Origin: Pandoraea sputorum
Lineage (GTDB): Bacteria; Pseudomonadota; Gammaproteobacteria; Burkholderiales; Burkholderiaceae
Direction: 5' to 3'
Length of the DNA stretch: 64,000 nt
Assembly: GCF_000814845.2 (NCBI RefSeq)
Contig: NZ_CP010431.2
Location: 1,116,001 to 1,180,000, forward strand
A model generated the notes under the pieces. The model saw nothing but the letters and a program-made list of their open reading frames with translations. It made no database searches and had not been told where the DNA came from. Of the stretch, positions 1 to 64,000 are shown piece after piece. The position numbers and the translations under genes were made by a program. Numbering within the stretch: the stretch's first letter is position 1; each line of letters begins with the position of its first letter.

Positions 1-1
1 A

Positions 2-196
2 GGGCGGATGAACAAGCACATTGCCGACGAACTCGGCATCAGCGAAGTCACGGTCAAGATCCATCGCGGAAATGCGATGCGCAAGATGGAAGCCCGCTCG
101 TTTGCCGATCTGGTCATCATGGCGCACAAACTGGGCATGACGTCGCCCGCGCTGTATCACGGCGGGATCGGACGGCACCGGCGAGAGCTGGCCTGA
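2..196 (+). CDS. LuxR/FixJ-type response regulator, C-terminal HTH only (5' truncated)
   Basis: Only the last 64 codons are inside the window; the open frame runs off the left edge. The visible part is a LuxR/GerE helix-turn-helix: the run NKHIADELGISEVTVKIHR is the typical scaffold plus recognition helix, followed by RKM and an ADLV.MA tail seen in FixJ-type two-component regulators. It would bind DNA and activate or repress transcription after phosphorylation of a receiver domain that lies outside the window. The frame ends with TGA and is followed 25 nt later by a strong hairpin terminator, so it is the last gene of its unit. The family call is firm; the target genes cannot be read from this fragment. 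Confidence 0.85.
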   Translation, partial: GRMNKHIADELGISEVTVKIHRGNAMRKMEARSFADLVIMAHKLGMTSPALYHGGIGRHRRELA

Positions 197-220
197 CGTT
201 CACCGACATCCACCGACAAT

Positions 221-249
221 GCGCCACCCACATCGGGTGGCGCTTTTTT
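221..249 (+). terminator. Rho-independent terminator after the LuxR-type gene
   Basis: A 9-bp perfect stem (GCGCCACCC / GGGTGGCGC) with a 5-nt loop is followed directly by six T. The T run lies on the plus-strand side, so it ends the truncated regulator gene rather than the opposing gene at 274-672. Confidence 0.9.
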
Positions 250-273
250 GTGTCTGCGCAGCGGCTCATCGGC

Positions 274-672
274 TCAGCGGCCGGGCGCCACGATGGGCGC
301 TGACGGTGGCGGCGCGCTCGGGCGCTGCGGCGTGGCCGAGTTGCCGAAGTTGTTTCCCATGCGCTGAGACGTCGCGCTCCAGTTGAACTGTCCGCCGATC
401 TGATTGCCCGGTTTGTTGGCGATTTCTTCCGACGCCAGTCCTGGCGCGCGGCCCGATCCCGGCACCGAGGCCGGCTGCAACTGATTCGTCAGACAGTCGT
501 AGGACGGCGAACGCTGTCCGTTCACCTCGACATCCACGCAGCCCGCCCGAGATCCCGCTGCGGTGCCACCGACGCGCGGGGCATCATCAGCCGCTGCGGC
601 GAGCTGCGACGCCGCGCTCAGCAACACCGTTGCTGCGACTGTCGCGGCGAGTTTGCCCATCCGATCTCTCAT
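274..672 (-). CDS. Small exported protein of unknown function
   Basis: This 132-residue protein starts with MRDRMGKL and a hydrophobic stretch rich in Ala, Val and Leu ending near AAAADD, a clear signal peptide, so it should be periplasmic or surface exposed. The mature part has two Cys in a conserved-looking segment (GCVDVEVNGQ and SYDCLTNQLQP), then a Pro/Ala-rich tail. An upstream in-frame ATG exists, but the ATG at 672 is preceded by GGGGGT at a good ribosome-binding distance and begins the signal peptide. It is transcribed away from the TpsB operon and may share its control region. I do not recognise a named family; a link to the neighbouring secretion system is inference from position. 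Confidence 0.6.
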   Translation of the reverse strand: MRDRMGKLAATVAATVLLSAASQLAAAADDAPRVGGTAAGSRAGCVDVEVNGQRSPSYDCLTNQLQPASVPGSGRAPGLASEEIANKPGNQIGGQFNWSATSQRMGNNFGNSATPQRPSAPPPSAPIVAPGR

Positions 673-995
673 CTGACCCCCAACGTCTGTGCCACTGCGC
701 TGCCTCGTCATCGCACGTCTCCGCGTCAAAAATATTAGTCATCCGTCAGGACTCCGACCGAACAAGCATACGTCAGCCTGCGCGTTTTCCGAGAAAGATG
801 AATTTCTCGTGACAAACGTTAGTTGCCGGTCGGCTCGCCCGTCTAGGTATCCGTATTCGAGAGAAATGTCGACACGGATTGCGTGCGGCCGGGCGAGCCC
901 TGAGGCGTCAGGAAAGCGTCTTGGGTAAGCGCCAGGCCACCGGGGGCACTGCATCGGGCAGGGCCGCGTCGACCTAACAAGTCAGAGTCTTCTAT
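673..995. other. Divergent intergenic region ahead of the TpsB operon
   Basis: No gene is supported in these 323 bases, although several short shadow frames cross them. They must carry the promoters of the small exported protein (left) and of the TpsB operon (right). TTGCCGGTCGGC at 823-834 resembles TTGCCGATTGGC at 11739-11750 upstream of the giant tpsA-type gene (10 of 12 identical), which could be a shared control site. I see no clear sigma70 promoter. Confidence 0.4.
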
Positions 996-2681
996 ATGCG
1001 TTTGATGAAAACGAACCGGCCGTGGCTGCGCTGGGCGGCAGTGTGCGCAGCCACGTTGGGGGGAACTGTTCATGGCGTTGCGATTGCTCAGCAAACCGAA
1101 GCAGCACAGCCGGATCCATCGCCTGCGGTAGCGCCGCAGGCAGGCGCACCGGCAGCAGACGGCGCGAAGGAGAAATCCGCCGACGCGCAAAAGCAAGTGA
1201 ACATCAACGAGTACATCGTGCGCGGTAACACCGTGCTCGACATCCGCACCATCGAGAAGGCTGTCACGCCTTATCTCGGGCCTAACCGCACGCTTGCCGA
1301 CATCGAAGCCGCGCGCGACGCATTGCTCGCTGCCTATCAGGCCAGGGGCTATCAGTCGGTGTACGTCGACCTGCCTGAGCAGCAGGTCACGGGCGGCATC
1401 GTCTATCTCAAGGTGAGCGAGACCAAGCTGGGACGTCTGCGCGTGGTCGGCTCGGAATATCACTCGCCGCGCGAAGTGCGCGAGCGTGTGCCGTCGCTGG
1501 CCGAGGGCAAGGTGCCTGACTTCAACGCCGCGCAGGCGGAACTCACGGCGCTGAACCGCACCGGCGAGCAGCAGGTCGTGCCGCTGGTGAAGCAGGGCGC
1601 AATGCCCGGCACGATGGACGTCGACCTCAAGGTGGAAGACACCAACCCGTGGCGCGCCAGCTTCAGCCTGAACAACGACCGCAGCGCCGACACGAAGCCG
1701 CTGCGCATGCTCGCCTCGCTCGGCTACGACAACTTGTGGCAAATGGGCCACCGTGTGTCGATGAGCTTCTTCGGCGCTCCGCAGGATTTCAAGCAGAGCA
1801 AGGTCTGGTCGGGTTCGTACGTCGCGCCGCTGGGCTCGTCGCCCTGGTCGCTCGAACTCAACGGCTATCAGTCGGACAGCAATGTCGCCACGACCGGCGG
1901 CACCACGGTACTCGGCAAGGGCCATGCGATCGGCCTGAAGACCACGTACACGGTGCCGGACACGGGCAGCTGGTATCACGCGTTCAGCCTGGGCGTGGAC
2001 TTCAAGGACAACACGGAAACCACGCGCTTCGGTACTGCGGGCGACGTAGTGCCGCTCAAATACGCCCCCATCACGCTGGGTTACAGCGGTTTCTATCAGA
2101 ACGAGAGCTTTCAAGCCGGTCTGAACACGTCGATCACGACCGGCATGTCGAGCTTCCTCGGCTATGGCAGCAGCCCGGCGCAGTTCGACGCGAAGCGCTA
2201 CAAGGCGTCGCCGAGCTTCACGGTGCTGCGCGCCGATGCGAACGGCACGTACACGATGGGCGGCGGATGGCAGCTGGCCGCACGCGTGGCCACGCAGATG
2301 ACCGACTCGCCGCTGGTCTCAAACGAACAGATCGCCGGTGGCGGCATGAACTCGGTGCGCGGTTACCTCTCGGCGGAAGCCACGGGCGATTACGGCGTGG
2401 TCGGCTCGATCGAATGGCGTACGCCGCCGATCCCGTTGCTCGCCCCGGTCGTCTCGAACTGGCGCGCGTACGCGTTCTTCGACGGTGCGCGTCTGGGCTT
2501 GCGCGATGCGCTGCCGGAGCAGACCTCGACGTATTCGCTGGCGTCGCTCGGTGTGGGCACGTCGCTGCGCCTCACGTCCCACGTGACGGGCCGCTTCGAT
2601 GCCGCGTGGCCGCTGACGAACGGCCCGCGTACCGAACGCTACCAACCGCGCTTCAACTTCAGCGTGACGGCGACTTACTGA
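996..2681 (+). CDS. TpsB-family outer-membrane transporter (ShlB/FhaC/HecB type)
   Basis: This 561-residue protein should form the outer-membrane pore that exports the giant TpsA-type partner at 11909-25597. A signal peptide covers about residues 1-31 (ending VAIAQQ). An Ala/Pro-rich linker to about residue 65 is followed by POTRA-type domains beginning VNINEYIVRGN and LGRLRVVGSEYHS, where the periplasmic domains recognise the secretion signal. From about residue 210 the protein has alternating beta-strand patterns ending in aromatic residues, as expected of a 16-strand barrel. SVRGYL near residue 452 is the conserved L6-loop motif of the Omp85/TpsB superfamily. Length fits the family. It heads an operon with ExbB/ExbD/TonB-like genes, unusual for TpsB proteins. 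The ribosome-binding site is weak for both ATG 996 and the in-frame ATG at 1005. No convincing TonB box is seen in the N-terminal linker. Confidence 0.92.
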   Translation: MRLMKTNRPWLRWAAVCAATLGGTVHGVAIAQQTEAAQPDPSPAVAPQAGAPAADGAKEKSADAQKQVNINEYIVRGNTVLDIRTIEKAVTPYLGPNRTLADIEAARDALLAAYQARGYQSVYVDLPEQQVTGGIVYLKVSETKLGRLRVVGSEYHSPREVRERVPSLAEGKVPDFNAAQAELTALNRTGEQQVVPLVKQGAMPGTMDVDLKVEDTNPWRASFSLNNDRSADTKPLRMLASLGYDNLWQMGHRVSMSFFGAPQDFKQSKVWSGSYVAPLGSSPWSLELNGYQSDSNVATTGGTTVLGKGHAIGLKTTYTVPDTGSWYHAFSLGVDFKDNTETTRFGTAGDVVPLKYAPITLGYSGFYQNESFQAGLNTSITTGMSSFLGYGSSPAQFDAKRYKASPSFTVLRADANGTYTMGGGWQLAARVATQMTDSPLVSNEQIAGGGMNSVRGYLSAEATGDYGVVGSIEWRTPPIPLLAPVVSNWRAYAFFDGARLGLRDALPEQTSTYSLASLGVGTSLRLTSHVTGRFDAAWPLTNGPRTERYQPRFNFSVTATY

Positions 2682-2769
2682 TCGACGAAATCAACCCAAC
2701 GACATTTACGACCTGATGCCTGGTGCGCTCACTCGAAGCGTCAGGCGGCATACACGGAGAACTACAGCC

Positions 2770-4542
2770 ATGCGACGCATTCTTCCATTCCTGCTTGCGC
2801 TGATCGGCACGCTGATGCCGGTGCTCGCGCACGCCTGGTGGCAACCGGATTGGGCGTACCGCAAGCCGATCACCATCGACGCCGGCCCGCAAGGCGGCAA
2901 CATCACGGGCGACGCCGGTCGTGTGCCGATGCTGCTGCGCCTGCACACCGGTAACTTCAGCTTCGAAGGCGTGAACGAGACCGGCGCGGACCTGCGCTTC
3001 GTCGCTGCCGACGACAAGACCGTGCTCAATCATCAGATCGAGCAATTCGATCCGGTGCTGGGCATCGCCCTCGTTTGGGTGGACGTGCCCGCGGTGACCG
3101 CTGCCAACAAGCAGCAAATCTGGATGTACTACGGCAACCGCAAGGCCCCGGCGGCCGGTAACGGTCAGCGCGTGTTCGACCCGGATTACACGGCGGTCTA
3201 TCACTTCGGCGAGCCGAACGTGCCCGCCCGCGACACGACCGCTTACGGCAACAACAGTCAGAACCCGGTCGTCACGCTCGACGGCGCGATCATCGGTCGC
3301 GGCATCCAGGCGGGCGCTTCGCCGCTCGTACTGCCTGCGTCGCCGTCGCTGTCCGTCGCGGCTGGCAGCAACTTCTCGTTCTCGGCATGGGTGCGTCCGG
3401 AAAAACTCGGCGCGAACGAAGGGATTTACACGCGTCGCGATGGCGGCAGCGATCTGCTCGTGGGTGTCGATCAGGGCGTGCCGTTCGTGCAGGTGGGAGG
3501 GCAGCGTAGCCAGCCGGGCCAGCCGATTCAGGCCGGTCAGTGGTCGCACCTCGCGGTGACGAGCGACGGCAAGACGGTGACGCTGTACGTTGCCGGTCAC
3601 GCGGCCGGTTCGGTCGCCGCAGCGCTGCCCGCGCTGAATTCGCCGACGATCATCGGTGGCGACGCCGATGGCGTGGCGGGTGGTCTGGCCCGCTTCTCGG
3701 GGGCCGTGGACGAAGTGCGTCTGTCGAAGGTGGCGCGTCCTGCTGCACTGATTCAGACGGACGCTGTCTCGCAAGGTGCCGAATCGCGTCTGATCGCCTT
3801 CGGTCCGGACGAACAGCAAGCGGGCAAGAGCCACTTCGCGTTCATCCTCGCGGCCATGCCGGTCGACGCCTGGGTGGTCGTCGTCTTGCTCGGCCTGATG
3901 GCGCTGGTGTCGTGGGTCATCATGATCACGAAGAGCCGCAGCTACAGCGCAAAGACGCGCGCCAACACCGTGTTCATGGAGCACTTTCGCCAGGCGTCGG
4001 GCGCGCCGCTCGATCAGATCGCGCGCACCCACCGCGTGCCTGAGGACGTGCGCGAACAATCGCCGCTGTGGCGCCTGTACGAAGTTGCGCTCGACGAACT
4101 GCACCGCCGCCACGAGCTCGGCTACGACACGAGCGCTGTCTCCGACGCGACCATCAGCGCCATTCGCGCGTCGATGGACGGCGTGATGGTGCGTGAAGTC
4201 GAAACGATGAGCAAGCGCATGAACTGGCTCTCGACCTCGATCGAAGGCGCGCCGTACGTGGGTCTGTTCGGTACCGTGATCGGGATCATGCTGGTGTTCG
4301 TCGTGGCGGCCATGGCCGGTGCGGTGGACATCAACTCGGTGGCCCCGGGCATGGCCGCAGCACTGCTGTGTACGGCGGCCGGTCTCGGCGTCGCTATCCC
4401 TGCACTGTTCGGCTACAACTGGCTGGTCTCGCGCTCGGACGCGCTGGCGGCCGACATGGCGGTATTCGTCGACGAGTTCACGACGCGCCTCGCGGAAGAG
4501 CAGGGCGAAGGCCGCCGTCAACCCGTGCTGCAGCGCGCGTGA
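2770..4542 (+). CDS. DUF2341/LamG-like domain fused to a MotA/TolQ/ExbB proton channel
   Basis: This is a 590-residue ExbB/TolQ-type channel with an extra periplasmic module. After a signal-like segment (ending VLAHAWW) comes a DUF2341 region starting WAYRKPITID. A concanavalin/LamG-like jelly-roll region follows at about residues 140-340, with FSFSAWVRP and WSHLAVTSDG signatures. A membrane helix lies near 366-388. The channel part carries GAPYVGLFGTVIGIM and APGMAAALLCTAAGLGVAIP, the two classic TolQ/ExbB pore-helix motifs, giving the usual three membrane passes. Such channels use the proton gradient to drive TonB. The start at 2770 was chosen over an upstream frame because ACGGAGAA precedes it and the signal segment follows. 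It sits 88 nt after tpsB-type and 12 nt before exbD. The LamG-like module may bind a glycan or the secreted partner; that is inference. Confidence 0.88.
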   Translation: MRRILPFLLALIGTLMPVLAHAWWQPDWAYRKPITIDAGPQGGNITGDAGRVPMLLRLHTGNFSFEGVNETGADLRFVAADDKTVLNHQIEQFDPVLGIALVWVDVPAVTAANKQQIWMYYGNRKAPAAGNGQRVFDPDYTAVYHFGEPNVPARDTTAYGNNSQNPVVTLDGAIIGRGIQAGASPLVLPASPSLSVAAGSNFSFSAWVRPEKLGANEGIYTRRDGGSDLLVGVDQGVPFVQVGGQRSQPGQPIQAGQWSHLAVTSDGKTVTLYVAGHAAGSVAAALPALNSPTIIGGDADGVAGGLARFSGAVDEVRLSKVARPAALIQTDAVSQGAESRLIAFGPDEQQAGKSHFAFILAAMPVDAWVVVVLLGLMALVSWVIMITKSRSYSAKTRANTVFMEHFRQASGAPLDQIARTHRVPEDVREQSPLWRLYEVALDELHRRHELGYDTSAVSDATISAIRASMDGVMVREVETMSKRMNWLSTSIEGAPYVGLFGTVIGIMLVFVVAAMAGAVDINSVAPGMAAALLCTAAGLGVAIPALFGYNWLVSRSDALAADMAVFVDEFTTRLAEEQGEGRRQPVLQRA

Positions 4543-4554
4543 CGGGGACGAATC

Positions 4555-4965
4555 ATGGCTAACGCAACGCGATTCGCTGCGAAGAAGCGCGCGGGTGGCA
4601 TCAACATCACGCCGTTCGTCGACGTGCTGCTGGTGGTGCTGGTGATCTTCATTCTCACGAGTAACGCCAGCATTCCCGGCATCAAGGTCGATCTGCCGAA
4701 GGCGAGCTCTTCGGTGGCGCTGGAGAAGCCGAAGACCAAGGCCATCACGGTCGACAACTCGGGGCAGGTGTTTCTCGATGCCTATCCCGTGACGCTCAAC
4801 GAGCTTGAGGATCGCTTGCGCACGGAAAAGGCAGTCACGCCCGACTTCCCTGTGATCGTGCGCGGCGACGCGCAGGTGCAGTACGCCAAGGTCGTGGAAG
4901 TGCTCGACCTGTTGCGTCGCATCGATCTCAATCAGGTCGGCCTCGTGACCGGCAAGCCGCAGTAA
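4555..4965 (+). CDS. ExbD/TolR-family biopolymer transport protein
   Basis: At 136 residues it has normal ExbD length. The N-terminal motif GGINITPFVDVLLVVLVIFI contains the family's essential membrane Asp (here Asp23), which carries protons in the ExbB-ExbD stator. The single membrane helix is followed by a periplasmic domain ending RRIDLNQVGLVTGKPQ, typical of the peptidoglycan-proximal ExbD fold. It lies 12 nt after the ExbB-type gene and 10 nt before the TonB-type gene, so the three probably form one energising complex. GGGGACGAATC before the ATG offers a modest ribosome-binding site. The family is secure; that it serves the neighbouring secretion system rather than iron uptake is inferred from context. 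Confidence 0.92.
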   Translation: MANATRFAAKKRAGGINITPFVDVLLVVLVIFILTSNASIPGIKVDLPKASSSVALEKPKTKAITVDNSGQVFLDAYPVTLNELEDRLRTEKAVTPDFPVIVRGDAQVQYAKVVEVLDLLRRIDLNQVGLVTGKPQ

Positions 4966-4975
4966 GGAGCGCAGC

Positions 4976-5716
4976 GTGAAACCTCGCGATTTCGCGTCTC
5001 GCCCCCCGCGCGGCCCGCTCCCCTCGGTTAAGTCGACGACTTCCAGCCCGGCGCTCGCGCTTTTGCGGCGTCGGGGCGGGCTGATCGTCGGTGCCGTCGT
5101 GGTCATCGGTCTGGCGGCGCTCTTCTGGCACCTGCTCACCGACAAGGCCAGCATGCGCCGCGAGGTCAACAGCCCGCCGATGCTCATGCTGCCTCCGCCG
5201 CCACCCCCGCCGCCGCCGCAGGAGAAGCCGCCTGAGCCAACGCCGGAGAAGGTCAAGCCGGAGGTCGTCGAGCCCAAGCCCGCCGATCCGGTCGAGCCGC
5301 CCAAGGACGACACGCCGCCCAGCCCGACCAAGGATCTGGGCGACGCCGTGACGATCAATGGCGACGCGCAGGCTGGCACCGATGCCTTCGGCATTGGCGC
5401 AGGCAGCGGCGGCGGCATGACCGGCGGTGGCGGTGGTCTGGGCAGCCGTTCGTACAGCGCCTGGCTCGCCAGCTCGTTGCAACAGGCGTTCGGTCGCGAT
5501 CAGCGCACCCGCACGCTCGCGTTCGACGACGTTCGCATCGATCTCTGGCTCGACGCCGACGGTCGTGCAACGCGTGTGCAACTGGTGCGCGGCACGGGCA
5601 GTTCGACCATCGACGAAGCGGTGCTCGCCATGCTGCGCGACTTCCGTGCGGAAGAGAAGCCGCCTGCGTCGTTGCGCTATCCGCTGGCCATGAGCATTCG
5701 GGGACGTCGCCCATGA
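4976..5716 (+). CDS. TonB-family energy transducer
   Basis: This 246-residue protein starts at a GTG preceded by AAGGAG at 6 nt. A cytoplasmic N-terminus of about 36 residues leads to one membrane helix (LIVGAVVVIGLAALFWHLL). A long Pro/Glu/Lys/Val region with a run of eight prolines follows, of the kind that lets TonB span the periplasm. After a Gly-rich hinge comes a C-terminal domain (YSAWLASSLQQAF to LAMSIRGRRP) with the spacing of TonB C-terminal folds, including DGRATRVQLVRGTGSSTID. Its role is to pass proton-motive energy from ExbB/ExbD to an outer-membrane partner. No TonB-dependent receptor is encoded nearby; the candidates are the TpsB-type pore and the Porin_5-like protein. The stop overlaps the next start (ATGA). 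Confidence 0.88.
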   Translation: MKPRDFASRPPRGPLPSVKSTTSSPALALLRRRGGLIVGAVVVIGLAALFWHLLTDKASMRREVNSPPMLMLPPPPPPPPPQEKPPEPTPEKVKPEVVEPKPADPVEPPKDDTPPSPTKDLGDAVTINGDAQAGTDAFGIGAGSGGGMTGGGGGLGSRSYSAWLASSLQQAFGRDQRTRTLAFDDVRIDLWLDADGRATRVQLVRGTGSSTIDEAVLAMLRDFRAEEKPPASLRYPLAMSIRGRRP

Positions 5717-7605
5717 CCGACATCACAAGCCACACCGTGCAAGCGGCCGACCGGGCTGAAGCAGACCATCCTTTTTACGCAAAAGTCACACACAAAATGA
5801 AAGCACTGGAACGTATGACTGACGGGGGCGCGCGCCGAGGGGCACCCCGTCGCGCCGCCGGTACGGCGGGCGCCGTCGCACTGGCGCTCGCCCTGCTGGG
5901 CACCGCGGGACTCGCGCAGGCGCAAGCCCAGGCCGCACCGCAAGACACCGCAATGGTCAAGCTCATTCGCGGCCTGATCAAGAGCGGCGCGATCGACAAG
6001 GCCACCGGCGAAGCGCTGCTCGCGCAGGCCGAGACCGAAGCGTATGCGGCGTCGCAAGCGGCGCAGAAGTCCGCCGCAGCCGCCCCGGCGGGCGCTGCCG
6101 TGGCAGGTGCCGTAGCCGGTGCCGGTTTTGCCGCCGAGCCTGGCGACGTGCGCATTCCGTACATCTCCCAGACCACGCGCGACCAGATTCGCGACGAGGT
6201 GAAGAACGAAGTCATGGCGCAAGCCAAGTCCGAAGGCTGGGCCGCCCCGAACGAAACGCCGGAGTGGACCAAGCGCATTCACATCGAGGGCGACTTCCGT
6301 CTGCGTAACGAATCGCGCTTCTACTCCAGCAGCAACACGAACACGCAGATCGACTGGGCGCAGATCAACAAGGGCAATGGCTTCGACGTCAACTCGAACA
6401 CCAACCTCGCGCTCCCGCCGCTGCTCAACACCACGCAGAACCGCACCAATCAGTTCCGTGCGCGCGCACGCTTCGGCATCTTCGCCGACGTGTCCGAGCA
6501 GGTGAAGGCCGGTGTGCGTCTGGCGAGCAGCAACGACGACAGCCCGGTCTCCACCAACAGCACGCTGGGCGGTGGTCTGAACAAGAAGAGCGTCTGGCTC
6601 GATCAGATGTGGATGTCGTACCAGCCGTTCACATGGATGAAGGTGACAGGCGGTCGCTTCGCACCCCCGTACGTCACGAGCGACATGCTGTTCTCGAGCG
6701 ACCTGAACATCGACGGCATCGCCGCACAGTTCAACAAGGCGCTGCCGACGAACCCGAACGTCGAACTGTTCGGCTCGCTGGGCTTCATCCCGCTGGAATA
6801 CTCGGGCGACAACTCGCCGTCGAACAGCCAGAGCAAGATGTCGAGTCAGACGAAGTGGATGCTCGGCACGCAGTTCGGCGCGAACTGGAAGCTCGACTCG
6901 AAGAACAGCTTCCGTGGCACGGTCGGCTACTTCGACTTCCGCAACATTACGGGGCAGCTGTCGTCGCCGTGTGCGCTGTACGCGGGTCAGACGAGCTGCG
7001 ATTCGGACTGGTCGCGCCCGGCGTTCATGCAAAAGGGCAACACGCTCATGCTGCTGCGTAACATCGCGCTCAATCCGCTCGATCCGGCCAACACCGCGCA
7101 GCCGCAGTACGTCGGCTACGCCTCGAAGTTCCAGTTGCTCGATCTGTCGGCGCGCTGGGATACGGTGCTCGCAGGTCGCTACCCGCTGCGCTTCGACGTG
7201 AATTACATCCGCAACCTGGCCTACAACGAGGGCGAGATGTGGGCGCGCTCGAACGGCGGCATCGTGAACAACTTCGCGGCGGGCTCAGCCACGCGCGCGA
7301 ACTTCAAGAGCGGTCCGAACGCGTACATGTTCCAGGCGACCTTCGGTAAGCCGGTCATGGCTGCGCGCGGCGACTGGAACGTGCTGTTCGGCTACAAGCG
7401 TATCGAGCCGGATGCTGTGCCCGATGCATACAACGATTCGACGTTCCACGGTGGCGGTACGAACGCGAAGGGGTACTACCTGGGCGGTTCGTACGCATTC
7501 GACAAGAACGCCTGGATCACGGGCCGCTGGTTGTCGACGAAGGAAGTCTACGGTCAGCCGTTGTCGATCGACACGCTGCAAATCGAAGTCAACGCGCGAT
7601 TCTAA
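5713..7605 (+). CDS. Putative outer-membrane porin (Porin_5-like)
   Basis: The 630-residue product has a signal peptide (hydrophobic segment ending LAQAQAQA) and a short helical region with a possible coiled coil (KLIRGLIKSGAIDKATGEALL, residues about 78-98). A beta-barrel-like body starts at KRIHIEGDFRLRNESRFY. The body has many aromatic, amphipathic strands (FRARARFGIFADVSEQVKAG and WMKVTGGRFAPPYV are typical) and ends with an aromatic residue (VNARF), as barrels assembled by Bam do. This matches the 'putative porin' family often found beside TPS and TonB clusters. I chose the ATG at 5713 because it overlaps the TonB stop. An internal ATG at 5797 would give a more ordinary signal-peptide length and is a real alternative. 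Substrate unknown. Confidence 0.8.
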   Translation: MTDITSHTVQAADRAEADHPFYAKVTHKMKALERMTDGGARRGAPRRAAGTAGAVALALALLGTAGLAQAQAQAAPQDTAMVKLIRGLIKSGAIDKATGEALLAQAETEAYAASQAAQKSAAAAPAGAAVAGAVAGAGFAAEPGDVRIPYISQTTRDQIRDEVKNEVMAQAKSEGWAAPNETPEWTKRIHIEGDFRLRNESRFYSSSNTNTQIDWAQINKGNGFDVNSNTNLALPPLLNTTQNRTNQFRARARFGIFADVSEQVKAGVRLASSNDDSPVSTNSTLGGGLNKKSVWLDQMWMSYQPFTWMKVTGGRFAPPYVTSDMLFSSDLNIDGIAAQFNKALPTNPNVELFGSLGFIPLEYSGDNSPSNSQSKMSSQTKWMLGTQFGANWKLDSKNSFRGTVGYFDFRNITGQLSSPCALYAGQTSCDSDWSRPAFMQKGNTLMLLRNIALNPLDPANTAQPQYVGYASKFQLLDLSARWDTVLAGRYPLRFDVNYIRNLAYNEGEMWARSNGGIVNNFAAGSATRANFKSGPNAYMFQATFGKPVMAARGDWNVLFGYKRIEPDAVPDAYNDSTFHGGGTNAKGYYLGGSYAFDKNAWITGRWLSTKEVYGQPLSIDTLQIEVNARF

Positions 7606-7614
7606 GGAGGTGTC

Positions 7615-8439
7615 ATGAGCCAACAGCCCCCGCGCGCGGTGTCGCGTCTGACCTCGGGCGCCAAGGTCACGGCAGCGGCGATGCTGCTCGCCGTGAGCTC
7701 GGCCGCGCTGGCGCAGACGCCGCAGGGCGCGCCGACGATGGAAGAGCGTCTGCGCACGCAACTGCGCACGACGACCGAGCAGCTTCAGCAGGCGAAGAAC
7801 GAACTCGCGGCGCTCAAGGCCGGTGGTGCTACCGCTGGTGCATCGGGTAGTGCGGCTAGTGCAGGTAATGCGGGCAAGGCCAGCAAGGATTCGCCCGAAG
7901 CACTGCGCAAGCAACTGGACGACGCGCAGCAGCAGTTGACGGCGGAGCGTCAGTCGCGTGAGCGTCTGGCGCAGGACGCCCGCGCCTCGCAGTCGGAGGT
8001 GAAGACGATTGCCGACAAGGCCAACACGCAGATCTCGCAGTATCGCAACGCGTACGACGAACTGCTCAGGCTCGCGCGTCAGGCCGATGCACAGCGCAAG
8101 CAGCTTGCCGAGGAGACTGCCGCACAACGGGCCGCGCTCAAGCTTGCGCAAGAGAAAAACGATCGTCTGTATGCCGTCGGTCAGGAAATCCTGACGGCCT
8201 ACGAGACGATGGATGTGGCGACGATTGTGGCGGCACGCCAGCCGTTCGCAGCGCAGGCACGCGTGAAGTACGAGCAGATCGCCCAGCAGTACGGGGACAA
8301 GCTCTACGAGGGCAAGTTCGACGAACAGCAGGCGATGGCTGCCGCGTCGGCCAAACCGGCACCGCAAGCAGAGCAGGCAGCACAGCCCGCCCCGTCGGCT
8401 CCGGCTGACGCAGTATCAGATATCAAAAACGGACGTTGA
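7615..8439 (+). CDS. Exported coiled-coil protein of unknown function
   Basis: A textbook AAGGAGG lies 4-5 nt before the ATG. The 274-residue product has a signal peptide (AAAMLLAVSSAALAQT). A helical, heptad-rich stretch follows (about residues 42-66 and 95-185, e.g. EERLRTQLRTTTEQLQQAK), interrupted by a Gly/Ala/Ser spacer. The C-terminal part (AVGQEILTAYETMD, ARVKYEQIAQQYGDKLYEGKFD) is also helical, then an Ala/Pro-rich tail. It resembles periplasmic scaffold or chaperone-like proteins, but I recognise no named family. It sits 9 nt after the porin-like gene in the same operon, so it may help assemble or tether the envelope complex; that is inference. Confidence 0.75.
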   Translation: MSQQPPRAVSRLTSGAKVTAAAMLLAVSSAALAQTPQGAPTMEERLRTQLRTTTEQLQQAKNELAALKAGGATAGASGSAASAGNAGKASKDSPEALRKQLDDAQQQLTAERQSRERLAQDARASQSEVKTIADKANTQISQYRNAYDELLRLARQADAQRKQLAEETAAQRAALKLAQEKNDRLYAVGQEILTAYETMDVATIVAARQPFAAQARVKYEQIAQQYGDKLYEGKFDEQQAMAAASAKPAPQAEQAAQPAPSAPADAVSDIKNGR

Positions 8440-8457
8440 GGACCGAGGACTACTGGC

Positions 8458-9057
8458 ATGAACGAAGAGAACACGATGCAACAAGACAACCACGACGCAG
8501 CACAAGCGGCCGTGCCGGCGACGTCAAGCGAGTCGTCACCGCTGGACGTCATCACCTTCATGACGTCGGCACAGGTGGCCGACGCGATTCGTGCCGCCGG
8601 TTGCGCCGTCTCGGTTCAGCAAGACGATCTGGTGACGCGTCTGCACAGCGCCAGCCACGGCATCGGTTACCAGGTGCACTGGGGCAATCAGGCTGGCGTC
8701 GATCAGTATCTGGATCTCACGCTGAGCTGCCCGCTGCGCATTCAGGGCGGCGATCTGCCTGAAGGACTCATCAACGAATGGCATCGCTCGCGCCGCTTCG
8801 CGCGCGTGGCCGCGCACGGCGAATTCCTCGTGTTGGAGATGGACGTGTTCGTCGCGGGCGGCGTCACGTCGGAATTCCTGCGCTTCTCGATGCGTCTGTG
8901 GGTCGAAATGATGGGACAGTTTTTCCTGCATTTGCGCAACTTTACGCAGCAGGTGGCCGGTCAGACCGCCGCGCCGCGTGACGACCTGGCAACGCCGGGC
9001 GACGCCCTCGCCGGTGTCGATGCCGCAGAGCCGCAGGCACCGATGACGCTCAACTGA
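8458..9057 (+). CDS. YbjN-like domain protein, last gene of the TpsB operon
   Basis: The 199-residue protein has no signal peptide. A low-complexity N-terminus of about 28 residues leads to a domain with the YbjN pattern: AQVADAIRAAGCAVSVQ, then GYQVHWG, a strand with a Cys (LDLTLSCPLRIQGG), LINEWHRSRRFARV, and a closing helix after GGVTSEFLRFSMRLWVEM. YbjN proteins are small cytoplasmic proteins with a type III chaperone-like fold and poorly defined regulatory roles. Here a chaperone or adaptor role for the secretion/energising complex is possible but unproven. It begins 18 nt after the coiled-coil gene and is followed by the operon terminator. Two further in-frame Met near the N-terminus leave the exact start open. 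Confidence 0.68.
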   Translation: MNEENTMQQDNHDAAQAAVPATSSESSPLDVITFMTSAQVADAIRAAGCAVSVQQDDLVTRLHSASHGIGYQVHWGNQAGVDQYLDLTLSCPLRIQGGDLPEGLINEWHRSRRFARVAAHGEFLVLEMDVFVAGGVTSEFLRFSMRLWVEMMGQFFLHLRNFTQQVAGQTAAPRDDLATPGDALAGVDAAEPQAPMTLN

Positions 9058-9151
9058 AGCGTCGCCGCGCGGCGCATCAAGCGCGTTTTCCTCTCGAGCC
9101 TGGGGACCTTCCCGCGCGGCAGAATCACGTCCAGCAGACGACTGGTTGGCC

Positions 9152-9194
9152 CGTAGCGCGCTTACTACCCCGTGGGCGCGTTACGGGTTTTTTT
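9152..9194 (+). terminator. Terminator of the TpsB-ExbBD-TonB operon
   Basis: A 10-bp stem (CGTAGCGCGC / GCGCGTTACG, one G-T pair) encloses a 14-nt loop and is followed by GG and seven T. It separates the seven-gene operon from the STN/sigma/FecR block. Confidence 0.9.
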
Positions 9195-9290
9195 CTTTGA
9201 GAAGGCGATCCTGCGCATTGTCAAAGCATCGTCACAATCGCACACGAGAATTGTCAGGAATTCTTACAAATCATTAGTGGATCAACGGGG

Positions 9291-9992
9291 ATGCGTAAAT
9301 CGCCCGCCGGGGTGAGTTGGCTGGCTGGCGTATTAGCGCTCGGGTGGCTCGCGTGTCTGCTGTTCGGTCCGGCCGCCATTGCCCGGACGGATGCGCGTGA
9401 AGCGCAGTCGTTCGATATCCCGGAGCTCCCCTTGAAGGACGCGCTCGCCCGCTTCGACACGCTCACGCGTATGTCTGTCTTTTACCCGTCGTCGCTGGTG
9501 GAAGGCCGTCGTTCGCATGCCGTGTCCGGTATCCGCGCCCCGCATGAGGCGCTTGACGAGATGCTCTCCGGCACCGGTGTGACGGCGGAGCGCACGGCGG
9601 AGGACGCATTCGTGCTGGCGCCGGTGAATTCGCCGGTCTCGCACGATTCGTCGCGTGGTGAGGCGAACGTTGCCGGGAGCTACCTTGCAACGTTGCAAAG
9701 CGTTGTGCTGCGCGCACTCTGTGCACAGCCGTCGCTTTCGCCCGGCGACAATCGTCTGGCCATGACGGTGCAGGTCGGTGCGAATGCGCGGGTCAGCCGG
9801 GTGCGTCTGCTCGATACCACGGGCGATGCCCGTCGGGACACGACCATCGTGCAACGGTTGCAGGGACTCGACGTCGGCAGGGCGCCATCGGATACGACGC
9901 GCCCGTTCGTCATCCTGCTGTTGCCCACTGGGTGCCGCACAGGGCATGTTGCGTGCGTGCAATCGCCGTGTCAGGCGATGACGGAGCATTAG
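9291..9992 (+). CDS. Periplasmic STN-domain protein with TonB-C-like tail
   Basis: This 233-residue protein starts with a signal peptide (to about residue 32, ending AAIARTDA). An STN (secretin/TonB short N-terminal) domain follows: QSFDIPELPLKDALARFD, MSVFYPSSLVEG, SHAVSGIRAPHEALDEMLSGTG, FVLAPV. In FecA/FpvA receptors STN domains relay surface signals to FecR-type anti-sigma factors. Here no receptor barrel is attached. Instead the C-terminal half (LATLQSVVLRALCAQ to RPFVILLLPTG) has the strand-helix spacing of a TonB C-terminal domain, and the protein ends in a short Cys-containing tail. The next gene, an ECF sigma factor, starts on the very next base after the stop. This argues that the protein is the periplasmic signal input for that sigma/anti-sigma pair. 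The STN call is confident; the TonB-C likeness is weaker. Confidence 0.8.
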   Translation: MRKSPAGVSWLAGVLALGWLACLLFGPAAIARTDAREAQSFDIPELPLKDALARFDTLTRMSVFYPSSLVEGRRSHAVSGIRAPHEALDEMLSGTGVTAERTAEDAFVLAPVNSPVSHDSSRGEANVAGSYLATLQSVVLRALCAQPSLSPGDNRLAMTVQVGANARVSRVRLLDTTGDARRDTTIVQRLQGLDVGRAPSDTTRPFVILLLPTGCRTGHVACVQSPCQAMTEH

Positions 9993-10508
9993 ATGGTCGA
10001 CACGCCGCGCGCCTTCCTGCGTGACCTGCTCGCGCAGCGTTACGAAGATCTCAAACGCAAACTGACCTGGCGGCTGGGTTCGGCCGAACTGGCGAGCGAC
10101 GCCCTGCACGATACATGGGTGCATCTCGACGACCGTGCCGACCGCCAGAGCGACGTGAAGAGTCCGGGCGCCTATCTCATGCGCATCGCCATGAATATGG
10201 CGTTCGACCGTGTACAGCGCGAGCGTCGTTACATGAGCGACGACGAAATCGATGCGCTCATGACCGAGTTCGTCGATCCGACACCGGGGCCTGCACAGAC
10301 CATCGAAGCGCGCGACGATATCGCGACGCTCGAACGTCTGCTGGCCGATCTGCCGCCGCGCCGCCGCGCGATCTTCATTGCGGTGCGCGTCCATGAAATG
10401 TCGAACGAAGATGTGGCGCGCCGCTTCGGCGTGTCGCCGCGTCTCGTCGGTCTTGAGCTCAAGCGTGCGCACGAATACTGCGTGGCGCATATGCCGAGGT
10501 CCGAATGA
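9993..10508 (+). CDS. FecI-type ECF sigma factor
   Basis: The 171-residue protein has sigma70 region 2 (LRDLLAQRYEDLKRKLTWRL, LASDALHDTWVHL, SPGAYLMRIAMNMAFDRVQR) and region 4 (LADLPPRRRAIFIAVRV, MSNEDVARRFGVSPRLVG, LKRAHEYC). Its size and the missing regions 1 and 3 fit the extracytoplasmic-function group, FecI-like subclass. It would direct RNA polymerase to envelope-stress or surface-signalling genes. Placement between an STN protein and a FecR protein matches the three-part cell-surface signalling layout. The obvious target is the giant tpsA-type gene 1.4 kb downstream and/or the TpsB operon upstream. It directly abuts the preceding stop, so it is probably translationally coupled. Confidence 0.9.
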   Translation: MVDTPRAFLRDLLAQRYEDLKRKLTWRLGSAELASDALHDTWVHLDDRADRQSDVKSPGAYLMRIAMNMAFDRVQRERRYMSDDEIDALMTEFVDPTPGPAQTIEARDDIATLERLLADLPPRRRAIFIAVRVHEMSNEDVARRFGVSPRLVGLELKRAHEYCVAHMPRSE

Positions 10509-10584
10509 ACCGGGGATTGCCGATGGCGCGGGGCAAAACCGTCTCAGCAAAGGAGACCTTCCGTCTCATGCGAGAGGTGACGCC

Positions 10585-11640
10585 ATGATGTCCCGACCCG
10601 ATACCCCGTTGCCGCACAAGCGGCGTCTCGATGCCACCGAGCGGCAGGCGATGAGCTGGGTGCGACGCATGGCGTCCGGCGAGATGACGCACGCCGACGG
10701 CGACGCGCTGCGCGAGTGGGCGCGGCGCGATCCGAAGCACGCGCAGGCGCTGGCAAACGCACAGCGTCAGTGGAAGCAACTCACGCAGGCGGCGCAGCAA
10801 TCGGCGGCTGCCGATGCGGCGGTTGCTGCGTGCCCGGCCCCGTCGCGCAAAGCAAAGACGAAAACGAAGGCAAAGACCGGGCGAGAGACCGGACGCGGCT
10901 TCGACCCGCGTCGCCGCTGGGTGCTTGCGGGCACGGCAGGCGCATTTGCGACGGCCGCGGGTGTAGCCGTCATCGGCGCGCCGCTTGGGCTGCTGCCCAG
11001 TGCTGCATCCATACACGCCGACTACAGCACGGGAACCGGCGAGCAGCGCACCGTCGCGCTGGCAGGCGATGTCTCCGTTGAAATGAATACGCGTACGAGC
11101 GTGGCGCTTCGTACTGGGGGCGCTGCGTCCGGCACGCCGGGCATCGACCTGTTGAGCGGCGAAGCCGCTGTAGACACCACGCTGGCGTCGCGCCCGTTCG
11201 AAATCGTGGCGGGCGCGGGACGCACGGTTGCGCACCACGCGCGTGTCGAAGTGCGCAACGTGGCCGACAAGGTCTGCGTGACCTGCATCGAGGGCGCGGC
11301 GGACGTGGTGCACACGGCCGGGCGTGTCACATTGCGTGCGCGTCAGCAACTTGTCTATGACGCGCGCAGTCTGCAATCGCTGGTCAATGTCGACGCCAAC
11401 GCCATGCCCGAATGGCGCGACGGCTATCTGCGCTTTGCCGAGGTGCCGTTGGGTGATGTGATCGACGAGATCAACCGTTACCGTCCGGGGAAAGTCGTAC
11501 TTCTGAACGACAAGATCGCCGCGCGTCCGGTGACCGGACGCTTTGCGATCCGCTCACTCGATGTGGCGCTCGGCCAGATCGAACATTCACTCAGTCTGTC
11601 GGTGCGCACGCTGCCCGGTGGCATCGTGTTGCTCGGCTAA
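10585..11640 (+). CDS. FecR-type anti-sigma factor / sigma regulator
   Basis: The 351-residue protein starts at tandem ATGs (10585, 10588) after AGAGGTGA; a longer upstream frame overlaps the sigma gene and lacks support. Residues about 10-60 are the cytoplasmic FecR N-terminal domain (ERQAMSWVRRMASGEMT, DALREWARRDPKHAQAL). One membrane helix follows (RRWVLAGTAGAFATAAGVAV), then the periplasmic FecR domain (YSTGTGEQRTVALAGDVSVE). The C-terminal STN-like region (FAEVPLGDVIDEINRY to LPGGIVLLG) is where receptor STN domains normally dock. It should hold or activate the sigma factor encoded 76 nt upstream and receive input from the STN protein at 9291-9992. It is the last gene before the tpsA-type gene. 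Confidence 0.9.
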   Translation: MMSRPDTPLPHKRRLDATERQAMSWVRRMASGEMTHADGDALREWARRDPKHAQALANAQRQWKQLTQAAQQSAAADAAVAACPAPSRKAKTKTKAKTGRETGRGFDPRRRWVLAGTAGAFATAAGVAVIGAPLGLLPSAASIHADYSTGTGEQRTVALAGDVSVEMNTRTSVALRTGGAASGTPGIDLLSGEAAVDTTLASRPFEIVAGAGRTVAHHARVEVRNVADKVCVTCIEGAADVVHTAGRVTLRARQQLVYDARSLQSLVNVDANAMPEWRDGYLRFAEVPLGDVIDEINRYRPGKVVLLNDKIAARPVTGRFAIRSLDVALGQIEHSLSLSVRTLPGGIVLLG

Positions 11641-11908
11641 TTGACGCGGATCCCCTCGGTCGATGCAGTCTCCGAACGCCCCAATCCGGGTGTTCGCCGT
11701 GACGGTTCGGTCATGTCACGAAAGATTCAAATAAATCCTTGCCGATTGGCCTGCGTCGAAGGGTCTTAGTCCCGAGAGCGTCAAGCGTTCCTTTCGCATT
11801 CCTATGCATAGAACGTTTGGACGAAAACCTGCCAGAGGCTGTTCGCTGGCGTTGTCGCGAGACACCGCCCCACAGCCGCACCAGACGACAGACGGGATTG
11901 AAACCATC

Positions 11909-14900
11909 ATGCGTAAGCGCGTAGCTTCTTCTTCGCCCTCCGTGCCCTCCTTACCACTGCGCGTGCTGCGGATCCGCCCGCTTGCGCAGGCAGTCGCGGT
12001 GTTCGCTGCGAGTAGCGCCATGATCGGCGCGGCCCACGCGCAACAGGCGTTCAGCAATGCATGGTTCGCCGCACGCGGCGCTGCGCAGAGCACGGCGGCG
12101 CAAACGGGACGCTTACCCAACGGCATGCCCGTCTCGTCACTGCAAAACCCGGGCGAGCAGCAGCAACGCGCCAATCAGGCGTTGCAGAACTCCATCGCCA
12201 ATCTCGCGACCGCAGCGCAAGGCATCGCCGCGATGCAGGCCGCGCAGACGGCGGCGCGTCAGGCCGCTGCCGCGTCTCCCGAAACGATTCCCGATGGGCT
12301 TGCTGAAGGTGGCCTGAAGGTCGACACGAACAGTCTCACTGCGGGCTGGATCAATGCGAAGAAGGACATCGCGCAATCGCGCGACACCGCAGGCAACACC
12401 AACGTCAAGATCGAGCAGACGGGCGAGAAGGCCATTCTGAACTGGGAGACGTTCAACGTCGGGCGTCGTACGACGGTGGAGTTCGCGCAGCAGCCGGGCT
12501 GGGCGGTGCTCAACCGCGTGAACGATCCGAATGCGCGCCCCAGCCAGATTCAAGGGCAGATCAAGGCGGATGGCACGGTCGTGATCGTCAACCGCAACGG
12601 CATTCAGTTCACGGGCACGGCGCAGGTCGATACGCGCAATCTGGTGGCCGCCGCCGTGGGCATGACGAACGATCAGTTCAATCGCGGCATCTACGGTACG
12701 GCGCTCGCAGGTGTGACGGTGCCGACATTCGCCAATGACCTGAACGTCACCGGCTCGGGGTTCTCGCACACCGGGGCGACGGCCAATGTGGTCGTCGATG
12801 CGGGGGCGCGCATCAACACGCGCAAGCCGCAATCGGTGACGGAAGGCGGCGGCTACGTGCTGCTGCTGGGTCGCGAAGCGCATAACCGGGGCACGATCGT
12901 CACGCCCTCGGGCCAGACCGTGATCGCAGGCGGTGACGCGTTCGTCATCCGTCGCGGTATGGGCACGGACGGCAATCCCAACTCCAGCACACGTGGCAAC
13001 GAAGTCACGCCGAGCCTCCTCGCGGGATCGACGGCCGGACGCGTGAGCAATAGCGGTTTGATCCTGTCGACGCTGGGCGACATCACGCTCACCGGCCGTC
13101 AGGTCGATCAAAGCGGCGTACTGGTGTCGAGCACCTCCGTCAACACGCGCGGCACGATTCATCTGACGGCGAGCGGCGACACGAATGCGCAAGTGAAGTT
13201 TGCGCCGGGCGCGGTGAGCGCGATCCTGCTCGACACCGCAGGCGACACGGCCCTCGATGTGCAACGCTCGTCGCTACTTGCCGACACGGCCAAGGTCGCT
13301 GAATCGGGGCTGTACAACCGTCGCGACCAGTCGCTCGTGCAGGTCGTCTCGTCGGGCGACGTGCTTTTCGACAGCGACTCGCTCACGCTCGCCACCGGCG
13401 GGCAGATCAACGTGGCGGCGACGCGTCGCATGGTCGCGACAGCGCGTGCCAAGCTCGACGTGTCGGGCGCCGTCGGCGTGCAAGTGGCGATGGCGTCGAA
13501 CAACGTCGAAGTGAACGTGCAGGGCAACGAGCAACGCGACGCGCCGACCAACCGTGACTCGGCGCTGCTCAACAATCAGACGCTCTTCATCGACCGTCGC
13601 TATCTGGTGCGCGTGCCTGCGGGTACGCAAGGTTTCACGACCGACCGCTGGTACACGGCGGGCGGTCTGCTCGAAGTCAGTGGCTATCTGAACACCGCAC
13701 AACACGGCGTCGGCGAATGGGCCGCGCAGGGCGGGACCGTGCAACTGGGCGGCGCAGAGGTCGTCACGCGTGCTGGCTCGCTGATCAATCTCGCAGGCGG
13801 CACGCTCGACGTGCAGACGGGCATGATTCGCCAGAGCTGGCTGCGCGGCGACGACGGGCAACTCTATCGTGCCGACAATGCGCCGGGCGATTTGCGCTAT
13901 CTGGGTGTGTATCGTGGTTTCGAAGTCGCGCATACCCGATGGGGTAAAGGTAGAACGGAGTCGTACGCCACGCCGTTCATTGCACCGGGCGAGCGCCTGG
14001 AGAACGGCTATACGGTCGGACGCGATGCGGGGCGTCTGGTCGTCTCCAGTCTGTCGGCTGTGCTTGAGGGCGATGTCGATACGTCCGTCTATCAGGGACC
14101 GCGCCAGACGCAGGCCGCCGACCGGGGACTCTACGACGGTTACCTGCAATCGCAACTGGCTGCACCGCGCGCCGGACAGTTCATCGTTGGACGGATCACG
14201 CCCTATTACGACGACGTGGCGCTCGCCTTGCGCGACAGTCCGTCGGCGCTCGTTCGCACCATCGACGTGGGGTCCGTGCAGGCGCTGGCGGCCGACAGCG
14301 CACTCGACGCAGCGATCGATCCGAAGCGCGCAGGCAAGATTTCGCTAGATGCCGACTGGATCAATCGTCAGAACTTCGGTGCCGTGAAGCTGATGGCGAC
14401 CGAACGGCTGACGCTGGACGGCGACCTTCGTGTTGCCGATGGCGGCGACGTCGGCCTGCATGCCACGCGCGTGGAACTCAACGCTAACGTGACCGCACGC
14501 GGCGGGGTAATCGCCGCAGGCAATATCCTCAATCAGATGCTCACGAGTACCGCCAACGGTGTCTGGACCGACATGCCGGTTGCCGACACTGCCATTGTCG
14601 GCGGTGAGCAGTACGTCAAGGTGGCGGGCGGCGCGACGCTCGACGCACGCGGCCTGTGGCGCCGCGCGGATGACGGCGAGGCGGGCATTCACGGCCTGCC
14701 GTATGTCAACGGCGGCAATGTGCAGCTCTCCAGCTCGGGCGACGTGAGGTTGCTGCCGGGGAGTGTCGTCGATGTGTCGTCGGGCGCGGCGTTGTTGTCG
14801 AACGGCACGGTGCGTGGTGGCAAGGGCGGCAGCGTCTCGCTGCTGGCCAGCCAGTACGACCTCGACGGCAAGCGGCATGGTGAGGTGCAGGTCGACGGCA

Positions 14901-17900
14901 CGTTGCGCGCCTATGGTGTGAACGGCGGCGGCACGCTCAAGCTCGACACGGGCAATGGCGTGGTCATCGGCAGTGTCGGGCTTCAGACTGCGGGTTGGCT
15001 TGCCCCCGGCGAGTCCGTGCCGTTTAACGTCATGCTGCTCGAGGACTACACAATCAAGGCTGGCACGGTCGCGCCGGTCGATTACAAGCAGACGATCTCA
15101 CGCGTGATGCCCGGGCAGACACTCACCACTGCGCCGGCAATCACCGCCGACGCGCCGGTGACGCTCGCTGCCGACTGGACCGTGCCTGCGGGGGCGTCGG
15201 GTACCTTTTTCGCTTACGCGCCGAGTGGCCGGTCCTACAGTTCGGGGCAGGTCGTGCCTGCGGGCACCGTTATCGTTCGCTCATTCGGCACCGTCGCGCC
15301 GGGCTATGTGCTCCCGGGGAACGTCTTTCCTGAGGGCATCCCCGTTGTGCCTTACAACGTTGTTGCCAAGGCAGGTACGCCGCTTCCGTTCGACGTGACA
15401 TTGGCCAAGGGGGATGTCGTCCCCGTCGGGCTGACCGTGACGCAGAAGGTGCGGGTGGCGTCGCCTACGGTCTTGAGTGCAGATATCTTCTCCACCGGTT
15501 TCTCGCGCTATGACGTCACCGGCCAGCTTGGCGTGTCTGTGGCCGACAATGCGCATCTGAACGTGGTGATGCCGGTGTTGTACGCGGACAAGCAGGCCGC
15601 GCAGGCCGCCGCGAGCGGCAGCGATCCGTCTCGCGTGTTGCGCACGTATCTCCCGCCAGTCTGGCAGAGCGACGCTGCTAAGGGCACCGTCACACAACGC
15701 GGCGGCGCGGATCTCGCGCTTAACGCCGGGACGGTCTACAAGCGTGCGCCGCTGGTCGTGGGCGAAGGTGCGCGCATCGACGTCGATCCGGGGCGCAGCA
15801 TCGCGCTGACGGGTAACGATCAGATCACCCTGCTCGGCGGCTTGTACGCGGCCTCGGGCAATGTCAGCCTGTTGCGCGGCGCGTTCGGCACGGGCAATGA
15901 AGTCGATCGTCCCGACGGCGCATTCACGGCGCGCTCGATCTGGCTCGGCAGCCATTCCGTGATCGATGTGGCGGCCCAACCGTTCGTGGCGCAGGACGCA
16001 TCCGGCGCGTACAACGGCCGGGTGGCCGCTGGCGGCACGATCCAGATCGGCGCGAAGTACACGCATGGAGCGACCAAGGTCGACGCCGCAGACGCTTTCG
16101 TCATCGTGCGCCCCGGTGCGAAGCTCGATGCGTCGGGCGCGTCGGCAGACGTCGACGTACCGGGTCAGGGCCGCACGCATGTGACGAGCAACGGCGGCGT
16201 GATTTCGCTGGCCTCGGCGCGGGGCCTGTATCTCGACGGTGAGATGATCGCCGCGTCGGGCGGCGCGGGCGCTGCGGGCGGCACGCTGAATCTGGTACTT
16301 GAGACGCTCGCCTACGCCCCTGTCGACCGCCTCACGCTCAAGGGCGCTGGCGTGGAAGACGCGGTTCGCGTCGCCCACGAGATGGTCGTTGCACAAACGC
16401 AGGGTCCGGGCACGCTGTCGGACACGCTGACGGCGGGCGCAGTCGGTGGCGGGCTCGCGATGGGAACTGCGCGTATCGGCGTAGACCGCGTCAAGGCCGG
16501 TGGCTTCGACAATCTCGCGCTGCTCGCCAACGGCATGATCGATTTTGACGGCAGCGTCGACCTGTCGCTGGGACAAAGCGTGCGTCTGACGGCCAATTCC
16601 TTCGGTCTGGCAGCGAACGCGGCCCTCGGGAGCGTGGTGAAGATCGCCGCGCCGTATGTGCAACTGGCCGGGGCTACGCGTACGCAGGGCGAAAACGAGA
16701 TCATGCCCAATGCGGTTGTGGGCTCGAAGAATCAGGGGCAGGGTGGCGGTGCGCTCGGACTTCCGGCGCAGGACCGCAACGCAAAGTTCGAGGTCGATGC
16801 ATCGATCATCGATCTGTCCGGTCCGATGCAATTCGGCACGGCAGGGACCATTGAGACGAACACGGCACCGATCGAAGTCCGGCGACTCGCATTTGGCGAT
16901 GTCGCGCTGCGCAGCCGTGGCGACCTGCGGCTTCTCGACAAGACGACGTTCTACGTTCCGGGCGATCTGACGCTTGCCGCCGCTCAGATCTATCCCGTCT
17001 CGGAAGCCACTGCGACCATCGTCGTGGGACAGCGCACTTATGTGAACGAGCAGTGGTTGACGAACGAAATCCGATTCGACCCTGAGCGCAAGTTGACCAT
17101 CGAGCGCGTGGGCAACGCGCTGCCTGCACAACCCTATTCGCTCTTTGGCAATCTGACGATCGCTGCGCCACAAATCTTGCAGGGCGGGGTGTTGCGCGCT
17201 CCGATGGGCACCATTACGTTCGGCACCACCAGCAACCTCCAGACCATCGGTTTGCTGCGTCTGCTGCCGGGCAGTGTCACGTCGGTGAGTGCCGCAGGGC
17301 TGACGATGCCCTTGGGTGGCTCGCTCGACGGCCTGAGCTATCTCAATGCCGGTGCCGATGCGAAATATGCGCTGGCAGGTGCAGGACCGACGATTGCTGT
17401 GTATGCGCACTCGGTGGGCGTGGACGATGGCGCGGTCATCGATCTGTCGGGCGGCGGCGAGATTCGCGGGGCGGCGTTCCTTAGCGGACGTGGCGGCTCA
17501 GTCGATGCGCGCCTCTCGCCGCTCATGCAGGTGGTGCAGACGGGCAACAAGGCCAGCTTCACGCTGCCGTCCCTGTCGTCCAATCCGGTCTACGCCATCG
17601 TTCCTGGTGCACAGTCGGCCTACGCGCCTATCGTTGGCGACAACGGCGCGGGCGCACCGCTCATCGGTCAGCAGATCACCATCGGCAACGGCGTGCCGGG
17701 TCTGCCTGCCGGAACTTACACGCTGTTGCCGTCGACGTTCGCACTGCTACCCGGCGCGTATCGCGTGGAGTTGCAGCCGGGGACGACAGCGCCGACGGGT
17801 CTCGCGCCGCTCTCGATGCGCAACGGTTCGCTCGCGCTATCGGCGCAGTTGAGCGTGAACGACACCGGCATTCGCAGCGCCACGCCTACGCGGGCTGTGC

Positions 17901-20900
17901 TCACGTCCGCAGACACGTTGCGTAAGTACTCGCAGTACAACGAGATGAGCTACGCCGATTTCGCGCGGGCCGCGTCTGCCCGCGACGGTGTCCCCCGCTC
18001 GCTGATCGAGGCGGATGCAAAGCGTCTCGACTTCTATTTCCTGCCGCGCAGCTATTTGGGGGCAATCGATGGACTTCCCTCACTGCGCTTCGAAGGCCGC
18101 GCCGACGTCACGCACGGCAAGGACGGTTACGGTGCCAGCGTTCTCGTCGGCTCGCCGTCCGGCGGTAGCTTCGAAATTCTCGGCGCGAATGCCAGACCCA
18201 CGGTGGGCGATAACGGGTTGGTGTCGCTCTATGCCAAAGACTTGAACGCAATCGGTGCGGCGCGACTTGCGATCGGCGCGCTGCCTGAAGTGCTCAAGGG
18301 CACGGGGGGCTCGCTGGAGGCCGCCACGGCAACGTTCGATCTCATCGGTCGCGGCAGCGTGTACGACGTCGTGCTGCGCGGCGACGCTGTGTTGCGGGCG
18401 GGCGAGGTGTTCATCGTCACGCGGGCGCCTACGCGCGGCATCACCATTGAGCAGGGCAGCGGCATCAACACGCTCGGCTATGGCATGCAGATGTGGGATG
18501 CGTCGACCGGCTTTACCTACGCCCCGGGCAAGGCCGGTGTACTGGCTGTGTCCAACGGTCGCCTTGCGATGCTCGCGCCGACCCCGACGACGACTGCCGA
18601 CTCGTTTGGTTCGGGCTACATCGATCTGGGGGTCTGCACGGCAGGCGCTGCATGCTCGGGCGAGTCGTTACTGCTGTCCGAGGGCTCCATCGCCGTAGCA
18701 ACGGATAAGCGTTTCACGATCACCGATGCCGTGCGCTACGGCACGCGTCAACTGTCGCTCTCGGTCGGGCGGGTGAACGTGGGCGAGCAGGCTTCGCTCG
18801 ACGCGCTGGCGGCGTCCGGGAAGCTTGCGCAGGGGCTGACCCTCAATCAACCGGTGCTGTCGCGCCTGCTGCGCGGCGACACTGTGTACGGCGCACCGGC
18901 GCTGCAAAGCCTGTCGCTCATCGCCCGCGATTCGATCAATTTTTACGATTCCGTCGAACTGTCCACCATCGACGCGACGACCGGCAAGTCGAGCATCGAC
19001 ACGCTCGTGCTCGGCACGCCCGCGATCTTCGGCTACGGATCGAGCGATGCGCTGGCGCGCATTCGCACCGATCGGCTGGTGTGGACCGGCTCGAAGGACC
19101 CGGCGAGCAGTGTGGTCGCTGGCGGCGCGGGGACCGGCAGCGGTCGGTTTGCGATCGATGCGCGGGAGATCGAGTTCGGTTTTGGGCCCGCCACGCAGCC
19201 CGACGTCAACAACGCCATGAATCGTCTGGCGGTCGGGTTCTCGACGGTCGAGCTCAAGGCGAGCGAACGTGTTACCGCCAATCAGAAGGGCAGCCTGTCC
19301 GTCTATCGCTCGCAAGACGGCTGGAACGACCGGACGCACGCCTATGACTACCGCGGCGGCGATATCGTCATCGATACGCCGATACTCACGGGTGCGGCGG
19401 GCTCGGTCAATCGCTTCAATGCGGGCGGCAACATCACGGTCGCCAATGCAAGCGCCCGGGCGAAGTCGGCGGTTGGTAACGACCAACTGGTGGCCGCGCT
19501 CGGCGCGGAAGTCGGGCTGAAGTCCGGCGGCGCGACGCACATCGACACTAACGTCGTGCTGCCGAGCGGCCGCCTGCGCGTGGACGCGGCCGGTGACGTC
19601 ACGCTCGGCGATGGCGCACAACTCGATCTCGCAGGACGCAAGCTCCAGTTCTTCGACGCGACGAAATACAGCTGGGGCGGCGACGTGTTGCTGTCCAGCG
19701 AGCAAGGCGGCGTGCGTCAGGCAGGCGGCTCGGTCATCGATCTGTCCGCCGTAGAGAACCGCGCGGGCAAGCTGTCCGTGACGGCCGTAGGCCCGACCGG
19801 CGGGGAGGTCTCGCTCGCAGGCAAGTTGCTCGGCAGCGCAACGGGCGTGTACGACGCCGGTGGCACGCTGGTCCCGTTCAGCGCGGGCGGCATTGATGTT
19901 CGTGCGCAGCGCATCGATGGCTTTACGGCATTGAACTCGCGTCTGAGCGAAGGTGGCGTGTTCGGCAGCCGCAGCTTCCAGATCAAGCAAGGCGATCTCG
20001 TCGTCGGCGACGAACTCAAGGCACGCGAAATTACGCTCTCGGTCGACGGTGGACGGCTCGATATCGCCGGACGGGTGGATGCGAGCGGCAAGCAGGTGGG
20101 GAGCATCCGGTTGTCGGCGCGCGACGGTGTGAACATCGGCGGTAATGCAACGCTCGACGCACACAGCACCACGCTTCGACTGGATAGCTACGGTCAGCCT
20201 ATCGAGGCGTCGAACCGTGCCGTTGTCGAAATCAACGGCGGTGACGGGCGGGTCGTGCTGGCCGATGGCGCGCGTATCGACGTACGCGCAGGGACGAACG
20301 GCGCGGCGCTCAATGTCGGCACCGTCGAGATCAGCGCCAGGCGGCTGGGGGCGAACGGGGCGGGCAATGCGACGGGTAACGACATTGCCATCGATGCAGG
20401 CGGCAACGTTGTGATCGATGGTGCCCGTTCGATTACCGTGAACGGCATGCAGCGCGATGCCAATGCGCGTCCGGGGACCGACGTTTCGGTCGACGGCCGC
20501 CCGTATCAGATCATCGATCAGGCATATCTCGACACGCTGCACGGACAGAACGAGACGTTCATGTCCAATGCGCTGGCCAACGGCGCACTGCTCGCGCGAC
20601 TCGCGGGTCTGCGTCGCCATACGGACGCCTTCCATCTGCGACCGGGCGTCGAAATCGTGAGCGCTACGCCAGAGGGCGATCTGCACATCGATGGCGACAT
20701 CGACATGTCTCGCTATCGCTACGCGAGCCTGAATCCGAACACGCAGAAGACCGGCGTGTACGGCAGCGGCGAAGCCGGGGCGCTGACCATTCGTGCGGGT
20801 GGCAATCTCGAAGTGTTCGGCAGCGTGAACGACGGCTTCGACACGAGCAAGCTGACTGCGACGTCTTCGGACAACAAGGGCTGGGTGCTTACCAGTGGCA

Positions 20901-23900
20901 AGGCTGGCTGGGGCGGCGACGCCGTGGTGCCCGTCGGCGGTCTTGTCACGCTCGCAGCAGGGACGACGTTCCCGGCGCAGCGACAACTCAACTACGACAT
21001 CTCGATCGAAGCCAGCACGCTGCCGGGCGGCACACGTTTGCCGGGGCAGGCGACATTGACGGCCGATCTGACCTTCCCCGCAGGCACGGTGCTGGGCGGT
21101 GCGGTGCGCGATGCCTCCGGCAACGTGGTGTACGCGGCGGGTTCGGTGCTCACGTCGAGCGTGACGCTCACTCGTGACATGAAGCTGGACGCTGGCGTGC
21201 TGTTGCCAGGTGACGCGTCGGTGGCCGCCATGGTGTGGCCCGCAGGAAAGGTCCTGCCCACGACCTTCGTGCTGGCCAGCGATCTGGCGATGAAGAAGGG
21301 CGCGATTATTCCGGCAGAAGCCTCGGTCAAGCTGCCGAACGGTGTGACGTTCGTCAACGTGCGCCCCGCTGATGCCGACGGGATTCAGGGACAACTGCTT
21401 GCGCTCGCGCCGATGCTGCAACCGGGATCGGCCTCGTGGTCGATGCGGCTGGTCGCGGGCGCGGACACGACAGCCGCCGATCCGCGAGCGTTGCGCGCGT
21501 CCGCCACGAACGGCCATCTGGTGCTCTCGGATACGCATTACGGGATGGGGGAAAAATCGGTGCAGATCCCGGGCACAGGAACACCCGGTGTGTATCGTTG
21601 GGGAAGTGATGCAGGGTGGTACTTCGGCACGAATCCGGGGGATCCCATCACTGCGCAGGAGCTTGCGGACTACGGTATCCACTCCGACGCCGATGCGGAC
21701 TTCTGGAACACTATCGGCGACATGATTCAGATCGTCACACCGGGAATTCCTGCGCAATACGAGATGAAAGCCAGCCCGGCGCGTGAGCCGATTTTCAGCG
21801 TGGTGCGCACCGGCACGGGTGATCTCGACATGCTCGCTGGCGGAAACTTCACCATGAATTCGCCGTACGGCGTTTATACGGCGGGCACGCAATCGCGAGA
21901 TGTAGCGGCCGCTTATAACCTGGCCCGTGCCACGTTGAAGAACGCGGCGGTGCTGGGACCGGACGGCGGCGAGTTCGAAAAATTCGTCGACGGCAAGGCG
22001 CAAAGCCTTTATTCGGCCTGGTATCCGGAGCACGGCGGCAATCTCTTCGTGCGTGCGCAGGGCGACATTCGTGGCGATACGATCGGCACGTCCGATAGCT
22101 ACATTCGCCCGAATGCGACGGGGTTCGGCAACCCGCGTCAGGTCGTCGATTCCGGTAACGTCGGTGGCTGGCTGTGGCGGCAGGGCTCTGGTTCGGCGAT
22201 TGCGACGGGGGGTGTGCCGACCGCATGGTGGGTGAATTTCGGCACCTATACGGTGGGCAAACAGAGCGGTTCCGCCGAGTTCGAAACGGCACCGTTCCTG
22301 CAAGGCTTCACCGGGCTTGGAACGCTCGGCGGTGGCAACGTCGTGCTTGAGGCGGGCGGCGACGCGGGCATGCTCGAATCGCGGATGGGACCGGGGAATA
22401 GCGAAGGCCCACGTGCGCTGGCGCGAAGCGAGGGCCTGAACGTCTCTGTGGCCAGTACCGGTCGTGTCTCGGCCGATGGCTCGCAGATCGTACTCACCGG
22501 TGGGGGCGATCTTGACGTGCGTATCGGCGGCGGCCTGAATCCGGTGCGCGAAGTTCGCGCCATCGCACAGACCAACAGCCCGATTACCGATCTGTCCACG
22601 TGGCGTATCGGCAATCTCGCACTGAACGGAACGTTCACCAACCTGCGGGGCGCGACACGTGTTGAGGCCGGAGCGCTGGGTGGGTTCGACGCCATCTTTG
22701 GCGGCACCGACATGAGCGAGTCGCGCGCACGCGATCCTTATGTCGCCGAACGTGGCATCGGGACCGGTGGACCGTCGCTCGTGCTGGGCGACTCAACGGC
22801 CCGAATCGACACGCGTGGCGATCTGGTGATCGGCGGTTACGGCGATGCCACGCGCACGCAGCAACGAAACAACGGGACTCCGTTCTCCGTGAACGGCACT
22901 TCGTACTCCGGCGAGGGCATCAGTTGGTTCACGCTCTGGACGCCGTCGACCGCCATCGATCTGTTCAGCGCTGGCGGGAATCTGGTGCCGATCACGGCGT
23001 TGGGGGATCGTAGTCGTGCGGGCATGAACTATTCGTCGACCGACGGGCGCTTCGTGTTGCCCGCCACGTTGCGTGCTGTGGCAGCCAGCGGGAGTATCTT
23101 CAACGGCTACTCGGCGACGGGCATTCTTGGCGAAGATTCCTTGCCGTCCCGTGGCGACACACCGGTATTGCTGGCGCCGGAGCCGGTCAGTTCCCTGTTC
23201 AAGGTCACTGCCGACGGCGGCGCGCTGGAGATGATTGCGGGCAAGTCGTTGTATGGTTCGGGCTACGCGCTCAGCCGCTCGGCGGCGGATCCGACAGCCT
23301 TGCCCACTGCACAGAATCCTGCGTTCGCGGGCGGAGTGCTCGCCACCTGGTTCGGTCGTAAGTTCCTGACCAACGTCCGACAAGACGCATTGGCGCCGGA
23401 TTTCATGCTGTTCGCCTATAGCCAGGATTCGCTCACTCGTTTCCCCATGTTCAGCCTGACACCGGCGACCGTTTCGGGGTACGACTTCAGCGGCATTGCG
23501 CCCGCACGCTTCTACGCGCTGACCGGCGACATCGTCGGCCTTCAGACCGGGGGCATCAACTATCGCGGAACCGTCTTGCCGCAACCCGGTACGGAGCCGA
23601 ACTGGTACGAAGGCAACGGGGCGGTCGCCATCCGGGCGGGCAGAGACATCGTCAACTCGGGCACGCCGCTCGGGACGTTCCTCTCGACTAACGGCAATTT
23701 CGCTGGCTGGTACACCATTCCGGACTTCCAGGATCCGGTGAACAATCCGGGCAGACCGCAACCGAGAGGCAGTGCAACGACACGGGGCAACCTGATCGTT
23801 CAGAACTCGCCGGAAGATATTTCCGTCGTTTCGGCCGGACGCGATATCCGATATAGCTCGTTCTACGTGGCCGGTCCGGGCTTGCTCGAAGTGACGGCCG

Positions 23901-25597
23901 GACGCGACATTCTCCTGGCCGACAAGGCCGAGCTGCGCAGCCTCGGGGCGCTGACCAACGTCACTTCGGGCGACCGGAGCAGCGGTGCCGGGATTGCCGT
24001 GGCGGCGGGGGTCGGTCCGAAGGGGCTCGATGGCATCGACTTCAAGGCGTTCGCGGCTCGTTATCTCGATCCGGCGAATCTTGCCGAAGCGGGACGTCCG
24101 TTCGCCGATCAGCCAGGTAAGGCGGTCGTGGTGTATGGCGGTGAGATGACGTTGAGTGGCTGGCTGAAACAGGCGTTTGGCTATAGCGGGGATGCGAGCG
24201 GTGCCGAGGCCTATCTCGTCAACAAGCAAGCCGAACTTGATGCTGCGAGCAAAGCTGCGGGGAGTGCCGGGGCTGTTGCCAGGCGCGATCTGCGAAACGA
24301 GTACGCTCAGCAAAGCAATCTGTATCTCGTGAACTGGCTGACCCGGCGTTTTGGCGATGCGACGGTGCGCTTCGGTCAGGGTGTGCATTTCGATGCGGCG
24401 TCGATGGATGCGCGTCAGTTCTTCGACGCGCTTGCACCGGAGCAGCAGCGTGCCTATTTGCGCGATGTCTATTTCGCCGAGTTGCGCGCGTCCGGCCGGG
24501 AGTACAACGACGCGAGCGGTCCGCGCGTGGGCAGCTATCTGCGCGGTAGGGAAGCCATTGCGACCTTGTTCCCGACGACCGACGCCTCGGGCGCGGCACG
24601 GCAGTACGACGGCGATCTGACGATGTACAGTAGCGCGGCGTATTTCCTCCAGAACATGAATCGTGTGTCGACGACGCGTCCGCAGGCGGGGGTGAAGTAC
24701 TTGACGCAGGCGCAGTGGATCGCCCGTGGGAGCCCATCGACGGGTGTGCCGCACTACGAAGTGCAGGATGCCGGGATTCATACGGACTTCGGTGGCGGCG
24801 TGAGCGTTCTTGCGCCGGGTGGGCGAACGCTCGTCGGTGTGGATGGCGGGTTCGTGCCGGAAGAGGGCTCGGGGATTCTGACGCAGGGCAGGGGCAACGT
24901 CGAACTGTATTCGCTCGACAGCGTTCTGCTGGGGCAGAGCCGTATCTTCACGACGTTCGGCGGCCACATCCTGGCGTGGTCGGCGCAAGGCGATATCAAC
25001 GCCGGTCGCGGCTCGAAGTCCACCGTCGTCTATACGCCGCAACGCCGGGTGTATGACGGACTCGGAATTGTTTCGCTTTCGCCGACCACGCCGAACACGG
25101 GAGCTGGCATTGCGACGCTGGCGCCGATCCCCGAGGTGCCGCCGGGCGACATCGACCTGATCGCGCCGTTGGGAACCGTAGACGCGGGCGAGGCCGGGAT
25201 TCGGGTGTCGGGTAACGTGAACGTTGCGGCATTGCGTGTGATGAATGCCGAGAACATTCAGGTGCAGGGCAAGTCGGTGGGCATCCCAACGGTCGCTGCC
25301 GTCAATGTCGGTGCACTCACGAATGCGAGCGCGACGGCGGCGCAAGCGGCGTCGGCCGCTCAGGAGGCGATGGCTCGCGATCGGGCGGCATCGAGGCAGA
25401 ACCAGTCGTCCATTTTTAGCGTGCGCATGCTGGACGCCGGGGCGCAGACCGACAGCACGGGCAAGCCGCGTGCGGATACCGGCAAGATGTTCCGCTACGA
25501 TCCTGCGTCGCCTGTGCAGGTGGTTGGCCAGATGAATCTGTCCGAGTCCCAGTTACAGGCGCTGACCCCGACGGAACGGAAGAACCTGATGCGTTGA
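11909..25597 (+). CDS. Giant filamentous-haemagglutinin-type TpsA exoprotein with C-terminal DUF3739-like region
   Basis: This single frame encodes 4562 residues. The signal peptide (MRKRVASSSP to AHAQQ, about 46 residues) has no obvious ESPR extension. The TPS secretion domain spans about residues 120-330: LNWETFNVGRRTTVEF, WAVLNRVND, SQIQGQIKADGTVVIVNRNG and VDTRNLVAAAVG match the FHA N-terminal domain, with VNRNG at the usual NPNG position. The rest is a long beta-helix-like repeat body rich in Gly, Asn and short strands. Two unusual segments rich in PAG/PGG turns sit near residues 1031-1190 and 3013-3155. The C-terminus (about 4345-4470; FGGHILAWSAQGDINAGRG, GDIDLIAPLGTVDAGEAG, NVNVAALRVMNAENIQVQ) matches DUF3739. 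Only two Cys occur (residues 2243 and 2249). I found no CdiA-like toxin tip, so adhesion or biofilm function is more likely than contact inhibition. The start at 11909 is chosen for the signal peptide; an ATG at 11804 is in frame. The partner pore is encoded at 996-2681. Confidence 0.93.
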   Translation: MRKRVASSSPSVPSLPLRVLRIRPLAQAVAVFAASSAMIGAAHAQQAFSNAWFAARGAAQSTAAQTGRLPNGMPVSSLQNPGEQQQRANQALQNSIANLATAAQGIAAMQAAQTAARQAAAASPETIPDGLAEGGLKVDTNSLTAGWINAKKDIAQSRDTAGNTNVKIEQTGEKAILNWETFNVGRRTTVEFAQQPGWAVLNRVNDPNARPSQIQGQIKADGTVVIVNRNGIQFTGTAQVDTRNLVAAAVGMTNDQFNRGIYGTALAGVTVPTFANDLNVTGSGFSHTGATANVVVDAGARINTRKPQSVTEGGGYVLLLGREAHNRGTIVTPSGQTVIAGGDAFVIRRGMGTDGNPNSSTRGNEVTPSLLAGSTAGRVSNSGLILSTLGDITLTGRQVDQSGVLVSSTSVNTRGTIHLTASGDTNAQVKFAPGAVSAILLDTAGDTALDVQRSSLLADTAKVAESGLYNRRDQSLVQVVSSGDVLFDSDSLTLATGGQINVAATRRMVATARAKLDVSGAVGVQVAMASNNVEVNVQGNEQRDAPTNRDSALLNNQTLFIDRRYLVRVPAGTQGFTTDRWYTAGGLLEVSGYLNTAQHGVGEWAAQGGTVQLGGAEVVTRAGSLINLAGGTLDVQTGMIRQSWLRGDDGQLYRADNAPGDLRYLGVYRGFEVAHTRWGKGRTESYATPFIAPGERLENGYTVGRDAGRLVVSSLSAVLEGDVDTSVYQGPRQTQAADRGLYDGYLQSQLAAPRAGQFIVGRITPYYDDVALALRDSPSALVRTIDVGSVQALAADSALDAAIDPKRAGKISLDADWINRQNFGAVKLMATERLTLDGDLRVADGGDVGLHATRVELNANVTARGGVIAAGNILNQMLTSTANGVWTDMPVADTAIVGGEQYVKVAGGATLDARGLWRRADDGEAGIHGLPYVNGGNVQLSSSGDVRLLPGSVVDVSSGAALLSNGTVRGGKGGSVSLLASQYDLDGKRHGEVQVDGTLRAYGVNGGGTLKLDTGNGVVIGSVGLQTAGWLAPGESVPFNVMLLEDYTIKAGTVAPVDYKQTISRVMPGQTLTTAPAITADAPVTLAADWTVPAGASGTFFAYAPSGRSYSSGQVVPAGTVIVRSFGTVAPGYVLPGNVFPEGIPVVPYNVVAKAGTPLPFDVTLAKGDVVPVGLTVTQKVRVASPTVLSADIFSTGFSRYDVTGQLGVSVADNAHLNVVMPVLYADKQAAQAAASGSDPSRVLRTYLPPVWQSDAAKGTVTQRGGADLALNAGTVYKRAPLVVGEGARIDVDPGRSIALTGNDQITLLGGLYAASGNVSLLRGAFGTGNEVDRPDGAFTARSIWLGSHSVIDVAAQPFVAQDASGAYNGRVAAGGTIQIGAKYTHGATKVDAADAFVIVRPGAKLDASGASADVDVPGQGRTHVTSNGGVISLASARGLYLDGEMIAASGGAGAAGGTLNLVLETLAYAPVDRLTLKGAGVEDAVRVAHEMVVAQTQGPGTLSDTLTAGAVGGGLAMGTARIGVDRVKAGGFDNLALLANGMIDFDGSVDLSLGQSVRLTANSFGLAANAALGSVVKIAAPYVQLAGATRTQGENEIMPNAVVGSKNQGQGGGALGLPAQDRNAKFEVDASIIDLSGPMQFGTAGTIETNTAPIEVRRLAFGDVALRSRGDLRLLDKTTFYVPGDLTLAAAQIYPVSEATATIVVGQRTYVNEQWLTNEIRFDPERKLTIERVGNALPAQPYSLFGNLTIAAPQILQGGVLRAPMGTITFGTTSNLQTIGLLRLLPGSVTSVSAAGLTMPLGGSLDGLSYLNAGADAKYALAGAGPTIAVYAHSVGVDDGAVIDLSGGGEIRGAAFLSGRGGSVDARLSPLMQVVQTGNKASFTLPSLSSNPVYAIVPGAQSAYAPIVGDNGAGAPLIGQQITIGNGVPGLPAGTYTLLPSTFALLPGAYRVELQPGTTAPTGLAPLSMRNGSLALSAQLSVNDTGIRSATPTRAVLTSADTLRKYSQYNEMSYADFARAASARDGVPRSLIEADAKRLDFYFLPRSYLGAIDGLPSLRFEGRADVTHGKDGYGASVLVGSPSGGSFEILGANARPTVGDNGLVSLYAKDLNAIGAARLAIGALPEVLKGTGGSLEAATATFDLIGRGSVYDVVLRGDAVLRAGEVFIVTRAPTRGITIEQGSGINTLGYGMQMWDASTGFTYAPGKAGVLAVSNGRLAMLAPTPTTTADSFGSGYIDLGVCTAGAACSGESLLLSEGSIAVATDKRFTITDAVRYGTRQLSLSVGRVNVGEQASLDALAASGKLAQGLTLNQPVLSRLLRGDTVYGAPALQSLSLIARDSINFYDSVELSTIDATTGKSSIDTLVLGTPAIFGYGSSDALARIRTDRLVWTGSKDPASSVVAGGAGTGSGRFAIDAREIEFGFGPATQPDVNNAMNRLAVGFSTVELKASERVTANQKGSLSVYRSQDGWNDRTHAYDYRGGDIVIDTPILTGAAGSVNRFNAGGNITVANASARAKSAVGNDQLVAALGAEVGLKSGGATHIDTNVVLPSGRLRVDAAGDVTLGDGAQLDLAGRKLQFFDATKYSWGGDVLLSSEQGGVRQAGGSVIDLSAVENRAGKLSVTAVGPTGGEVSLAGKLLGSATGVYDAGGTLVPFSAGGIDVRAQRIDGFTALNSRLSEGGVFGSRSFQIKQGDLVVGDELKAREITLSVDGGRLDIAGRVDASGKQVGSIRLSARDGVNIGGNATLDAHSTTLRLDSYGQPIEASNRAVVEINGGDGRVVLADGARIDVRAGTNGAALNVGTVEISARRLGANGAGNATGNDIAIDAGGNVVIDGARSITVNGMQRDANARPGTDVSVDGRPYQIIDQAYLDTLHGQNETFMSNALANGALLARLAGLRRHTDAFHLRPGVEIVSATPEGDLHIDGDIDMSRYRYASLNPNTQKTGVYGSGEAGALTIRAGGNLEVFGSVNDGFDTSKLTATSSDNKGWVLTSGKAGWGGDAVVPVGGLVTLAAGTTFPAQRQLNYDISIEASTLPGGTRLPGQATLTADLTFPAGTVLGGAVRDASGNVVYAAGSVLTSSVTLTRDMKLDAGVLLPGDASVAAMVWPAGKVLPTTFVLASDLAMKKGAIIPAEASVKLPNGVTFVNVRPADADGIQGQLLALAPMLQPGSASWSMRLVAGADTTAADPRALRASATNGHLVLSDTHYGMGEKSVQIPGTGTPGVYRWGSDAGWYFGTNPGDPITAQELADYGIHSDADADFWNTIGDMIQIVTPGIPAQYEMKASPAREPIFSVVRTGTGDLDMLAGGNFTMNSPYGVYTAGTQSRDVAAAYNLARATLKNAAVLGPDGGEFEKFVDGKAQSLYSAWYPEHGGNLFVRAQGDIRGDTIGTSDSYIRPNATGFGNPRQVVDSGNVGGWLWRQGSGSAIATGGVPTAWWVNFGTYTVGKQSGSAEFETAPFLQGFTGLGTLGGGNVVLEAGGDAGMLESRMGPGNSEGPRALARSEGLNVSVASTGRVSADGSQIVLTGGGDLDVRIGGGLNPVREVRAIAQTNSPITDLSTWRIGNLALNGTFTNLRGATRVEAGALGGFDAIFGGTDMSESRARDPYVAERGIGTGGPSLVLGDSTARIDTRGDLVIGGYGDATRTQQRNNGTPFSVNGTSYSGEGISWFTLWTPSTAIDLFSAGGNLVPITALGDRSRAGMNYSSTDGRFVLPATLRAVAASGSIFNGYSATGILGEDSLPSRGDTPVLLAPEPVSSLFKVTADGGALEMIAGKSLYGSGYALSRSAADPTALPTAQNPAFAGGVLATWFGRKFLTNVRQDALAPDFMLFAYSQDSLTRFPMFSLTPATVSGYDFSGIAPARFYALTGDIVGLQTGGINYRGTVLPQPGTEPNWYEGNGAVAIRAGRDIVNSGTPLGTFLSTNGNFAGWYTIPDFQDPVNNPGRPQPRGSATTRGNLIVQNSPEDISVVSAGRDIRYSSFYVAGPGLLEVTAGRDILLADKAELRSLGALTNVTSGDRSSGAGIAVAAGVGPKGLDGIDFKAFAARYLDPANLAEAGRPFADQPGKAVVVYGGEMTLSGWLKQAFGYSGDASGAEAYLVNKQAELDAASKAAGSAGAVARRDLRNEYAQQSNLYLVNWLTRRFGDATVRFGQGVHFDAASMDARQFFDALAPEQQRAYLRDVYFAELRASGREYNDASGPRVGSYLRGREAIATLFPTTDASGAARQYDGDLTMYSSAAYFLQNMNRVSTTRPQAGVKYLTQAQWIARGSPSTGVPHYEVQDAGIHTDFGGGVSVLAPGGRTLVGVDGGFVPEEGSGILTQGRGNVELYSLDSVLLGQSRIFTTFGGHILAWSAQGDINAGRGSKSTVVYTPQRRVYDGLGIVSLSPTTPNTGAGIATLAPIPEVPPGDIDLIAPLGTVDAGEAGIRVSGNVNVAALRVMNAENIQVQGKSVGIPTVAAVNVGALTNASATAAQAASAAQEAMARDRAASRQNQSSIFSVRMLDAGAQTDSTGKPRADTGKMFRYDPASPVQVVGQMNLSESQLQALTPTERKNLMR

Positions 25598-25658
25598 TCG
25601 TTCCTGATATGGAGAGGGACCGACCGCTCTATATATAGGGAGGAGCGCGGACGGTCCT

Positions 25659-25707
25659 CGAAGAGTGCCCCGCAAGCCCGTGCAACGGGCTTGCGGGGCA
25701 CTCTTCG
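25659..25707 (+). terminator. 22-bp perfect inverted repeat after the tpsA-type gene
   Basis: Two perfectly complementary 22-base arms (25659-25680 and 25686-25707) flank a 5-nt loop. It lies 61 nt past the tpsA stop. The T tract after it is short (TTT), so it may work as a terminator, an mRNA 3'-end stabiliser, or both. A second, imperfect stem (GGACCG...CGGTCC) just upstream at about 25617-25656 overlaps the same transcript end. Confidence 0.75.
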
Positions 25708-26239
25708 TTTGGGCGGTGGATGGCGTGGACACGCAAGATTCTTGCGATCTTAAAAATAATTTCACAAAGGGCTTGCGCTCACCCACGAACGTCATTAATA
25801 TCTCGTCTCTCGCAACGACAGCGACGCAGCGAAAGCAGCGACGAAGTTGAAGCGACGGGCCGCAAAGCCCGGTGGTTAGTGGTTTTGAAGCTTGCGAGTC
25901 GCTACGGCGACGAACGAAGAAAGCGAAAAAAACTGTTGACGACGACGAGAAGCTGCGACATAATCTCACTTCTCTGCTGCTGATGCAGCGACGCAGAAAA
26001 CGAAGCGACGGCGCGGTAATTAAGCGACGAAGCCAAGTCAGATGCGATTGATCTTTAAAAATTAAACAACCGATAAGTGTGGGCACTCGATGAATAGTGC
26101 GTCTGCTTCGGCAGATAAGCTTTAAATTTATTGAGGCTCACATAGTAATAGGTAAGTTAAGTAATTAACTTGTCAGCATACTTTGAGAGCGACCGGTTCT
26201 AGTGATTTATCACGAAAAACCGAAAACAGTAACAGGTTT
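25708..26239 (+). promoter_or_regulatory. rRNA operon promoter and leader
   Basis: No protein gene is supported in these 532 bases. A sigma70-type promoter is visible at 25936-25964: TTGACG, a 17-nt spacer, then CATAAT. The stretch around it is rich in GCGACGA-like repeats. A boxA-like antitermination element (TGATCTTTAAAA) lies at 26049-26060. The left arm of the 16S processing stem follows at 26067-26088 and pairs with 27793-27814 downstream of 16S; the two 22-base arms match except at a few positions, as expected for an RNase III substrate. Confidence 0.75.
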
Positions 26240-27774
<1,535 letters not shown>

Positions 27775-27835
27775 GAGCATGCACTGGAAGTTGAGTGTTC
27801 ACGCTTATCGGTTGTTGACTGCGTAGATCTAAGTC

Positions 27836-27912
27836 GGGTCTATAGCTCAGTTGGTTAGAGCACCGTCTTGATAAGGCGGGGGTCGATGGTTCGAGTCCAT
27901 CTAGACCCACCA
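27836..27912 (+). tRNA. tRNA-Ile (anticodon GAT)
   Basis: The 77-nt cloverleaf has acceptor arm GGGTCTA/TAGACCC, D stem GCTC/GAGC, anticodon loop TTGATAA, T loop TTCGAGT and an encoded CCA end. Its place in the 16S-23S spacer is standard for this group. Confidence 0.97.
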
Positions 27913-27963
27913 AGCTTTTAACCACTGCGTGACAGACTCAAGTGGTGGTAAGTCGGCTTGATT

Positions 27964-28039
27964 GGGGGATTAGCTCAGCTGGGAGAGCACCTGCTTTGCA
28001 AGCAGGGGGTCGTCGGTTCGATCCCGTCATCCTCCACCA
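27964..28039 (+). tRNA. tRNA-Ala (anticodon TGC)
   Basis: The 76-nt cloverleaf has acceptor arm GGGGGAT/ATCCTCC with one G-T pair, anticodon loop TTTGCAA, T loop TTCGATC and an encoded CCA end. It follows tRNA-Ile by 51 nt in the 16S-23S spacer. Confidence 0.97.
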
Positions 28040-28155
28040 AAAACCTTAGATCACATCGATGTCAGTCAAAAGCGCTTTACGTCTGTAGTAAATCCCCTGT
28101 GATGAATTACAAGCTAAGTGAGTGCTTTTGAATGACAGCAATGTCATGCAGTTTA

Positions 28156-28167
28156 TGTTCTTTAACA
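28156..28167 (+). promoter_or_regulatory. boxA antitermination element before 23S rRNA
   Basis: TGTTCTTTAACA is a near-perfect boxA, placed in the spacer about 170 nt before 23S. NusB/NusE-type antitermination factors bind such sites. The remaining spacer from 28040 to 28337 holds no gene. Confidence 0.8.
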
Positions 28168-28337
28168 ATTTGGAAGAAGAAGTAGTACAACGGAAGCGCG
28201 TTAGAGATGGCGCGTGGAAATTGTACGGGTTGTGATTGTATCAACCAGTATTTAAGTGATCGAAAGATGACTTGGAATACGGCACAACGCTAATACTCAA
28301 CCTATGAAGAATGTGTCGAAAGACGCACTCGTTATAG

Positions 28338-31214
<2,877 letters not shown>

Positions 31215-31342
31215 ATAACCAGTGTGTTTTTCCTGGTGTGAGTATCGCTGTGCCGATACACTCACAACCCACAATATTTGTTGTACTACGCTTCTTCCGA
31301 ATTGGTTTTGTTGACCTCAGGTCAGCAGAACATACAAGTTAA

Positions 31343-31456
31343 GCCTGATGACCATAGCGAGTTGGAACCACCCCTTCCCATCCCGAACAGGACCGTGAAA
31401 CGACTCCACGCCGATGATAGTGCGGATACCCGTGTGAAAGTAGGTAATCGTCAGGC
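31343..31456 (+). rRNA. rrf: 5S ribosomal RNA
   Basis: The terminal stem GCCTGA/TCAGGC encloses about 114 nt with the conserved CCCATCCCGAACAGGACCGT and CGCCGATGATAGTG segments. Mature ends may differ by one or two bases. Confidence 0.95.
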
Positions 31457-31463
31457 TCCCCTT

Positions 31464-31499
31464 AAAAACCCCTTGCTACAGCAGTAGCAAGGGGTTTTT
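31464..31499 (+). terminator. Terminator of the rRNA operon
   Basis: Two 16-base perfectly complementary arms (AAAAACCCCTTGCTAC / GTAGCAAGGGGTTTTT) with a 4-nt loop, 7 nt after 5S. The symmetric A and T runs make it usable in both directions. Confidence 0.93.
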
Positions 31500-31627
31500 G
31501 CTTTGTAGCGCTCGCTTTGTAGCACTCGCTTTGAGCGCACTCGGGCATCCACCGCTCTTAATCTATCCCACTCGTGTATTGCGAGTGCGGCAACGCTTCT
31601 TGAAGAAAACGACGCGTTCGGTTTTCG

Positions 31628-31818
31628 TCAAGCCAGGTCAGGGGATTTGTCGCAGCCGTTGACGTAATCGCGTCGCATGGACGCCTCGGCAAATCTTATG
31701 GCGTCTGCGTCAGGCGACACGGCGACGACCCCTAAGTAACGCTCTGATTGCGACAGCAAATCTTCGGTCTCTTGCTGATGCTCCCCTGGCTCGCTTGAGG
31801 AATGGTGCGCGGTTCCCC
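31628..31818 (-). pseudogene. Possible 3' remnant of an unidentified gene
   Basis: Read on the minus strand, a frame ending in TGA at 31628 gives a protein-like C-terminus (QQETEDLLSQSERYLGVVAV, then DADAIRFAEASMRRDYV). It has no good start and its upstream part loses protein character. A second minus-strand frame near 32144-32310 contains the nearly identical QQQETEDLL segment, then diverges. The simplest reading is two broken copies of one gene end. I do not recognise the family and the call is tentative. Confidence 0.3.
31755..31800. repeat. Direct repeat, copy 1 (46 bp)
   Basis: It begins AGCAAATCTTCGGTCTCTTG and ends CTGGCTCGCTTGAGG. The second copy at 32144-32190 differs by only a few bases and one extra base, 389 bp away in the same orientation. 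Confidence 0.85.
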
Positions 31819-32143
31819 TCCATCGATCTCTGCCCTCTCTCCATCAACCGTTCGGAGGCGTCGCTATCGTCCGGCCAAGCACGCCGGGTTCATCGGAGTG
31901 AGTTGAACAACTCATCCAGCCTTTGGGCAGCGTTAGTCCTGCGCAAATTCCTCACATCCCTGCAAGACACCGCACTGCTCGATCGACGTACACAAGGCGC
32001 GCGCGACACCCATACGTCGCGACAAAGGGCTAACGTAAATGCTTTCGAGAAAGTGACATGCCCCCTGCAAACAGGGCCAGCCGAAGTCTAGTAAAGTTCG
32101 TTTTCGGAGAAGAAGACGAACATGAAGAAGCGACTTACGGAAT

Positions 32144-32190
32144 AGCAAATCTTCGGTCTCTTGCTGCTGTTCCGCCTGGCTCGCTTGAGG
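32144..32190. repeat. Direct repeat, copy 2 (47 bp)
   Basis: Same sequence as 31755-31800 with small changes in the middle (CTGTTCCG instead of ATGCTCC). On the minus strand both copies encode an ETEDLL-containing peptide. Confidence 0.85.
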
Positions 32191-32333
32191 CCAATGCACT
32201 TTCCTTAGCGCACCCCAGGACATTAGTTCGTCGGGGCGATCGGTTTGACGTGAAAGTGCAGACGCTTCATCGCTGAGTTCTTGTTTAAGTCCAGACACCT
32301 TAGCCCACACCGACCGCTCACATTCTTACGGCC

Positions 32334-32369
32334 AAAAGAAAACGCGCTGCCCATCGGACAGCGCGTTTT
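32334..32369 (-). terminator. Terminator of the ten-gene minus-strand operon
   Basis: An 11-bp stem (AAAACGCGCTG / CAGCGCGTTTT) with a 9-nt loop. On the minus strand it is followed by TTTTCTTTT, a good U tract. It lies past both the intact CMD gene and its truncated copy. Confidence 0.85.
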
Positions 32370-32373
32370 GTAT

Positions 32374-32612
32374 TTCTGCCGCAGATTACCCACGCTATAT
32401 CAGACCGCCGCCACCACCTCCGGGAACACCGGTTCGCCCAGATTCAGCATTAGACGGTTGGCCCACGCGAAGATGGCAATGGAGTGGTTTTGTCCTTCTG
32501 CCGCGGATGTTACCCACCGCTATATCAGACCGCCGCCACTGTCTCCGGGAACACCGGTTCGCCGAGATTCAGCATCAGACGGTTGGCCCACGCGAAGATG
32601 GCAATGGAGTGG
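32374..32612. repeat. Tandem duplication of a gene 3' end (two about 115-bp copies)
   Basis: Copy A (32374-32487) and copy B (32496-32612) share TTCTGCCGC, TATATCAGACCGCCGCCA, CCGGTTCGCC and GGCCCACGCGAAGATGGCAA with only scattered substitutions and a short indel. Copy B is the real end of the CMD gene at 32525-33124. Copy A is truncated. Confidence 0.92.
32400..32487 (-). pseudogene. Truncated copy of the CMD/peroxidase-like gene 3' end
   Basis: The minus-strand frame of copy A reads HSIAIFAWANRLMLNLGEP, then VFPEVVAAV and stop, against PETVAAV in the intact gene. Most changes are silent, so the copy has either been under selection before truncation or derives from a second related gene. 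It has no start and cannot make a protein by itself. Confidence 0.8.
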
Positions 32613-33124
32613 ATCAGGTCCAGGATCTCCGCATCGGTCAGGCCGACGTCGCGCAACGCCTGCAATTGTGCCGGGCGCACATCGCCAGGCGTCTCCGTCA
32701 GCGCAATCGAGAACTGCGCAATCGCCTTTTCACGATCCGTCGTCCCCGCAGTGCGCGGTTCGTCAAACACTTCGCGAATGACGTCGTTACGTTTCGCCAA
32801 CTGCTCGAATCGCTGCGCATGCACCGATGCACAATACACGCATCCATTGATCCGCGAGACGACGGTCGTCGACAGCTCGCGCTCAGCGCGTGGCATACCG
32901 CCCGGCGCGTACATGATGGCGTTAAACGCCGCAGAACGTTGACGAAGGATCTCGGGTTGATGCACGAGGAAGAGGTAATAATCCGACGTCTTCGCTTTCG
33001 GATGACTCTCTTCCAGCACCGCTACCTGCTCCGGCGTCGCCTTGTCGAGTTCGACCACATCAAGCCAGGCGTCCCAGTCGAGCGACTCGTTGGTAAATCC
33101 ATGCGAACGGATGATTTCGCTCAT
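32525..33124 (-). CDS. Alkylhydroperoxidase/CMD-family peroxidase-related protein
   Basis: The 199-residue protein belongs to the AhpD/carboxymuconolactone-decarboxylase superfamily, peroxidase-related branch. The signature GCVYCASVHAQR holds the redox CxxC and the downstream His of AhpD-type active sites. RELSTTVVSRING before it and LNLGEPVFPE near the end fit the peroxidase-related group. A role in reducing organic hydroperoxides or an uncharacterised oxidation step is likely. It overlaps the upstream CMD gene by 4 nt (ATGA) and is the last intact gene of the operon. Families resembling this pair are known beside peptide-type ABC transporters, from memory of the Avi_7169/Avi_7170 models; the assignment to those models is not verified. 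Confidence 0.88.
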   Translation of the reverse strand: MSEIIRSHGFTNESLDWDAWLDVVELDKATPEQVAVLEESHPKAKTSDYYLFLVHQPEILRQRSAAFNAIMYAPGGMPRAERELSTTVVSRINGCVYCASVHAQRFEQLAKRNDVIREVFDEPRTAGTTDREKAIAQFSIALTETPGDVRPAQLQALRDVGLTDAEILDLIHSIAIFAWANRLMLNLGEPVFPETVAAV

Positions 33125-33657
33125 GCCGTCACCTCCTGCGGAGCCAGTTGTTTGAGTGCTTGCAGTCCTGCTACCAGACGCGTCTGATACGACAGGAACG
33201 CAATCAGCTGTGCCAATGCAACGACGGCCGGTGTCGTCAATCCCGCTGCCGGCAGCTTGTGCAGTGCTTCCTTATCCCCCGCCACCGGGTTCTCGATCAG
33301 CGTGCGCGTGAATGTCAGAATCGCGTGCAGACGCGCATCCGTCACATCGTCGGGCGACCCGGATTCTGCGGCCTTCAACTGCGCTGCATCGACATCATGC
33401 TTGCTCAACTCGACGCGATAGTGCGCAGCGAGCGCCGGCGAGGGCGTCAGGCGACTCGCGTACAGCCCGACGAGCAAGCGCTCCACGAGCGAGAGGCCTT
33501 CGAGCGCCGGATCGAACAGCCCGTCGTAGCTGCCCTGCGTGGCGACGGCCACCTTATCGCGCGCATGACGCAGCGTATGCGTCGCCGTCCCCTGCGTCAG
33601 TCCCGCGACGCGGTCGACGAGATCGTTGGCGATGTCGTATTGAGTGTTGACGGTCAT
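33121..33657 (-). CDS. CMD-domain protein, second of a pair
   Basis: At 178 residues it has the helical carboxymuconolactone-decarboxylase-like fold signatures: DPALEGLSLVERLLVGLYAS, LHAILTFTRTLIENPVAGDK and VALAQLIAFLSYQTRLVAGL. It has no CxxC, unlike its neighbour, so the two may form a mixed complex or have different roles. I chose the ATG at 33657 (AAGGACAATC before it) over a longer frame that overlaps the upstream hydrolase gene. It overlaps the hydrolase stop by 4 nt and the next gene by 4 nt, so translation is probably coupled. Substrate unknown. Confidence 0.8.
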   Translation of the reverse strand: MTVNTQYDIANDLVDRVAGLTQGTATHTLRHARDKVAVATQGSYDGLFDPALEGLSLVERLLVGLYASRLTPSPALAAHYRVELSKHDVDAAQLKAAESGSPDDVTDARLHAILTFTRTLIENPVAGDKEALHKLPAAGLTTPAVVALAQLIAFLSYQTRLVAGLQALKQLAPQEVTA

Positions 33658-34988
33658 GATTGTCCTTGTGAATGAGCGCGCTCGGCCACAGCCTGCGCGA
33701 GGAACGCCTGCACCGCAGCCCACGAACGCTCGTCGGCGATCGCGTTGGCCTCCGGCTCGCCGCCGCCGGTGCTGATCTTGCCTGAGACGGGATGGGCGTA
33801 GACGAGCTGCGTGGTCGGTACAAACGGGAACACGATGGCGTGCCCTGCCCGGTCGAAGTCGAGATGCTCGACGACGTGCGGATGCGCATGCGCTGCAAGC
33901 CGCTGCGTCACCATTCGCGAATAGAGACTCGACGGCCACGAACCATCGTCCTGCGCTGAGAGCAACATCACCGGTCCGAGAATTTTCTCGACGGGGATGC
34001 GTGCACGCTCGACGGCATCCGCATCGTCAAGCGCCGTCAGCATGGCCTTGGCGTGACGATGAGGCGGTGGGCCTTCGTCGAAGGGCGCCCAGGACGCCGT
34101 CCGGTTGTTTTCCCAGATGTGCGGCAACGGCTTGCCGTCGAGCAGCCAGGTCGGACCTTCGCGACCGATGGCCGGATCGCAAGCATTCTGCGCGCTGTGG
34201 ATCAGCGCACTCGGTACGTAGCCGATCACCGCAGAGACGGCCTCAGGGAAGGTCGCACCAAGCAGTAGCACCAACTCGCCACCCCGCGATTGCCCCGAGA
34301 GGGCGACGAAGTCATGGGCCGGGCGTACCGTCCGGCGCAACCAGTCCATGCCCTGCTTGAAGTATTCGAGCGGCGTATTGGAGATGTAGTCGGGCAGCCC
34401 CGGTCCCTTGAAGTAGCCGAGGGCGAATGCCGCGTAACCATGCGACGCATACAACGCGGCGCGCGGCTCGTTGATCCCGCCACCGGACCCGTTGAGGATC
34501 ATGACGGCGGGATGCGGCCCTTCACCCGGCGGCAGATACAGCGTGCCGACGAGTCCGTCTTCACGCACATCGCGTCGCGTCACGCCTTCGGCGGCGAGTC
34601 GTTGCGTGAACGACACCGACGAGCGCAGCGAGCCGTCGACCGCTTGCGCCACTACCGTCGTCACGAGCGGAGCGATGACCGGTTGCGCAAAGACGTCGCG
34701 ACTCTTGCCGTCTTCCGGCACTTGCGACCAGACAAGGCCCATCGCGGACACGCCCTGGTAGCTGCCGCTGACGGGGGCGTCGCGCGATACGTCGACCGTG
34801 CCGTCGGCATCGGCCACGAACGTCGCCTGCGCATGCCAGACCACGCCACCCGCCCGCGCCGTGCGGGCGGTGAGCGTGACCTGAGCGCCGGGCGTTGCGC
34901 CGCGCACCACCAGATGACGCGGCACGTCGATCAGCGCGTCAGCGGGCGTCGCCGTCAGTATGAGAGATGAGGTCATCGATGACGTCAT
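33654..34988 (-). CDS. Acyl-CoA thioesterase / BAAT-family hydrolase
   Basis: The 444-residue product has the N-terminal beta-sandwich of acyl-CoA thioester hydrolase/bile-acid-CoA amino-acid transferase proteins (ALIDVPRHLVVRGATPG to about residue 130). An alpha/beta-hydrolase domain follows, starting LVGTLYLPPGEGPHPAVMIL. The nucleophile elbow is GQSRGGEL (Ser, not the Cys of true amino-acid transferases). The acid is likely in LSAQDDGSWPS and the His in FDRAGHAI. It should cleave a thioester, ester or amide in the cytoplasm, as no signal peptide is present. Placed after the transporter genes, it may process the imported compound. Length is normal for the family. Confidence 0.87.
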   Translation of the reverse strand: MTSSMTSSLILTATPADALIDVPRHLVVRGATPGAQVTLTARTARAGGVVWHAQATFVADADGTVDVSRDAPVSGSYQGVSAMGLVWSQVPEDGKSRDVFAQPVIAPLVTTVVAQAVDGSLRSSVSFTQRLAAEGVTRRDVREDGLVGTLYLPPGEGPHPAVMILNGSGGGINEPRAALYASHGYAAFALGYFKGPGLPDYISNTPLEYFKQGMDWLRRTVRPAHDFVALSGQSRGGELVLLLGATFPEAVSAVIGYVPSALIHSAQNACDPAIGREGPTWLLDGKPLPHIWENNRTASWAPFDEGPPPHRHAKAMLTALDDADAVERARIPVEKILGPVMLLSAQDDGSWPSSLYSRMVTQRLAAHAHPHVVEHLDFDRAGHAIVFPFVPTTQLVYAHPVSGKISTGGGEPEANAIADERSWAAVQAFLAQAVAERAHSQGQS

Positions 34989-35002
34989 AACGCGTCGACG
35001 CC

Positions 35003-36583
35003 TTACTTCGCGGCCTTGGTCACTTGCATCGCGACGGTGCGATCGCTCGTGAACGGCGTGACCTTCAGACCCTTACGTGCGGCCCAGATGTTCTGGTAGT
35101 GGTACAGCGGGATCGTGCCGACGTCGTCCGTCTCGACCTTCACCGACTGACGCAGGATCGCTTCACGCTTGCCTTCGTCGAACTCGGCCGTCGAGGCGTC
35201 GAGTGCCTTGTCAATGGCCGGGTTGCTGTAGTGACCCCAGTTCGACGCGCCCAGCCCCTTCTTTGCGTCGACCGTCGCCAGTACGTTCACGAGCGCGTAG
35301 CTCGCTTCGCCCGTGCCGTTACCCCATGCCAACATCGTCATGGCGTACTCGTTCTTGTTCGCACGGCTCGAATACACGGCCCAAGGCACCACTTCCACTT
35401 GTGTCTTCACGCCGATACGCGTCCAGAACTGCGCCACGGCCTGCGCCGTCTCCGGCCCTTGCGGGTAGCGGTCGTTCGGCACGTGCATGGTCAGCTTGAA
35501 GCCTTCCGGGAAACCCGCTTCGGCCAGCAGCTTCTTGGCTTGTGCGGCATCGAACGGAATGTCCTTCACGTCCGGGTTGTAGCCGAAGGTGTCCTTCGGC
35601 ATCCACTGGTTGGCCACGCTGGCCGTGCCTTGCATGATGCGCGAGACGATCGCTTCACGGCTGATGGCGAGCGACAGCGCGCGGCGCACACGCACGTCGA
35701 GCAGCGGGTTCTTCGCGAGCGGCTTGCCAGCGTTGTCGGTGATGTACTGGTTGGTGCCTTCACGGAAGCTCGGTTGCAGCAGCATCACGCGCAGACCCGG
35801 ATACGGGTAGACGGTCACGTTCGGCGCTTTCTTCAGGCGCGGGATGTCCGACGCCGGGACCTTGTCGATCACGTCGACGTCACCGGCCAGCAGCGCAGCC
35901 GTACGTGCTGCACCATTATTGATGTAGCGATAGTCGACCTTCTCCCACTCCGATTTACCCGCCCAGTAGTTGTCGTTGCGCACCATCTCCACGCGGTCGC
36001 CCGGCGTGTACGAGACGTACTTGAACGGGCCGGTGCCGACCATGGCGCGTCCCGCGTTGTAGTCGTCGGTATTCGACTTTTCGCCCACGTGCTTGCTGAC
36101 GATGTGCACCGACGCGAGGTTCAGCGGCAGGTCCGGGTTCGGAATCTTCGTCTTGACGACGAGCGTGAGCGGGTCCGGCGCGCTCATCGTGTCGATGGTG
36201 CGCAGGTAGCCAGCAAAAGTCGCCACGCTGCCCGGCACGTTACGCGCGCGTTGGTACGAGTAGATGACGTCGGCGGCCGTGAACGGTTGGCCGTCGTGCC
36301 ACTTCACGTTCGGACGCAGCTTGAATTCCCACGTCTTCGAGTCGAGCGCCTTCCACGACACGGCGAGGCCCGGCTGGAGCTTGTTCCACTTGTTCTCGAC
36401 GAGCAGATCCCAGAAATGCAGATCCACCGAGCGGTCACCCGCGTGGTTGTTCAACTGCGGGTCGAGCGACGAGAGCGGGTCGGCAAAGGCGATACGCAGC
36501 GTCGAGGAATTGGCTTGGGCGGAGGCCGCTGCGCTCGTCACGAGCAGGGCAGCCGCCAGAGAGGACAACAAGAAGCGTTTCAT
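35003..36583 (-). CDS. Peptide/nickel-type ABC transporter substrate-binding protein
   Basis: The 526-residue protein has a signal peptide (MKRFLLSSLAAALLVTSAAA, cleaved near AQANS) and an SBP_bac_5 (DppA/OppA) body: LRIAFADPLSSLDPQ, WEFKLRPNVKWHDGQPFTA, GTGPFKYVSYTPGDRVEMVR and LDVRVRRALSLAISREAIV are typical. It would capture the ligand in the periplasm and hand it to the permeases encoded upstream. A TTG two codons earlier is possible, but the ATG at 36583 fits the signal peptide better. No lipobox Cys is present, so it is soluble. The surrounding monooxygenase, hydrolase and CMD genes suggest the ligand is not a simple nutrient peptide. Confidence 0.93.
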   Translation of the reverse strand: MKRFLLSSLAAALLVTSAAASAQANSSTLRIAFADPLSSLDPQLNNHAGDRSVDLHFWDLLVENKWNKLQPGLAVSWKALDSKTWEFKLRPNVKWHDGQPFTAADVIYSYQRARNVPGSVATFAGYLRTIDTMSAPDPLTLVVKTKIPNPDLPLNLASVHIVSKHVGEKSNTDDYNAGRAMVGTGPFKYVSYTPGDRVEMVRNDNYWAGKSEWEKVDYRYINNGAARTAALLAGDVDVIDKVPASDIPRLKKAPNVTVYPYPGLRVMLLQPSFREGTNQYITDNAGKPLAKNPLLDVRVRRALSLAISREAIVSRIMQGTASVANQWMPKDTFGYNPDVKDIPFDAAQAKKLLAEAGFPEGFKLTMHVPNDRYPQGPETAQAVAQFWTRIGVKTQVEVVPWAVYSSRANKNEYAMTMLAWGNGTGEASYALVNVLATVDAKKGLGASNWGHYSNPAIDKALDASTAEFDEGKREAILRQSVKVETDDVGTIPLYHYQNIWAARKGLKVTPFTSDRTVAMQVTKAAK

Positions 36584-36640
36584 TATCAATCGATCCTGGT
36601 CGTTGGTGATTCGTTAAGAAGAGCTTTCGGTGAATGCGGG

Positions 36641-37711
36641 TCAGTTGTCGTTCAGATGACACGCACTGACGTGATTGATGGCCACACCGCGCAGTGTCGG
36701 CACCTCCGTGCGGCAACGCGGCATGGCGTGCGGACAGCGCGGATGGAAGTGACAGCCACTGGGCGGTGCAATCGGGCTCGGGATTTCGCCGCGAATCGCG
36801 GAGAACGTCTTGTGACGCACATCGATGCGCGGAATCTCGGCGAGCAGCGCCTGCGTGTACGGATGGTTCGGACGGCGGAAGACTTCTTCGACCGGCGCGC
36901 TCTCGACGATGCGTCCGAGGTACATGATCACCACGCGATCCGAGAGATGCTCGACCACGCCGAGATCATGGCTAATGAACACATACGTCAGACGCAGTTG
37001 CTCGCGCAGGTCCATGAACAGATTCAGAATCTGCGCCTGAATCGAGACATCGAGCGCGGCGACCGCTTCGTCGCACACGAGCAGATCGGGATTCACCGCC
37101 AACGCGCGGGCGATGCCGATACGCTGACGCTGTCCGCCGCTGAACTGGTGCGGATAACGGTGACGCAGCGCAGGATCGAGACCGGCGCGTTGTAGCTGTG
37201 CGCTCACGTAGTCGTCGAAACCGGCACGATCTGTCAGCCCATGCACGAGCGCGCCTTCGCCGACGATGCGGTCGATACGCAGTCGAGGGTTCAGACTCGC
37301 GTACGGATCCTGAAAGATCATCTGAATCTTCAGACGCGCATCGCGTTGCTCGTCCGCCGACAATGCCTCTGCGGGCCGTCCGTGAATCTGCACTTCGCCG
37401 GAAGACGGCTTGAGCAAACCCGCGAGCATGCGTCCGAGCGTGGACTTGCCGCAGCCCGACTCACCCACGAGACCGACCACTTCTCCGGGCTTGACGATAA
37501 GATCGACGTTATCGACCGCACGCACGACGGCCGGCGGATGCGCGAGACCGGCGCGCTGCAGCAGACGTCCGGCAGGGCCGACGTGACGCTCGCCGAAACG
37601 CTTGCTCACCCCGCGCAGCGCCACGATAGGCGCAGGCAGCGTGGCGCTGGGACTGACCGACTTGCCGAAACCGGCGGTGGCCGGCTGACTTTGCGGCAGC
37701 GGCGTATTCAT
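36641..37711 (-). CDS. Peptide-type ABC transporter ATP-binding protein (DppF/OppF-like)
   Basis: The 356-residue ATPase has Walker [10 protein letters not shown], signature [15 protein letters not shown] and a Walker B segment [12 protein letters not shown], where the usual DEP is DEA; the catalytic Glu is present. The C-terminal oligopeptide-transporter extension is there ([15 protein letters not shown], and [14 protein letters not shown] with its Cys cluster). A 70-residue lead before the ATPase core is Pro/Ser-rich, then [20 protein letters not shown] inserts between the first strand and the Walker region, as in DppF. The start at 37711 (AAGGAGATGGT before it) overlaps the preceding stop as ATGA. 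Confidence 0.93.
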
Positions 37712-38730
37712 ACCATCTCCTTTTGCAGCGCAGCGCCCGGGTGGAAGCAACGCACGAGGCGACCCGGCGAGGTCTGCGTCATCTCGGGACGCTCGCCACA
37801 GACCGCCGTTGCGTAGGCGCAGCGCGACGCGAATGCGCATCCCGCTGGCATGTTCGTCAGATTCGGCGTCATGCCGGGAATTTGCCGCAGACGCTGGCCA
37901 CGCTTGTTCAGACTTGGCAAGCTGCCGATGAGGCCTGCGGTGTAGGGGTGCTGTGGTGCGTCGAGGACCGCGTCGACCGCGCCCTGTTCGACGATGCGTC
38001 CCGCATACATCACGGCGAGCGTATCGGCCAGGCCTGCTACGACCGACAGATCGTGCGTAATCCAGATGAGCGCGGTGCCGTTCTGACGCGCCAGCTTCTG
38101 CACTTCGGAGAGGATCTGGGCCTGAATCGTGACGTCGAGCGCCGTGGTCGGTTCGTCCGCGATGATCAGATCCGGGCGATGCAGCATGGCGATGGCAATC
38201 GCCACACGTTGGCGCATGCCGCCCGAGAGTTGATGCGGATATGCGCGCAGACGCTCGTCCGGGCTGGGAATGCCCATCATGCCGAGCGTATCGCGTGCGA
38301 GATCGCGCGCCTGCGACTTCGACACCTTCTGATGCGCGCGCACCGCCTCGATCATCTGCACGTCGACGCGCAGCACGGGGTTGAGCGTCATCATCGGATC
38401 CTGAAAGATCATCGCGATGCGATTGCCTTGCAGGTGACGCAATTCGGCGGCCGACATCTTCGTGAGGTCACGGCCCTGGAACAACACTTCACCGCCAACG
38501 ATGCGACCCGGCGCATCGACCAGTCCCATGATCGAGAAACCGGTCACCGACTTGCCCGAGCCGGACTCGCCAACGAGCCCCATGATGTGACCCGGCGGTA
38601 GCGAGAACGAGACGTCGTCAACGGCGGGGAGCGTTCCGGCGCGCGTGATGAATTGCGTGCGCAGATTGCGCACTTCTAGCGTGAGCGGTGCGCTGGTGGA
38701 CGAGGAGGAGGAAGTCACTGCGCCGCTCAT
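37708..38730 (-). CDS. Peptide-type ABC transporter ATP-binding protein (DppD/OppD-like)
   Basis: The 340-residue ATPase has Walker A GESGSGKS, signature [15 protein letters not shown], Walker [13 protein letters not shown] and the H-loop [12 protein letters not shown]. The C-terminal oligopeptide-transporter motif ([15 protein letters not shown], then [16 protein letters not shown]) marks it as the DppD partner of the downstream DppF-type ATPase. It starts at the ATG at 38730, which overlaps the permease stop. The much longer frame continuing upstream is a shadow inside the permease gene. Confidence 0.93.
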
Positions 38731-39671
38731 TTCTGCAACCTTGGATTGAACACGTCGCGCAGGCGGTCGCCCACGAGATTGATGGCGACGACCGTGACGA
38801 GCAACGCCAGCCCCGGATACAAGCTGATCCAGTAGTCGCCGGAGAGCATCGTCTGATAGCCGTTGGCGATGAGCAGGCCGAGCGACGGCTCCGTCACCGG
38901 CACACCGAGGCCGAGGAACGACAGCGTGGCTTCGAGCGTGATGGCGCGCGCGACTTGCAACGAGCCGACGACGATCAGCGGCGGCAGGCAGTTCGGCAGG
39001 ATGTGCCCGAGCACGATGCGCCAGTTCGGAATCGCCTGGCAACGCGCGGCTTCGACATACTCGCGACGTGACTCGACCAGCGCCTGCCCGCGCGCGGTTC
39101 GCGCGAAGTAGGCCCATTCGAGAACGACGAGTGTGAGCACCACATTACCGATGCCCTTGCCTACGTAGGCGAGGATCATCAGCGCGACGAGAATCGACGG
39201 GAACGACAGCAGCAGGTCGACCAGACGCATGATGAATGCATCCACGCGACCGCCTGCATAGGCAGCGATCAGGCCGAGGATCGTGCCGAGAATCCCGGCG
39301 ACGAGCGCGGAACCGATGCCCACGCCCAGACTGATACGCAGGCCGTAGATGATGCCGGAGAGCAGGTCGCGTCCCTGGCCGTCGGTGCCGAGCCAGTAGG
39401 TGTAGTGCGCGTCGACGTTTTCCGAGCCGGGCGGCAGCCGGTTGTCCAGCACATTGAGCTGCCCCAGATCGTAGGGATTTTGCGGGGAGATCCACGGTGC
39501 AGTCAGCGCGGCGACGATCAGTACCACGAGCACGACGAGGCCGAGCACAGCGCTCTTCGAACGCAGCAGTTCGCGCAGCCCTTGCTGCCACGGCGATTCG
39601 CGACGCACGGGCACCGGTTCGGTCGCGAGCGCTGGCGTCGGTGCGCTATTGGGGGAAGGATTGAGCGACAT
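38727..39671 (-). CDS. Peptide-type ABC transporter permease (DppC-like)
   Basis: The 314-residue membrane protein has an N-terminal helix (LGLVVLVVLIVAALTAPWI), a periplasmic loop containing HYTYWLGTDGQGRDLLSGII (the DppC signature) and about five further helices. The cytoplasmic EAA-type loop is YVEAARCQAIPNWRIVLGHI. It pairs with the DppB-like permease to form the channel. Stop and start overlap as TGATG with the upstream gene. A longer upstream frame is not supported. Confidence 0.93.
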   Translation of the reverse strand: MSLNPSPNSAPTPALATEPVPVRRESPWQQGLRELLRSKSAVLGLVVLVVLIVAALTAPWISPQNPYDLGQLNVLDNRLPPGSENVDAHYTYWLGTDGQGRDLLSGIIYGLRISLGVGIGSALVAGILGTILGLIAAYAGGRVDAFIMRLVDLLLSFPSILVALMILAYVGKGIGNVVLTLVVLEWAYFARTARGQALVESRREYVEAARCQAIPNWRIVLGHILPNCLPPLIVVGSLQVARAITLEATLSFLGLGVPVTEPSLGLLIANGYQTMLSGDYWISLYPGLALLVTVVAINLVGDRLRDVFNPRLQK

Positions 39672-40645
39672 CAGGCGGCGGCCTCCACGCGCACACGCGG
39701 ATCGAGCCACTTGTAGAGCACGTCCACGATCAGGTTGAGCGATACGAACAGGCACACCACGACGATGAGATACGCCACGATCACAGGGCGGTCGAGCGCG
39801 TTGATGCTGTCGAGAATGAGCTTGCCCGCGCCGGGCCATGCGAACACGCTTTCCGTCACGACAGCGAAGGCGATGGTCGAACCGAATTCGAGGCCCAGCA
39901 CCGTCACCAGCGGAATCAACGTATTACGCAGCACGTGCACGAGCACGACACGCAGCGGCGACAAGCCCTTGGCGCGCGCGAATTTCACGTAGTCCTGCGG
40001 CAGCACTTCGGACACCCCGGCACGCGTCAGACGCAACACCAGCGAAATCTTGAACAGCGCCAGATTGAGCGCGGGCAGAATCAGGTGACGCAGCCCGTCG
40101 ACGGTGAGGAACGACCATTCCACGCCGAACAGGCGCGCCGTCTCGCCGCGACCGCTCGCAGGCAGCACGCCCAGATGCACGGAGAAGAACATGATGAGCA
40201 TCAGGCCGACCCAGAACGTCGGCAGCGAGAAGCCCACGATGCTGCCCGTCATCAACAGCTTCGAGATCGGGTTGCGCGGGTAGAGACCGGCGAACAGGCC
40301 CAACGGAATGCCAATGAACACCGCGAGGATGAGCGCGGCGAACGCGAGCTCGAGCGTTGCGGGCAGGCGTTGCAGAATCAGTTGGATGGCCGGGACGTTG
40401 TACACATAGCTATTGCCCAACTCGCCGTGCAGCGCGCCCGCGATGAACGACAGGTATTGCCGCCACAACGGCTGGTCGAGGCCGAGCTGGGCGATGATGC
40501 GGGCGCGGTCGATCTGGTCGACGTCCTGGCCGATCAGGATGTCGATCGGATTGCCGATCGCGTGCAGACCGACGAACACGATCAGCGTCATCAGCCACAC
40601 CACTAACACCGCTTGCAATACGCGGCGCAAAATCCATGCGGTCAT
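39671..40645 (-). CDS. Peptide-type ABC transporter permease (DppB-like)
   Basis: At 324 residues it has the DppB layout: an N-terminal helix (LQAVLVVWLMTLIVFVGLHA), a periplasmic region with LGLDQPLWRQYLSFI, then five helices. The EAA loop reads YVKFARAKGLSPLRVVLVHV. VTESVFAWPGAGKLILDSI is the family's conserved closing segment. It overlaps the monooxygenase-like gene stop by 4 nt (ATGA). Confidence 0.93.
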   Translation of the reverse strand: MTAWILRRVLQAVLVVWLMTLIVFVGLHAIGNPIDILIGQDVDQIDRARIIAQLGLDQPLWRQYLSFIAGALHGELGNSYVYNVPAIQLILQRLPATLELAFAALILAVFIGIPLGLFAGLYPRNPISKLLMTGSIVGFSLPTFWVGLMLIMFFSVHLGVLPASGRGETARLFGVEWSFLTVDGLRHLILPALNLALFKISLVLRLTRAGVSEVLPQDYVKFARAKGLSPLRVVLVHVLRNTLIPLVTVLGLEFGSTIAFAVVTESVFAWPGAGKLILDSINALDRPVIVAYLIVVVCLFVSLNLIVDVLYKWLDPRVRVEAAA

Positions 40646-42150
40646 GATGCGAGACGCTCCTGGTCGACGGGCGCGGCAGCTGTATCAGTCACTGCGGGTG
40701 GCGGCGGCGCGGGCGTCCATTCATCGCCATAGACTTCCGGCTCCTCATACGCCTCCATGTTGGCGTAATGGTGCTCGACGTCCTCACGATAGAACGTGCC
40801 CGCCAGCCCTTGCGCGAGACGCTTCGCGCCTTCGCTCACCGCCGGGATGTCGCCCGACAGCGCGCCGTGTGACAGCGTGGCCGGTGCGCAGAAGCAATGG
40901 ATGCGCTCCAGTCCCGGACATGTGCCCGGAGTCTTCTCCTGAAACTCGAACGTCGGGCCGAGATCCGGCGAGTCCGACAGTTCGACGTCTTCATCACCCG
41001 CTGCGGGCGTATAGCGGTCGCTCCACTTGCGCACGAACTTCGAGAATGCGGCGAACTCGGGGCGGCTGTCGATATCGATGCGAAACCCCGTCGCAAAGAC
41101 GAGGAAGTCGAGCACGAACGTGCCTTTGGCCGTGCGTACGTGCAGTTCGTCGCCCACCGGGGTGACGTCGAGAATCGGTGCGCCGAGGTTGAAGCGTGCG
41201 TTGTCGTGACGCGAGACGCGCAAGGTGCTGCCGCGCGGTGGCGGCACCTGCTGCACGTTGACGTAGTGACGGATGCGCCACTTCCACTCGTCCGGCAGAT
41301 TGACGTGCCCGTGCGTGAGGCCGGGATTGCCTGCACCTTTGCCCTTGTTGACGCGCGGAATGTCCGCACGACGAATCAGCATGTCGACGCTGGCCGCACC
41401 CGCTTCGAGCGCGGTGGCGGCGCTGTCCATCGCCGAGGCACCCGCACCGATCACGCCGACGCGCTTGCCGCGCAGCGTTGCGTAATCCATCACGTCGGAC
41501 GAATGCGCGTAAAAGCGTCGCGGCAATTCGCGTGCGAACGCGGGGATCGTCGGGCCACCGAGGCCATCGCGTCCCGTGGCGAGCACCACGTGACGCGCGT
41601 AGACCTTGCTTTCGCCGTCGGGCGACGTCACCGACAGCTCGACCAGACCGTCTTCACCGCGCGGCGTGATGGCGGTAATGCGATGGTCGTTACGCACGTC
41701 GATGGCGAGTACGTCGCGATACCAGCGCAGGTAGTCCATCCATTGCAGACGCGGGATTTTGTCGAGGGCCTCCCAGGCGTCGACGCCGAACTGCGCTTCG
41801 AACCATGCGCGGAAGGTGAGCGCAGGCAAGCCGAGCGCCGGACCGGTGAGCTGCTTGGGCGAGCGCAGGGTTTCCATGCGTGCAGTCGTAGCCCACGGAC
41901 CTTCAAAGCCGCGCGGCGACTGATCGAAGATCACGGCGCCCACGCCGAGGTGCGTGAGCGACGTCGCGGCCGCCAGTCCGGCCATGCCGCCGCCGATGAT
42001 GGCGACGTCGAGCACGGGCTGAGCGTTGTACGAGCGCTCGGGCACCCAGCGCTTGGCAGGTAATTCGAGCCAGGCGAGGTCCTGACGCAGACGCGCTTCG
42101 AGCGCGGACAGGCCGGTGGCGGAGGTCGGGGTGGTCGTGGACAGGGTCAT
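40642..42150 (-). CDS. FAD-dependent, flavin-containing monooxygenase-like protein
   Basis: The 502-residue product has an N-terminal FAD-binding Rossmann motif (VAIIGGGMAGLAAATSL, about residues 49-65) and a second, NADPH-type nucleotide site (VGVIGAGASAMDSAATAL, about residues 232-249). FLVFATGFRIDID carries the ATGF motif of flavin monooxygenases. A Pro-rich tail follows. It probably uses NADPH and O2 to hydroxylate or otherwise oxidise a soluble substrate. The start at 42150 overlaps the LysR gene stop; the longer upstream frame lies within that gene. Being first after the regulator, it is a good candidate for the pathway's defining enzyme. Confidence 0.88.
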   Translation of the reverse strand: MTLSTTTPTSATGLSALEARLRQDLAWLELPAKRWVPERSYNAQPVLDVAIIGGGMAGLAAATSLTHLGVGAVIFDQSPRGFEGPWATTARMETLRSPKQLTGPALGLPALTFRAWFEAQFGVDAWEALDKIPRLQWMDYLRWYRDVLAIDVRNDHRITAITPRGEDGLVELSVTSPDGESKVYARHVVLATGRDGLGGPTIPAFARELPRRFYAHSSDVMDYATLRGKRVGVIGAGASAMDSAATALEAGAASVDMLIRRADIPRVNKGKGAGNPGLTHGHVNLPDEWKWRIRHYVNVQQVPPPRGSTLRVSRHDNARFNLGAPILDVTPVGDELHVRTAKGTFVLDFLVFATGFRIDIDSRPEFAAFSKFVRKWSDRYTPAAGDEDVELSDSPDLGPTFEFQEKTPGTCPGLERIHCFCAPATLSHGALSGDIPAVSEGAKRLAQGLAGTFYREDVEHHYANMEAYEEPEVYGDEWTPAPPPPAVTDTAAAPVDQERLAS

Positions 42151-43127
42151 GACGACTGAGCTTCCTTGGGAGCGGGCAAGTCGCCGTAGAGCGACTGCAA
42201 GACTTGAGCGTGTTCGGTGGCGGCGCGTTGTACGAAATCGGGCAGCAGCGCGCGGGCGGCGTCGGCCAGCGCGTCGACGAGAGCGAGGGCGGCGGGGGAC
42301 GGCGCACGGGCGTCGCGCGTGATGACACCAAAGAAGAACGGGATGTCGGCGTCGATGGGCCGCACAGCGACGTCGGCCACGGGCAGACCGTAGGCCGTGA
42401 CCGGTTCGAGAACAGCTACGCCGAGGCCAGCGCGCACGGCGGTCATCGCATTGATCGACGCATTCGTCTCGATGAGACCGGCCGGAGCGACACCCGCCTG
42501 CGAGAACGCCTGATCGAGGCGACGGCGCAGACGATACGGATTCTGCATGGTGATGATGCGTCGTCCGGCGCACTCGGCCAGCGGCAGACGGTCATGACAC
42601 GCCAGCGGATCGTCGCTGCGCACGGCCGCCACGCAGGCCGATTCGCCGATCCAGTGCACGACGATGCCGCGATGCTCCAGCGGCAGGCTGGTCACGCCGA
42701 TATCGGCTGCGCCGGTCAGCACGGCATGCACGACCTGCTCGGGCGACGTGCTGCGCATTTGAATCTGTTGGGCGTCGTGGGCGAGACCGGGCAACGCGAG
42801 CGCGGCGGGCACCAGCCCTGCGGCCAGCGCCGAGGTGGCGGCAACATGCAACGGGCGGGTCTGACCGCGCGCGATTTCGTCGGCCCGGGCCCGAATCTGC
42901 TGCAAACCGGCGAGCACGTGCTCGACGTCTTCAAACAGGAGAAAGCCTTGTTCCGTGGGCGTTACGCGAGGGCCGCTGCGCGTGAACAGGGCGTAGCCGA
43001 TCTCGGCTTCGAGCTCCTGAATCATGCGGGTAATGGCAGGTTGCGAGCGCCCGAGCAGACGTCCGGCTGCAGTGATGCTGCCGGTCGACATGACTGCCGC
43101 GAAGGCTTCGAGTTGGCGTAATTCCAT
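42147..43127 (-). CDS. LysR-family transcriptional regulator
   Basis: The 326-residue protein starts MELRQLEAFAAVM, the usual LysR N-terminus. Its winged helix-turn-helix reads ITAAGRLLGRSQPAITRMIQ, and a two-lobe effector domain follows (VRPIDADIPFFFGVITRD near the end). It is unusual in being the first gene of the operon it probably controls and in the same direction: its stop overlaps the next start as ATGA. A longer frame from 43187 exists but the ATG at 43127 matches the family start. The effector may be the transporter's ligand. Confidence 0.92.
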   Translation of the reverse strand: MELRQLEAFAAVMSTGSITAAGRLLGRSQPAITRMIQELEAEIGYALFTRSGPRVTPTEQGFLLFEDVEHVLAGLQQIRARADEIARGQTRPLHVAATSALAAGLVPAALALPGLAHDAQQIQMRSTSPEQVVHAVLTGAADIGVTSLPLEHRGIVVHWIGESACVAAVRSDDPLACHDRLPLAECAGRRIITMQNPYRLRRRLDQAFSQAGVAPAGLIETNASINAMTAVRAGLGVAVLEPVTAYGLPVADVAVRPIDADIPFFFGVITRDARAPSPAALALVDALADAARALLPDFVQRAATEHAQVLQSLYGDLPAPKEAQSS

Positions 43128-43507
43128 CTGGCTCGGTGTGGGGTTGAGAAGGGAGCGCGTACCCCTACGCGCTCCCTCTCCGGTCATTGACGACGCCAGG
43201 GCCGCCGATACCGCAACCTGTTGTATTCGGATTGCGTATTCTTCGACCTACAGCATGCGTCTTGCAAATACTTAATATTTATATGCTCATGACCCGAAGT
43301 GGAAAGGAGGGTTTTGCCTAGGTGACGCAAGGGGGAAAAGAAAATGGGTGGGCCGGAAGGCCTTGGGACGCGTCTCGCCGGGTGAGACGGCAGCGTGCCG
43401 TATCAGCCGTTTGGGCATGCTGGATGTGGGGTTTTTCGTCTCATCGCATAAGACGAGGGGCGCGTTGCCATTCCGGCGAGGACGCCAGGTGTGCGACACG
43501 TAGCGTG
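43128..43507. other. Control region of the LysR-led operon
   Basis: No gene is supported in these 380 bases. The AT-rich core at about 43255-43290 contrasts with the GC-rich surroundings. It contains an imperfect palindrome at 43264-43286 (GCAAATA....TATATGC), consistent with a LysR-type T-N11-A site and an overlapping promoter. The rest up to the exonuclease stop shows nothing recognisable. Confidence 0.45.
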
Positions 43508-45163
43508 CTACCGGACGTCGAACGGCAGTCGAAGCTGGTCGGGATCTTCGGGGCGTGGCTGACGGCGACGCAAAAGCGCCACACTTCGCGGTTTCCTGGG
43601 CGCAGCGTCGGGGCGCTCGACCTGACTCAGACGAAACGCCGGACGGGTGAGGTGCAGCACCGTCAACGGGGCGGGGGCCGTGGATTGCGCCGCCCGTAAG
43701 GCAGCAAGACGTCGGCCCAGCAAGCGGTAGATGTCGGGGTCGAAGCCCGTCGCGGCAGGCATGTTGTCGACCAGCGCGTCTAATGCATCGCGCGACGCCA
43801 CGCTGCCCAGATACTGCCACCGGTCGATGACGTGGTACTCGACGTCGTTGTCCCCATGCTCCTGGATGGCGATGGGGCCGTCGTAGGGCCACGTTTCCAG
43901 TCGCAGCGTCGCGAGGGCTTCGCGCATGCGTTGCGTGTGCTCTGACAGCGGCGCGGCGCCCACGCACACGCCGTCGCAACGTTTGACCTGATAGCCGAAG
44001 CAAGGACGCCCCTTCGCGACCTTTTCCAGCCCCAGTTGCGCGCAGCACAGACGATGTTCGTCGGCCAACGCACGCAACGCGCTCTCTGCACCGTTGCGCG
44101 AGGAGAACGTGCCGTACAGCGATTCGGCGCCGGAAAAGTCCACCGTCTTTGCGCTCACCAACTGCGGCGTGTCGCTTTCCTGCGTCAACTGCCAACTGTA
44201 GAGACTTGCGGAACGCCGCAGCATCCGGTTGTGCACCGGCTGCAACTGTTTGACCAACTGCGATTCAAGCAACAGCGCACCGAGTTCTCCCACTGTGCGC
44301 CGCACTTCGACGCGCCGGATTTCCTGCGAGATGCGCAGATCCTTGGCGACCTGATGATCGCTGGAGAAGTGCGAGCGCACGCGCGCACGGACATCCACGC
44401 TCTTGCCGACATACAGCAACGTGTCGCCTTCGCCATAGAAGAGATAGACGCCCGGACTGGCAGGCAGCGCGTCGATGGCTTCGTCCGGCAATTGCGGCGG
44501 CTGGCTCGACCGCTTCGTCACGCGTTGCACCGCTTGTCCGATCAGGTCGGGCGTATAGAGCGTGTGGAGTTTTTGCCAGAACTGCCAGAGCAGGTCGGCG
44601 TCGGCCAGCGCGCGGTGGCGGCCTTGCGGTGCGAGGCCGAAGCGCGCAATCAGCGCGTCTAACCCATGCCGGGCGGCCGACGGAAACAGCAAGCGCGACA
44701 GACGCACCGTGCAAAGGACATCCGCCTGAAAACCGATGCCCGCGCGGCGGAATTCGTTCTTGAGAAAGCCGTAATCGAAGCGGGCGTTGTGCGCGACGAA
44801 CAGCTTACCGTGCAGACGTTCGGCAAGCCCCTGTGCGAGCGTGTCGAAAGAGGGCTGCCCGCGCACCATCTCGTTGGTGATGCCCGTCAGCTTCTGAATG
44901 AAGGGCGGGATCGGCTCGGCAGGGTCGAGCAGCGTGCTCCACTGTTCGATGCCGTGGGGGCCGACTTCGACTACGCCGATTTCGGTGATGCGGTCTTCAA
45001 GTGCATTGCCGCCCGTCGTCTCGAGATCGACGAAGACCATCGGTGCGGGCAGTGAACGGGCGAGCGCGTCCGGATCGATCCCTTCAGGTGGGATGGATAC
45101 GACATTGGCGTCTTCGACCACGTTCTCGAACACTTGCAGGACCTCGTTTCCGGTGTGTGCCAC
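43508..45163 (-). CDS. DnaQ-type exonuclease fused to a GIY-YIG (UvrC/Cho-like) nuclease
   Basis: The 551-residue protein joins two nuclease modules. Residues about 42-200 are a DEDDh 3'-5' exonuclease: FVDLETTGG (Exo I), FVAHNARFDYGFLKNEF (Exo II) and HRALADADLLWQFW (Exo III). A GIY-YIG domain follows near residue 235: LPASPGVYLFYGEGDTLLYV, then GKSVDVRARVRSHF. A UvrC-like region ends in a Cys cluster region (LCCAQLGLEKVAKGRPCFGY). It resembles the E. coli Cho nuclease with an added proofreading-type exonuclease, pointing to excision repair. The start shown is a GTG 7 nt after the preceding gene; later GTG codons (e.g. 45133, behind GAGG) are possible. Confidence 0.87.
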   Translation of the reverse strand: MAHTGNEVLQVFENVVEDANVVSIPPEGIDPDALARSLPAPMVFVDLETTGGNALEDRITEIGVVEVGPHGIEQWSTLLDPAEPIPPFIQKLTGITNEMVRGQPSFDTLAQGLAERLHGKLFVAHNARFDYGFLKNEFRRAGIGFQADVLCTVRLSRLLFPSAARHGLDALIARFGLAPQGRHRALADADLLWQFWQKLHTLYTPDLIGQAVQRVTKRSSQPPQLPDEAIDALPASPGVYLFYGEGDTLLYVGKSVDVRARVRSHFSSDHQVAKDLRISQEIRRVEVRRTVGELGALLLESQLVKQLQPVHNRMLRRSASLYSWQLTQESDTPQLVSAKTVDFSGAESLYGTFSSRNGAESALRALADEHRLCCAQLGLEKVAKGRPCFGYQVKRCDGVCVGAAPLSEHTQRMREALATLRLETWPYDGPIAIQEHGDNDVEYHVIDRWQYLGSVASRDALDALVDNMPAATGFDPDIYRLLGRRLAALRAAQSTAPAPLTVLHLTRPAFRLSQVERPDAAPRKPRSVALLRRRQPRPEDPDQLRLPFDVR

Positions 45164-45170
45164 TCAGCGC

Positions 45171-45650
45171 TCAAGCCGGACACGCCGAACCACCGGCGGG
45201 CGCCGTGGACATTAGCGCCGACGCACCGGCCATGAACGACGAGGTAGCCGCCTCGTCTGCCGCCAGTTCGTCGTCGGCGAGCGCGCTGAATGTGGCGACG
45301 ATGGCGCGAAAGACGGCCGGTGCCGGGGCGTCAGGCCATTGCAGATCGACGGCCGCGTCGAGCGACGGCAGCACGCCATCGCGGCGCAACGCTTCGTCGC
45401 CGGGCAGACGCAGCAGGCGCGCAAGCACCCACGGCTCGTGACGCGCCTGAAGTCCGATATCCGCTTCCGCTTCGTCGGCAATCGCGACCAGCGTACGCCA
45501 GTCGAGCGATATTGTGTCGATGTGGGTGTCTCCCGGCACGACGGCCGTCGGACGTTGCTGCGCATAGCGCGCGGCGATCTCGCGGACGATGCCTGCAAGG
45601 TCGCGTTCGGCGGCGCTCAGCGCCAGTTGATCCCAGTCGATGGTTTCCAT
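45171..45650 (-). CDS. Conserved-looking protein of unknown function, first gene of a probable SOS operon
   Basis: The 159-residue protein has no signal peptide or membrane segment. It is rich in Ala, Asp and Glu and appears mostly helical (AAERDLAGIVREIAARYAQQ, DWRTLVAIADEAEADI, PAVFRAIVATFSALADDELA). I do not recognise the family. GAGGAA precedes the ATG. The nuclease fusion gene starts 7 nt after its stop, and a LexA-type box lies 30 nt before its start, so it is probably co-induced by DNA damage with the nuclease. Confidence 0.7.
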   Translation of the reverse strand: METIDWDQLALSAAERDLAGIVREIAARYAQQRPTAVVPGDTHIDTISLDWRTLVAIADEAEADIGLQARHEPWVLARLLRLPGDEALRRDGVLPSLDAAVDLQWPDAPAPAVFRAIVATFSALADDELAADEAATSSFMAGASALMSTAPAGGSACPA

Positions 45651-45679
45651 GAGATGTTCCTCGATTGGAGGACATCATA

Positions 45680-45695
45680 CTGTATAAAATCACAG
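45680..45695 (-). promoter_or_regulatory. LexA-box-like operator
   Basis: CTGTATAAAATCACAG fits the CTGT-N8-ACAG consensus of the SOS repressor LexA. On the minus strand it overlaps a TATGAT -10-like hexamer and lies 30 nt ahead of the ATG at 45650, the right position to repress the two-gene operon with the nuclease fusion. It could also affect the divergent GST gene. Confidence 0.65.
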
Positions 45696-45819
45696 TGCGC
45701 ACGCCACGTATCTGGCGCGTGAACAGGGTGAAGACAGCGGGGGATGGGGACACGCTCGTCGCGGCGGTTCCGTCGTGTAATACTCTGCGCCATTCTTCCC
45801 GCACAGGAGCACGCCTGCG

Positions 45820-46524
45820 ATGTTGACTCTGTATACCTTCGGCCCGGCATTCGGGCTGCCCGATGCAAGTCCGTTCGTCGTCAAGGCGGAGATGCTGCTC
45901 AAGCTCGCCGGGGTGTCGTACCGCACCGACCGTGGCGGCTTCCGCCGCGCGCCGAAGGGCAAGCTGCCCTATATCGAGGACGACGGCGAGATCATCGCGG
46001 ACTCGACGCTGATCCGGTTGCACCTCGAGCGGAAGTACGGCGTCGACTTCGACGCGAATCTGACGCCGGAGCAGCGAGGCGCAGCCTGGATGTTCGAGAA
46101 GGCGCTGGAGGATCACTTCTACTGGTATGTCGTGCAAGCACGCTGGTGCGACGACGAGAACTTCGCCATCGGACCGGCGTCTTTCTTCCGTTCGATTCCG
46201 TGGCCGGTCCGTCCTGTCGCGCAGGCGGTGATCCGTCGCAAGATCCGCAACACGCTGCACGGGCAGGGCACGGGGCGTTACAAGCCTGAGGAAGCGAGCA
46301 GGATTTTGGCGCGCGGTTCGCAGGCGGCCGCGCAGATGCTGGGCGACAAGCCCTATTTCTTCGGCGACAAACCGTGCGGTGCCGACGCCACGGCGTTCGC
46401 CTTTATCTCGGGCGCGATGTCACCGGCGTTCCGTATGCCGTTGCGCAACGAGATCGAGCACCATCCGAATCTGACGGCTTACGTAGCGCGTATGCGTGGT
46501 GAGTTTTTCCCTGAGCCTGCCTGA
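45820..46524 (+). CDS. Glutathione S-transferase-family protein (Faxc-like)
   Basis: The 234-residue protein has a thioredoxin-fold N-terminus (LTLYTFGPAFGLPDASPFVV, KGKLPYIEDDGEIIADSTLI, where the LPY-ED-S pattern is the glutathione site). A helical C-terminal domain follows, with GDKPCGADATAFAFISG as the N-capping Asp region. The substitution pattern and RHRK-rich middle resemble 'failed axon connections'-type GSTs rather than classical beta-class enzymes. It is probably cytoplasmic, acting in conjugation or detoxification. An AGGAG lies about 13 nt before the ATG. It reads toward the diguanylate cyclase gene. Confidence 0.85.
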   Translation: MLTLYTFGPAFGLPDASPFVVKAEMLLKLAGVSYRTDRGGFRRAPKGKLPYIEDDGEIIADSTLIRLHLERKYGVDFDANLTPEQRGAAWMFEKALEDHFYWYVVQARWCDDENFAIGPASFFRSIPWPVRPVAQAVIRRKIRNTLHGQGTGRYKPEEASRILARGSQAAAQMLGDKPYFFGDKPCGADATAFAFISGAMSPAFRMPLRNEIEHHPNLTAYVARMRGEFFPEPA

Positions 46525-46587
46525 ACTGGTTTGAGCCTTGTCCGCGTGGCGGCGGCGCGCCTCCCGCATCATCGGATGCTTGCGCCG

Positions 46588-47766
46588 TCAACCCGCTTCG
46601 GACGCGGTCTCGTCGCTGGGGAGCACGTCGGAGAGTACAAGATTGCGCCCTGAGATTTTCGCCGCGTACAGCGCCCGGTCGGCGCGCATGCACAGGGCCT
46701 CGAGGCTTTCGCGTTCGAGCCACGTCGCCACGCCGCCGCTCAGCGTGTAGTGACACACTCCGAACGGTCCCGCGACCAGATGACGGCTCGCCTGCGTGCG
46801 CAGCCGCTCGGCAATACGAATGGCCCCCGGCGTGTCCGTGCCCGGCAAGAGCACCGCGAACTCCTCGCCGCCGAGCCGCCCGAAGACGTCGCCCTCGCGC
46901 AGGCTGTCGCGCACCAGTTTCACGAACTCGCGCAACACGGTGTCGCCACCCGCATGACCGTGGGTGTCGTTGATCGACTTGAAATGATCCAGATCGATGA
47001 CGACGATGGACAGCGGCCACCCGCGCGCCACCGCCCGCACCATCTCCTGACGCGCGAGCAGGTCGAAATGCTTGCGTGAGAGCGCACCCGTCAGATAGTC
47101 GCGGTTGGCGGCTTCTTCGGCCGTGGCGAGCATTGCATCGTGAATCATCAGCACGGCGCCCATCGTCATCGCGGGCATCACGATGGTGCCGATGGTCAAC
47201 ATGATGGTGTTGAACAAGGTCGGCGCGAACACTTCCGGACCGGGCGCGGGTGTCCATACGAAGATCGCACCCCGCACAATGTGTGCCACAGCAAACGCGG
47301 CGGCCATAGCGGCCGTCAGCCAGTAGTTGTAGCGATGGCGGCGCGGCGGCACGTGACGCAGAATCAGCACCGACACGGCGAGCAACCAGATCGCGTGGAA
47401 CGCCGAGACGATCACCACACGCATCTGCGGATTGTCGATACCGTAGTAGAAGAACAGGATTGCCGCCGCGAGCACGCCCAGCGAAGCACCCAGCGCGTGC
47501 CAGTGAGGCCGCTGGCCGAGAAAGCGCGCGCATCCCGCGAAGTAGAGCAGCAGGCCGCCCGCCAGCGTCAGGTTCGCGACGGGGATCGAGAGGAAATCGG
47601 GAACGATGCCGCGCAATGCAAACAGCGGTAGCGCGACGAGAACGGCGACATTGGCGAGCGACCATTCCCGAACACCGGCCACGCGAGAGCGTAGCAGGGA
47701 ACCCACGATCAGCAACATCATGAAGCTGAGCAGTGAGGTGATCGCGAGCAGGGACGTCGTCAACAT
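46588..47766 (-). CDS. Membrane diguanylate cyclase (GGDEF family, GGEEF)
   Basis: The 392-residue protein has six or more membrane helices in its first 200 residues (e.g. LLIVGSLL, LFALRGIV, LLYFAGCARFL, IVSAFHAIWLLAVSVLIL). A cytoplasmic GGDEF domain follows: NRDYLTGALSRKHFDLL, VVIDLDHFKSINDTHGH and GRLGGEEFAVLLPG. The GGEEF active site is intact, so it should make cyclic di-GMP; no RxxD inhibitory site is obvious upstream of it. The N-terminal membrane region is the likely sensor. I chose the ATG at 47766; a TTG four codons earlier is open. No EAL domain is present. Confidence 0.9.
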   Translation of the reverse strand: MLTTSLLAITSLLSFMMLLIVGSLLRSRVAGVREWSLANVAVLVALPLFALRGIVPDFLSIPVANLTLAGGLLLYFAGCARFLGQRPHWHALGASLGVLAAAILFFYYGIDNPQMRVVIVSAFHAIWLLAVSVLILRHVPPRRHRYNYWLTAAMAAAFAVAHIVRGAIFVWTPAPGPEVFAPTLFNTIMLTIGTIVMPAMTMGAVLMIHDAMLATAEEAANRDYLTGALSRKHFDLLARQEMVRAVARGWPLSIVVIDLDHFKSINDTHGHAGGDTVLREFVKLVRDSLREGDVFGRLGGEEFAVLLPGTDTPGAIRIAERLRTQASRHLVAGPFGVCHYTLSGGVATWLERESLEALCMRADRALYAAKISGRNLVLSDVLPSDETASEAG

Positions 47767-47900
47767 GGCAATGGCCAATGCGTGGGGGCTGACATGTGTT
47801 GAGCATTGTAATGTACGCCACGACGCGCGTTACATTCCAATGAGGGCGACGCCAGTAGAATGGCCGGGTTAGTCATTTCCGCTTCGAGGAATTTTCGTCC

Positions 47901-48488
47901 ATGCCGACGACCCGATTCAACGCATCCCGTCATTCCCGCCGCTCCCTGCGCGCCTCCCTTTCCCGCCACCGCGTTGCGATTCGCGCGACTGCGCTTGTGC
48001 TCGGTGTGGCTGCCGGACTCAGCGCCGTATCGGTGTCCGCGCAGCAGGAGCCGATGCGACGCCGTGCCGCGCAACCGCCGTTATTCGCCACGCCAGCGAG
48101 CGGTGCCGAGGCAGGCACGGCACCGGCCGCCGACATCAATCGCGACGTGCGCCCGGCGCTCGAAGCCGCCAACCTGTGGTTGGGCCTTGCAGACATCAAC
48201 CGGGGGCAACAAAGCTGGGATCAGGCCGCGCCGGTGTTTCAGCGGGCGATTTCGGCCGAAGACTGGGCCGCGAATCTGCAAACCGCCCGTGGGCCGTTGG
48301 GGAAGGTGAAGTCACGCAAGACGCTGGACGCGGTCTTTACCCGCACGCTGCCCGGGCAGCCAGATGGGGAGTACGTGGTGATTCAGTACGGGACCGTGTT
48401 CGAGCACAAGGCCGAAGCGCATGAGATGGTCACGATGGTGTTCGGTCTCGACGGCCGCTGGCGCGTCGCTGGCTATCTGGTGCGTTGA
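47901..48488 (+). CDS. Exported DUF4019-like protein
   Basis: The 195-residue protein has an Arg-rich N-terminus and a hydrophobic segment ending SAVSVSAQQ, so it is probably exported. The C-terminal 110 residues match the DUF4019 pattern: AANLWLGLADINRGQQSWDQ, ISAEDWAANLQTARGPLGKV, TLPGQPDGEYVVIQYGTVF and GRWRVAGYLVR. Function of the family is unknown. GAGGAA lies 10 nt before the ATG. It is divergent from the cyclase gene and converges on the GntR gene with an 18-nt gap. Confidence 0.85.
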   Translation: MPTTRFNASRHSRRSLRASLSRHRVAIRATALVLGVAAGLSAVSVSAQQEPMRRRAAQPPLFATPASGAEAGTAPAADINRDVRPALEAANLWLGLADINRGQQSWDQAAPVFQRAISAEDWAANLQTARGPLGKVKSRKTLDAVFTRTLPGQPDGEYVVIQYGTVFEHKAEAHEMVTMVFGLDGRWRVAGYLVR

Positions 48489-48506
48489 GTTCAGCGACTT
48501 AGCAAT

Positions 48507-49145
48507 TCAGCGCGGCAGCGCTGGTTCGACGATGTCCATCGTCGTCTCGACGTGCGCGCGCGCGATCTGTTCGGCAAGCGCTTCGTCATGCGCGCGCAGG
48601 GCCGCGACCAGCTCGCGGTGCTGCTGATTGGTGGTGCGCAGTTGCTCGTCCGAGAACATGACGGGCACGCGCAGCGCCCAGTAATAGAACTGCGTACGTT
48701 CGTGAAACTGCGCGATCACGACGTTATCTGCCGCCTTCACGATCAGGTCGTGGAATTCCGTATTGAGACGATTGAGCGCCAGACGCGGCAGATTGGCCGT
48801 CGGCTCCATCTGTTCGATGAGGGCATCGAGCGCGTCGCACATCTCGGGCGAGATTTTTTGGGCCGCCAGCCGGGCGGTCTCGGATTCGATGGCGATACGG
48901 CTCTCGAAGATGGCGCGCACAGGCAGATGATCGGCGCCTTGAACTTCCCAGCCACGGTTGCGGGCGATAAAGCCTTCGCCTTGCAGGATCAGCAACGCTT
49001 CGCGCACGGGCGTGCGACCAACGCCCAGCAATTGAATCAGATCGTCCTCGATGAGGCGCTGCCCCGGCTTGAGCTCGGAAGCGAGAATCATTCCGCGGAT
49101 CTTGCTCCGCACTTCACCGGTAATCAGGTTGCTGGGCGCTTTCAT
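48507..49145 (-). CDS. GntR-family transcriptional regulator (FCD subfamily)
   Basis: The 212-residue protein has the GntR winged helix (VRSKIRGMILASELKPGQRL, LIQLLGVGRTPVREALLILQ, FIARNRGWEVQ). A helical FCD effector domain follows, with metal-type residues (FESRIAIESETARLAA, LNTEFHDLIVKAA, QQHRELVAALRAHDEALAEQ, then RAHVETT). Such regulators usually bind a small carboxylic acid and control nearby catabolic genes. No such operon is adjacent, so its target is unclear; it may be autoregulated from the long upstream region. Confidence 0.92.
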   Translation of the reverse strand: MKAPSNLITGEVRSKIRGMILASELKPGQRLIEDDLIQLLGVGRTPVREALLILQGEGFIARNRGWEVQGADHLPVRAIFESRIAIESETARLAAQKISPEMCDALDALIEQMEPTANLPRLALNRLNTEFHDLIVKAADNVVIAQFHERTQFYYWALRVPVMFSDEQLRTTNQQHRELVAALRAHDEALAEQIARAHVETTMDIVEPALPR

Positions 49146-50004
49146 CTGATGCTTGTGTCTTCCCTAGAGCCGGCGCGTGCGCCGTGTACTTCGACTTCGA
49201 TGAGCGTTGCCGGTCTTGCCGGACCGCTCGTGCATGAAGTTTCACGATGTAGGTGTCATGCATGCATTCGGGCGCATCGTGCGCCCCATCCCCCATGCCG
49301 CTGCGGATTTTACCGAGTTTCTTTCGGCACTCCGAAAACCGTTCCCAAAAGGTCAAAGTCGTGCCACTCATGCGCGACAGACATAACGTCGGTCCGGTTT
49401 TGCACAATTCTTTTGGTTTCCGAAGCGAGGACTCGCTTATACGCACGTTTGAAGCGTCGAAAAAGTACCATAACGCCAGACGCAGCGGGGTTCGCGCTCA
49501 CTCACTTGCGGTGTGAGCGCCCACCGTCACAGCGTTGCGGGTACCGAAACATGCGAGGCGCAGTGGCTTTGGAAAAATGCTGAAGATGTGAAGAACGTGC
49601 CTTGAATAACCCCTCAAAAATGATGGGTATTCGTCGACCTGTTCGTCCGGGCTGCCGTCTGCGCTCGCCCGTTTTCGTCTGTATTTCCCAGCATGCGGGA
49701 TTTGGCCGACGCCGCATGCGCTCGATCAGCGATCAATGACGGCGATTTGTGCGTGAAAACGGACAAATGAGAATAATTCAGTGCGATTGTTGGCGGAATC
49801 GGTGCAAACCCCGTCGATCACGCAGTCGCCCGATTGCACCTGACCCCGAATGCCGCGCCACGTCGGCGCTGCCCGTCCGGAAATGGCGTCGCATGGCAGA
49901 ATCGACGCAGCCGCATTCGTCCGCATTGTTCGCTTTGTCCGCTTCGGCGTCTTTGTCTCCTGTCCCACTTTGCGTGTTTCGGCGCGCTCTACATTCATCG
50001 ACCC
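49146..50004. other. Long intergenic region without a supported gene
   Basis: These 859 bases separate the GntR gene from the hydrolase gene. Short frames on both strands cross it, but none has a ribosome-binding site or a recognisable product. The composition is more AT-rich in 49290-49480 and 49560-49640. The stretch GTCATGCATGCATTC near 49256 is locally palindromic and could be a GntR site. I see no RNA gene or terminator I can support. Confidence 0.4.
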
Positions 50005-51081
50005 ATGCCCCCACTGCTTTCTCTGTGCATGCAACGTCTGTCGCGATATGCCGTTGCGACCCTGCGCACCGGTGCGCTCGTCGGTTTCACTTCGCTCGTC
50101 GCCGTGAGTGGCGCGAGTGCAGCAAGTCCCGACAGCAACGCCGGTCCCGCCTACGGTCCGGAATTACAGGGCTTCGACTATCCGTATCCGGTCAATCGCT
50201 TCGACTTCACGTCGCAGCGCACGCCGCTGCACATGGCTTATCTCGACGTGCAGCCGTCGCAGCCGAATGGCCGGACCGTTGTGCTACTGCATGGCAAGAA
50301 CTTCTGCGCGGCGACCTGGCGCGAGACGATCGACACGTTATCGGGCGCAGGCTACCGCGTCATCGCGCCGGATCAGATCGGCTTCTGCAAATCGAGCAAG
50401 CCCGCGCAGTATCAGTACAGCTTCCAGCAACTGGCGAACAATACGCATGCGTTGCTCGCGTCGCTGGGTATCAAGACGGCGACCGTCGTCGGCCACTCCA
50501 CCGGCGGAATGCTGGCGGCGCGCTATGCGCTGATGTATCCGGACGAGACGCAGCAACTGGTGCTCGTTAATCCGATCGGGCTGGAAGACTGGAAAGCGCT
50601 GGGCGTGCCTTCGAAGACGGTGGACGAGTGGTTCGACCGAGAGTTGCGCACGAGCGCGCCGGGCATCCGTCGCTATGAACAGGCGACGTACTACGCCGGG
50701 CAATGGAGCGAGCGTTACGAGCCGTGGGTGCAGATGCTCGCGGGCATGTATCGCGGCCCGGGAAAACGCATCGTCGCGTGGAATTCGGCGTTGCTCTACG
50801 ACATGATCTACACGCAGCCGGTCGTGTACGAACTCGGACAGATTCGCGTGCCGACGTTGTTGATGATCGGTGACAAGGACACCACCGCCATCGGCAAGGA
50901 CTTTTCGCCGCCGGAGGTGCAGGCGCGCGTCGGGCACTATGCCGAGCTGGCCCAGACGACGCACGCCCGAATTCCCGGTTCTACGCTCGTCGAATTCCCC
51001 GATCTGGGGCACGCCCCGCAGATGCAAGACCCGGCGGCGTTCCACAAGGCACTGCTCGCCGGGCTGGCGACGCTGCACTGA
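50005..51081 (+). CDS. Exported alpha/beta-hydrolase
   Basis: The 358-residue protein has an N-terminal signal segment (SRYAVATLRTGALVGFTSLV, cleaved near SAASP) and an alpha/beta-hydrolase core. VVLLHGKNFCAATW is the oxyanion strand, VVGHSTGGMLAARYAL has the catalytic Ser, MIGDKDTTAIGKDF the Asp and FPDLGHAPQMQDP the His. It probably hydrolyses an ester or halide-type bond in the periplasm. I used ATG 50005; ATG 50029 is equally plausible since neither has a strong ribosome-binding site. The much longer frame from 49834 lacks support. It converges on the GNAT gene. Confidence 0.87.
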   Translation: MPPLLSLCMQRLSRYAVATLRTGALVGFTSLVAVSGASAASPDSNAGPAYGPELQGFDYPYPVNRFDFTSQRTPLHMAYLDVQPSQPNGRTVVLLHGKNFCAATWRETIDTLSGAGYRVIAPDQIGFCKSSKPAQYQYSFQQLANNTHALLASLGIKTATVVGHSTGGMLAARYALMYPDETQQLVLVNPIGLEDWKALGVPSKTVDEWFDRELRTSAPGIRRYEQATYYAGQWSERYEPWVQMLAGMYRGPGKRIVAWNSALLYDMIYTQPVVYELGQIRVPTLLMIGDKDTTAIGKDFSPPEVQARVGHYAELAQTTHARIPGSTLVEFPDLGHAPQMQDPAAFHKALLAGLATLH

Positions 51082-51106
51082 TTGACATGCAGATGGCGGG
51101 GCAGCG

Positions 51107-51697
51107 TCAGAGGTGTTTGTAATAGAACGTAGTCGCGCAGAAGCCGCCGTCCGGCATGAGGGCGAACTTAGGCACGTCGCCCGCGCGCTGCCAGCCGCTG
51201 CGCTGGTAGAGGCGCTCGGCATCGCCGCCGGTGACGGTGTCGAGTACCAGCACGTGGCGCTCGAAGGCGCGCGCGACGTCGTCCAGCGCGGCCATCAGAT
51301 GCGCCGCGACGCCCTGACGTCGTGCCGAACGATGCACGAGCATCTTGGCGACGTCGGCGCGATGCGGCTGATTCTCGGGCAGATCGAGGATCAGTTGCAC
51401 CGTGCCAACGATCGCGCCGTCATTTTGCGCACCGGGTGCATCGGGCGCACCGTGCGCTTTATGACGCGCCACGAGCAAGACCCGTTCGCCACGGTCGACG
51501 CTTGCCGCCACCTTGCGCCAGAACGCCGTCGCGCGCTCACGCGTGAGCGGCAACATGAAGCTCACCGATGCGCCGCCTTCGACGCAATCGATCAGCACGT
51601 CGGTCAGCGCATCGATGGCGGCCAGCGCCTGATCGCCATCGAGTCGTTCGATAACGAGACTTGCAGGAAGGGCGAGCGGGGCGGCATCGTTGGACAT
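51107..51697 (-). CDS. GNAT-family N-acetyltransferase
   Basis: The 196-residue protein carries a GNAT fold: GAIVGTVQLILDLPE (strand 4), MLVHRSARRQGVAAHLMAAL (acetyl-CoA pyrophosphate loop, RRQGVA) and LYQRSGWQRAGDVPKFAL. Substrate unknown. Its ATG overlaps the stop of the XRE-cupin regulator gene (TGATG), so both are made from one transcript, and the regulator may control the acetyltransferase's substrate pathway. Confidence 0.9.
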   Translation of the reverse strand: MSNDAAPLALPASLVIERLDGDQALAAIDALTDVLIDCVEGGASVSFMLPLTRERATAFWRKVAASVDRGERVLLVARHKAHGAPDAPGAQNDGAIVGTVQLILDLPENQPHRADVAKMLVHRSARRQGVAAHLMAALDDVARAFERHVLVLDTVTGGDAERLYQRSGWQRAGDVPKFALMPDGGFCATTFYYKHL

Positions 51698-52287
51698 CAG
51701 GGCGTTCTCCTCGGAGCGACGAAGGGCAGCGTCACGAGCCCGACAAGATAGCGGGCGGTGGCTGACGTAGGATTGTGAAAGCCGATCGGTTGATCGAGAC
51801 GCATCGCAAGGCAATCGCCGGTATCGAGTCGCCACGTAGTGCCGCCAAGCGTGATTTCGATGGTGCCGTCGACGACCCAGATCTGCTGCCAGACTTCGTT
51901 GTCCCGCGCGCCGGTGTCGTAGGCGACACGCTCGCCCGGTGGGAACTGCACTTCCACGAACTGGAGCGGCGACGGTTGCGCTGGCGACAGGTTGCGTCTC
52001 ACATAGCCGGAATCCGGATCGGTCCAAACCGGCTGGTCTGCATGACGGGCGAGCGGCGAGGGCGGCGCGTCGTCCTCCGACTGCTCGTCGAAGAGCGAGG
52101 CCAGCGTGACGCCGAGCGCAGTGGCGAGTTTGTCCAGCACATTCGCGGTCGGGCTCGTTTGCGCACGCTCGATGAGCGAGATGTTTGAACGACTCACGCC
52201 GCTGCGCTCGGCCAGCGTATCGAGGGAATAGCCGCGCTCGCTGCGCAGGTCACGCACGCGACGGGCAATACGTTCGTTAATATCCAT
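51697..52287 (-). CDS. XRE-family regulator with C-terminal cupin domain
   Basis: The 196-residue protein has an N-terminal helix-turn-helix (RRVRDLRSERGYSLDTLAER, SGVSRSNISLIERAQTSPT). A cupin-2 domain follows (VEVQFPPGERVAYDTGARD, EVWQQIWVVDGTIEITLGG, DCLAMRLDQPIGFHNPT). This class (PuuR/SutR-like) senses small metabolites, often polyamines or amino-acid derivatives. It is divergent from a phosphinothricin-acetyltransferase-like gene, with a repeated TCTAGT motif between them that may be its operator. Confidence 0.93.
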   Translation of the reverse strand: MDINERIARRVRDLRSERGYSLDTLAERSGVSRSNISLIERAQTSPTANVLDKLATALGVTLASLFDEQSEDDAPPSPLARHADQPVWTDPDSGYVRRNLSPAQPSPLQFVEVQFPPGERVAYDTGARDNEVWQQIWVVDGTIEITLGGTTWRLDTGDCLAMRLDQPIGFHNPTSATARYLVGLVTLPFVAPRRTP

Positions 52288-52291
52288 GTCA

Positions 52292-52327
52292 TCTAGTTTA
52301 ATGGAAATAAATTTCTAGTAAAATGGA
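52292..52327. promoter_or_regulatory. Candidate operator: direct repeat TCTAGTNNAATGGA
   Basis: TCTAGTTTAATGGA (52292-52305) and TCTAGTAAAATGGA (52314-52327) are direct repeats whose starts are 22 nt apart, two turns of the helix. They lie in an AT-rich patch immediately upstream of the XRE-cupin start and ahead of the divergent acetyltransferase gene, the expected place for an autoregulated operator. Confidence 0.5.
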
Positions 52328-52370
52328 TTTCACTGGATGCGTTGCCCACCTTGCTTGCAGGACCACTGAC

Positions 52371-52892
52371 ATGACTTCCCCGACGACTGCCCTGACGCCG
52401 CTCACGATTCGCGATGCCCTCGATGCCGATCTTCCGGTGATTCGCGACATTTACAACGATGCCGTCGAGCACACGACGGCTATCTGGAACGAGATCCTGG
52501 TGGATCTGGACAATCGTCGTGAGTGGCTGGCCGCGCGGCTTAAGCGCGGGTATCCGGTGATCGTCGCCGAGCGCGACGGCAAGACGGTCGGTTATGCATC
52601 GTTTGGTGACTGGCGCGCGTTCGACGGTTATCGACACACCGTCGAGCATTCGATCTATATCGACAAGAACGCGCGCGGCGGCGGCATCGGCGAGGCGCTC
52701 ATGCGCGCACTGATCGAGCGTGCCCGTGCGCTTGACGTTCACGTGATGATTGCGGCTATCGAAGCCCAGAACGCACCGTCGATTCGCCTGCACGAGAAGC
52801 TGGGCTTTCGGATGGTCGGCACCTTTAGCGAAGTGGGCACGAAGTTCGGCCGGTGGCTCGATCTGACGTGCATGGAATTGCGTATCGCCTGA
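52371..52892 (+). CDS. Phosphinothricin-acetyltransferase-like GNAT
   Basis: The 173-residue protein matches the pat/MnaT-type group of GNATs: IRDALDADLPVIRDIYNDAV, TAIWNEILVDLDNRREWLAA, VGYASFGDWRAFDGYRHTVE, SIYIDKNARGGGIGEALMRA and NAPSIRLHEKLGFRMVGTFS. Family members acetylate phosphinothricin, methionine sulfoximine/sulfone or related amino acids. The ATG at 52371 matches the family N-terminus; an upstream ATG at 52323 is in frame. A terminator-like hairpin follows 28 nt after the stop. Confidence 0.9.
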   Translation: MTSPTTALTPLTIRDALDADLPVIRDIYNDAVEHTTAIWNEILVDLDNRREWLAARLKRGYPVIVAERDGKTVGYASFGDWRAFDGYRHTVEHSIYIDKNARGGGIGEALMRALIERARALDVHVMIAAIEAQNAPSIRLHEKLGFRMVGTFSEVGTKFGRWLDLTCMELRIA

Positions 52893-53348
52893 GAAAAAAA
52901 CTGCACCGCAACATCGATTCAATGCCGCTGTGTCCCTTCGGATATAGCGGCATTTCTCATTGGGCATAGGCAACATCACGCGAAGCAAATATCGCCCGTA
53001 CGCGCCCGTCGCACGGTGCGTCGTACGTTGCGCAGCGCATGCGTTCTCACGCAGTGCGTCATGTCCAATCTTGTCAATCTCAGAGGTGGCGTGTAGCCTT
53101 GAAACGTCCGGTGTCACTCATGAAGCGTGTTCTTATAGAACTTCACGAGCGCATCACGGCACGCGAATGTCACGCATTGTGAACATGCATCGTGGGTCAG
53201 CGACGTTGTGTATCGGCGTCGTGCAGCGGCGTCGCGTTTGCCGTCGTGACCGCGTGAGTCGTTGCAGTGCCGTTTTGTCGTTCGGGAGTTGCAGGGCCGC
53301 AATCGTGATCGTGGCACGTCCCCCCAAAACAAGACGGACGGAACGCAT
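52893..53348. other. Intergenic region ahead of the molybdenum hydroxylase operon
   Basis: No gene is supported in these 456 bases. A terminator-like hairpin is listed separately at 52921-52955. A short palindrome GTTCTTATAGAAC lies at 53129-53141, nested in a weaker TGAAG/CTTCA pairing. I see no convincing molybdenum-cofactor riboswitch, though I cannot fold the leader. The promoter of the operon should lie here. Confidence 0.4.
52921..52955 (+). terminator. Likely terminator after the GNAT gene
   Basis: Stem AATGCCGCT / AGCGGCATT (9 bp, extendable by two pairs with one mismatch) with a loop of about 14 nt, followed by a short TCTC. The U tract is poor, so efficiency is uncertain. Confidence 0.5.
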
Positions 53349-56300
53349 ATGCCGCGCCTGCCAAGAAAACACTGTCCGACAGCGGCTGTGTCGAGCGATG
53401 ACGCTCGTCATGACGCTGCTTCCGCAACACCCCAGACACTCCCGAATTCCGCCGATCCCGAAGCGTCTGCTGGCTTCGCAATGACGCGTCGCGGCTTTCT
53501 CAAGGCGTCGGTCGTCGCGGGTATTTCCGTGTACATCGCGCCGATGGGAAGTCGCGCGTTCGCAGCGCTCTTCGAGGACAAGAACCTCACGCCTGTGGCG
53601 TGGGACGCTGCGAAGGGACAAGCCAAATTCCGTATCGACGGCACGGCCAAAGTCACCGGCAGCAAGATCTTCGCGCGTGACGTACGCGCACGCGACATGC
53701 CGGGCTGGCCCGCACAGCAGGCACATGCGTTCGTGCTGCGCACGACGCTCGCGGACCGCCCCTATCTCGGCTTCGATCTCTCGCGCCTGAATGACGGTCT
53801 GCAACCCGACCGCGTGGTGACGGCCGAGGATCTCGCACGCGACGGCGTCGCGTTCCCCGAGTTCTACGGCGACGACATGCTGCTGCCCGTCGGCAAGACG
53901 CCCGCGTATCTCGGACACGCGGTCGCTATCCTCATCTATCGCGACTTCGCACGTTTTCGCTTCGCCAAAGACAAGCTCAAGTTCCACGACGAAATCATTC
54001 GCTACGGCGACGTCACTGGGCCGCTGGAACGCGACCCGTGGGGCAGCTTCCGTTACGTGCGCGTGGGTGGCAAGACCGCGTATGACGATGACGTCTACTC
54101 CAGTCTCAAGGACGCGCCGATTTTCCCGAGCATGATGCGCAAGCACCTGCCGGTGTGGCCCGACGGTAACGATCACGGCAAGCTCGACGAGCAGGGCATG
54201 GCGTACGCGGGCAAGATCGGTGAGTCGCTGGCACATCCGCCGGCGAACTGGCTGGTGATGTCGCGCGAGTACCGCACACAGTCCGTCGACACGGCGGCGC
54301 TCGAACCCGATAACGCCAACTGCTGGTACGACGCCGCCACGCAAACGCTGCACATGGTGGTGCCCACGCAGTCGCCGTCCGAAGTCGCGGAGAACGCGGC
54401 CGCGATGGCCGCGAAGGGGCATTTCCCGGTGAAGCGGCTGATCGTCTACCCGTGCTACACGGTGGGCTATGGCTCGAAGGATCACTACAACATGCCGTTC
54501 TACGGGCTGGCCGCTGCGATGTATGGCGATGGCCTGCCGGTGCGCCTGGCCAACGATCGCTACGAGCAATTCCAGACGTCGCTCAAGCGTCACGCCTTCA
54601 CGATGCGCTATCGCATCGGCGTCGACAAAGAGAGCGGCATGCTGCAAGCGTTCACGGCCGACATGGAGTGCAACGGCGGTGGACGCATGAACTTCTCGCC
54701 GTCCGTAGCGATGGTGGGCGCGACGGCGGCCCAGTCCATCTACTACTTCCCGCAGAGCGATCTGGCGAGCGTGGCGATTGCGTCGCGTGCCATCGATGCG
54801 GGGTCGGCCCGTGGCTACGGCACGTTGCAGTCGATGGCCGCGACCGAAATGATGATTGACGAGATGGCGGCGCAACTCGGCGTTGACGCCATCGATTTCC
54901 GCCTCAAGAATGCGCTGCGCTCGGGCATGAAAAACACGCAGGGCGCGATTCCTGCGGGCGCTGTGCGCGTGGACGAAGTGCTCGCACGTGCGAAGGCGCA
55001 TCCGTTGTGGACGCAGCGCGACAAGAAGAAGGCCGAGTACGAAGCGGCGCATCCGGGCCGTCGCTATGGCGTGGGTTTCGCTTGCGTGCAGAAGGACTTC
55101 GGCACGGGCGCGGAGACGTCGTTCGCGCGCGTGGAATTCGACGAAACCGGCAAGATTTCGCTGCATCACACGGCGGCGGAAATCGGCACGGGTACATCGA
55201 CGTCGCAGGCTGTGGCCGTGGCGAAATGGCTCGGCATGCCCGCCACCGACGTGCACATCGCCATCACCGACTGGCCCGAATTGCCGGTGGTGACCAGCGG
55301 CGATCCGTATCTGATGTCGCAGGCCGATCAGGACAAACTCGCCGCGAATCCGCGTTGGTCGCCGGGGTATGCGTCGCCGTCGAGCGCGACGAACTCGGCG
55401 TTCTATTTCACGCACAGCACGCGCGAAGCTGCGCGTCTGCTTTTTCTGCAAGGGCTATGGCCAGCGGCGCTGTCGATCTGGCGTCGTGGGCTAGGTGGCG
55501 GGCAGGCCGCGCCGCTCGTCGTGCGTGCGGAAGATGCCCGCTGGGTCGACGGCAAGCTCTCGGCGGCCGGACTCGAAGCATTGCCGCTCGGCATGCTGGC
55601 GAAGACGGCCTATGAGCAGGGCTTTGTGACGGGCGCGACGGTGCACGTGTTCAACCGCTGGCAGTGGGCCGAAGCGGATTGGGATCTGGGTGACGGCGTG
55701 ACGCAGCGTCTGCCAGTCGACGGCATCGCCCTGCGCTTTGGCAAGGGCGGGGCCAACCCGTCGGCGGCTGCTGCGCAAGCGCCCGACGCACAGACGCCCG
55801 CTGCCAAGAGCGCGCATCACAGCGGTAACGCGCCAGCGAAGTCAGCGTCAGCGAAGGGCGCGCCAGCGAAGAGCGCGTCGCAGCCGAACGCCGCAGCGGG
55901 GCAGCAAGTGGCCGCCCCCACGCCTGCGACCGGCTATCGCACGATGGACCGCAAGCGCGTGTATTACCCGCCGGTGCAGCGAAACAATGCAGCCGTCACG
56001 TATTACAGCGCCGTGGGCACGCTCGTCGAATTGTCGGTTCACGAAGCGTCGGGCAAGGTCGAATTGCTCACGCACCATTCCATCATGGAGTGCGGCAATC
56101 AGATCTCGCCGCAACTCGTTTCAGGCCAGTTGCAGGGCGGTCTGGCGATGGGCATCGGTCATGCCCTTCACGAGTATTTGCCGCTGTACGAAGACGGTCC
56201 TGGCAATGGCACATGGAACTTCAATCGCTACCACCTGCCGCGCGCGGTGGACGTCGCCGTATGGACGCAGACAGGTGAAGTCCTGCCCCCGATCTCCGAG

Positions 56301-56441
56301 ACGGATGTGCCCAAGGGCATTGCCGAAGTCGTGATGATCCCCGTGGTGGGTGCGATTGTGAACGGCCTCGCGCACGCGATCGGCCATCGATTTACAGAGT
56401 TGCCGGTGACGCCGGAGAAGATCCAGGAGGTACTGGCATGA
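53349..56441 (+). CDS. Tat-exported molybdenum hydroxylase large subunit (xanthine dehydrogenase family)
   Basis: The 1030-residue protein has a twin-arginine motif (MTRRGFLKASVVAGISV, starting at residue 45), so the folded cofactor-loaded enzyme is exported or periplasmic. The body matches isoquinoline-1-oxidoreductase/nicotinate-dehydrogenase-type molybdopterin subunits. RIDGTAKVTGSKIFARDVR is the domain start, SARGYGTLQSMAATEMMIDE the substrate/cofactor Arg segment and VAVAKWLGMPATDVHIAITD the next. DVPKGIAEVVMIPVVGAIVN holds the likely catalytic Glu. A Lys/Ala/Ser-rich low-complexity insert sits at about residues 798-862. I use the ATG at 53349 (GGACGGAAC before it); an ATG at 53481 would start right at the Tat motif. 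Substrate unknown, probably an N-heterocycle or aldehyde. Confidence 0.9.
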   Translation: MPRLPRKHCPTAAVSSDDARHDAASATPQTLPNSADPEASAGFAMTRRGFLKASVVAGISVYIAPMGSRAFAALFEDKNLTPVAWDAAKGQAKFRIDGTAKVTGSKIFARDVRARDMPGWPAQQAHAFVLRTTLADRPYLGFDLSRLNDGLQPDRVVTAEDLARDGVAFPEFYGDDMLLPVGKTPAYLGHAVAILIYRDFARFRFAKDKLKFHDEIIRYGDVTGPLERDPWGSFRYVRVGGKTAYDDDVYSSLKDAPIFPSMMRKHLPVWPDGNDHGKLDEQGMAYAGKIGESLAHPPANWLVMSREYRTQSVDTAALEPDNANCWYDAATQTLHMVVPTQSPSEVAENAAAMAAKGHFPVKRLIVYPCYTVGYGSKDHYNMPFYGLAAAMYGDGLPVRLANDRYEQFQTSLKRHAFTMRYRIGVDKESGMLQAFTADMECNGGGRMNFSPSVAMVGATAAQSIYYFPQSDLASVAIASRAIDAGSARGYGTLQSMAATEMMIDEMAAQLGVDAIDFRLKNALRSGMKNTQGAIPAGAVRVDEVLARAKAHPLWTQRDKKKAEYEAAHPGRRYGVGFACVQKDFGTGAETSFARVEFDETGKISLHHTAAEIGTGTSTSQAVAVAKWLGMPATDVHIAITDWPELPVVTSGDPYLMSQADQDKLAANPRWSPGYASPSSATNSAFYFTHSTREAARLLFLQGLWPAALSIWRRGLGGGQAAPLVVRAEDARWVDGKLSAAGLEALPLGMLAKTAYEQGFVTGATVHVFNRWQWAEADWDLGDGVTQRLPVDGIALRFGKGGANPSAAAAQAPDAQTPAAKSAHHSGNAPAKSASAKGAPAKSASQPNAAAGQQVAAPTPATGYRTMDRKRVYYPPVQRNNAAVTYYSAVGTLVELSVHEASGKVELLTHHSIMECGNQISPQLVSGQLQGGLAMGIGHALHEYLPLYEDGPGNGTWNFNRYHLPRAVDVAVWTQTGEVLPPISETDVPKGIAEVVMIPVVGAIVNGLAHAIGHRFTELPVTPEKIQEVLA

Positions 56442-57154
56442 CGGATACGAGTAGCGCACCGCAGGCCGCGTCGAATGCGAACGCGGATGCAGGTGCCCAA
56501 GCCCCAATGAACAACGCCAGTGCGGCGAGTGCTGCTGCCGCAACAGCGGCTGTCCCCGTCACGTCATCTGCATCATCTGCATCCCCCGCGCCCGCCAGCG
56601 GCAAGAAGCCGTGGGAGACGCTGCCCGTCACGGTCAAGGTCAACGGCGAGTCGCATGGCCCGATGGACGTGCCCGCCGGTCTCATGATGATCGACTTCCT
56701 GCACGAGACGCTGGGCCTGACCGGCTCGCGGCTGGGCTGCGGGCAGGGCATTTGCCACGCCTGCGTGGTGATCGTCGATCACGCCGACGGCACCAGCGAG
56801 ACGGTGCGCACCTGCATTACCGGCGCGAACTATTTCGACGGCAAGACCGTGCGTACCGTGGAAGGCCACGCGACGCGCGACACCGACGGCAAGGTCACGC
56901 TCGCCCCCATCCAGCAAGCGTTTCTCGATCACTTCAGCTTCCAGTGTGGCTACTGCACACCGGGCTTCGTGAACGCAGCAACGGTGCTCATCGAGCGACT
57001 GAAGCGCAACCCGATTGCGCGCGCCGATCTGGAAGCTGCGATTACCGAAGGACTGAACGACCAGATCTGCCGGTGCACGGGCTACGTGCGCTATTACGAG
57101 GCCGTGCGCGACGTCGTGCTGAAGACGCCCGGTTGTATCAAGGACTCGAAGTGA
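56438..57154 (+). CDS. 2Fe-2S subunit of the molybdenum hydroxylase
   Basis: The 238-residue protein carries the two [2Fe-2S] clusters. The plant-ferredoxin type is GSRLGCGQGICHACVVIVD with a later Cys in VRTCITGANYF; the second is FQCGYCTPGFVNAATVL and DQICRCTGYVRYYEAVRD. It passes electrons from the Mo site to the cytochrome. An Ala/Ser/Pro-rich N-terminal extension of about 58 residues is unusual for the family. It has no signal peptide, so export probably occurs as a complex with the Tat-bearing large subunit. Start and previous stop overlap as ATGA. Confidence 0.93.
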   Translation: MTDTSSAPQAASNANADAGAQAPMNNASAASAAAATAAVPVTSSASSASPAPASGKKPWETLPVTVKVNGESHGPMDVPAGLMMIDFLHETLGLTGSRLGCGQGICHACVVIVDHADGTSETVRTCITGANYFDGKTVRTVEGHATRDTDGKVTLAPIQQAFLDHFSFQCGYCTPGFVNAATVLIERLKRNPIARADLEAAITEGLNDQICRCTGYVRYYEAVRDVVLKTPGCIKDSK

Positions 57155-57164
57155 GGGGCGCGAA

Positions 57165-58577
57165 ATGAGGGAAACAGCCATGCACCTGACGCGCGTGACC
57201 CGATGGAGCGTTCGCGCGGCTTGCCTTGCCGCCGTGATGCTCGTGAGCGCGTGCAACGACGCCTCGACGCCGAAGCCGCCCGAGCCGGGCAAACCGCCGC
57301 AGCCGAAGACGTCGATGGTGCCGTCGCTCGTGACAAGCGCGATGGCGGCAGACGCGCCTGCCGCGGCATCGGTATCGGCATCGGCGTCTGCATCTGCATC
57401 TTCGGCCCCGGCCGCCTCAGCCGTGCCCGCCGCGACACCGTCTGCCCCGTCCGAGCTGATCGCACGCGGCAAGTATCTGACGCGCGCGGCCGACTGCGCG
57501 GCGTGCCACACGAGTGCGGACGGTGCGCCGTTCGCCGGTGGCGTGCCGCTCAAGTCGCCGTTCGGCACGTTCTACGGCACGAACATCACGCCGGACAAGA
57601 CGAACGGCATCGGTGGCTGGACGGCCGAAGAGTTCTACCGCGCGCTGCATGACGGCATCGCGCCCGACAAGGCCTTGTACCCGGCCATGCCGTACACGTC
57701 CTATCGGCAGATGACGCGCGCGGACAGCGACGCCATTTACGCGTACCTGATGTCGGTGAAACCGGCCGCCGTGCCCAACCGCAAGCACGACCTTTCGTTC
57801 CCGTACAACGTGCGCATGGCCATGCGTGCGTGGGACTGGATGTTCCTCAAGGACACGCTACCCGATGCGTCGAAAGGCCAATCGGCGGACTGGCTGCGCG
57901 GGCGTTATCTCGCCAACGCGCTGGGCCACTGCGCGGAATGCCACACGCCGCGCGGCACGTTCGGTCAACTGGACAAGGCGAAGCCGCTCGGCGGCGCTGC
58001 GCTCGCACGTATCGCGGCCCCCGATCTGACGCCTGAGGCGTTGGCCGCGCGCGGCTGGACGGTAAAGGATCTGCAAACGTTCTTCGGCACGGGCATTGCG
58101 CCGCAAGGCTCGGCGTTCGGCGAGATGTATCCGGTCGTGCATCTGAGCACGCAGTACCTGACGCCGGACGACCTGCGTTCGCTCTCGACGTATCTGCTCG
58201 GCGACGCGCCGCCCGCACCCAAGCCGCTGCCGGAGAACCCCGACACGAGCAAGCTGATGGCGGGACGCAATATGTACCTGGCGGTGTGCGCCGGATGCCA
58301 CGCGGCAGACGGCACCGGCAAGCCGCACGTGGCTGTCTCGATGCTGGGCAATTCGACTGTGCGTCAGAAGGATCCGCGCAATCTGATCGTCACGATTCTC
58401 GATGGCGTCGAAGCGCAGAAATTCCCGGGGCTGGAAGCGATGCAGGACATGCCGGGCTTCGACAAACGTCTGACCGATGCGCAGATCTCCGAGCTGACCA
58501 ACTACCTGCGCGTGGCCTACGGCGGGCAGGCGGGCGACGTGAACTCCGAGATCGTCAAACAGCTGCGTCAGAAGTAA
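57165..58577 (+). CDS. Triheme cytochrome c lipoprotein subunit
   Basis: The 470-residue protein has three c-type heme sites (CAACH, CAECH, CAGCH), each with a downstream Met candidate, as in alcohol/gluconate/nicotinate dehydrogenase cytochrome subunits. The signal peptide ends LVSAC, a lipobox, so it should be anchored to a membrane. A Ser/Ala low-complexity linker (about residues 55-95) follows. It would pass electrons from the 2Fe-2S subunit to the respiratory chain. Two starts compete: ATG 57165 (GAGGGG upstream) and ATG 57180 (AGGGA upstream). Confidence 0.92.
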   Translation: MRETAMHLTRVTRWSVRAACLAAVMLVSACNDASTPKPPEPGKPPQPKTSMVPSLVTSAMAADAPAAASVSASASASASSAPAASAVPAATPSAPSELIARGKYLTRAADCAACHTSADGAPFAGGVPLKSPFGTFYGTNITPDKTNGIGGWTAEEFYRALHDGIAPDKALYPAMPYTSYRQMTRADSDAIYAYLMSVKPAAVPNRKHDLSFPYNVRMAMRAWDWMFLKDTLPDASKGQSADWLRGRYLANALGHCAECHTPRGTFGQLDKAKPLGGAALARIAAPDLTPEALAARGWTVKDLQTFFGTGIAPQGSAFGEMYPVVHLSTQYLTPDDLRSLSTYLLGDAPPAPKPLPENPDTSKLMAGRNMYLAVCAGCHAADGTGKPHVAVSMLGNSTVRQKDPRNLIVTILDGVEAQKFPGLEAMQDMPGFDKRLTDAQISELTNYLRVAYGGQAGDVNSEIVKQLRQK

Positions 58578-58666
58578 TGCCGCAGGTGTAAGGCGTAAGG
58601 CACCGGACAGTCGCGATCCCGGCGTCCGACACGTCGCAGACATGCCGCAGACACGCCGCATCAAAC

Positions 58667-58698
58667 GGGACATGGCGCATAATGACGCGCCATGTCCC
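58667..58698. repeat. 12-bp perfect inverted repeat over a start codon
   Basis: GGGACATGGCGC (58667-58678) and GCGCCATGTCCC (58687-58698) are perfect complements with an 8-nt loop. The right arm contains the ATG (58692) of the WYL regulator gene. As DNA it could be that regulator's own operator; as RNA it would hide the start codon. Confidence 0.85.
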
Positions 58699-59375
58699 GC
58701 ACACAACGTCTCTTCTCCCTCATGCAATTGCTACGCCGTCACCGCTATCCGGTGCCGGGGGCCGCGCTCGCCAGTTCGCTGGGCGTGAGTCTGCGCACGC
58801 TCTATCGAGACATCGCCGAATTGCAGTCGCAGGGGGCGCATATCGAGGGGGCACCCGGGCTGGGGTACGTCCTCAAACCGGGCTTCATGCTGCCACCGCT
58901 GATGTTCTCGGAAGAGGAAATCGAAGCGATCGTGCTCGGTTCGCGCTGGGTCGCCAAGCGCACCGACGGGGCGTTGGCAGACGCGGCGGCAAATGCGCTG
59001 GCGAAGATCGCGGCGGTGCTGCCGGCGGACCTGCGCACGTCGCTTGAGGCGTCGACACTCCTTATCGGACCGGGCGATCCGCTGCCGCCGATGATCGTCG
59101 ATCTGACCGACATTCGCGAGGCCATACGCGCCGAGCGCAAACTTCATCTGTCCTATCGCGACGAAGCCGGACGTCTGTCCGAGCGCGTTGTCTGGCCGTT
59201 CGCGCTGGGCTTCTTCGATCGCGTTCGCATGATCCTCGCGTGGTGCGAGCTGCGCGACGATTTCCGCAGCTTCCGCGCCGACCGCATCGAAGCCATGACC
59301 GTCGCCGACACCCGCTATCCGCGCGGACGCCGCACCTTGCTCAAGGCGTGGCGTGAGAAGACCGGAAAGGGTTGA
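58692..59375 (+). CDS. YafY-like HTH/WYL-domain transcriptional regulator
   Basis: The 227-residue protein has a DeoR-type helix-turn-helix (RLFSLMQLLRRHRYPVPGAA, ASSLGVSLRTLYRDIAELQS). A WYL-type ligand domain follows (LHLSYRDEAGRLSERVVWPF, GFFDRVRMILAWCELRDDFR, SFRADRIEAM). WYL proteins sense nucleic acids or small molecules. Such regulators often sit beside VOC/glyoxalase genes, as here (next gene 229 nt downstream). The start lies inside a perfect inverted repeat, and no good Shine-Dalgarno is visible. Confidence 0.93.
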   Translation: MSRTQRLFSLMQLLRRHRYPVPGAALASSLGVSLRTLYRDIAELQSQGAHIEGAPGLGYVLKPGFMLPPLMFSEEEIEAIVLGSRWVAKRTDGALADAAANALAKIAAVLPADLRTSLEASTLLIGPGDPLPPMIVDLTDIREAIRAERKLHLSYRDEAGRLSERVVWPFALGFFDRVRMILAWCELRDDFRSFRADRIEAMTVADTRYPRGRRTLLKAWREKTGKG

Positions 59376-59604
59376 GCCTGACGAGCTTTCCCCGGCGATC
59401 CGACGCACCCCGAAGCATGAGAAAAATCCACCCTCGGATGCATCGAATTCACGTTTGAAATCGGCGTTCGACTGCTGACAAAATCTGACAGCATCGCTTC
59501 GTACGATGGCGTCCATGGCAGCGCGCAACGGCATTCGTTCCTCGAGTGACCGACGTCGTGCTGTCGATGAGAACGTCATTGATAACGAACGACAGGAGCT
59601 TGTC

Positions 59605-59979
59605 ATGCTGCATCCGGATATGGTCAATTTGTATGTCGCGAGTCCCCCCGAAAGCGCAGGTTTCTACGCCGAGCTGTTCGGCATGGAGCCGGTCGAAGCG
59701 TCGCCGGGGTTTGCGTTGTTCACGCTGCCTACGGGCATGAAGCTGGGATTGTGGGCGCGCTATTCGGTGGCGCCGACGGTCATCGCGCCGCCGGGCGGCA
59801 GCGAGGTGGTGTTTCCTGTGCAGTCCAAAGCACACGTCGATGCGACGTGGGAAGACTGGAGCGCACGCGGCATCACGATCCTGCAGGCACCGACTGACAT
59901 GGACTTCGGCCGGACGTTCGTGGCATCGGACCCCGACGGTCATCGTCTGCGTGTGTACAAGCTGTCGGACGAGCGCTAA
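59605..59979 (+). CDS. VOC/glyoxalase-fold protein
   Basis: The 124-residue protein has paired beta-alpha-beta units of the vicinal-oxygen-chelate fold: MVNLYVASPPESAGFYAELF, GMEPVEASPGFALFTLPTG, EVVFPVQSKAHVDATWEDWS, then DPDGHRLRVYKLSDE. Members include glyoxalases, dioxygenases and antibiotic-binding proteins; the metal ligands typical of glyoxalase I are not all evident. AGGAG precedes the ATG at 59605, which I prefer over a longer frame. Probably regulated by the WYL protein upstream. Confidence 0.87.
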   Translation: MLHPDMVNLYVASPPESAGFYAELFGMEPVEASPGFALFTLPTGMKLGLWARYSVAPTVIAPPGGSEVVFPVQSKAHVDATWEDWSARGITILQAPTDMDFGRTFVASDPDGHRLRVYKLSDER

Positions 59980-60050
59980 CGGTCGGGTGACGATTGTCAC
60001 GGCGAACGGGCCGCGATGACGTGCTTTGCCAGCCTATGGCAAGCATTTAG

Positions 60051-60088
60051 CCAGCGCATAGCCGGTGTGATGACCGGCTATGCGCTGG
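60051..60088. terminator. 16-bp perfect inverted repeat between convergent genes
   Basis: CCAGCGCATAGCCGGT and ACCGGCTATGCGCTGG flank a 6-nt loop, 10 nt past the msrA stop. A second hairpin (TGCTTTGCCA / TGGCAAGCA) precedes it at about 60021-60045. Neither has a clear T run, but paired hairpins between converging genes usually act as terminators or mRNA end stabilisers. Confidence 0.65.
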
Positions 60089-60097
60089 ATGCTTCGA

Positions 60098-60856
60098 TTA
60101 CTTCGCCGATGCGGTCTTCACGAGGACCGGTGTGTCGCGGTACTGCGTGGGGAAGATCCGTTTGAGGTCCTTCACCTTCGGCAGATCGTTGATCACGATG
60201 TACGGATAGTTCGGGTGCTCCGTCAGGAAGTCCTGGTGGTAGGTCTCGGCGGCATAGAAACCCGTGTATTTCTCCACTTTCGTCGCGATGGGTTTGCTGT
60301 AGGCGTGCGAGGCGTCGAGCTGCGCGATGTAGGCGGTTGCGACCTGACGCTGCGCGTCGGTCATCGGGAACACGGCCGAGCGGTATTGCGTACCGCTGTC
60401 CGGGCCCTGACGATTCACTTCCGTCGGGTTATGGGCGACCGAGAAGTAGATTTGCAGCAACTTGCCGTATGACACCTGCTGCGGGTCGAACGTCACCTGC
60501 ACCGACTCGGCGTGTCCCGTCGAGCCGCTACTCACGGTTTCGTAATCGGCGGTCTTGGCGGTGCCCCCGGCGTAGCCGGACTCGGCCTTCGTCACGCCCT
60601 TCACGTGCTGGAAGACACCTTGCACGCCCCAGAAACAGCCGCCTGCGAAGACGGCGGTTTCGGTGCGGGCGCCGGTCGACGGCTCGTCGAGCTTCGGTGC
60701 TGCGATGACAACGGATGGCTCCGCGCCGCCGAAGGCGTACGCGCCGATCTGCCACATGAAGACGCCGGAGGCGACTGCGGCAGCGCCCAGCAGTACGCGC
60801 CGCAGGCGGGATGCTGGTGACTTCTGACTTTGGTGCTTCGAATTGGACTGGATCAT
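60098..60856 (-). CDS. msrA: Exported peptide-methionine (S)-S-oxide reductase MsrA
   Basis: The 252-residue protein reduces methionine-S-sulfoxide. The catalytic motif is GGCFWGVQGVFQHVKG; GYAGGTAKTADYETVSSG, HAESVQVTFDP, HNPTEVNRQGPDSGTQYRSA and HQDFL complete the family pattern. An N-terminal hydrophobic segment (LLGAAAVASGVFMWQIGAYA) before the core indicates export or membrane anchoring. It follows the DipZ-like gene by 63 nt, and MsrB is encoded at the head of the unit, so the three form an envelope repair operon. GGGAG precedes the ATG. Confidence 0.95.
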   Translation of the reverse strand: MIQSNSKHQSQKSPASRLRRVLLGAAAVASGVFMWQIGAYAFGGAEPSVVIAAPKLDEPSTGARTETAVFAGGCFWGVQGVFQHVKGVTKAESGYAGGTAKTADYETVSSGSTGHAESVQVTFDPQQVSYGKLLQIYFSVAHNPTEVNRQGPDSGTQYRSAVFPMTDAQRQVATAYIAQLDASHAYSKPIATKVEKYTGFYAAETYHQDFLTEHPNYPYIVINDLPKVKDLKRIFPTQYRDTPVLVKTASAK

Positions 60857-60919
60857 TTCAAACTCCCGGCGCTAACCGAAATGAGGCAAAGATGGGAAAT
60901 AGGGGAAGTGTTGGATCGC

Positions 60920-62767
60920 TCAACCAAACGTGAATGCGTAAGCCGATGCGCCCGGATCGAGAAACTCGATGGTGAACGTGCGGTCTTGCACGTCGCCTGA
61001 CTGGCGCACCAGTTGATAAAGACGCTGCGAGGTCACGATGCCCGTGCCGTCGGCCGCCACGTCGGTGCCATGTGCATTGCCCGGGGCCTGTGCGTCGACC
61101 GTCACACGAAAGCGCACGGGTTTGCCGTTGGCGTCCGGCCCGAGCACGAGGTGCAGATCGCGGGCATGGAAGCGATAGACGATGCGTGCACCGGCTTGCG
61201 TTGCCGTGGCCTGTTCCGGGCCGACATTCCAGCGTCCGGCAAGTCCCCAATTGTTCAGCGACGGCGAGGTCGGCGCGTGGTAGTCGCTAACGGTGTCCTT
61301 CACCGCACCGCCCGGCGACGTGAAGTTCTCGGCGCGTTCATAGCCGACATATGTCTCCGGTGAGCGCACGTCGCTCATGTCGGGCGCTTGTTGAACACCG
61401 GCGGCCTTCACATCGGCGATGCCGTCGGCGACTTGTTTCGCACCGGCTTCGCGCAGCAACTGCTGGATCACGCGCTCCGACTCGGCGTAGTTACCTTCGC
61501 CAAAATGGTGGTAGCGCACGCGGCCCTGAGCGTCGACGAAGTAGTGCGCGGGCCAGTACTGATTGTTGAAGCCGCGCCAGATGGCGTAGTTGTTGTCGAT
61601 GGCGACCGGATAGTCGACACCCAGATCGTTCACCGCCTTCTTGACGTTGTTGATATCGCGCTCGAAGGCAAATTCGGGGGCATGCACGCCGATGACGACC
61701 AACCCCTGATCGCGATACTTCTGCGCCCACGCCTTCACGTACGGCAAGGTACGCAGGCAGTTGATGCACGAGTAGGTCCAGAAGTCGACGAGGACGACCT
61801 TGCCGCGCAGTGCCTGTGCGGTGAGCGGGGGCGAGTTGAGCCATTGCACCGCGCCGTCGAGCGAAGGCAACTGCCCTTCGACCGGCAGCGGTGCGGGTTC
61901 ATTCGCGGCGGTGCGGACCATGGCGTTGCCCGTGGCCACCATGGCCGAGCCGTTGGCGGCGTTGTTCGCGTCGGCTTGCGGTGCTTGCGATGCGCTGTCA
62001 CTGCCGTTTCCATTGGCACTGCGGCGCGCGCTTAACTGATCGACCAGACGCTGTTCGATGCCCCCGGTCGAGGCCGTCGAAACCTGCGCGAGCACGCCCG
62101 TATCGAGGCCGAGGGCAATGGCGGCGACGCCTGCGAGCATCAGCCCCCCGAGCACGCGGCGAATCCACTCACCTGCGCCCAGCGAGCGCTTCATGGTGGC
62201 GAAGACGCGTCCGCCGACGAGCAGGGCCAGTGCGAGCGACGTGGCGGCACCTGCGGCGTACGCGACGAGCAGCAGCGTCGTGCCGACGCTCGCACCTTGC
62301 AGTGCCGCGCCCGTCAGCACAAGGCCGAGAATCGGACCGGCACACGGCGCCCAGAGCAGGCCCGTAGCAATGCCGAGCAGGAACGACGCACCGGGACCGG
62401 TGCCTTTGGATTCGCCCGAGACACTGTCGTCGCTCTGCGCGGATTGCGTCAGACGGTTGCCCAGCGACACGAGCGGGTGTGTAAGGCGTTCGGCGAGCTT
62501 CGGAAAAAGCAGCGTCGCGCCGAACACTGCGACGAGGGCGAGCGCGAGCCAGCGGCCGTACTGGTTGGCCTGCACGACCCAACTGCCACCGACTGCGGCC
62601 AGCGTGGCGACAAGCGCGAACATCAGCACCATGCCCGCGAGCATGGGCAGCACGCTGCGCGAGAACGACTGACCGGCACGCGAGAATACGAACGGCAGCA
62701 CCGGCAAGATGCACGGGCTGACGATCGTCAGAATCCCGCCGAGGTAGGCAAGGATGAGCAAAGTCAT
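60920..62767 (-). CDS. DipZ-like thiol reductase (DsbD membrane domain + thioredoxin + C-terminal beta domain)
   Basis: The 615-residue protein has a CcdA/DsbD-like membrane domain with the redox Pro-Cys motifs SPCILPVLP (near residue 18) and LLWAPCAGPILG (near residue 142). A Ser/Asn/Ala linker leads to a thioredoxin-like domain with CxxC (TYSCINCLRTLPYVK) and VVIGVHAPEFAFER. A C-terminal beta-rich domain follows (YVGYERAENFTSPGG to SAYAFTFG), as in mycobacterial DipZ. It carries electrons from cytoplasmic thioredoxin to the periplasm. Lying between msrB and msrA, it is the likely electron donor for both exported reductases. Confidence 0.92.
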   Translation of the reverse strand: MTLLILAYLGGILTIVSPCILPVLPFVFSRAGQSFSRSVLPMLAGMVLMFALVATLAAVGGSWVVQANQYGRWLALALVAVFGATLLFPKLAERLTHPLVSLGNRLTQSAQSDDSVSGESKGTGPGASFLLGIATGLLWAPCAGPILGLVLTGAALQGASVGTTLLLVAYAAGAATSLALALLVGGRVFATMKRSLGAGEWIRRVLGGLMLAGVAAIALGLDTGVLAQVSTASTGGIEQRLVDQLSARRSANGNGSDSASQAPQADANNAANGSAMVATGNAMVRTAANEPAPLPVEGQLPSLDGAVQWLNSPPLTAQALRGKVVLVDFWTYSCINCLRTLPYVKAWAQKYRDQGLVVIGVHAPEFAFERDINNVKKAVNDLGVDYPVAIDNNYAIWRGFNNQYWPAHYFVDAQGRVRYHHFGEGNYAESERVIQQLLREAGAKQVADGIADVKAAGVQQAPDMSDVRSPETYVGYERAENFTSPGGAVKDTVSDYHAPTSPSLNNWGLAGRWNVGPEQATATQAGARIVYRFHARDLHLVLGPDANGKPVRFRVTVDAQAPGNAHGTDVAADGTGIVTSQRLYQLVRQSGDVQDRTFTIEFLDPGASAYAFTFG

Positions 62768-62843
62768 GAAGCGCTCCTTGAGCGGCGTCCGACGTGCGGA
62801 CGCTGCGAGCTTTTATTTGGGGGGGCGTCGTGGTGGGCCGATA

Positions 62844-63452
62844 TCAGGCGGCTTGCGGATGGAACGTCATCGCAAGACCGTTCATGCAGTAGCGCAGGCC
62901 GGTCGGCTTGGGACCGTCGTCGAAGACGTGACCCAGATGGCCGCCACAACGGCTGCAATGCACTTCCGTGCGCACCATGCCGAAGCTCCGGTCCGTATGG
63001 GTGCCCACGGCCTTGTCGAGCGGTGTCCAGAAGCTCGGCCAGCCGGTGTGGCTGTCGAACTTGGTGCGCGACGAGAACAGCGGCTGTGCGCAGCCTGCGC
63101 AGGCGAACGTGCCGGCACGGTGTTCGTCGTTGAGTGGGCTGGAGTAGGGCCGTTCGGTGCCTTCCTGACGCAGGATCTCGTACTGACCGGCAGACAGGCG
63201 CTTGCGCCATTCGGCGTCGCTGAAGGCCACCTCGAAGTGTTCGGTGGCGTTCGCGCCTTCGGCCGCCACGGCCGGGCGCACCAGACGCGGCACCAGCCCG
63301 GCGGCGACGGCGGCGGCCGCGGCAGTTGCGCTCAGCAGAAACAGGCGGCGCGCGGGTGTCGGGGCGGCGCTGGCCGCCACGGCACGTGCTGGCTGCGTCG
63401 CCGATGTGGCGGGCTTCCGGGGCTTGGGCGGGTACAAATCGGACAATCTCAT
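62844..63452 (-). CDS. msrB: Exported peptide-methionine (R)-S-oxide reductase MsrB
   Basis: The 202-residue protein reduces methionine-R-sulfoxide. It has two CxxC zinc pairs (FACAGC, HCSRCGGHLGHVFDDGP), HTGWPSFW and the catalytic Cys in GLRYCMNGLAM. The N-terminal extension has a Tat-like motif (ARRLFLLSATAAAAAVAAGL), so it is probably exported. GGAGGATGTC gives a strong ribosome-binding site. It is the first gene of the MsrB-DipZ-MsrA operon; the DipZ-like gene starts 76 nt downstream. Confidence 0.95.
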   Translation of the reverse strand: MRLSDLYPPKPRKPATSATQPARAVAASAAPTPARRLFLLSATAAAAAVAAGLVPRLVRPAVAAEGANATEHFEVAFSDAEWRKRLSAGQYEILRQEGTERPYSSPLNDEHRAGTFACAGCAQPLFSSRTKFDSHTGWPSFWTPLDKAVGTHTDRSFGMVRTEVHCSRCGGHLGHVFDDGPKPTGLRYCMNGLAMTFHPQAA

Positions 63453-63688
63453 GACATCCTCCGGTCAGTAGGACGATCCGGCGCGGGCTGGCCCCGCCGC
63501 AATAAGCTGGGGAGCGCGACGGCGGTGGTACGGCACAGAGGGGATCCGTGCCGGATCGATGACTGAAGATTAGTGCCCCGGCGATGGCGAAGTCCTCACG
63601 TAAAATTAAACAATTCGTGATACCTCCAGGGGCGCGATCTGCGCACAATGGGGCCTTCAAGACTCACTTTCCGGGAGCTTCCCGTCCG

Positions 63689-64000
63689 ATGGAATCGCCG
63701 CGCCGTGTCCTGCTCGTCGAAGACGACGTGCATATTGCCGATCTGCTCACGCTGCATTTGCGCGACGAGCGGTTCGAGGTCGTGCATTGCGCCGATGGCA
63801 ACGAGGGCCTGCGGCGCCTCGCCGAAGGCGGCTGGGACGCCCTGATCCTCGATCTCATGCTGCCCGGCGTCGACGGGCTGGAAATCTGCCGACAAGCGCG
63901 GCAGATGACCCGCTACACCCCCATCATCATCACCAGCGCCCGCTCCAGCGAGGTCCACAGGATTCTCGGGCTGGAATTGGGGGCAGACGACTACCTCGCC
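63689..64000 (+). CDS. OmpR-type response regulator, N-terminal receiver (3' truncated)
   Basis: The window ends inside this gene; 104 codons are visible. The receiver domain reads VLLVEDDVHIADLLTLHLRD (acidic pocket), ALILDLMLPGVDGLEIC (phosphorylated Asp in LDLMLP), PIIITSARSS and LELGADDYLA (conserved Lys expected just beyond the edge). The start ATG at 63689 follows GGGAGCTTCCCGTCC. The output domain is outside the window, so the OmpR subclass is inferred from LGLELGADDYLA. It is divergent from msrB across 236 nt and may or may not control that operon. Confidence 0.93.
   Translation, partial: MESPRRVLLVEDDVHIADLLTLHLRDERFEVVHCADGNEGLRRLAEGGWDALILDLMLPGVDGLEICRQARQMTRYTPIIITSARSSEVHRILGLELGADDYLA

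Follow-up and report, generated by a model that had tools for sequence, protein, structure and literature searches.

Proteins of the DUF3739 branch of two-partner secretion (TPS) are accompanied, almost wherever we found them, by a Ton motor built around an ExbB with an extra DUF2341 part, a pattern that points to the motor as an almost constant component of the branch. It is this near-obligatory linkage, as seen in genome sequences, that is new here; the interest lies in a motor that belongs to the secretion system and has a plausible client, and not in the single locus from which we started. That locus, judged by its genes, is a PUMA3/PdtAB-type two-partner secretion system in Pandoraea, of a kind already known since 2009.

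The window analysed is a stretch of 64,000 nucleotides, positions 1116001 to 1180000 of a 5.74-Mb single-contig genome, and all coordinates below are those of the window unless megabases are given. The first-pass annotation had read in it a gene set running from tpsB to a giant DUF3739 TpsA, and coordinates, Pfam, and NCBIfam bear this out; every gene is present, and all lie on the + strand, codirectional and closely spaced. The PdtB-like tpsB (996..2681) encodes an outer-membrane pore with POTRA and ShlB regions (Pfam ShlB, 87 bits; POTRA_2, 60 bits). It is followed by an ExbB2-like hybrid gene, present in one copy in this genome (2716..4542; Pfam DUF2341, Laminin_G_3, and MotA_ExbB), in whose product the lectin-like part precedes the channel part; this protein is 91% identical to ExbB of Pandoraea sp. 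SD6-2. The ExbD2-like exbD (4555..4965; Pfam ExbD, 105 bits) keeps the membrane aspartate, in the sequence N-I-T-P-F-V-D, and a pattern search found the same residue in 100 of 103 relatives. The TonB4-like tonB (4976..5716), which has a GTG start, encodes a family-specific glycine-rich linker and C-terminal domain (CTD; about 5450-5668); it scores above the cutoff for NCBIfam tonB_Cterm, and its matches to Pfam TonB_C and TonB_2 are weak and under the curated cutoffs. The next gene encodes a Porin_5 outer-membrane barrel, PA0696-like by position (5713..7605; Pfam Porin_5, 614 bits), 98% identical to the Porin_5 of P. commovens (L128). A coiled-coil protein with a signal-peptide-like start, PA0697-like by position (7615..8439), gave only subcutoff Pfam matches and no family above the cutoff, and a PA0698-like YbjN-domain protein (8458..9057; Pfam YbjN, 38.7 bits) closes this part of the locus.

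The signalling genes comprise a vreA-like gene for an STN protein (9291..9992; Pfam STN, 36.7 bits), a vreI-like ECF sigma factor gene (9993..10508; Sigma70_r2 and Sigma70_r4_2), and a vreR-like gene for a FecR anti-sigma factor (10585..11640, the start being read from the translation; DUF4880 and FecR). Last comes tpsA (11804..25597), which encodes a giant, PdtA-like filamentous-haemagglutinin exoprotein of 4,597 codons from the first ATG, or 4,562 from the ATG at 11909, with an FHA N-terminal domain (NCBIfam adhes_NPXG, 69 bits) and DUF3739 (130 bits) at about 24959-25291. Promoters may lie in the gap at 9058-9290, ahead of the STN gene, and in the one ahead of tpsA; the regions upstream of tpsA and tpsB were compared by eye for a shared promoter motif, and nothing was concluded from them. 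The locus contains the parts of a two-partner secretion system, a TpsB with POTRA and ShlB barrel and an exoprotein with a TPS/FHA domain, together with those of a Ton motor, namely ExbB, an ExbD with the membrane aspartate, and a TonB CTD.

The co-occurrence of motor and exoprotein was examined in three samples of genomes; these are related by descent, and we therefore give no P value. In the class sample of 369 genomes, DUF3739 was found above the cutoff in 23 and DUF2341-ExbB, for which a match had to cover both the DUF2341 and the ExbB parts, in 22. The ExbB was present in 21 of the 23 DUF3739 genomes versus 1 of the 346 others, among which we counted one (G223) with DUF3739 below the cutoff and without DUF2341-ExbB. 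The two misses are a genome that is 64% complete (G200) and one in which tpsA reaches the contig end (G101); the extra ExbB belongs to a genome that is 85% complete (G104), where exbB lies near the start of an 8.6-kb contig. All 23 genomes with DUF3739, and G104, have a full-length Porin_5, which makes 24 in this sample (scores of 460 bits or more; the next match reached 119). In the phylum sample of 299 genomes, an ExbB relative was found in 9/9 genomes with DUF3739 and 0/290 others; in G670 only the channel part of ExbB is visible, at a contig start, and three positives (G000, G107, and G274) belong to both samples. Among 32 genomes of the genus, ExbB was present in 17 of 18 with DUF3739, in a single copy each time, versus none of 14 without; the 18th (G376) has a short remnant match with an internal stop. 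This co-occurrence in class, phylum, and genus rules out a chance or strain-specific neighbourhood, and the earlier proposal that motor and TPS subclass belong together holds with hardly an exception in the samples searched.

The linkage is equally visible in gene order. Named loci are the best 80 of 109 confirmed, with 20 labels as grouped; 20 of the 80 are Stenotrophomonas, including [Pseudomonas] hibiscicola. The first-pass annotation had asked for a neighbourhood check, in case the genes stood together by chance in one strain; the arrangement recurs, with no more than 163 bp between tpsB and the exbB downstream of it in 80/80 of these best loci. Among the same 80 of 109, phmmer matched TpsB in 80, ExbD in 79, TonB in 77, and Porin_5 in 75, and the order exbD, tonB, porin_5 after exbB is kept except at contig ends. 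The coiled-coil and YbjN genes were matched in 58 and 56 of these best 80, respectively, and most Stenotrophomonas loci lack a phmmer match for them, though the contig continues. STN matches were found in 35 of the best 80, of which 26 are VreA-like and 9 are Stenotrophomonas receptors, whole or as pieces cut by the locus end; the sigma and FecR counts for the named loci include the receptors' own. The module is also carried, with sigma and FecR, by a conjugative IncFIB plasmid of Klebsiella quasipneumoniae (L212), where our stretch stops before any STN gene, and, with STN, by a Methylosinus plasmid (L213). Trios of DUF2341-ExbB, ExbD, and TonB also exist without TPS, beside type II secretion genes or genes read as V-type ATPase subunits. 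We conclude that TpsA(DUF3739), TpsB, ExbB(DUF2341), ExbD, TonB, and Porin_5, often with the coiled-coil protein, form a core whose members are found together or are absent together in nearly all genomes sampled.

The signalling unit is distributed differently. The earlier reading had placed the STN/sigma/FecR module in the same core, and as worded this is not supported: of 29 further genomes with the module, just 6 (G643, G589, G521, G670, G274, and G545) yielded a full, two-domain VreA, which we therefore regard as an accessory of the core, and within the genus VreA goes with tpsA, not with the motor. The claim that no receptor is present may also be too firm, since a second, TonB-like domain is found in the STN protein and Porin_5 bears a conserved N-terminal strand, possibly a TonB contact; both are described below. 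The genus pairing count covered vreA, tpsA, and exbB, with VreA-profile rows weaker than 1e-40 (receptors and TonB CTDs) dropped from the vreA count, and gave 54 tpsA (56 DUF3739 rows, from which the remnant in G376 and an additional, weak piece in G377 were removed). For 50 of the 54, a vreA precedes the DUF3739 domain by 13.7 to 15.7 kb in the same orientation. The numbers of vreA and tpsA are equal in 15 of 17 genomes; tpsA ranges from one to six per genome versus one exbB. The genome studied here has a second vreAIR-tpsA locus (about 3.79-3.81 Mb); the 60 kb fetched there gave no match to tpsB or the motor genes, and this second locus is the one place where a locus free of tpsB and motor was seen. 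Given the pairing, the single exbB, and this second locus, we read the arrangement as one machine that may serve several TpsA, each with its own switch.

The STN protein has 233 residues, and STN (about 9471-9623) is the only Pfam domain reported for it; this part is homologous to the solved signalling domains of FpvA, FemA, PupB, and FecA. We considered whether the protein is a truncated receptor, and this was ruled out: its second domain (about 9681-9926) resembles that of TonB and has two cysteines that all 30 aligned members share. A VreA profile (A2) built from 30 sequences reached the CTD of the module TonB in 17/17 module genomes of the genus (E of 8e-9 to 2e-6). At an E of 1e-5 or better, it found in the genus no TonB other than the module's, though canonical TonBs are present (except in G371); the remaining matches were VreA and the STN parts of receptor-size frames. 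In 29 further genomes, in which the module TonB was assigned by coordinates or by its place beside the module ExbB or Porin_5, the profile gave 23 CTD-only matches, 22 at the module TonB and one at a paralogous trio in G136. It gave no CTD match in G101, G107, G249, G521, G545, or G670, and in G107 and G249 a module TonB was missed. A panel test with the VreA-CTD profile (E of 1e-3 or better) matched 98 of 100 linked TonBs, with a median of 30 bits, versus 0 of 34 other TonB_C loci; the panel held 35 such loci, one of them the TonB of the window itself, and the lowest E among the 34 others was 0.002. In the reverse test, 30/30 VreA reached an E of 1e-3 or better with a profile of the linked TonBs. 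That profile also gave 34 bits to L159 and about 21 bits to three others, so the linked TonB family is not an isolated one. A Stenotrophomonas-type VreA matched Pfam TonB_2 with 3.7e-4, below the cutoff.

A model of 2009 placed the VreA CTD nearest to TolA. We rejected this placing, as the VreA-CTD profile missed L159 of the same genome, which we read by eye as TolA, and reported the operon TonB. The comparisons show the VreA CTD to be a relative of the operon's own TonB, and closest to that TonB among the sequences compared; the simplest history would be that VreA arose when an STN domain acquired a duplicate of the TonB tip of this system. A free STN domain has been described as binding and protecting an anti-sigma factor (PMC11637429), a precedent that would let VreA act as a brake. 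In P. aeruginosa, deletion of vreA left sigma-VreI promoters at the wild-type level under low phosphate (PMC4971064) and, as described in PMC7035377, virulence in zebrafish embryos unaffected; this neutral outcome speaks against a large role of VreA under the conditions used.

We then considered what the motor might act on. Directly before the barrel, linked Porin_5 proteins carry a strand and a helix-like stretch, [DE]VRVPY[IV][PS][EQ]..(R/K)..I; in the window the strand reads D-V-R-I-P-Y-I-S (6145..6168, + strand) and is TonB-box-like, not a canonical TonB box. A first pattern, which required the final proline, matched 55/98; a relaxed pattern, set after the misses had been seen, matched 97 of the 98 linked Porin_5 examined, the one without it being an ORF that starts inside the barrel (L080), and it matched nowhere in 41,718 residues after the barrel start. 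It was absent from the entire length of all 17 unlinked Porin_5 examined (14 genomes and the paralogues in G150, G262, and G314), which were fetched from a pool of 30 genomes and 4 paralogues; the paralogues in three genomes that also bear a linked Porin_5 are thus without it. One unlinked protein (L147) contains FVPPENVK, a partial look-alike similar to the strand's second half. The Klebsiella plasmid Porin_5 has the strand, and the Methylosinus copy, KHVSYVPE, fails the pattern. Because the strand is present only where the dedicated TonB is present, it is a candidate TonB contact, and Porin_5 a possible receptor. We infer this identity and do not read it directly, because the strand differs from the canonical box of the genus receptors: DVRIPYIS is unlike the region after STN in 20 receptor fragments of the genus (LPTTHVTA, APVEVTA, and similar). 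Pfam reported no plug family in Porin_5, and a PDB sequence search with it found no convincing relative (best E of 0.0066, a pilin construct). The N-terminus of TpsB was also searched for a TonB box; the stretch before POTRA looks unconserved in 20 aligned TpsB.

The region upstream of vreA bears on regulation. PhoB control and a phosphate box at vreA have been described in P. aeruginosa (PMC4971064). In the window, a weak pho-box-like site lies upstream of vreA (9218..9235, + strand), with 5 mismatches to CTGTCATnnnnCTGTCAT, which is not significant alone; the best match in the whole window has 3 mismatches. A perfect CTGTCATnnnnCTGTCAT lies upstream of the second vreA of the genome, and five Pandoraea loci (L115, L117, L119, L121, and L123) have such sites before vreA with 2 to 4 mismatches. 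Sites with at most 3 mismatches were found in 10 of 26 named vreA upstream stretches versus 63 of 3,000 random background stretches, many of the 26 being close relatives.

The reading that we put first, tentatively and at somewhat under an even chance, is a two-partner secretion machine coupled to a Ton motor, its signalling unit being split. The dedicated Ton motor would act on the outer membrane through Porin_5, its TonB pairing with the strand [DE]VRVPY[IV] just before the barrel, and would power a step in TpsA display, be it export, completion, or release; a single TpsB/Porin_5 machine would perform this step for every such TpsA of the cell. VreA would be a detached signalling domain, using its STN part to bind FecR and its TonB-derived part to dock on a motor client, such that sigma activity would follow the state of the export machine, with phosphate control acting at the vreA promoter. 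A bolder version, which we consider unlikely as a whole, holds that the DUF3739 branch is Ton powered throughout and its surface signalling a split transducer, in which the signalling domain parted from the receptor and acquired a copy of the TonB tip of its own system; VreA would thus compete with TonB for one strand of Porin_5 (or of TpsA), and the cell would read the engagement of motor and client as a measure of secretion. Several observations count against Ton-coupled export: according to PMC5422565, type V transport was reconstituted in liposomes with no energy supplied from outside, the phosphate control fits nutrient uptake equally well, and the Porin_5 strand is unlike the genus TonB boxes, fails in the Methylosinus copy, and has the L147 look-alike. 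The published mutants weigh against the reading too: the vreA deletion, which bears on its signalling half, affected neither sigma-VreI promoters nor virulence, and a tonB-homologue mutant is reported to have retained virulence (PMC2729926). We found no test of the motor in TPS export in the openly licensed literature.

A rather less probable alternative, by analogy with HxuA/HxuC, is that the system serves uptake and not export: TpsA at the surface would capture a substrate, perhaps one containing phosphorus, and Porin_5 would be the Ton-energised importer. Here the Porin_5 strand and its link to TonB would be explained as well, and so would PhoB control in P. aeruginosa, the pho boxes of the present loci, and the neighbours of the Stenotrophomonas-type locus, namely type II secretion genes and a PBP_like_2 (PstS-like) gene; HxuC itself is described as a TonB-dependent transporter in one operon with the TPS pair HxuA/HxuB (PMC5422565). 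The motor, however, lies in the same operon as tpsB, exbB stays single in genomes with as many as six TpsA, and no plug family is reported in Porin_5, all of which speak against uptake. It is quite improbable, in our estimation, that the genes are merely coregulated, the motor energising an unrelated outer-membrane step in the same (phosphate-poor) conditions while TPS export is energy free. The liposome work, the tonB-homologue mutant, and the trios without TPS would agree with this, but coregulation would hardly yield co-occurrence over many families, plasmids, and three proteobacterial classes, with and without vreA.

A second candidate client of the motor is the far end of TpsA, where relatives carry a strand motif, PS[VLIT][FI][TSQ]V[RKQ][VI][LI]G[FY]G. 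It is present in 55 of 56 TpsA rows of the named loci (best 80 of 109), 37 found by pattern and 18, from Stenotrophomonas with VISVQILGFG, by reading; the 56th row is a fragment without a C-terminus. All 18 complete C-termini of other class genomes have it (three by eye alone), often at the very end, while in the 37 pattern matches 45 to 63 residues follow. In the window the motif is degenerate, S-S-I-F-S-V-R-M-L-D-A-G (25406..25441, + strand), and both TpsA of the genome depart from it (SVRMLDAG and TVRMLGAS). The motif is kept in genomes without VreA and therefore belongs with TonB, Porin_5, or TpsB; for the same reason we do not favour the strand as a ligand of VreA only. That TonB holds or pulls TpsA by this strand, keeping the giant protein attached until release, is distinctly improbable: the motif's conservation with and without VreA and its alternating hydrophobics, which resemble a TonB contact, speak for it, but the motif is degenerate in both TpsA of a genome whose TonB is intact, is followed by further residues in the 37 pattern matches, and could equally contact TpsB or Porin_5.

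In textbooks, two-partner secretion needs no energy. A TPS subclass with a proton-driven motor as its near-constant companion makes the energy question testable; PMC5422565 raises the question of how giant proteins are moved in type V secretion when no source of energy is available. The energy may serve export, release, or uptake. The exbB2-exbD2-tonB4 motor of P. aeruginosa, called "still uncharacterized" in PMC7035377, gains a candidate partner in the PA0696 porin, and DUF2341-ExbB proteins, whose extra domain a 2025 study names as of unknown function (PMC12505986), gain a context from the linkage with DUF3739 TPS. A possible origin is suggested for the puzzling VreA protein.

Among known systems, the locus shares with textbook TPS (FhaB/FhaC and CdiA/CdiB) a TpsB with POTRA and ShlB and a TpsA with an FHA N-terminal domain, and differs in its dedicated Ton motor, its Porin_5, and the DUF3739 and C-terminal strand of its TpsA. 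With transducers of the FpvA/FecA/FoxA type it shares a homologous STN and the ECF sigma and FecR partners; STN is fused here to a TonB-like domain and not to plug and barrel, and no one protein of the locus unites STN, TonB box, plug, and 22-strand barrel. The outer-membrane partner in HxuABC is a canonical receptor rather than a Porin_5. HxuABC of Haemophilus (haem-haemopexin) likewise combines, in one operon, a TPS exoprotein with a TonB-dependent outer-membrane protein, and is named in PMC5422565 as a three-gene operon without an ExbB/ExbD/TonB of its own.

The closest counterpart is PUMA3/PdtAB of P. aeruginosa (PA0674-PA0699), which the first-pass annotation had overlooked and which we compared through published descriptions rather than by sequence. 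There, vreA-vreI-vreR controls a TPS, exbB2-exbD2, and PA0696-0699, and VreA is described as mostly soluble and probably periplasmic, with an STN and a TolA/TonB-like CTD and no barrel (Llamas et al. 2009, PMC2729926). The same account lists homologues with TPS, ExbBD, and PA0696 homologues in Burkholderia vietnamiensis, Rhodopseudomonas palustris, Janthinobacterium, and pseudomonads, the sets being repeated four times in two of those organisms (PMC2729926). The operon is given as pdtB, exbB2, exbD2, tonB4, porin, PA0697, YbjN, and PpiC (PMC7035377). Both systems have a barrel-less STN protein with a TolA/TonB-like CTD beside sigma and FecR, and both have the order tpsB-exbB-exbD-tonB-porin-PA0697-ybjN, with PA0697 matched by position only. 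The Pandoraea locus differs in that tpsA directly follows vreR, without Hxc type II genes or phdA between them, in that no PpiC gene follows ybjN, and in that the pho box at vreA is weak, the perfect one standing at the second copy.

Relatives of the DUF2341-ExbB hybrid were found in 11 PLSDB plasmids, one of them from Klebsiella pneumoniae. The conjugative IncFIB plasmid pKqq_SB98_1 of Klebsiella quasipneumoniae carries the module near an ars operon, and there the module ends with PpiC and LysR genes. A plasmid locus of Methylosinus (L213) encodes a short second TonB-like protein (9643-9948 of that locus) upstream of its STN gene. Three DUF2341-ExbB/ExbD/TonB trios have no adjoining TPS genes; they lie at 44051-46895 of the joined G119 stretch (L043-L045), in genome G136 (L031-L032), and in genome G150 (L046-L047). 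Two of the three adjoin genes for V/A-type ATPase subunits, identified by eye, and one adjoins type II secretion genes, likewise identified by eye, as well as the gene of a short protein with a TPS domain (Pfam TPS).

Nine genus labels among the named loci, which are the best 80 of 109 confirmed, have a gene for a PpiC-type rotamase downstream of the operon (for example, at 15436-16398 in L126), comparable to PA0699, the PpiC gene of the Pseudomonas aeruginosa PUMA3/PdtAB system. The window carries no PpiC-type gene between ybjN (8458-9057) and vreA (9291-9992). At the Stenotrophomonas-type locus L056, the vre genes are separated from tpsA by genes of type II secretion, assigned by Pfam to GspG, GspK, and GspE, and by a pair of PstS-like genes, of which one was confirmed as PBP_like_2. 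In the window, a complete rRNA operon and two tRNAs (26240-31456) lie 3′ of tpsA.

The C-terminal part of VreA (9291-9992) contains two cysteines, C144 and C227, which are invariant across 30 aligned relatives and possibly form a disulphide. For the final membrane stretch of ExbB (2716-4542), where pattern-based counting gave unclean results, 58 relatives show PGMAAALLCTAAG, whereas E. coli ExbB carries a glutamate in this stretch (PG.AEAL).
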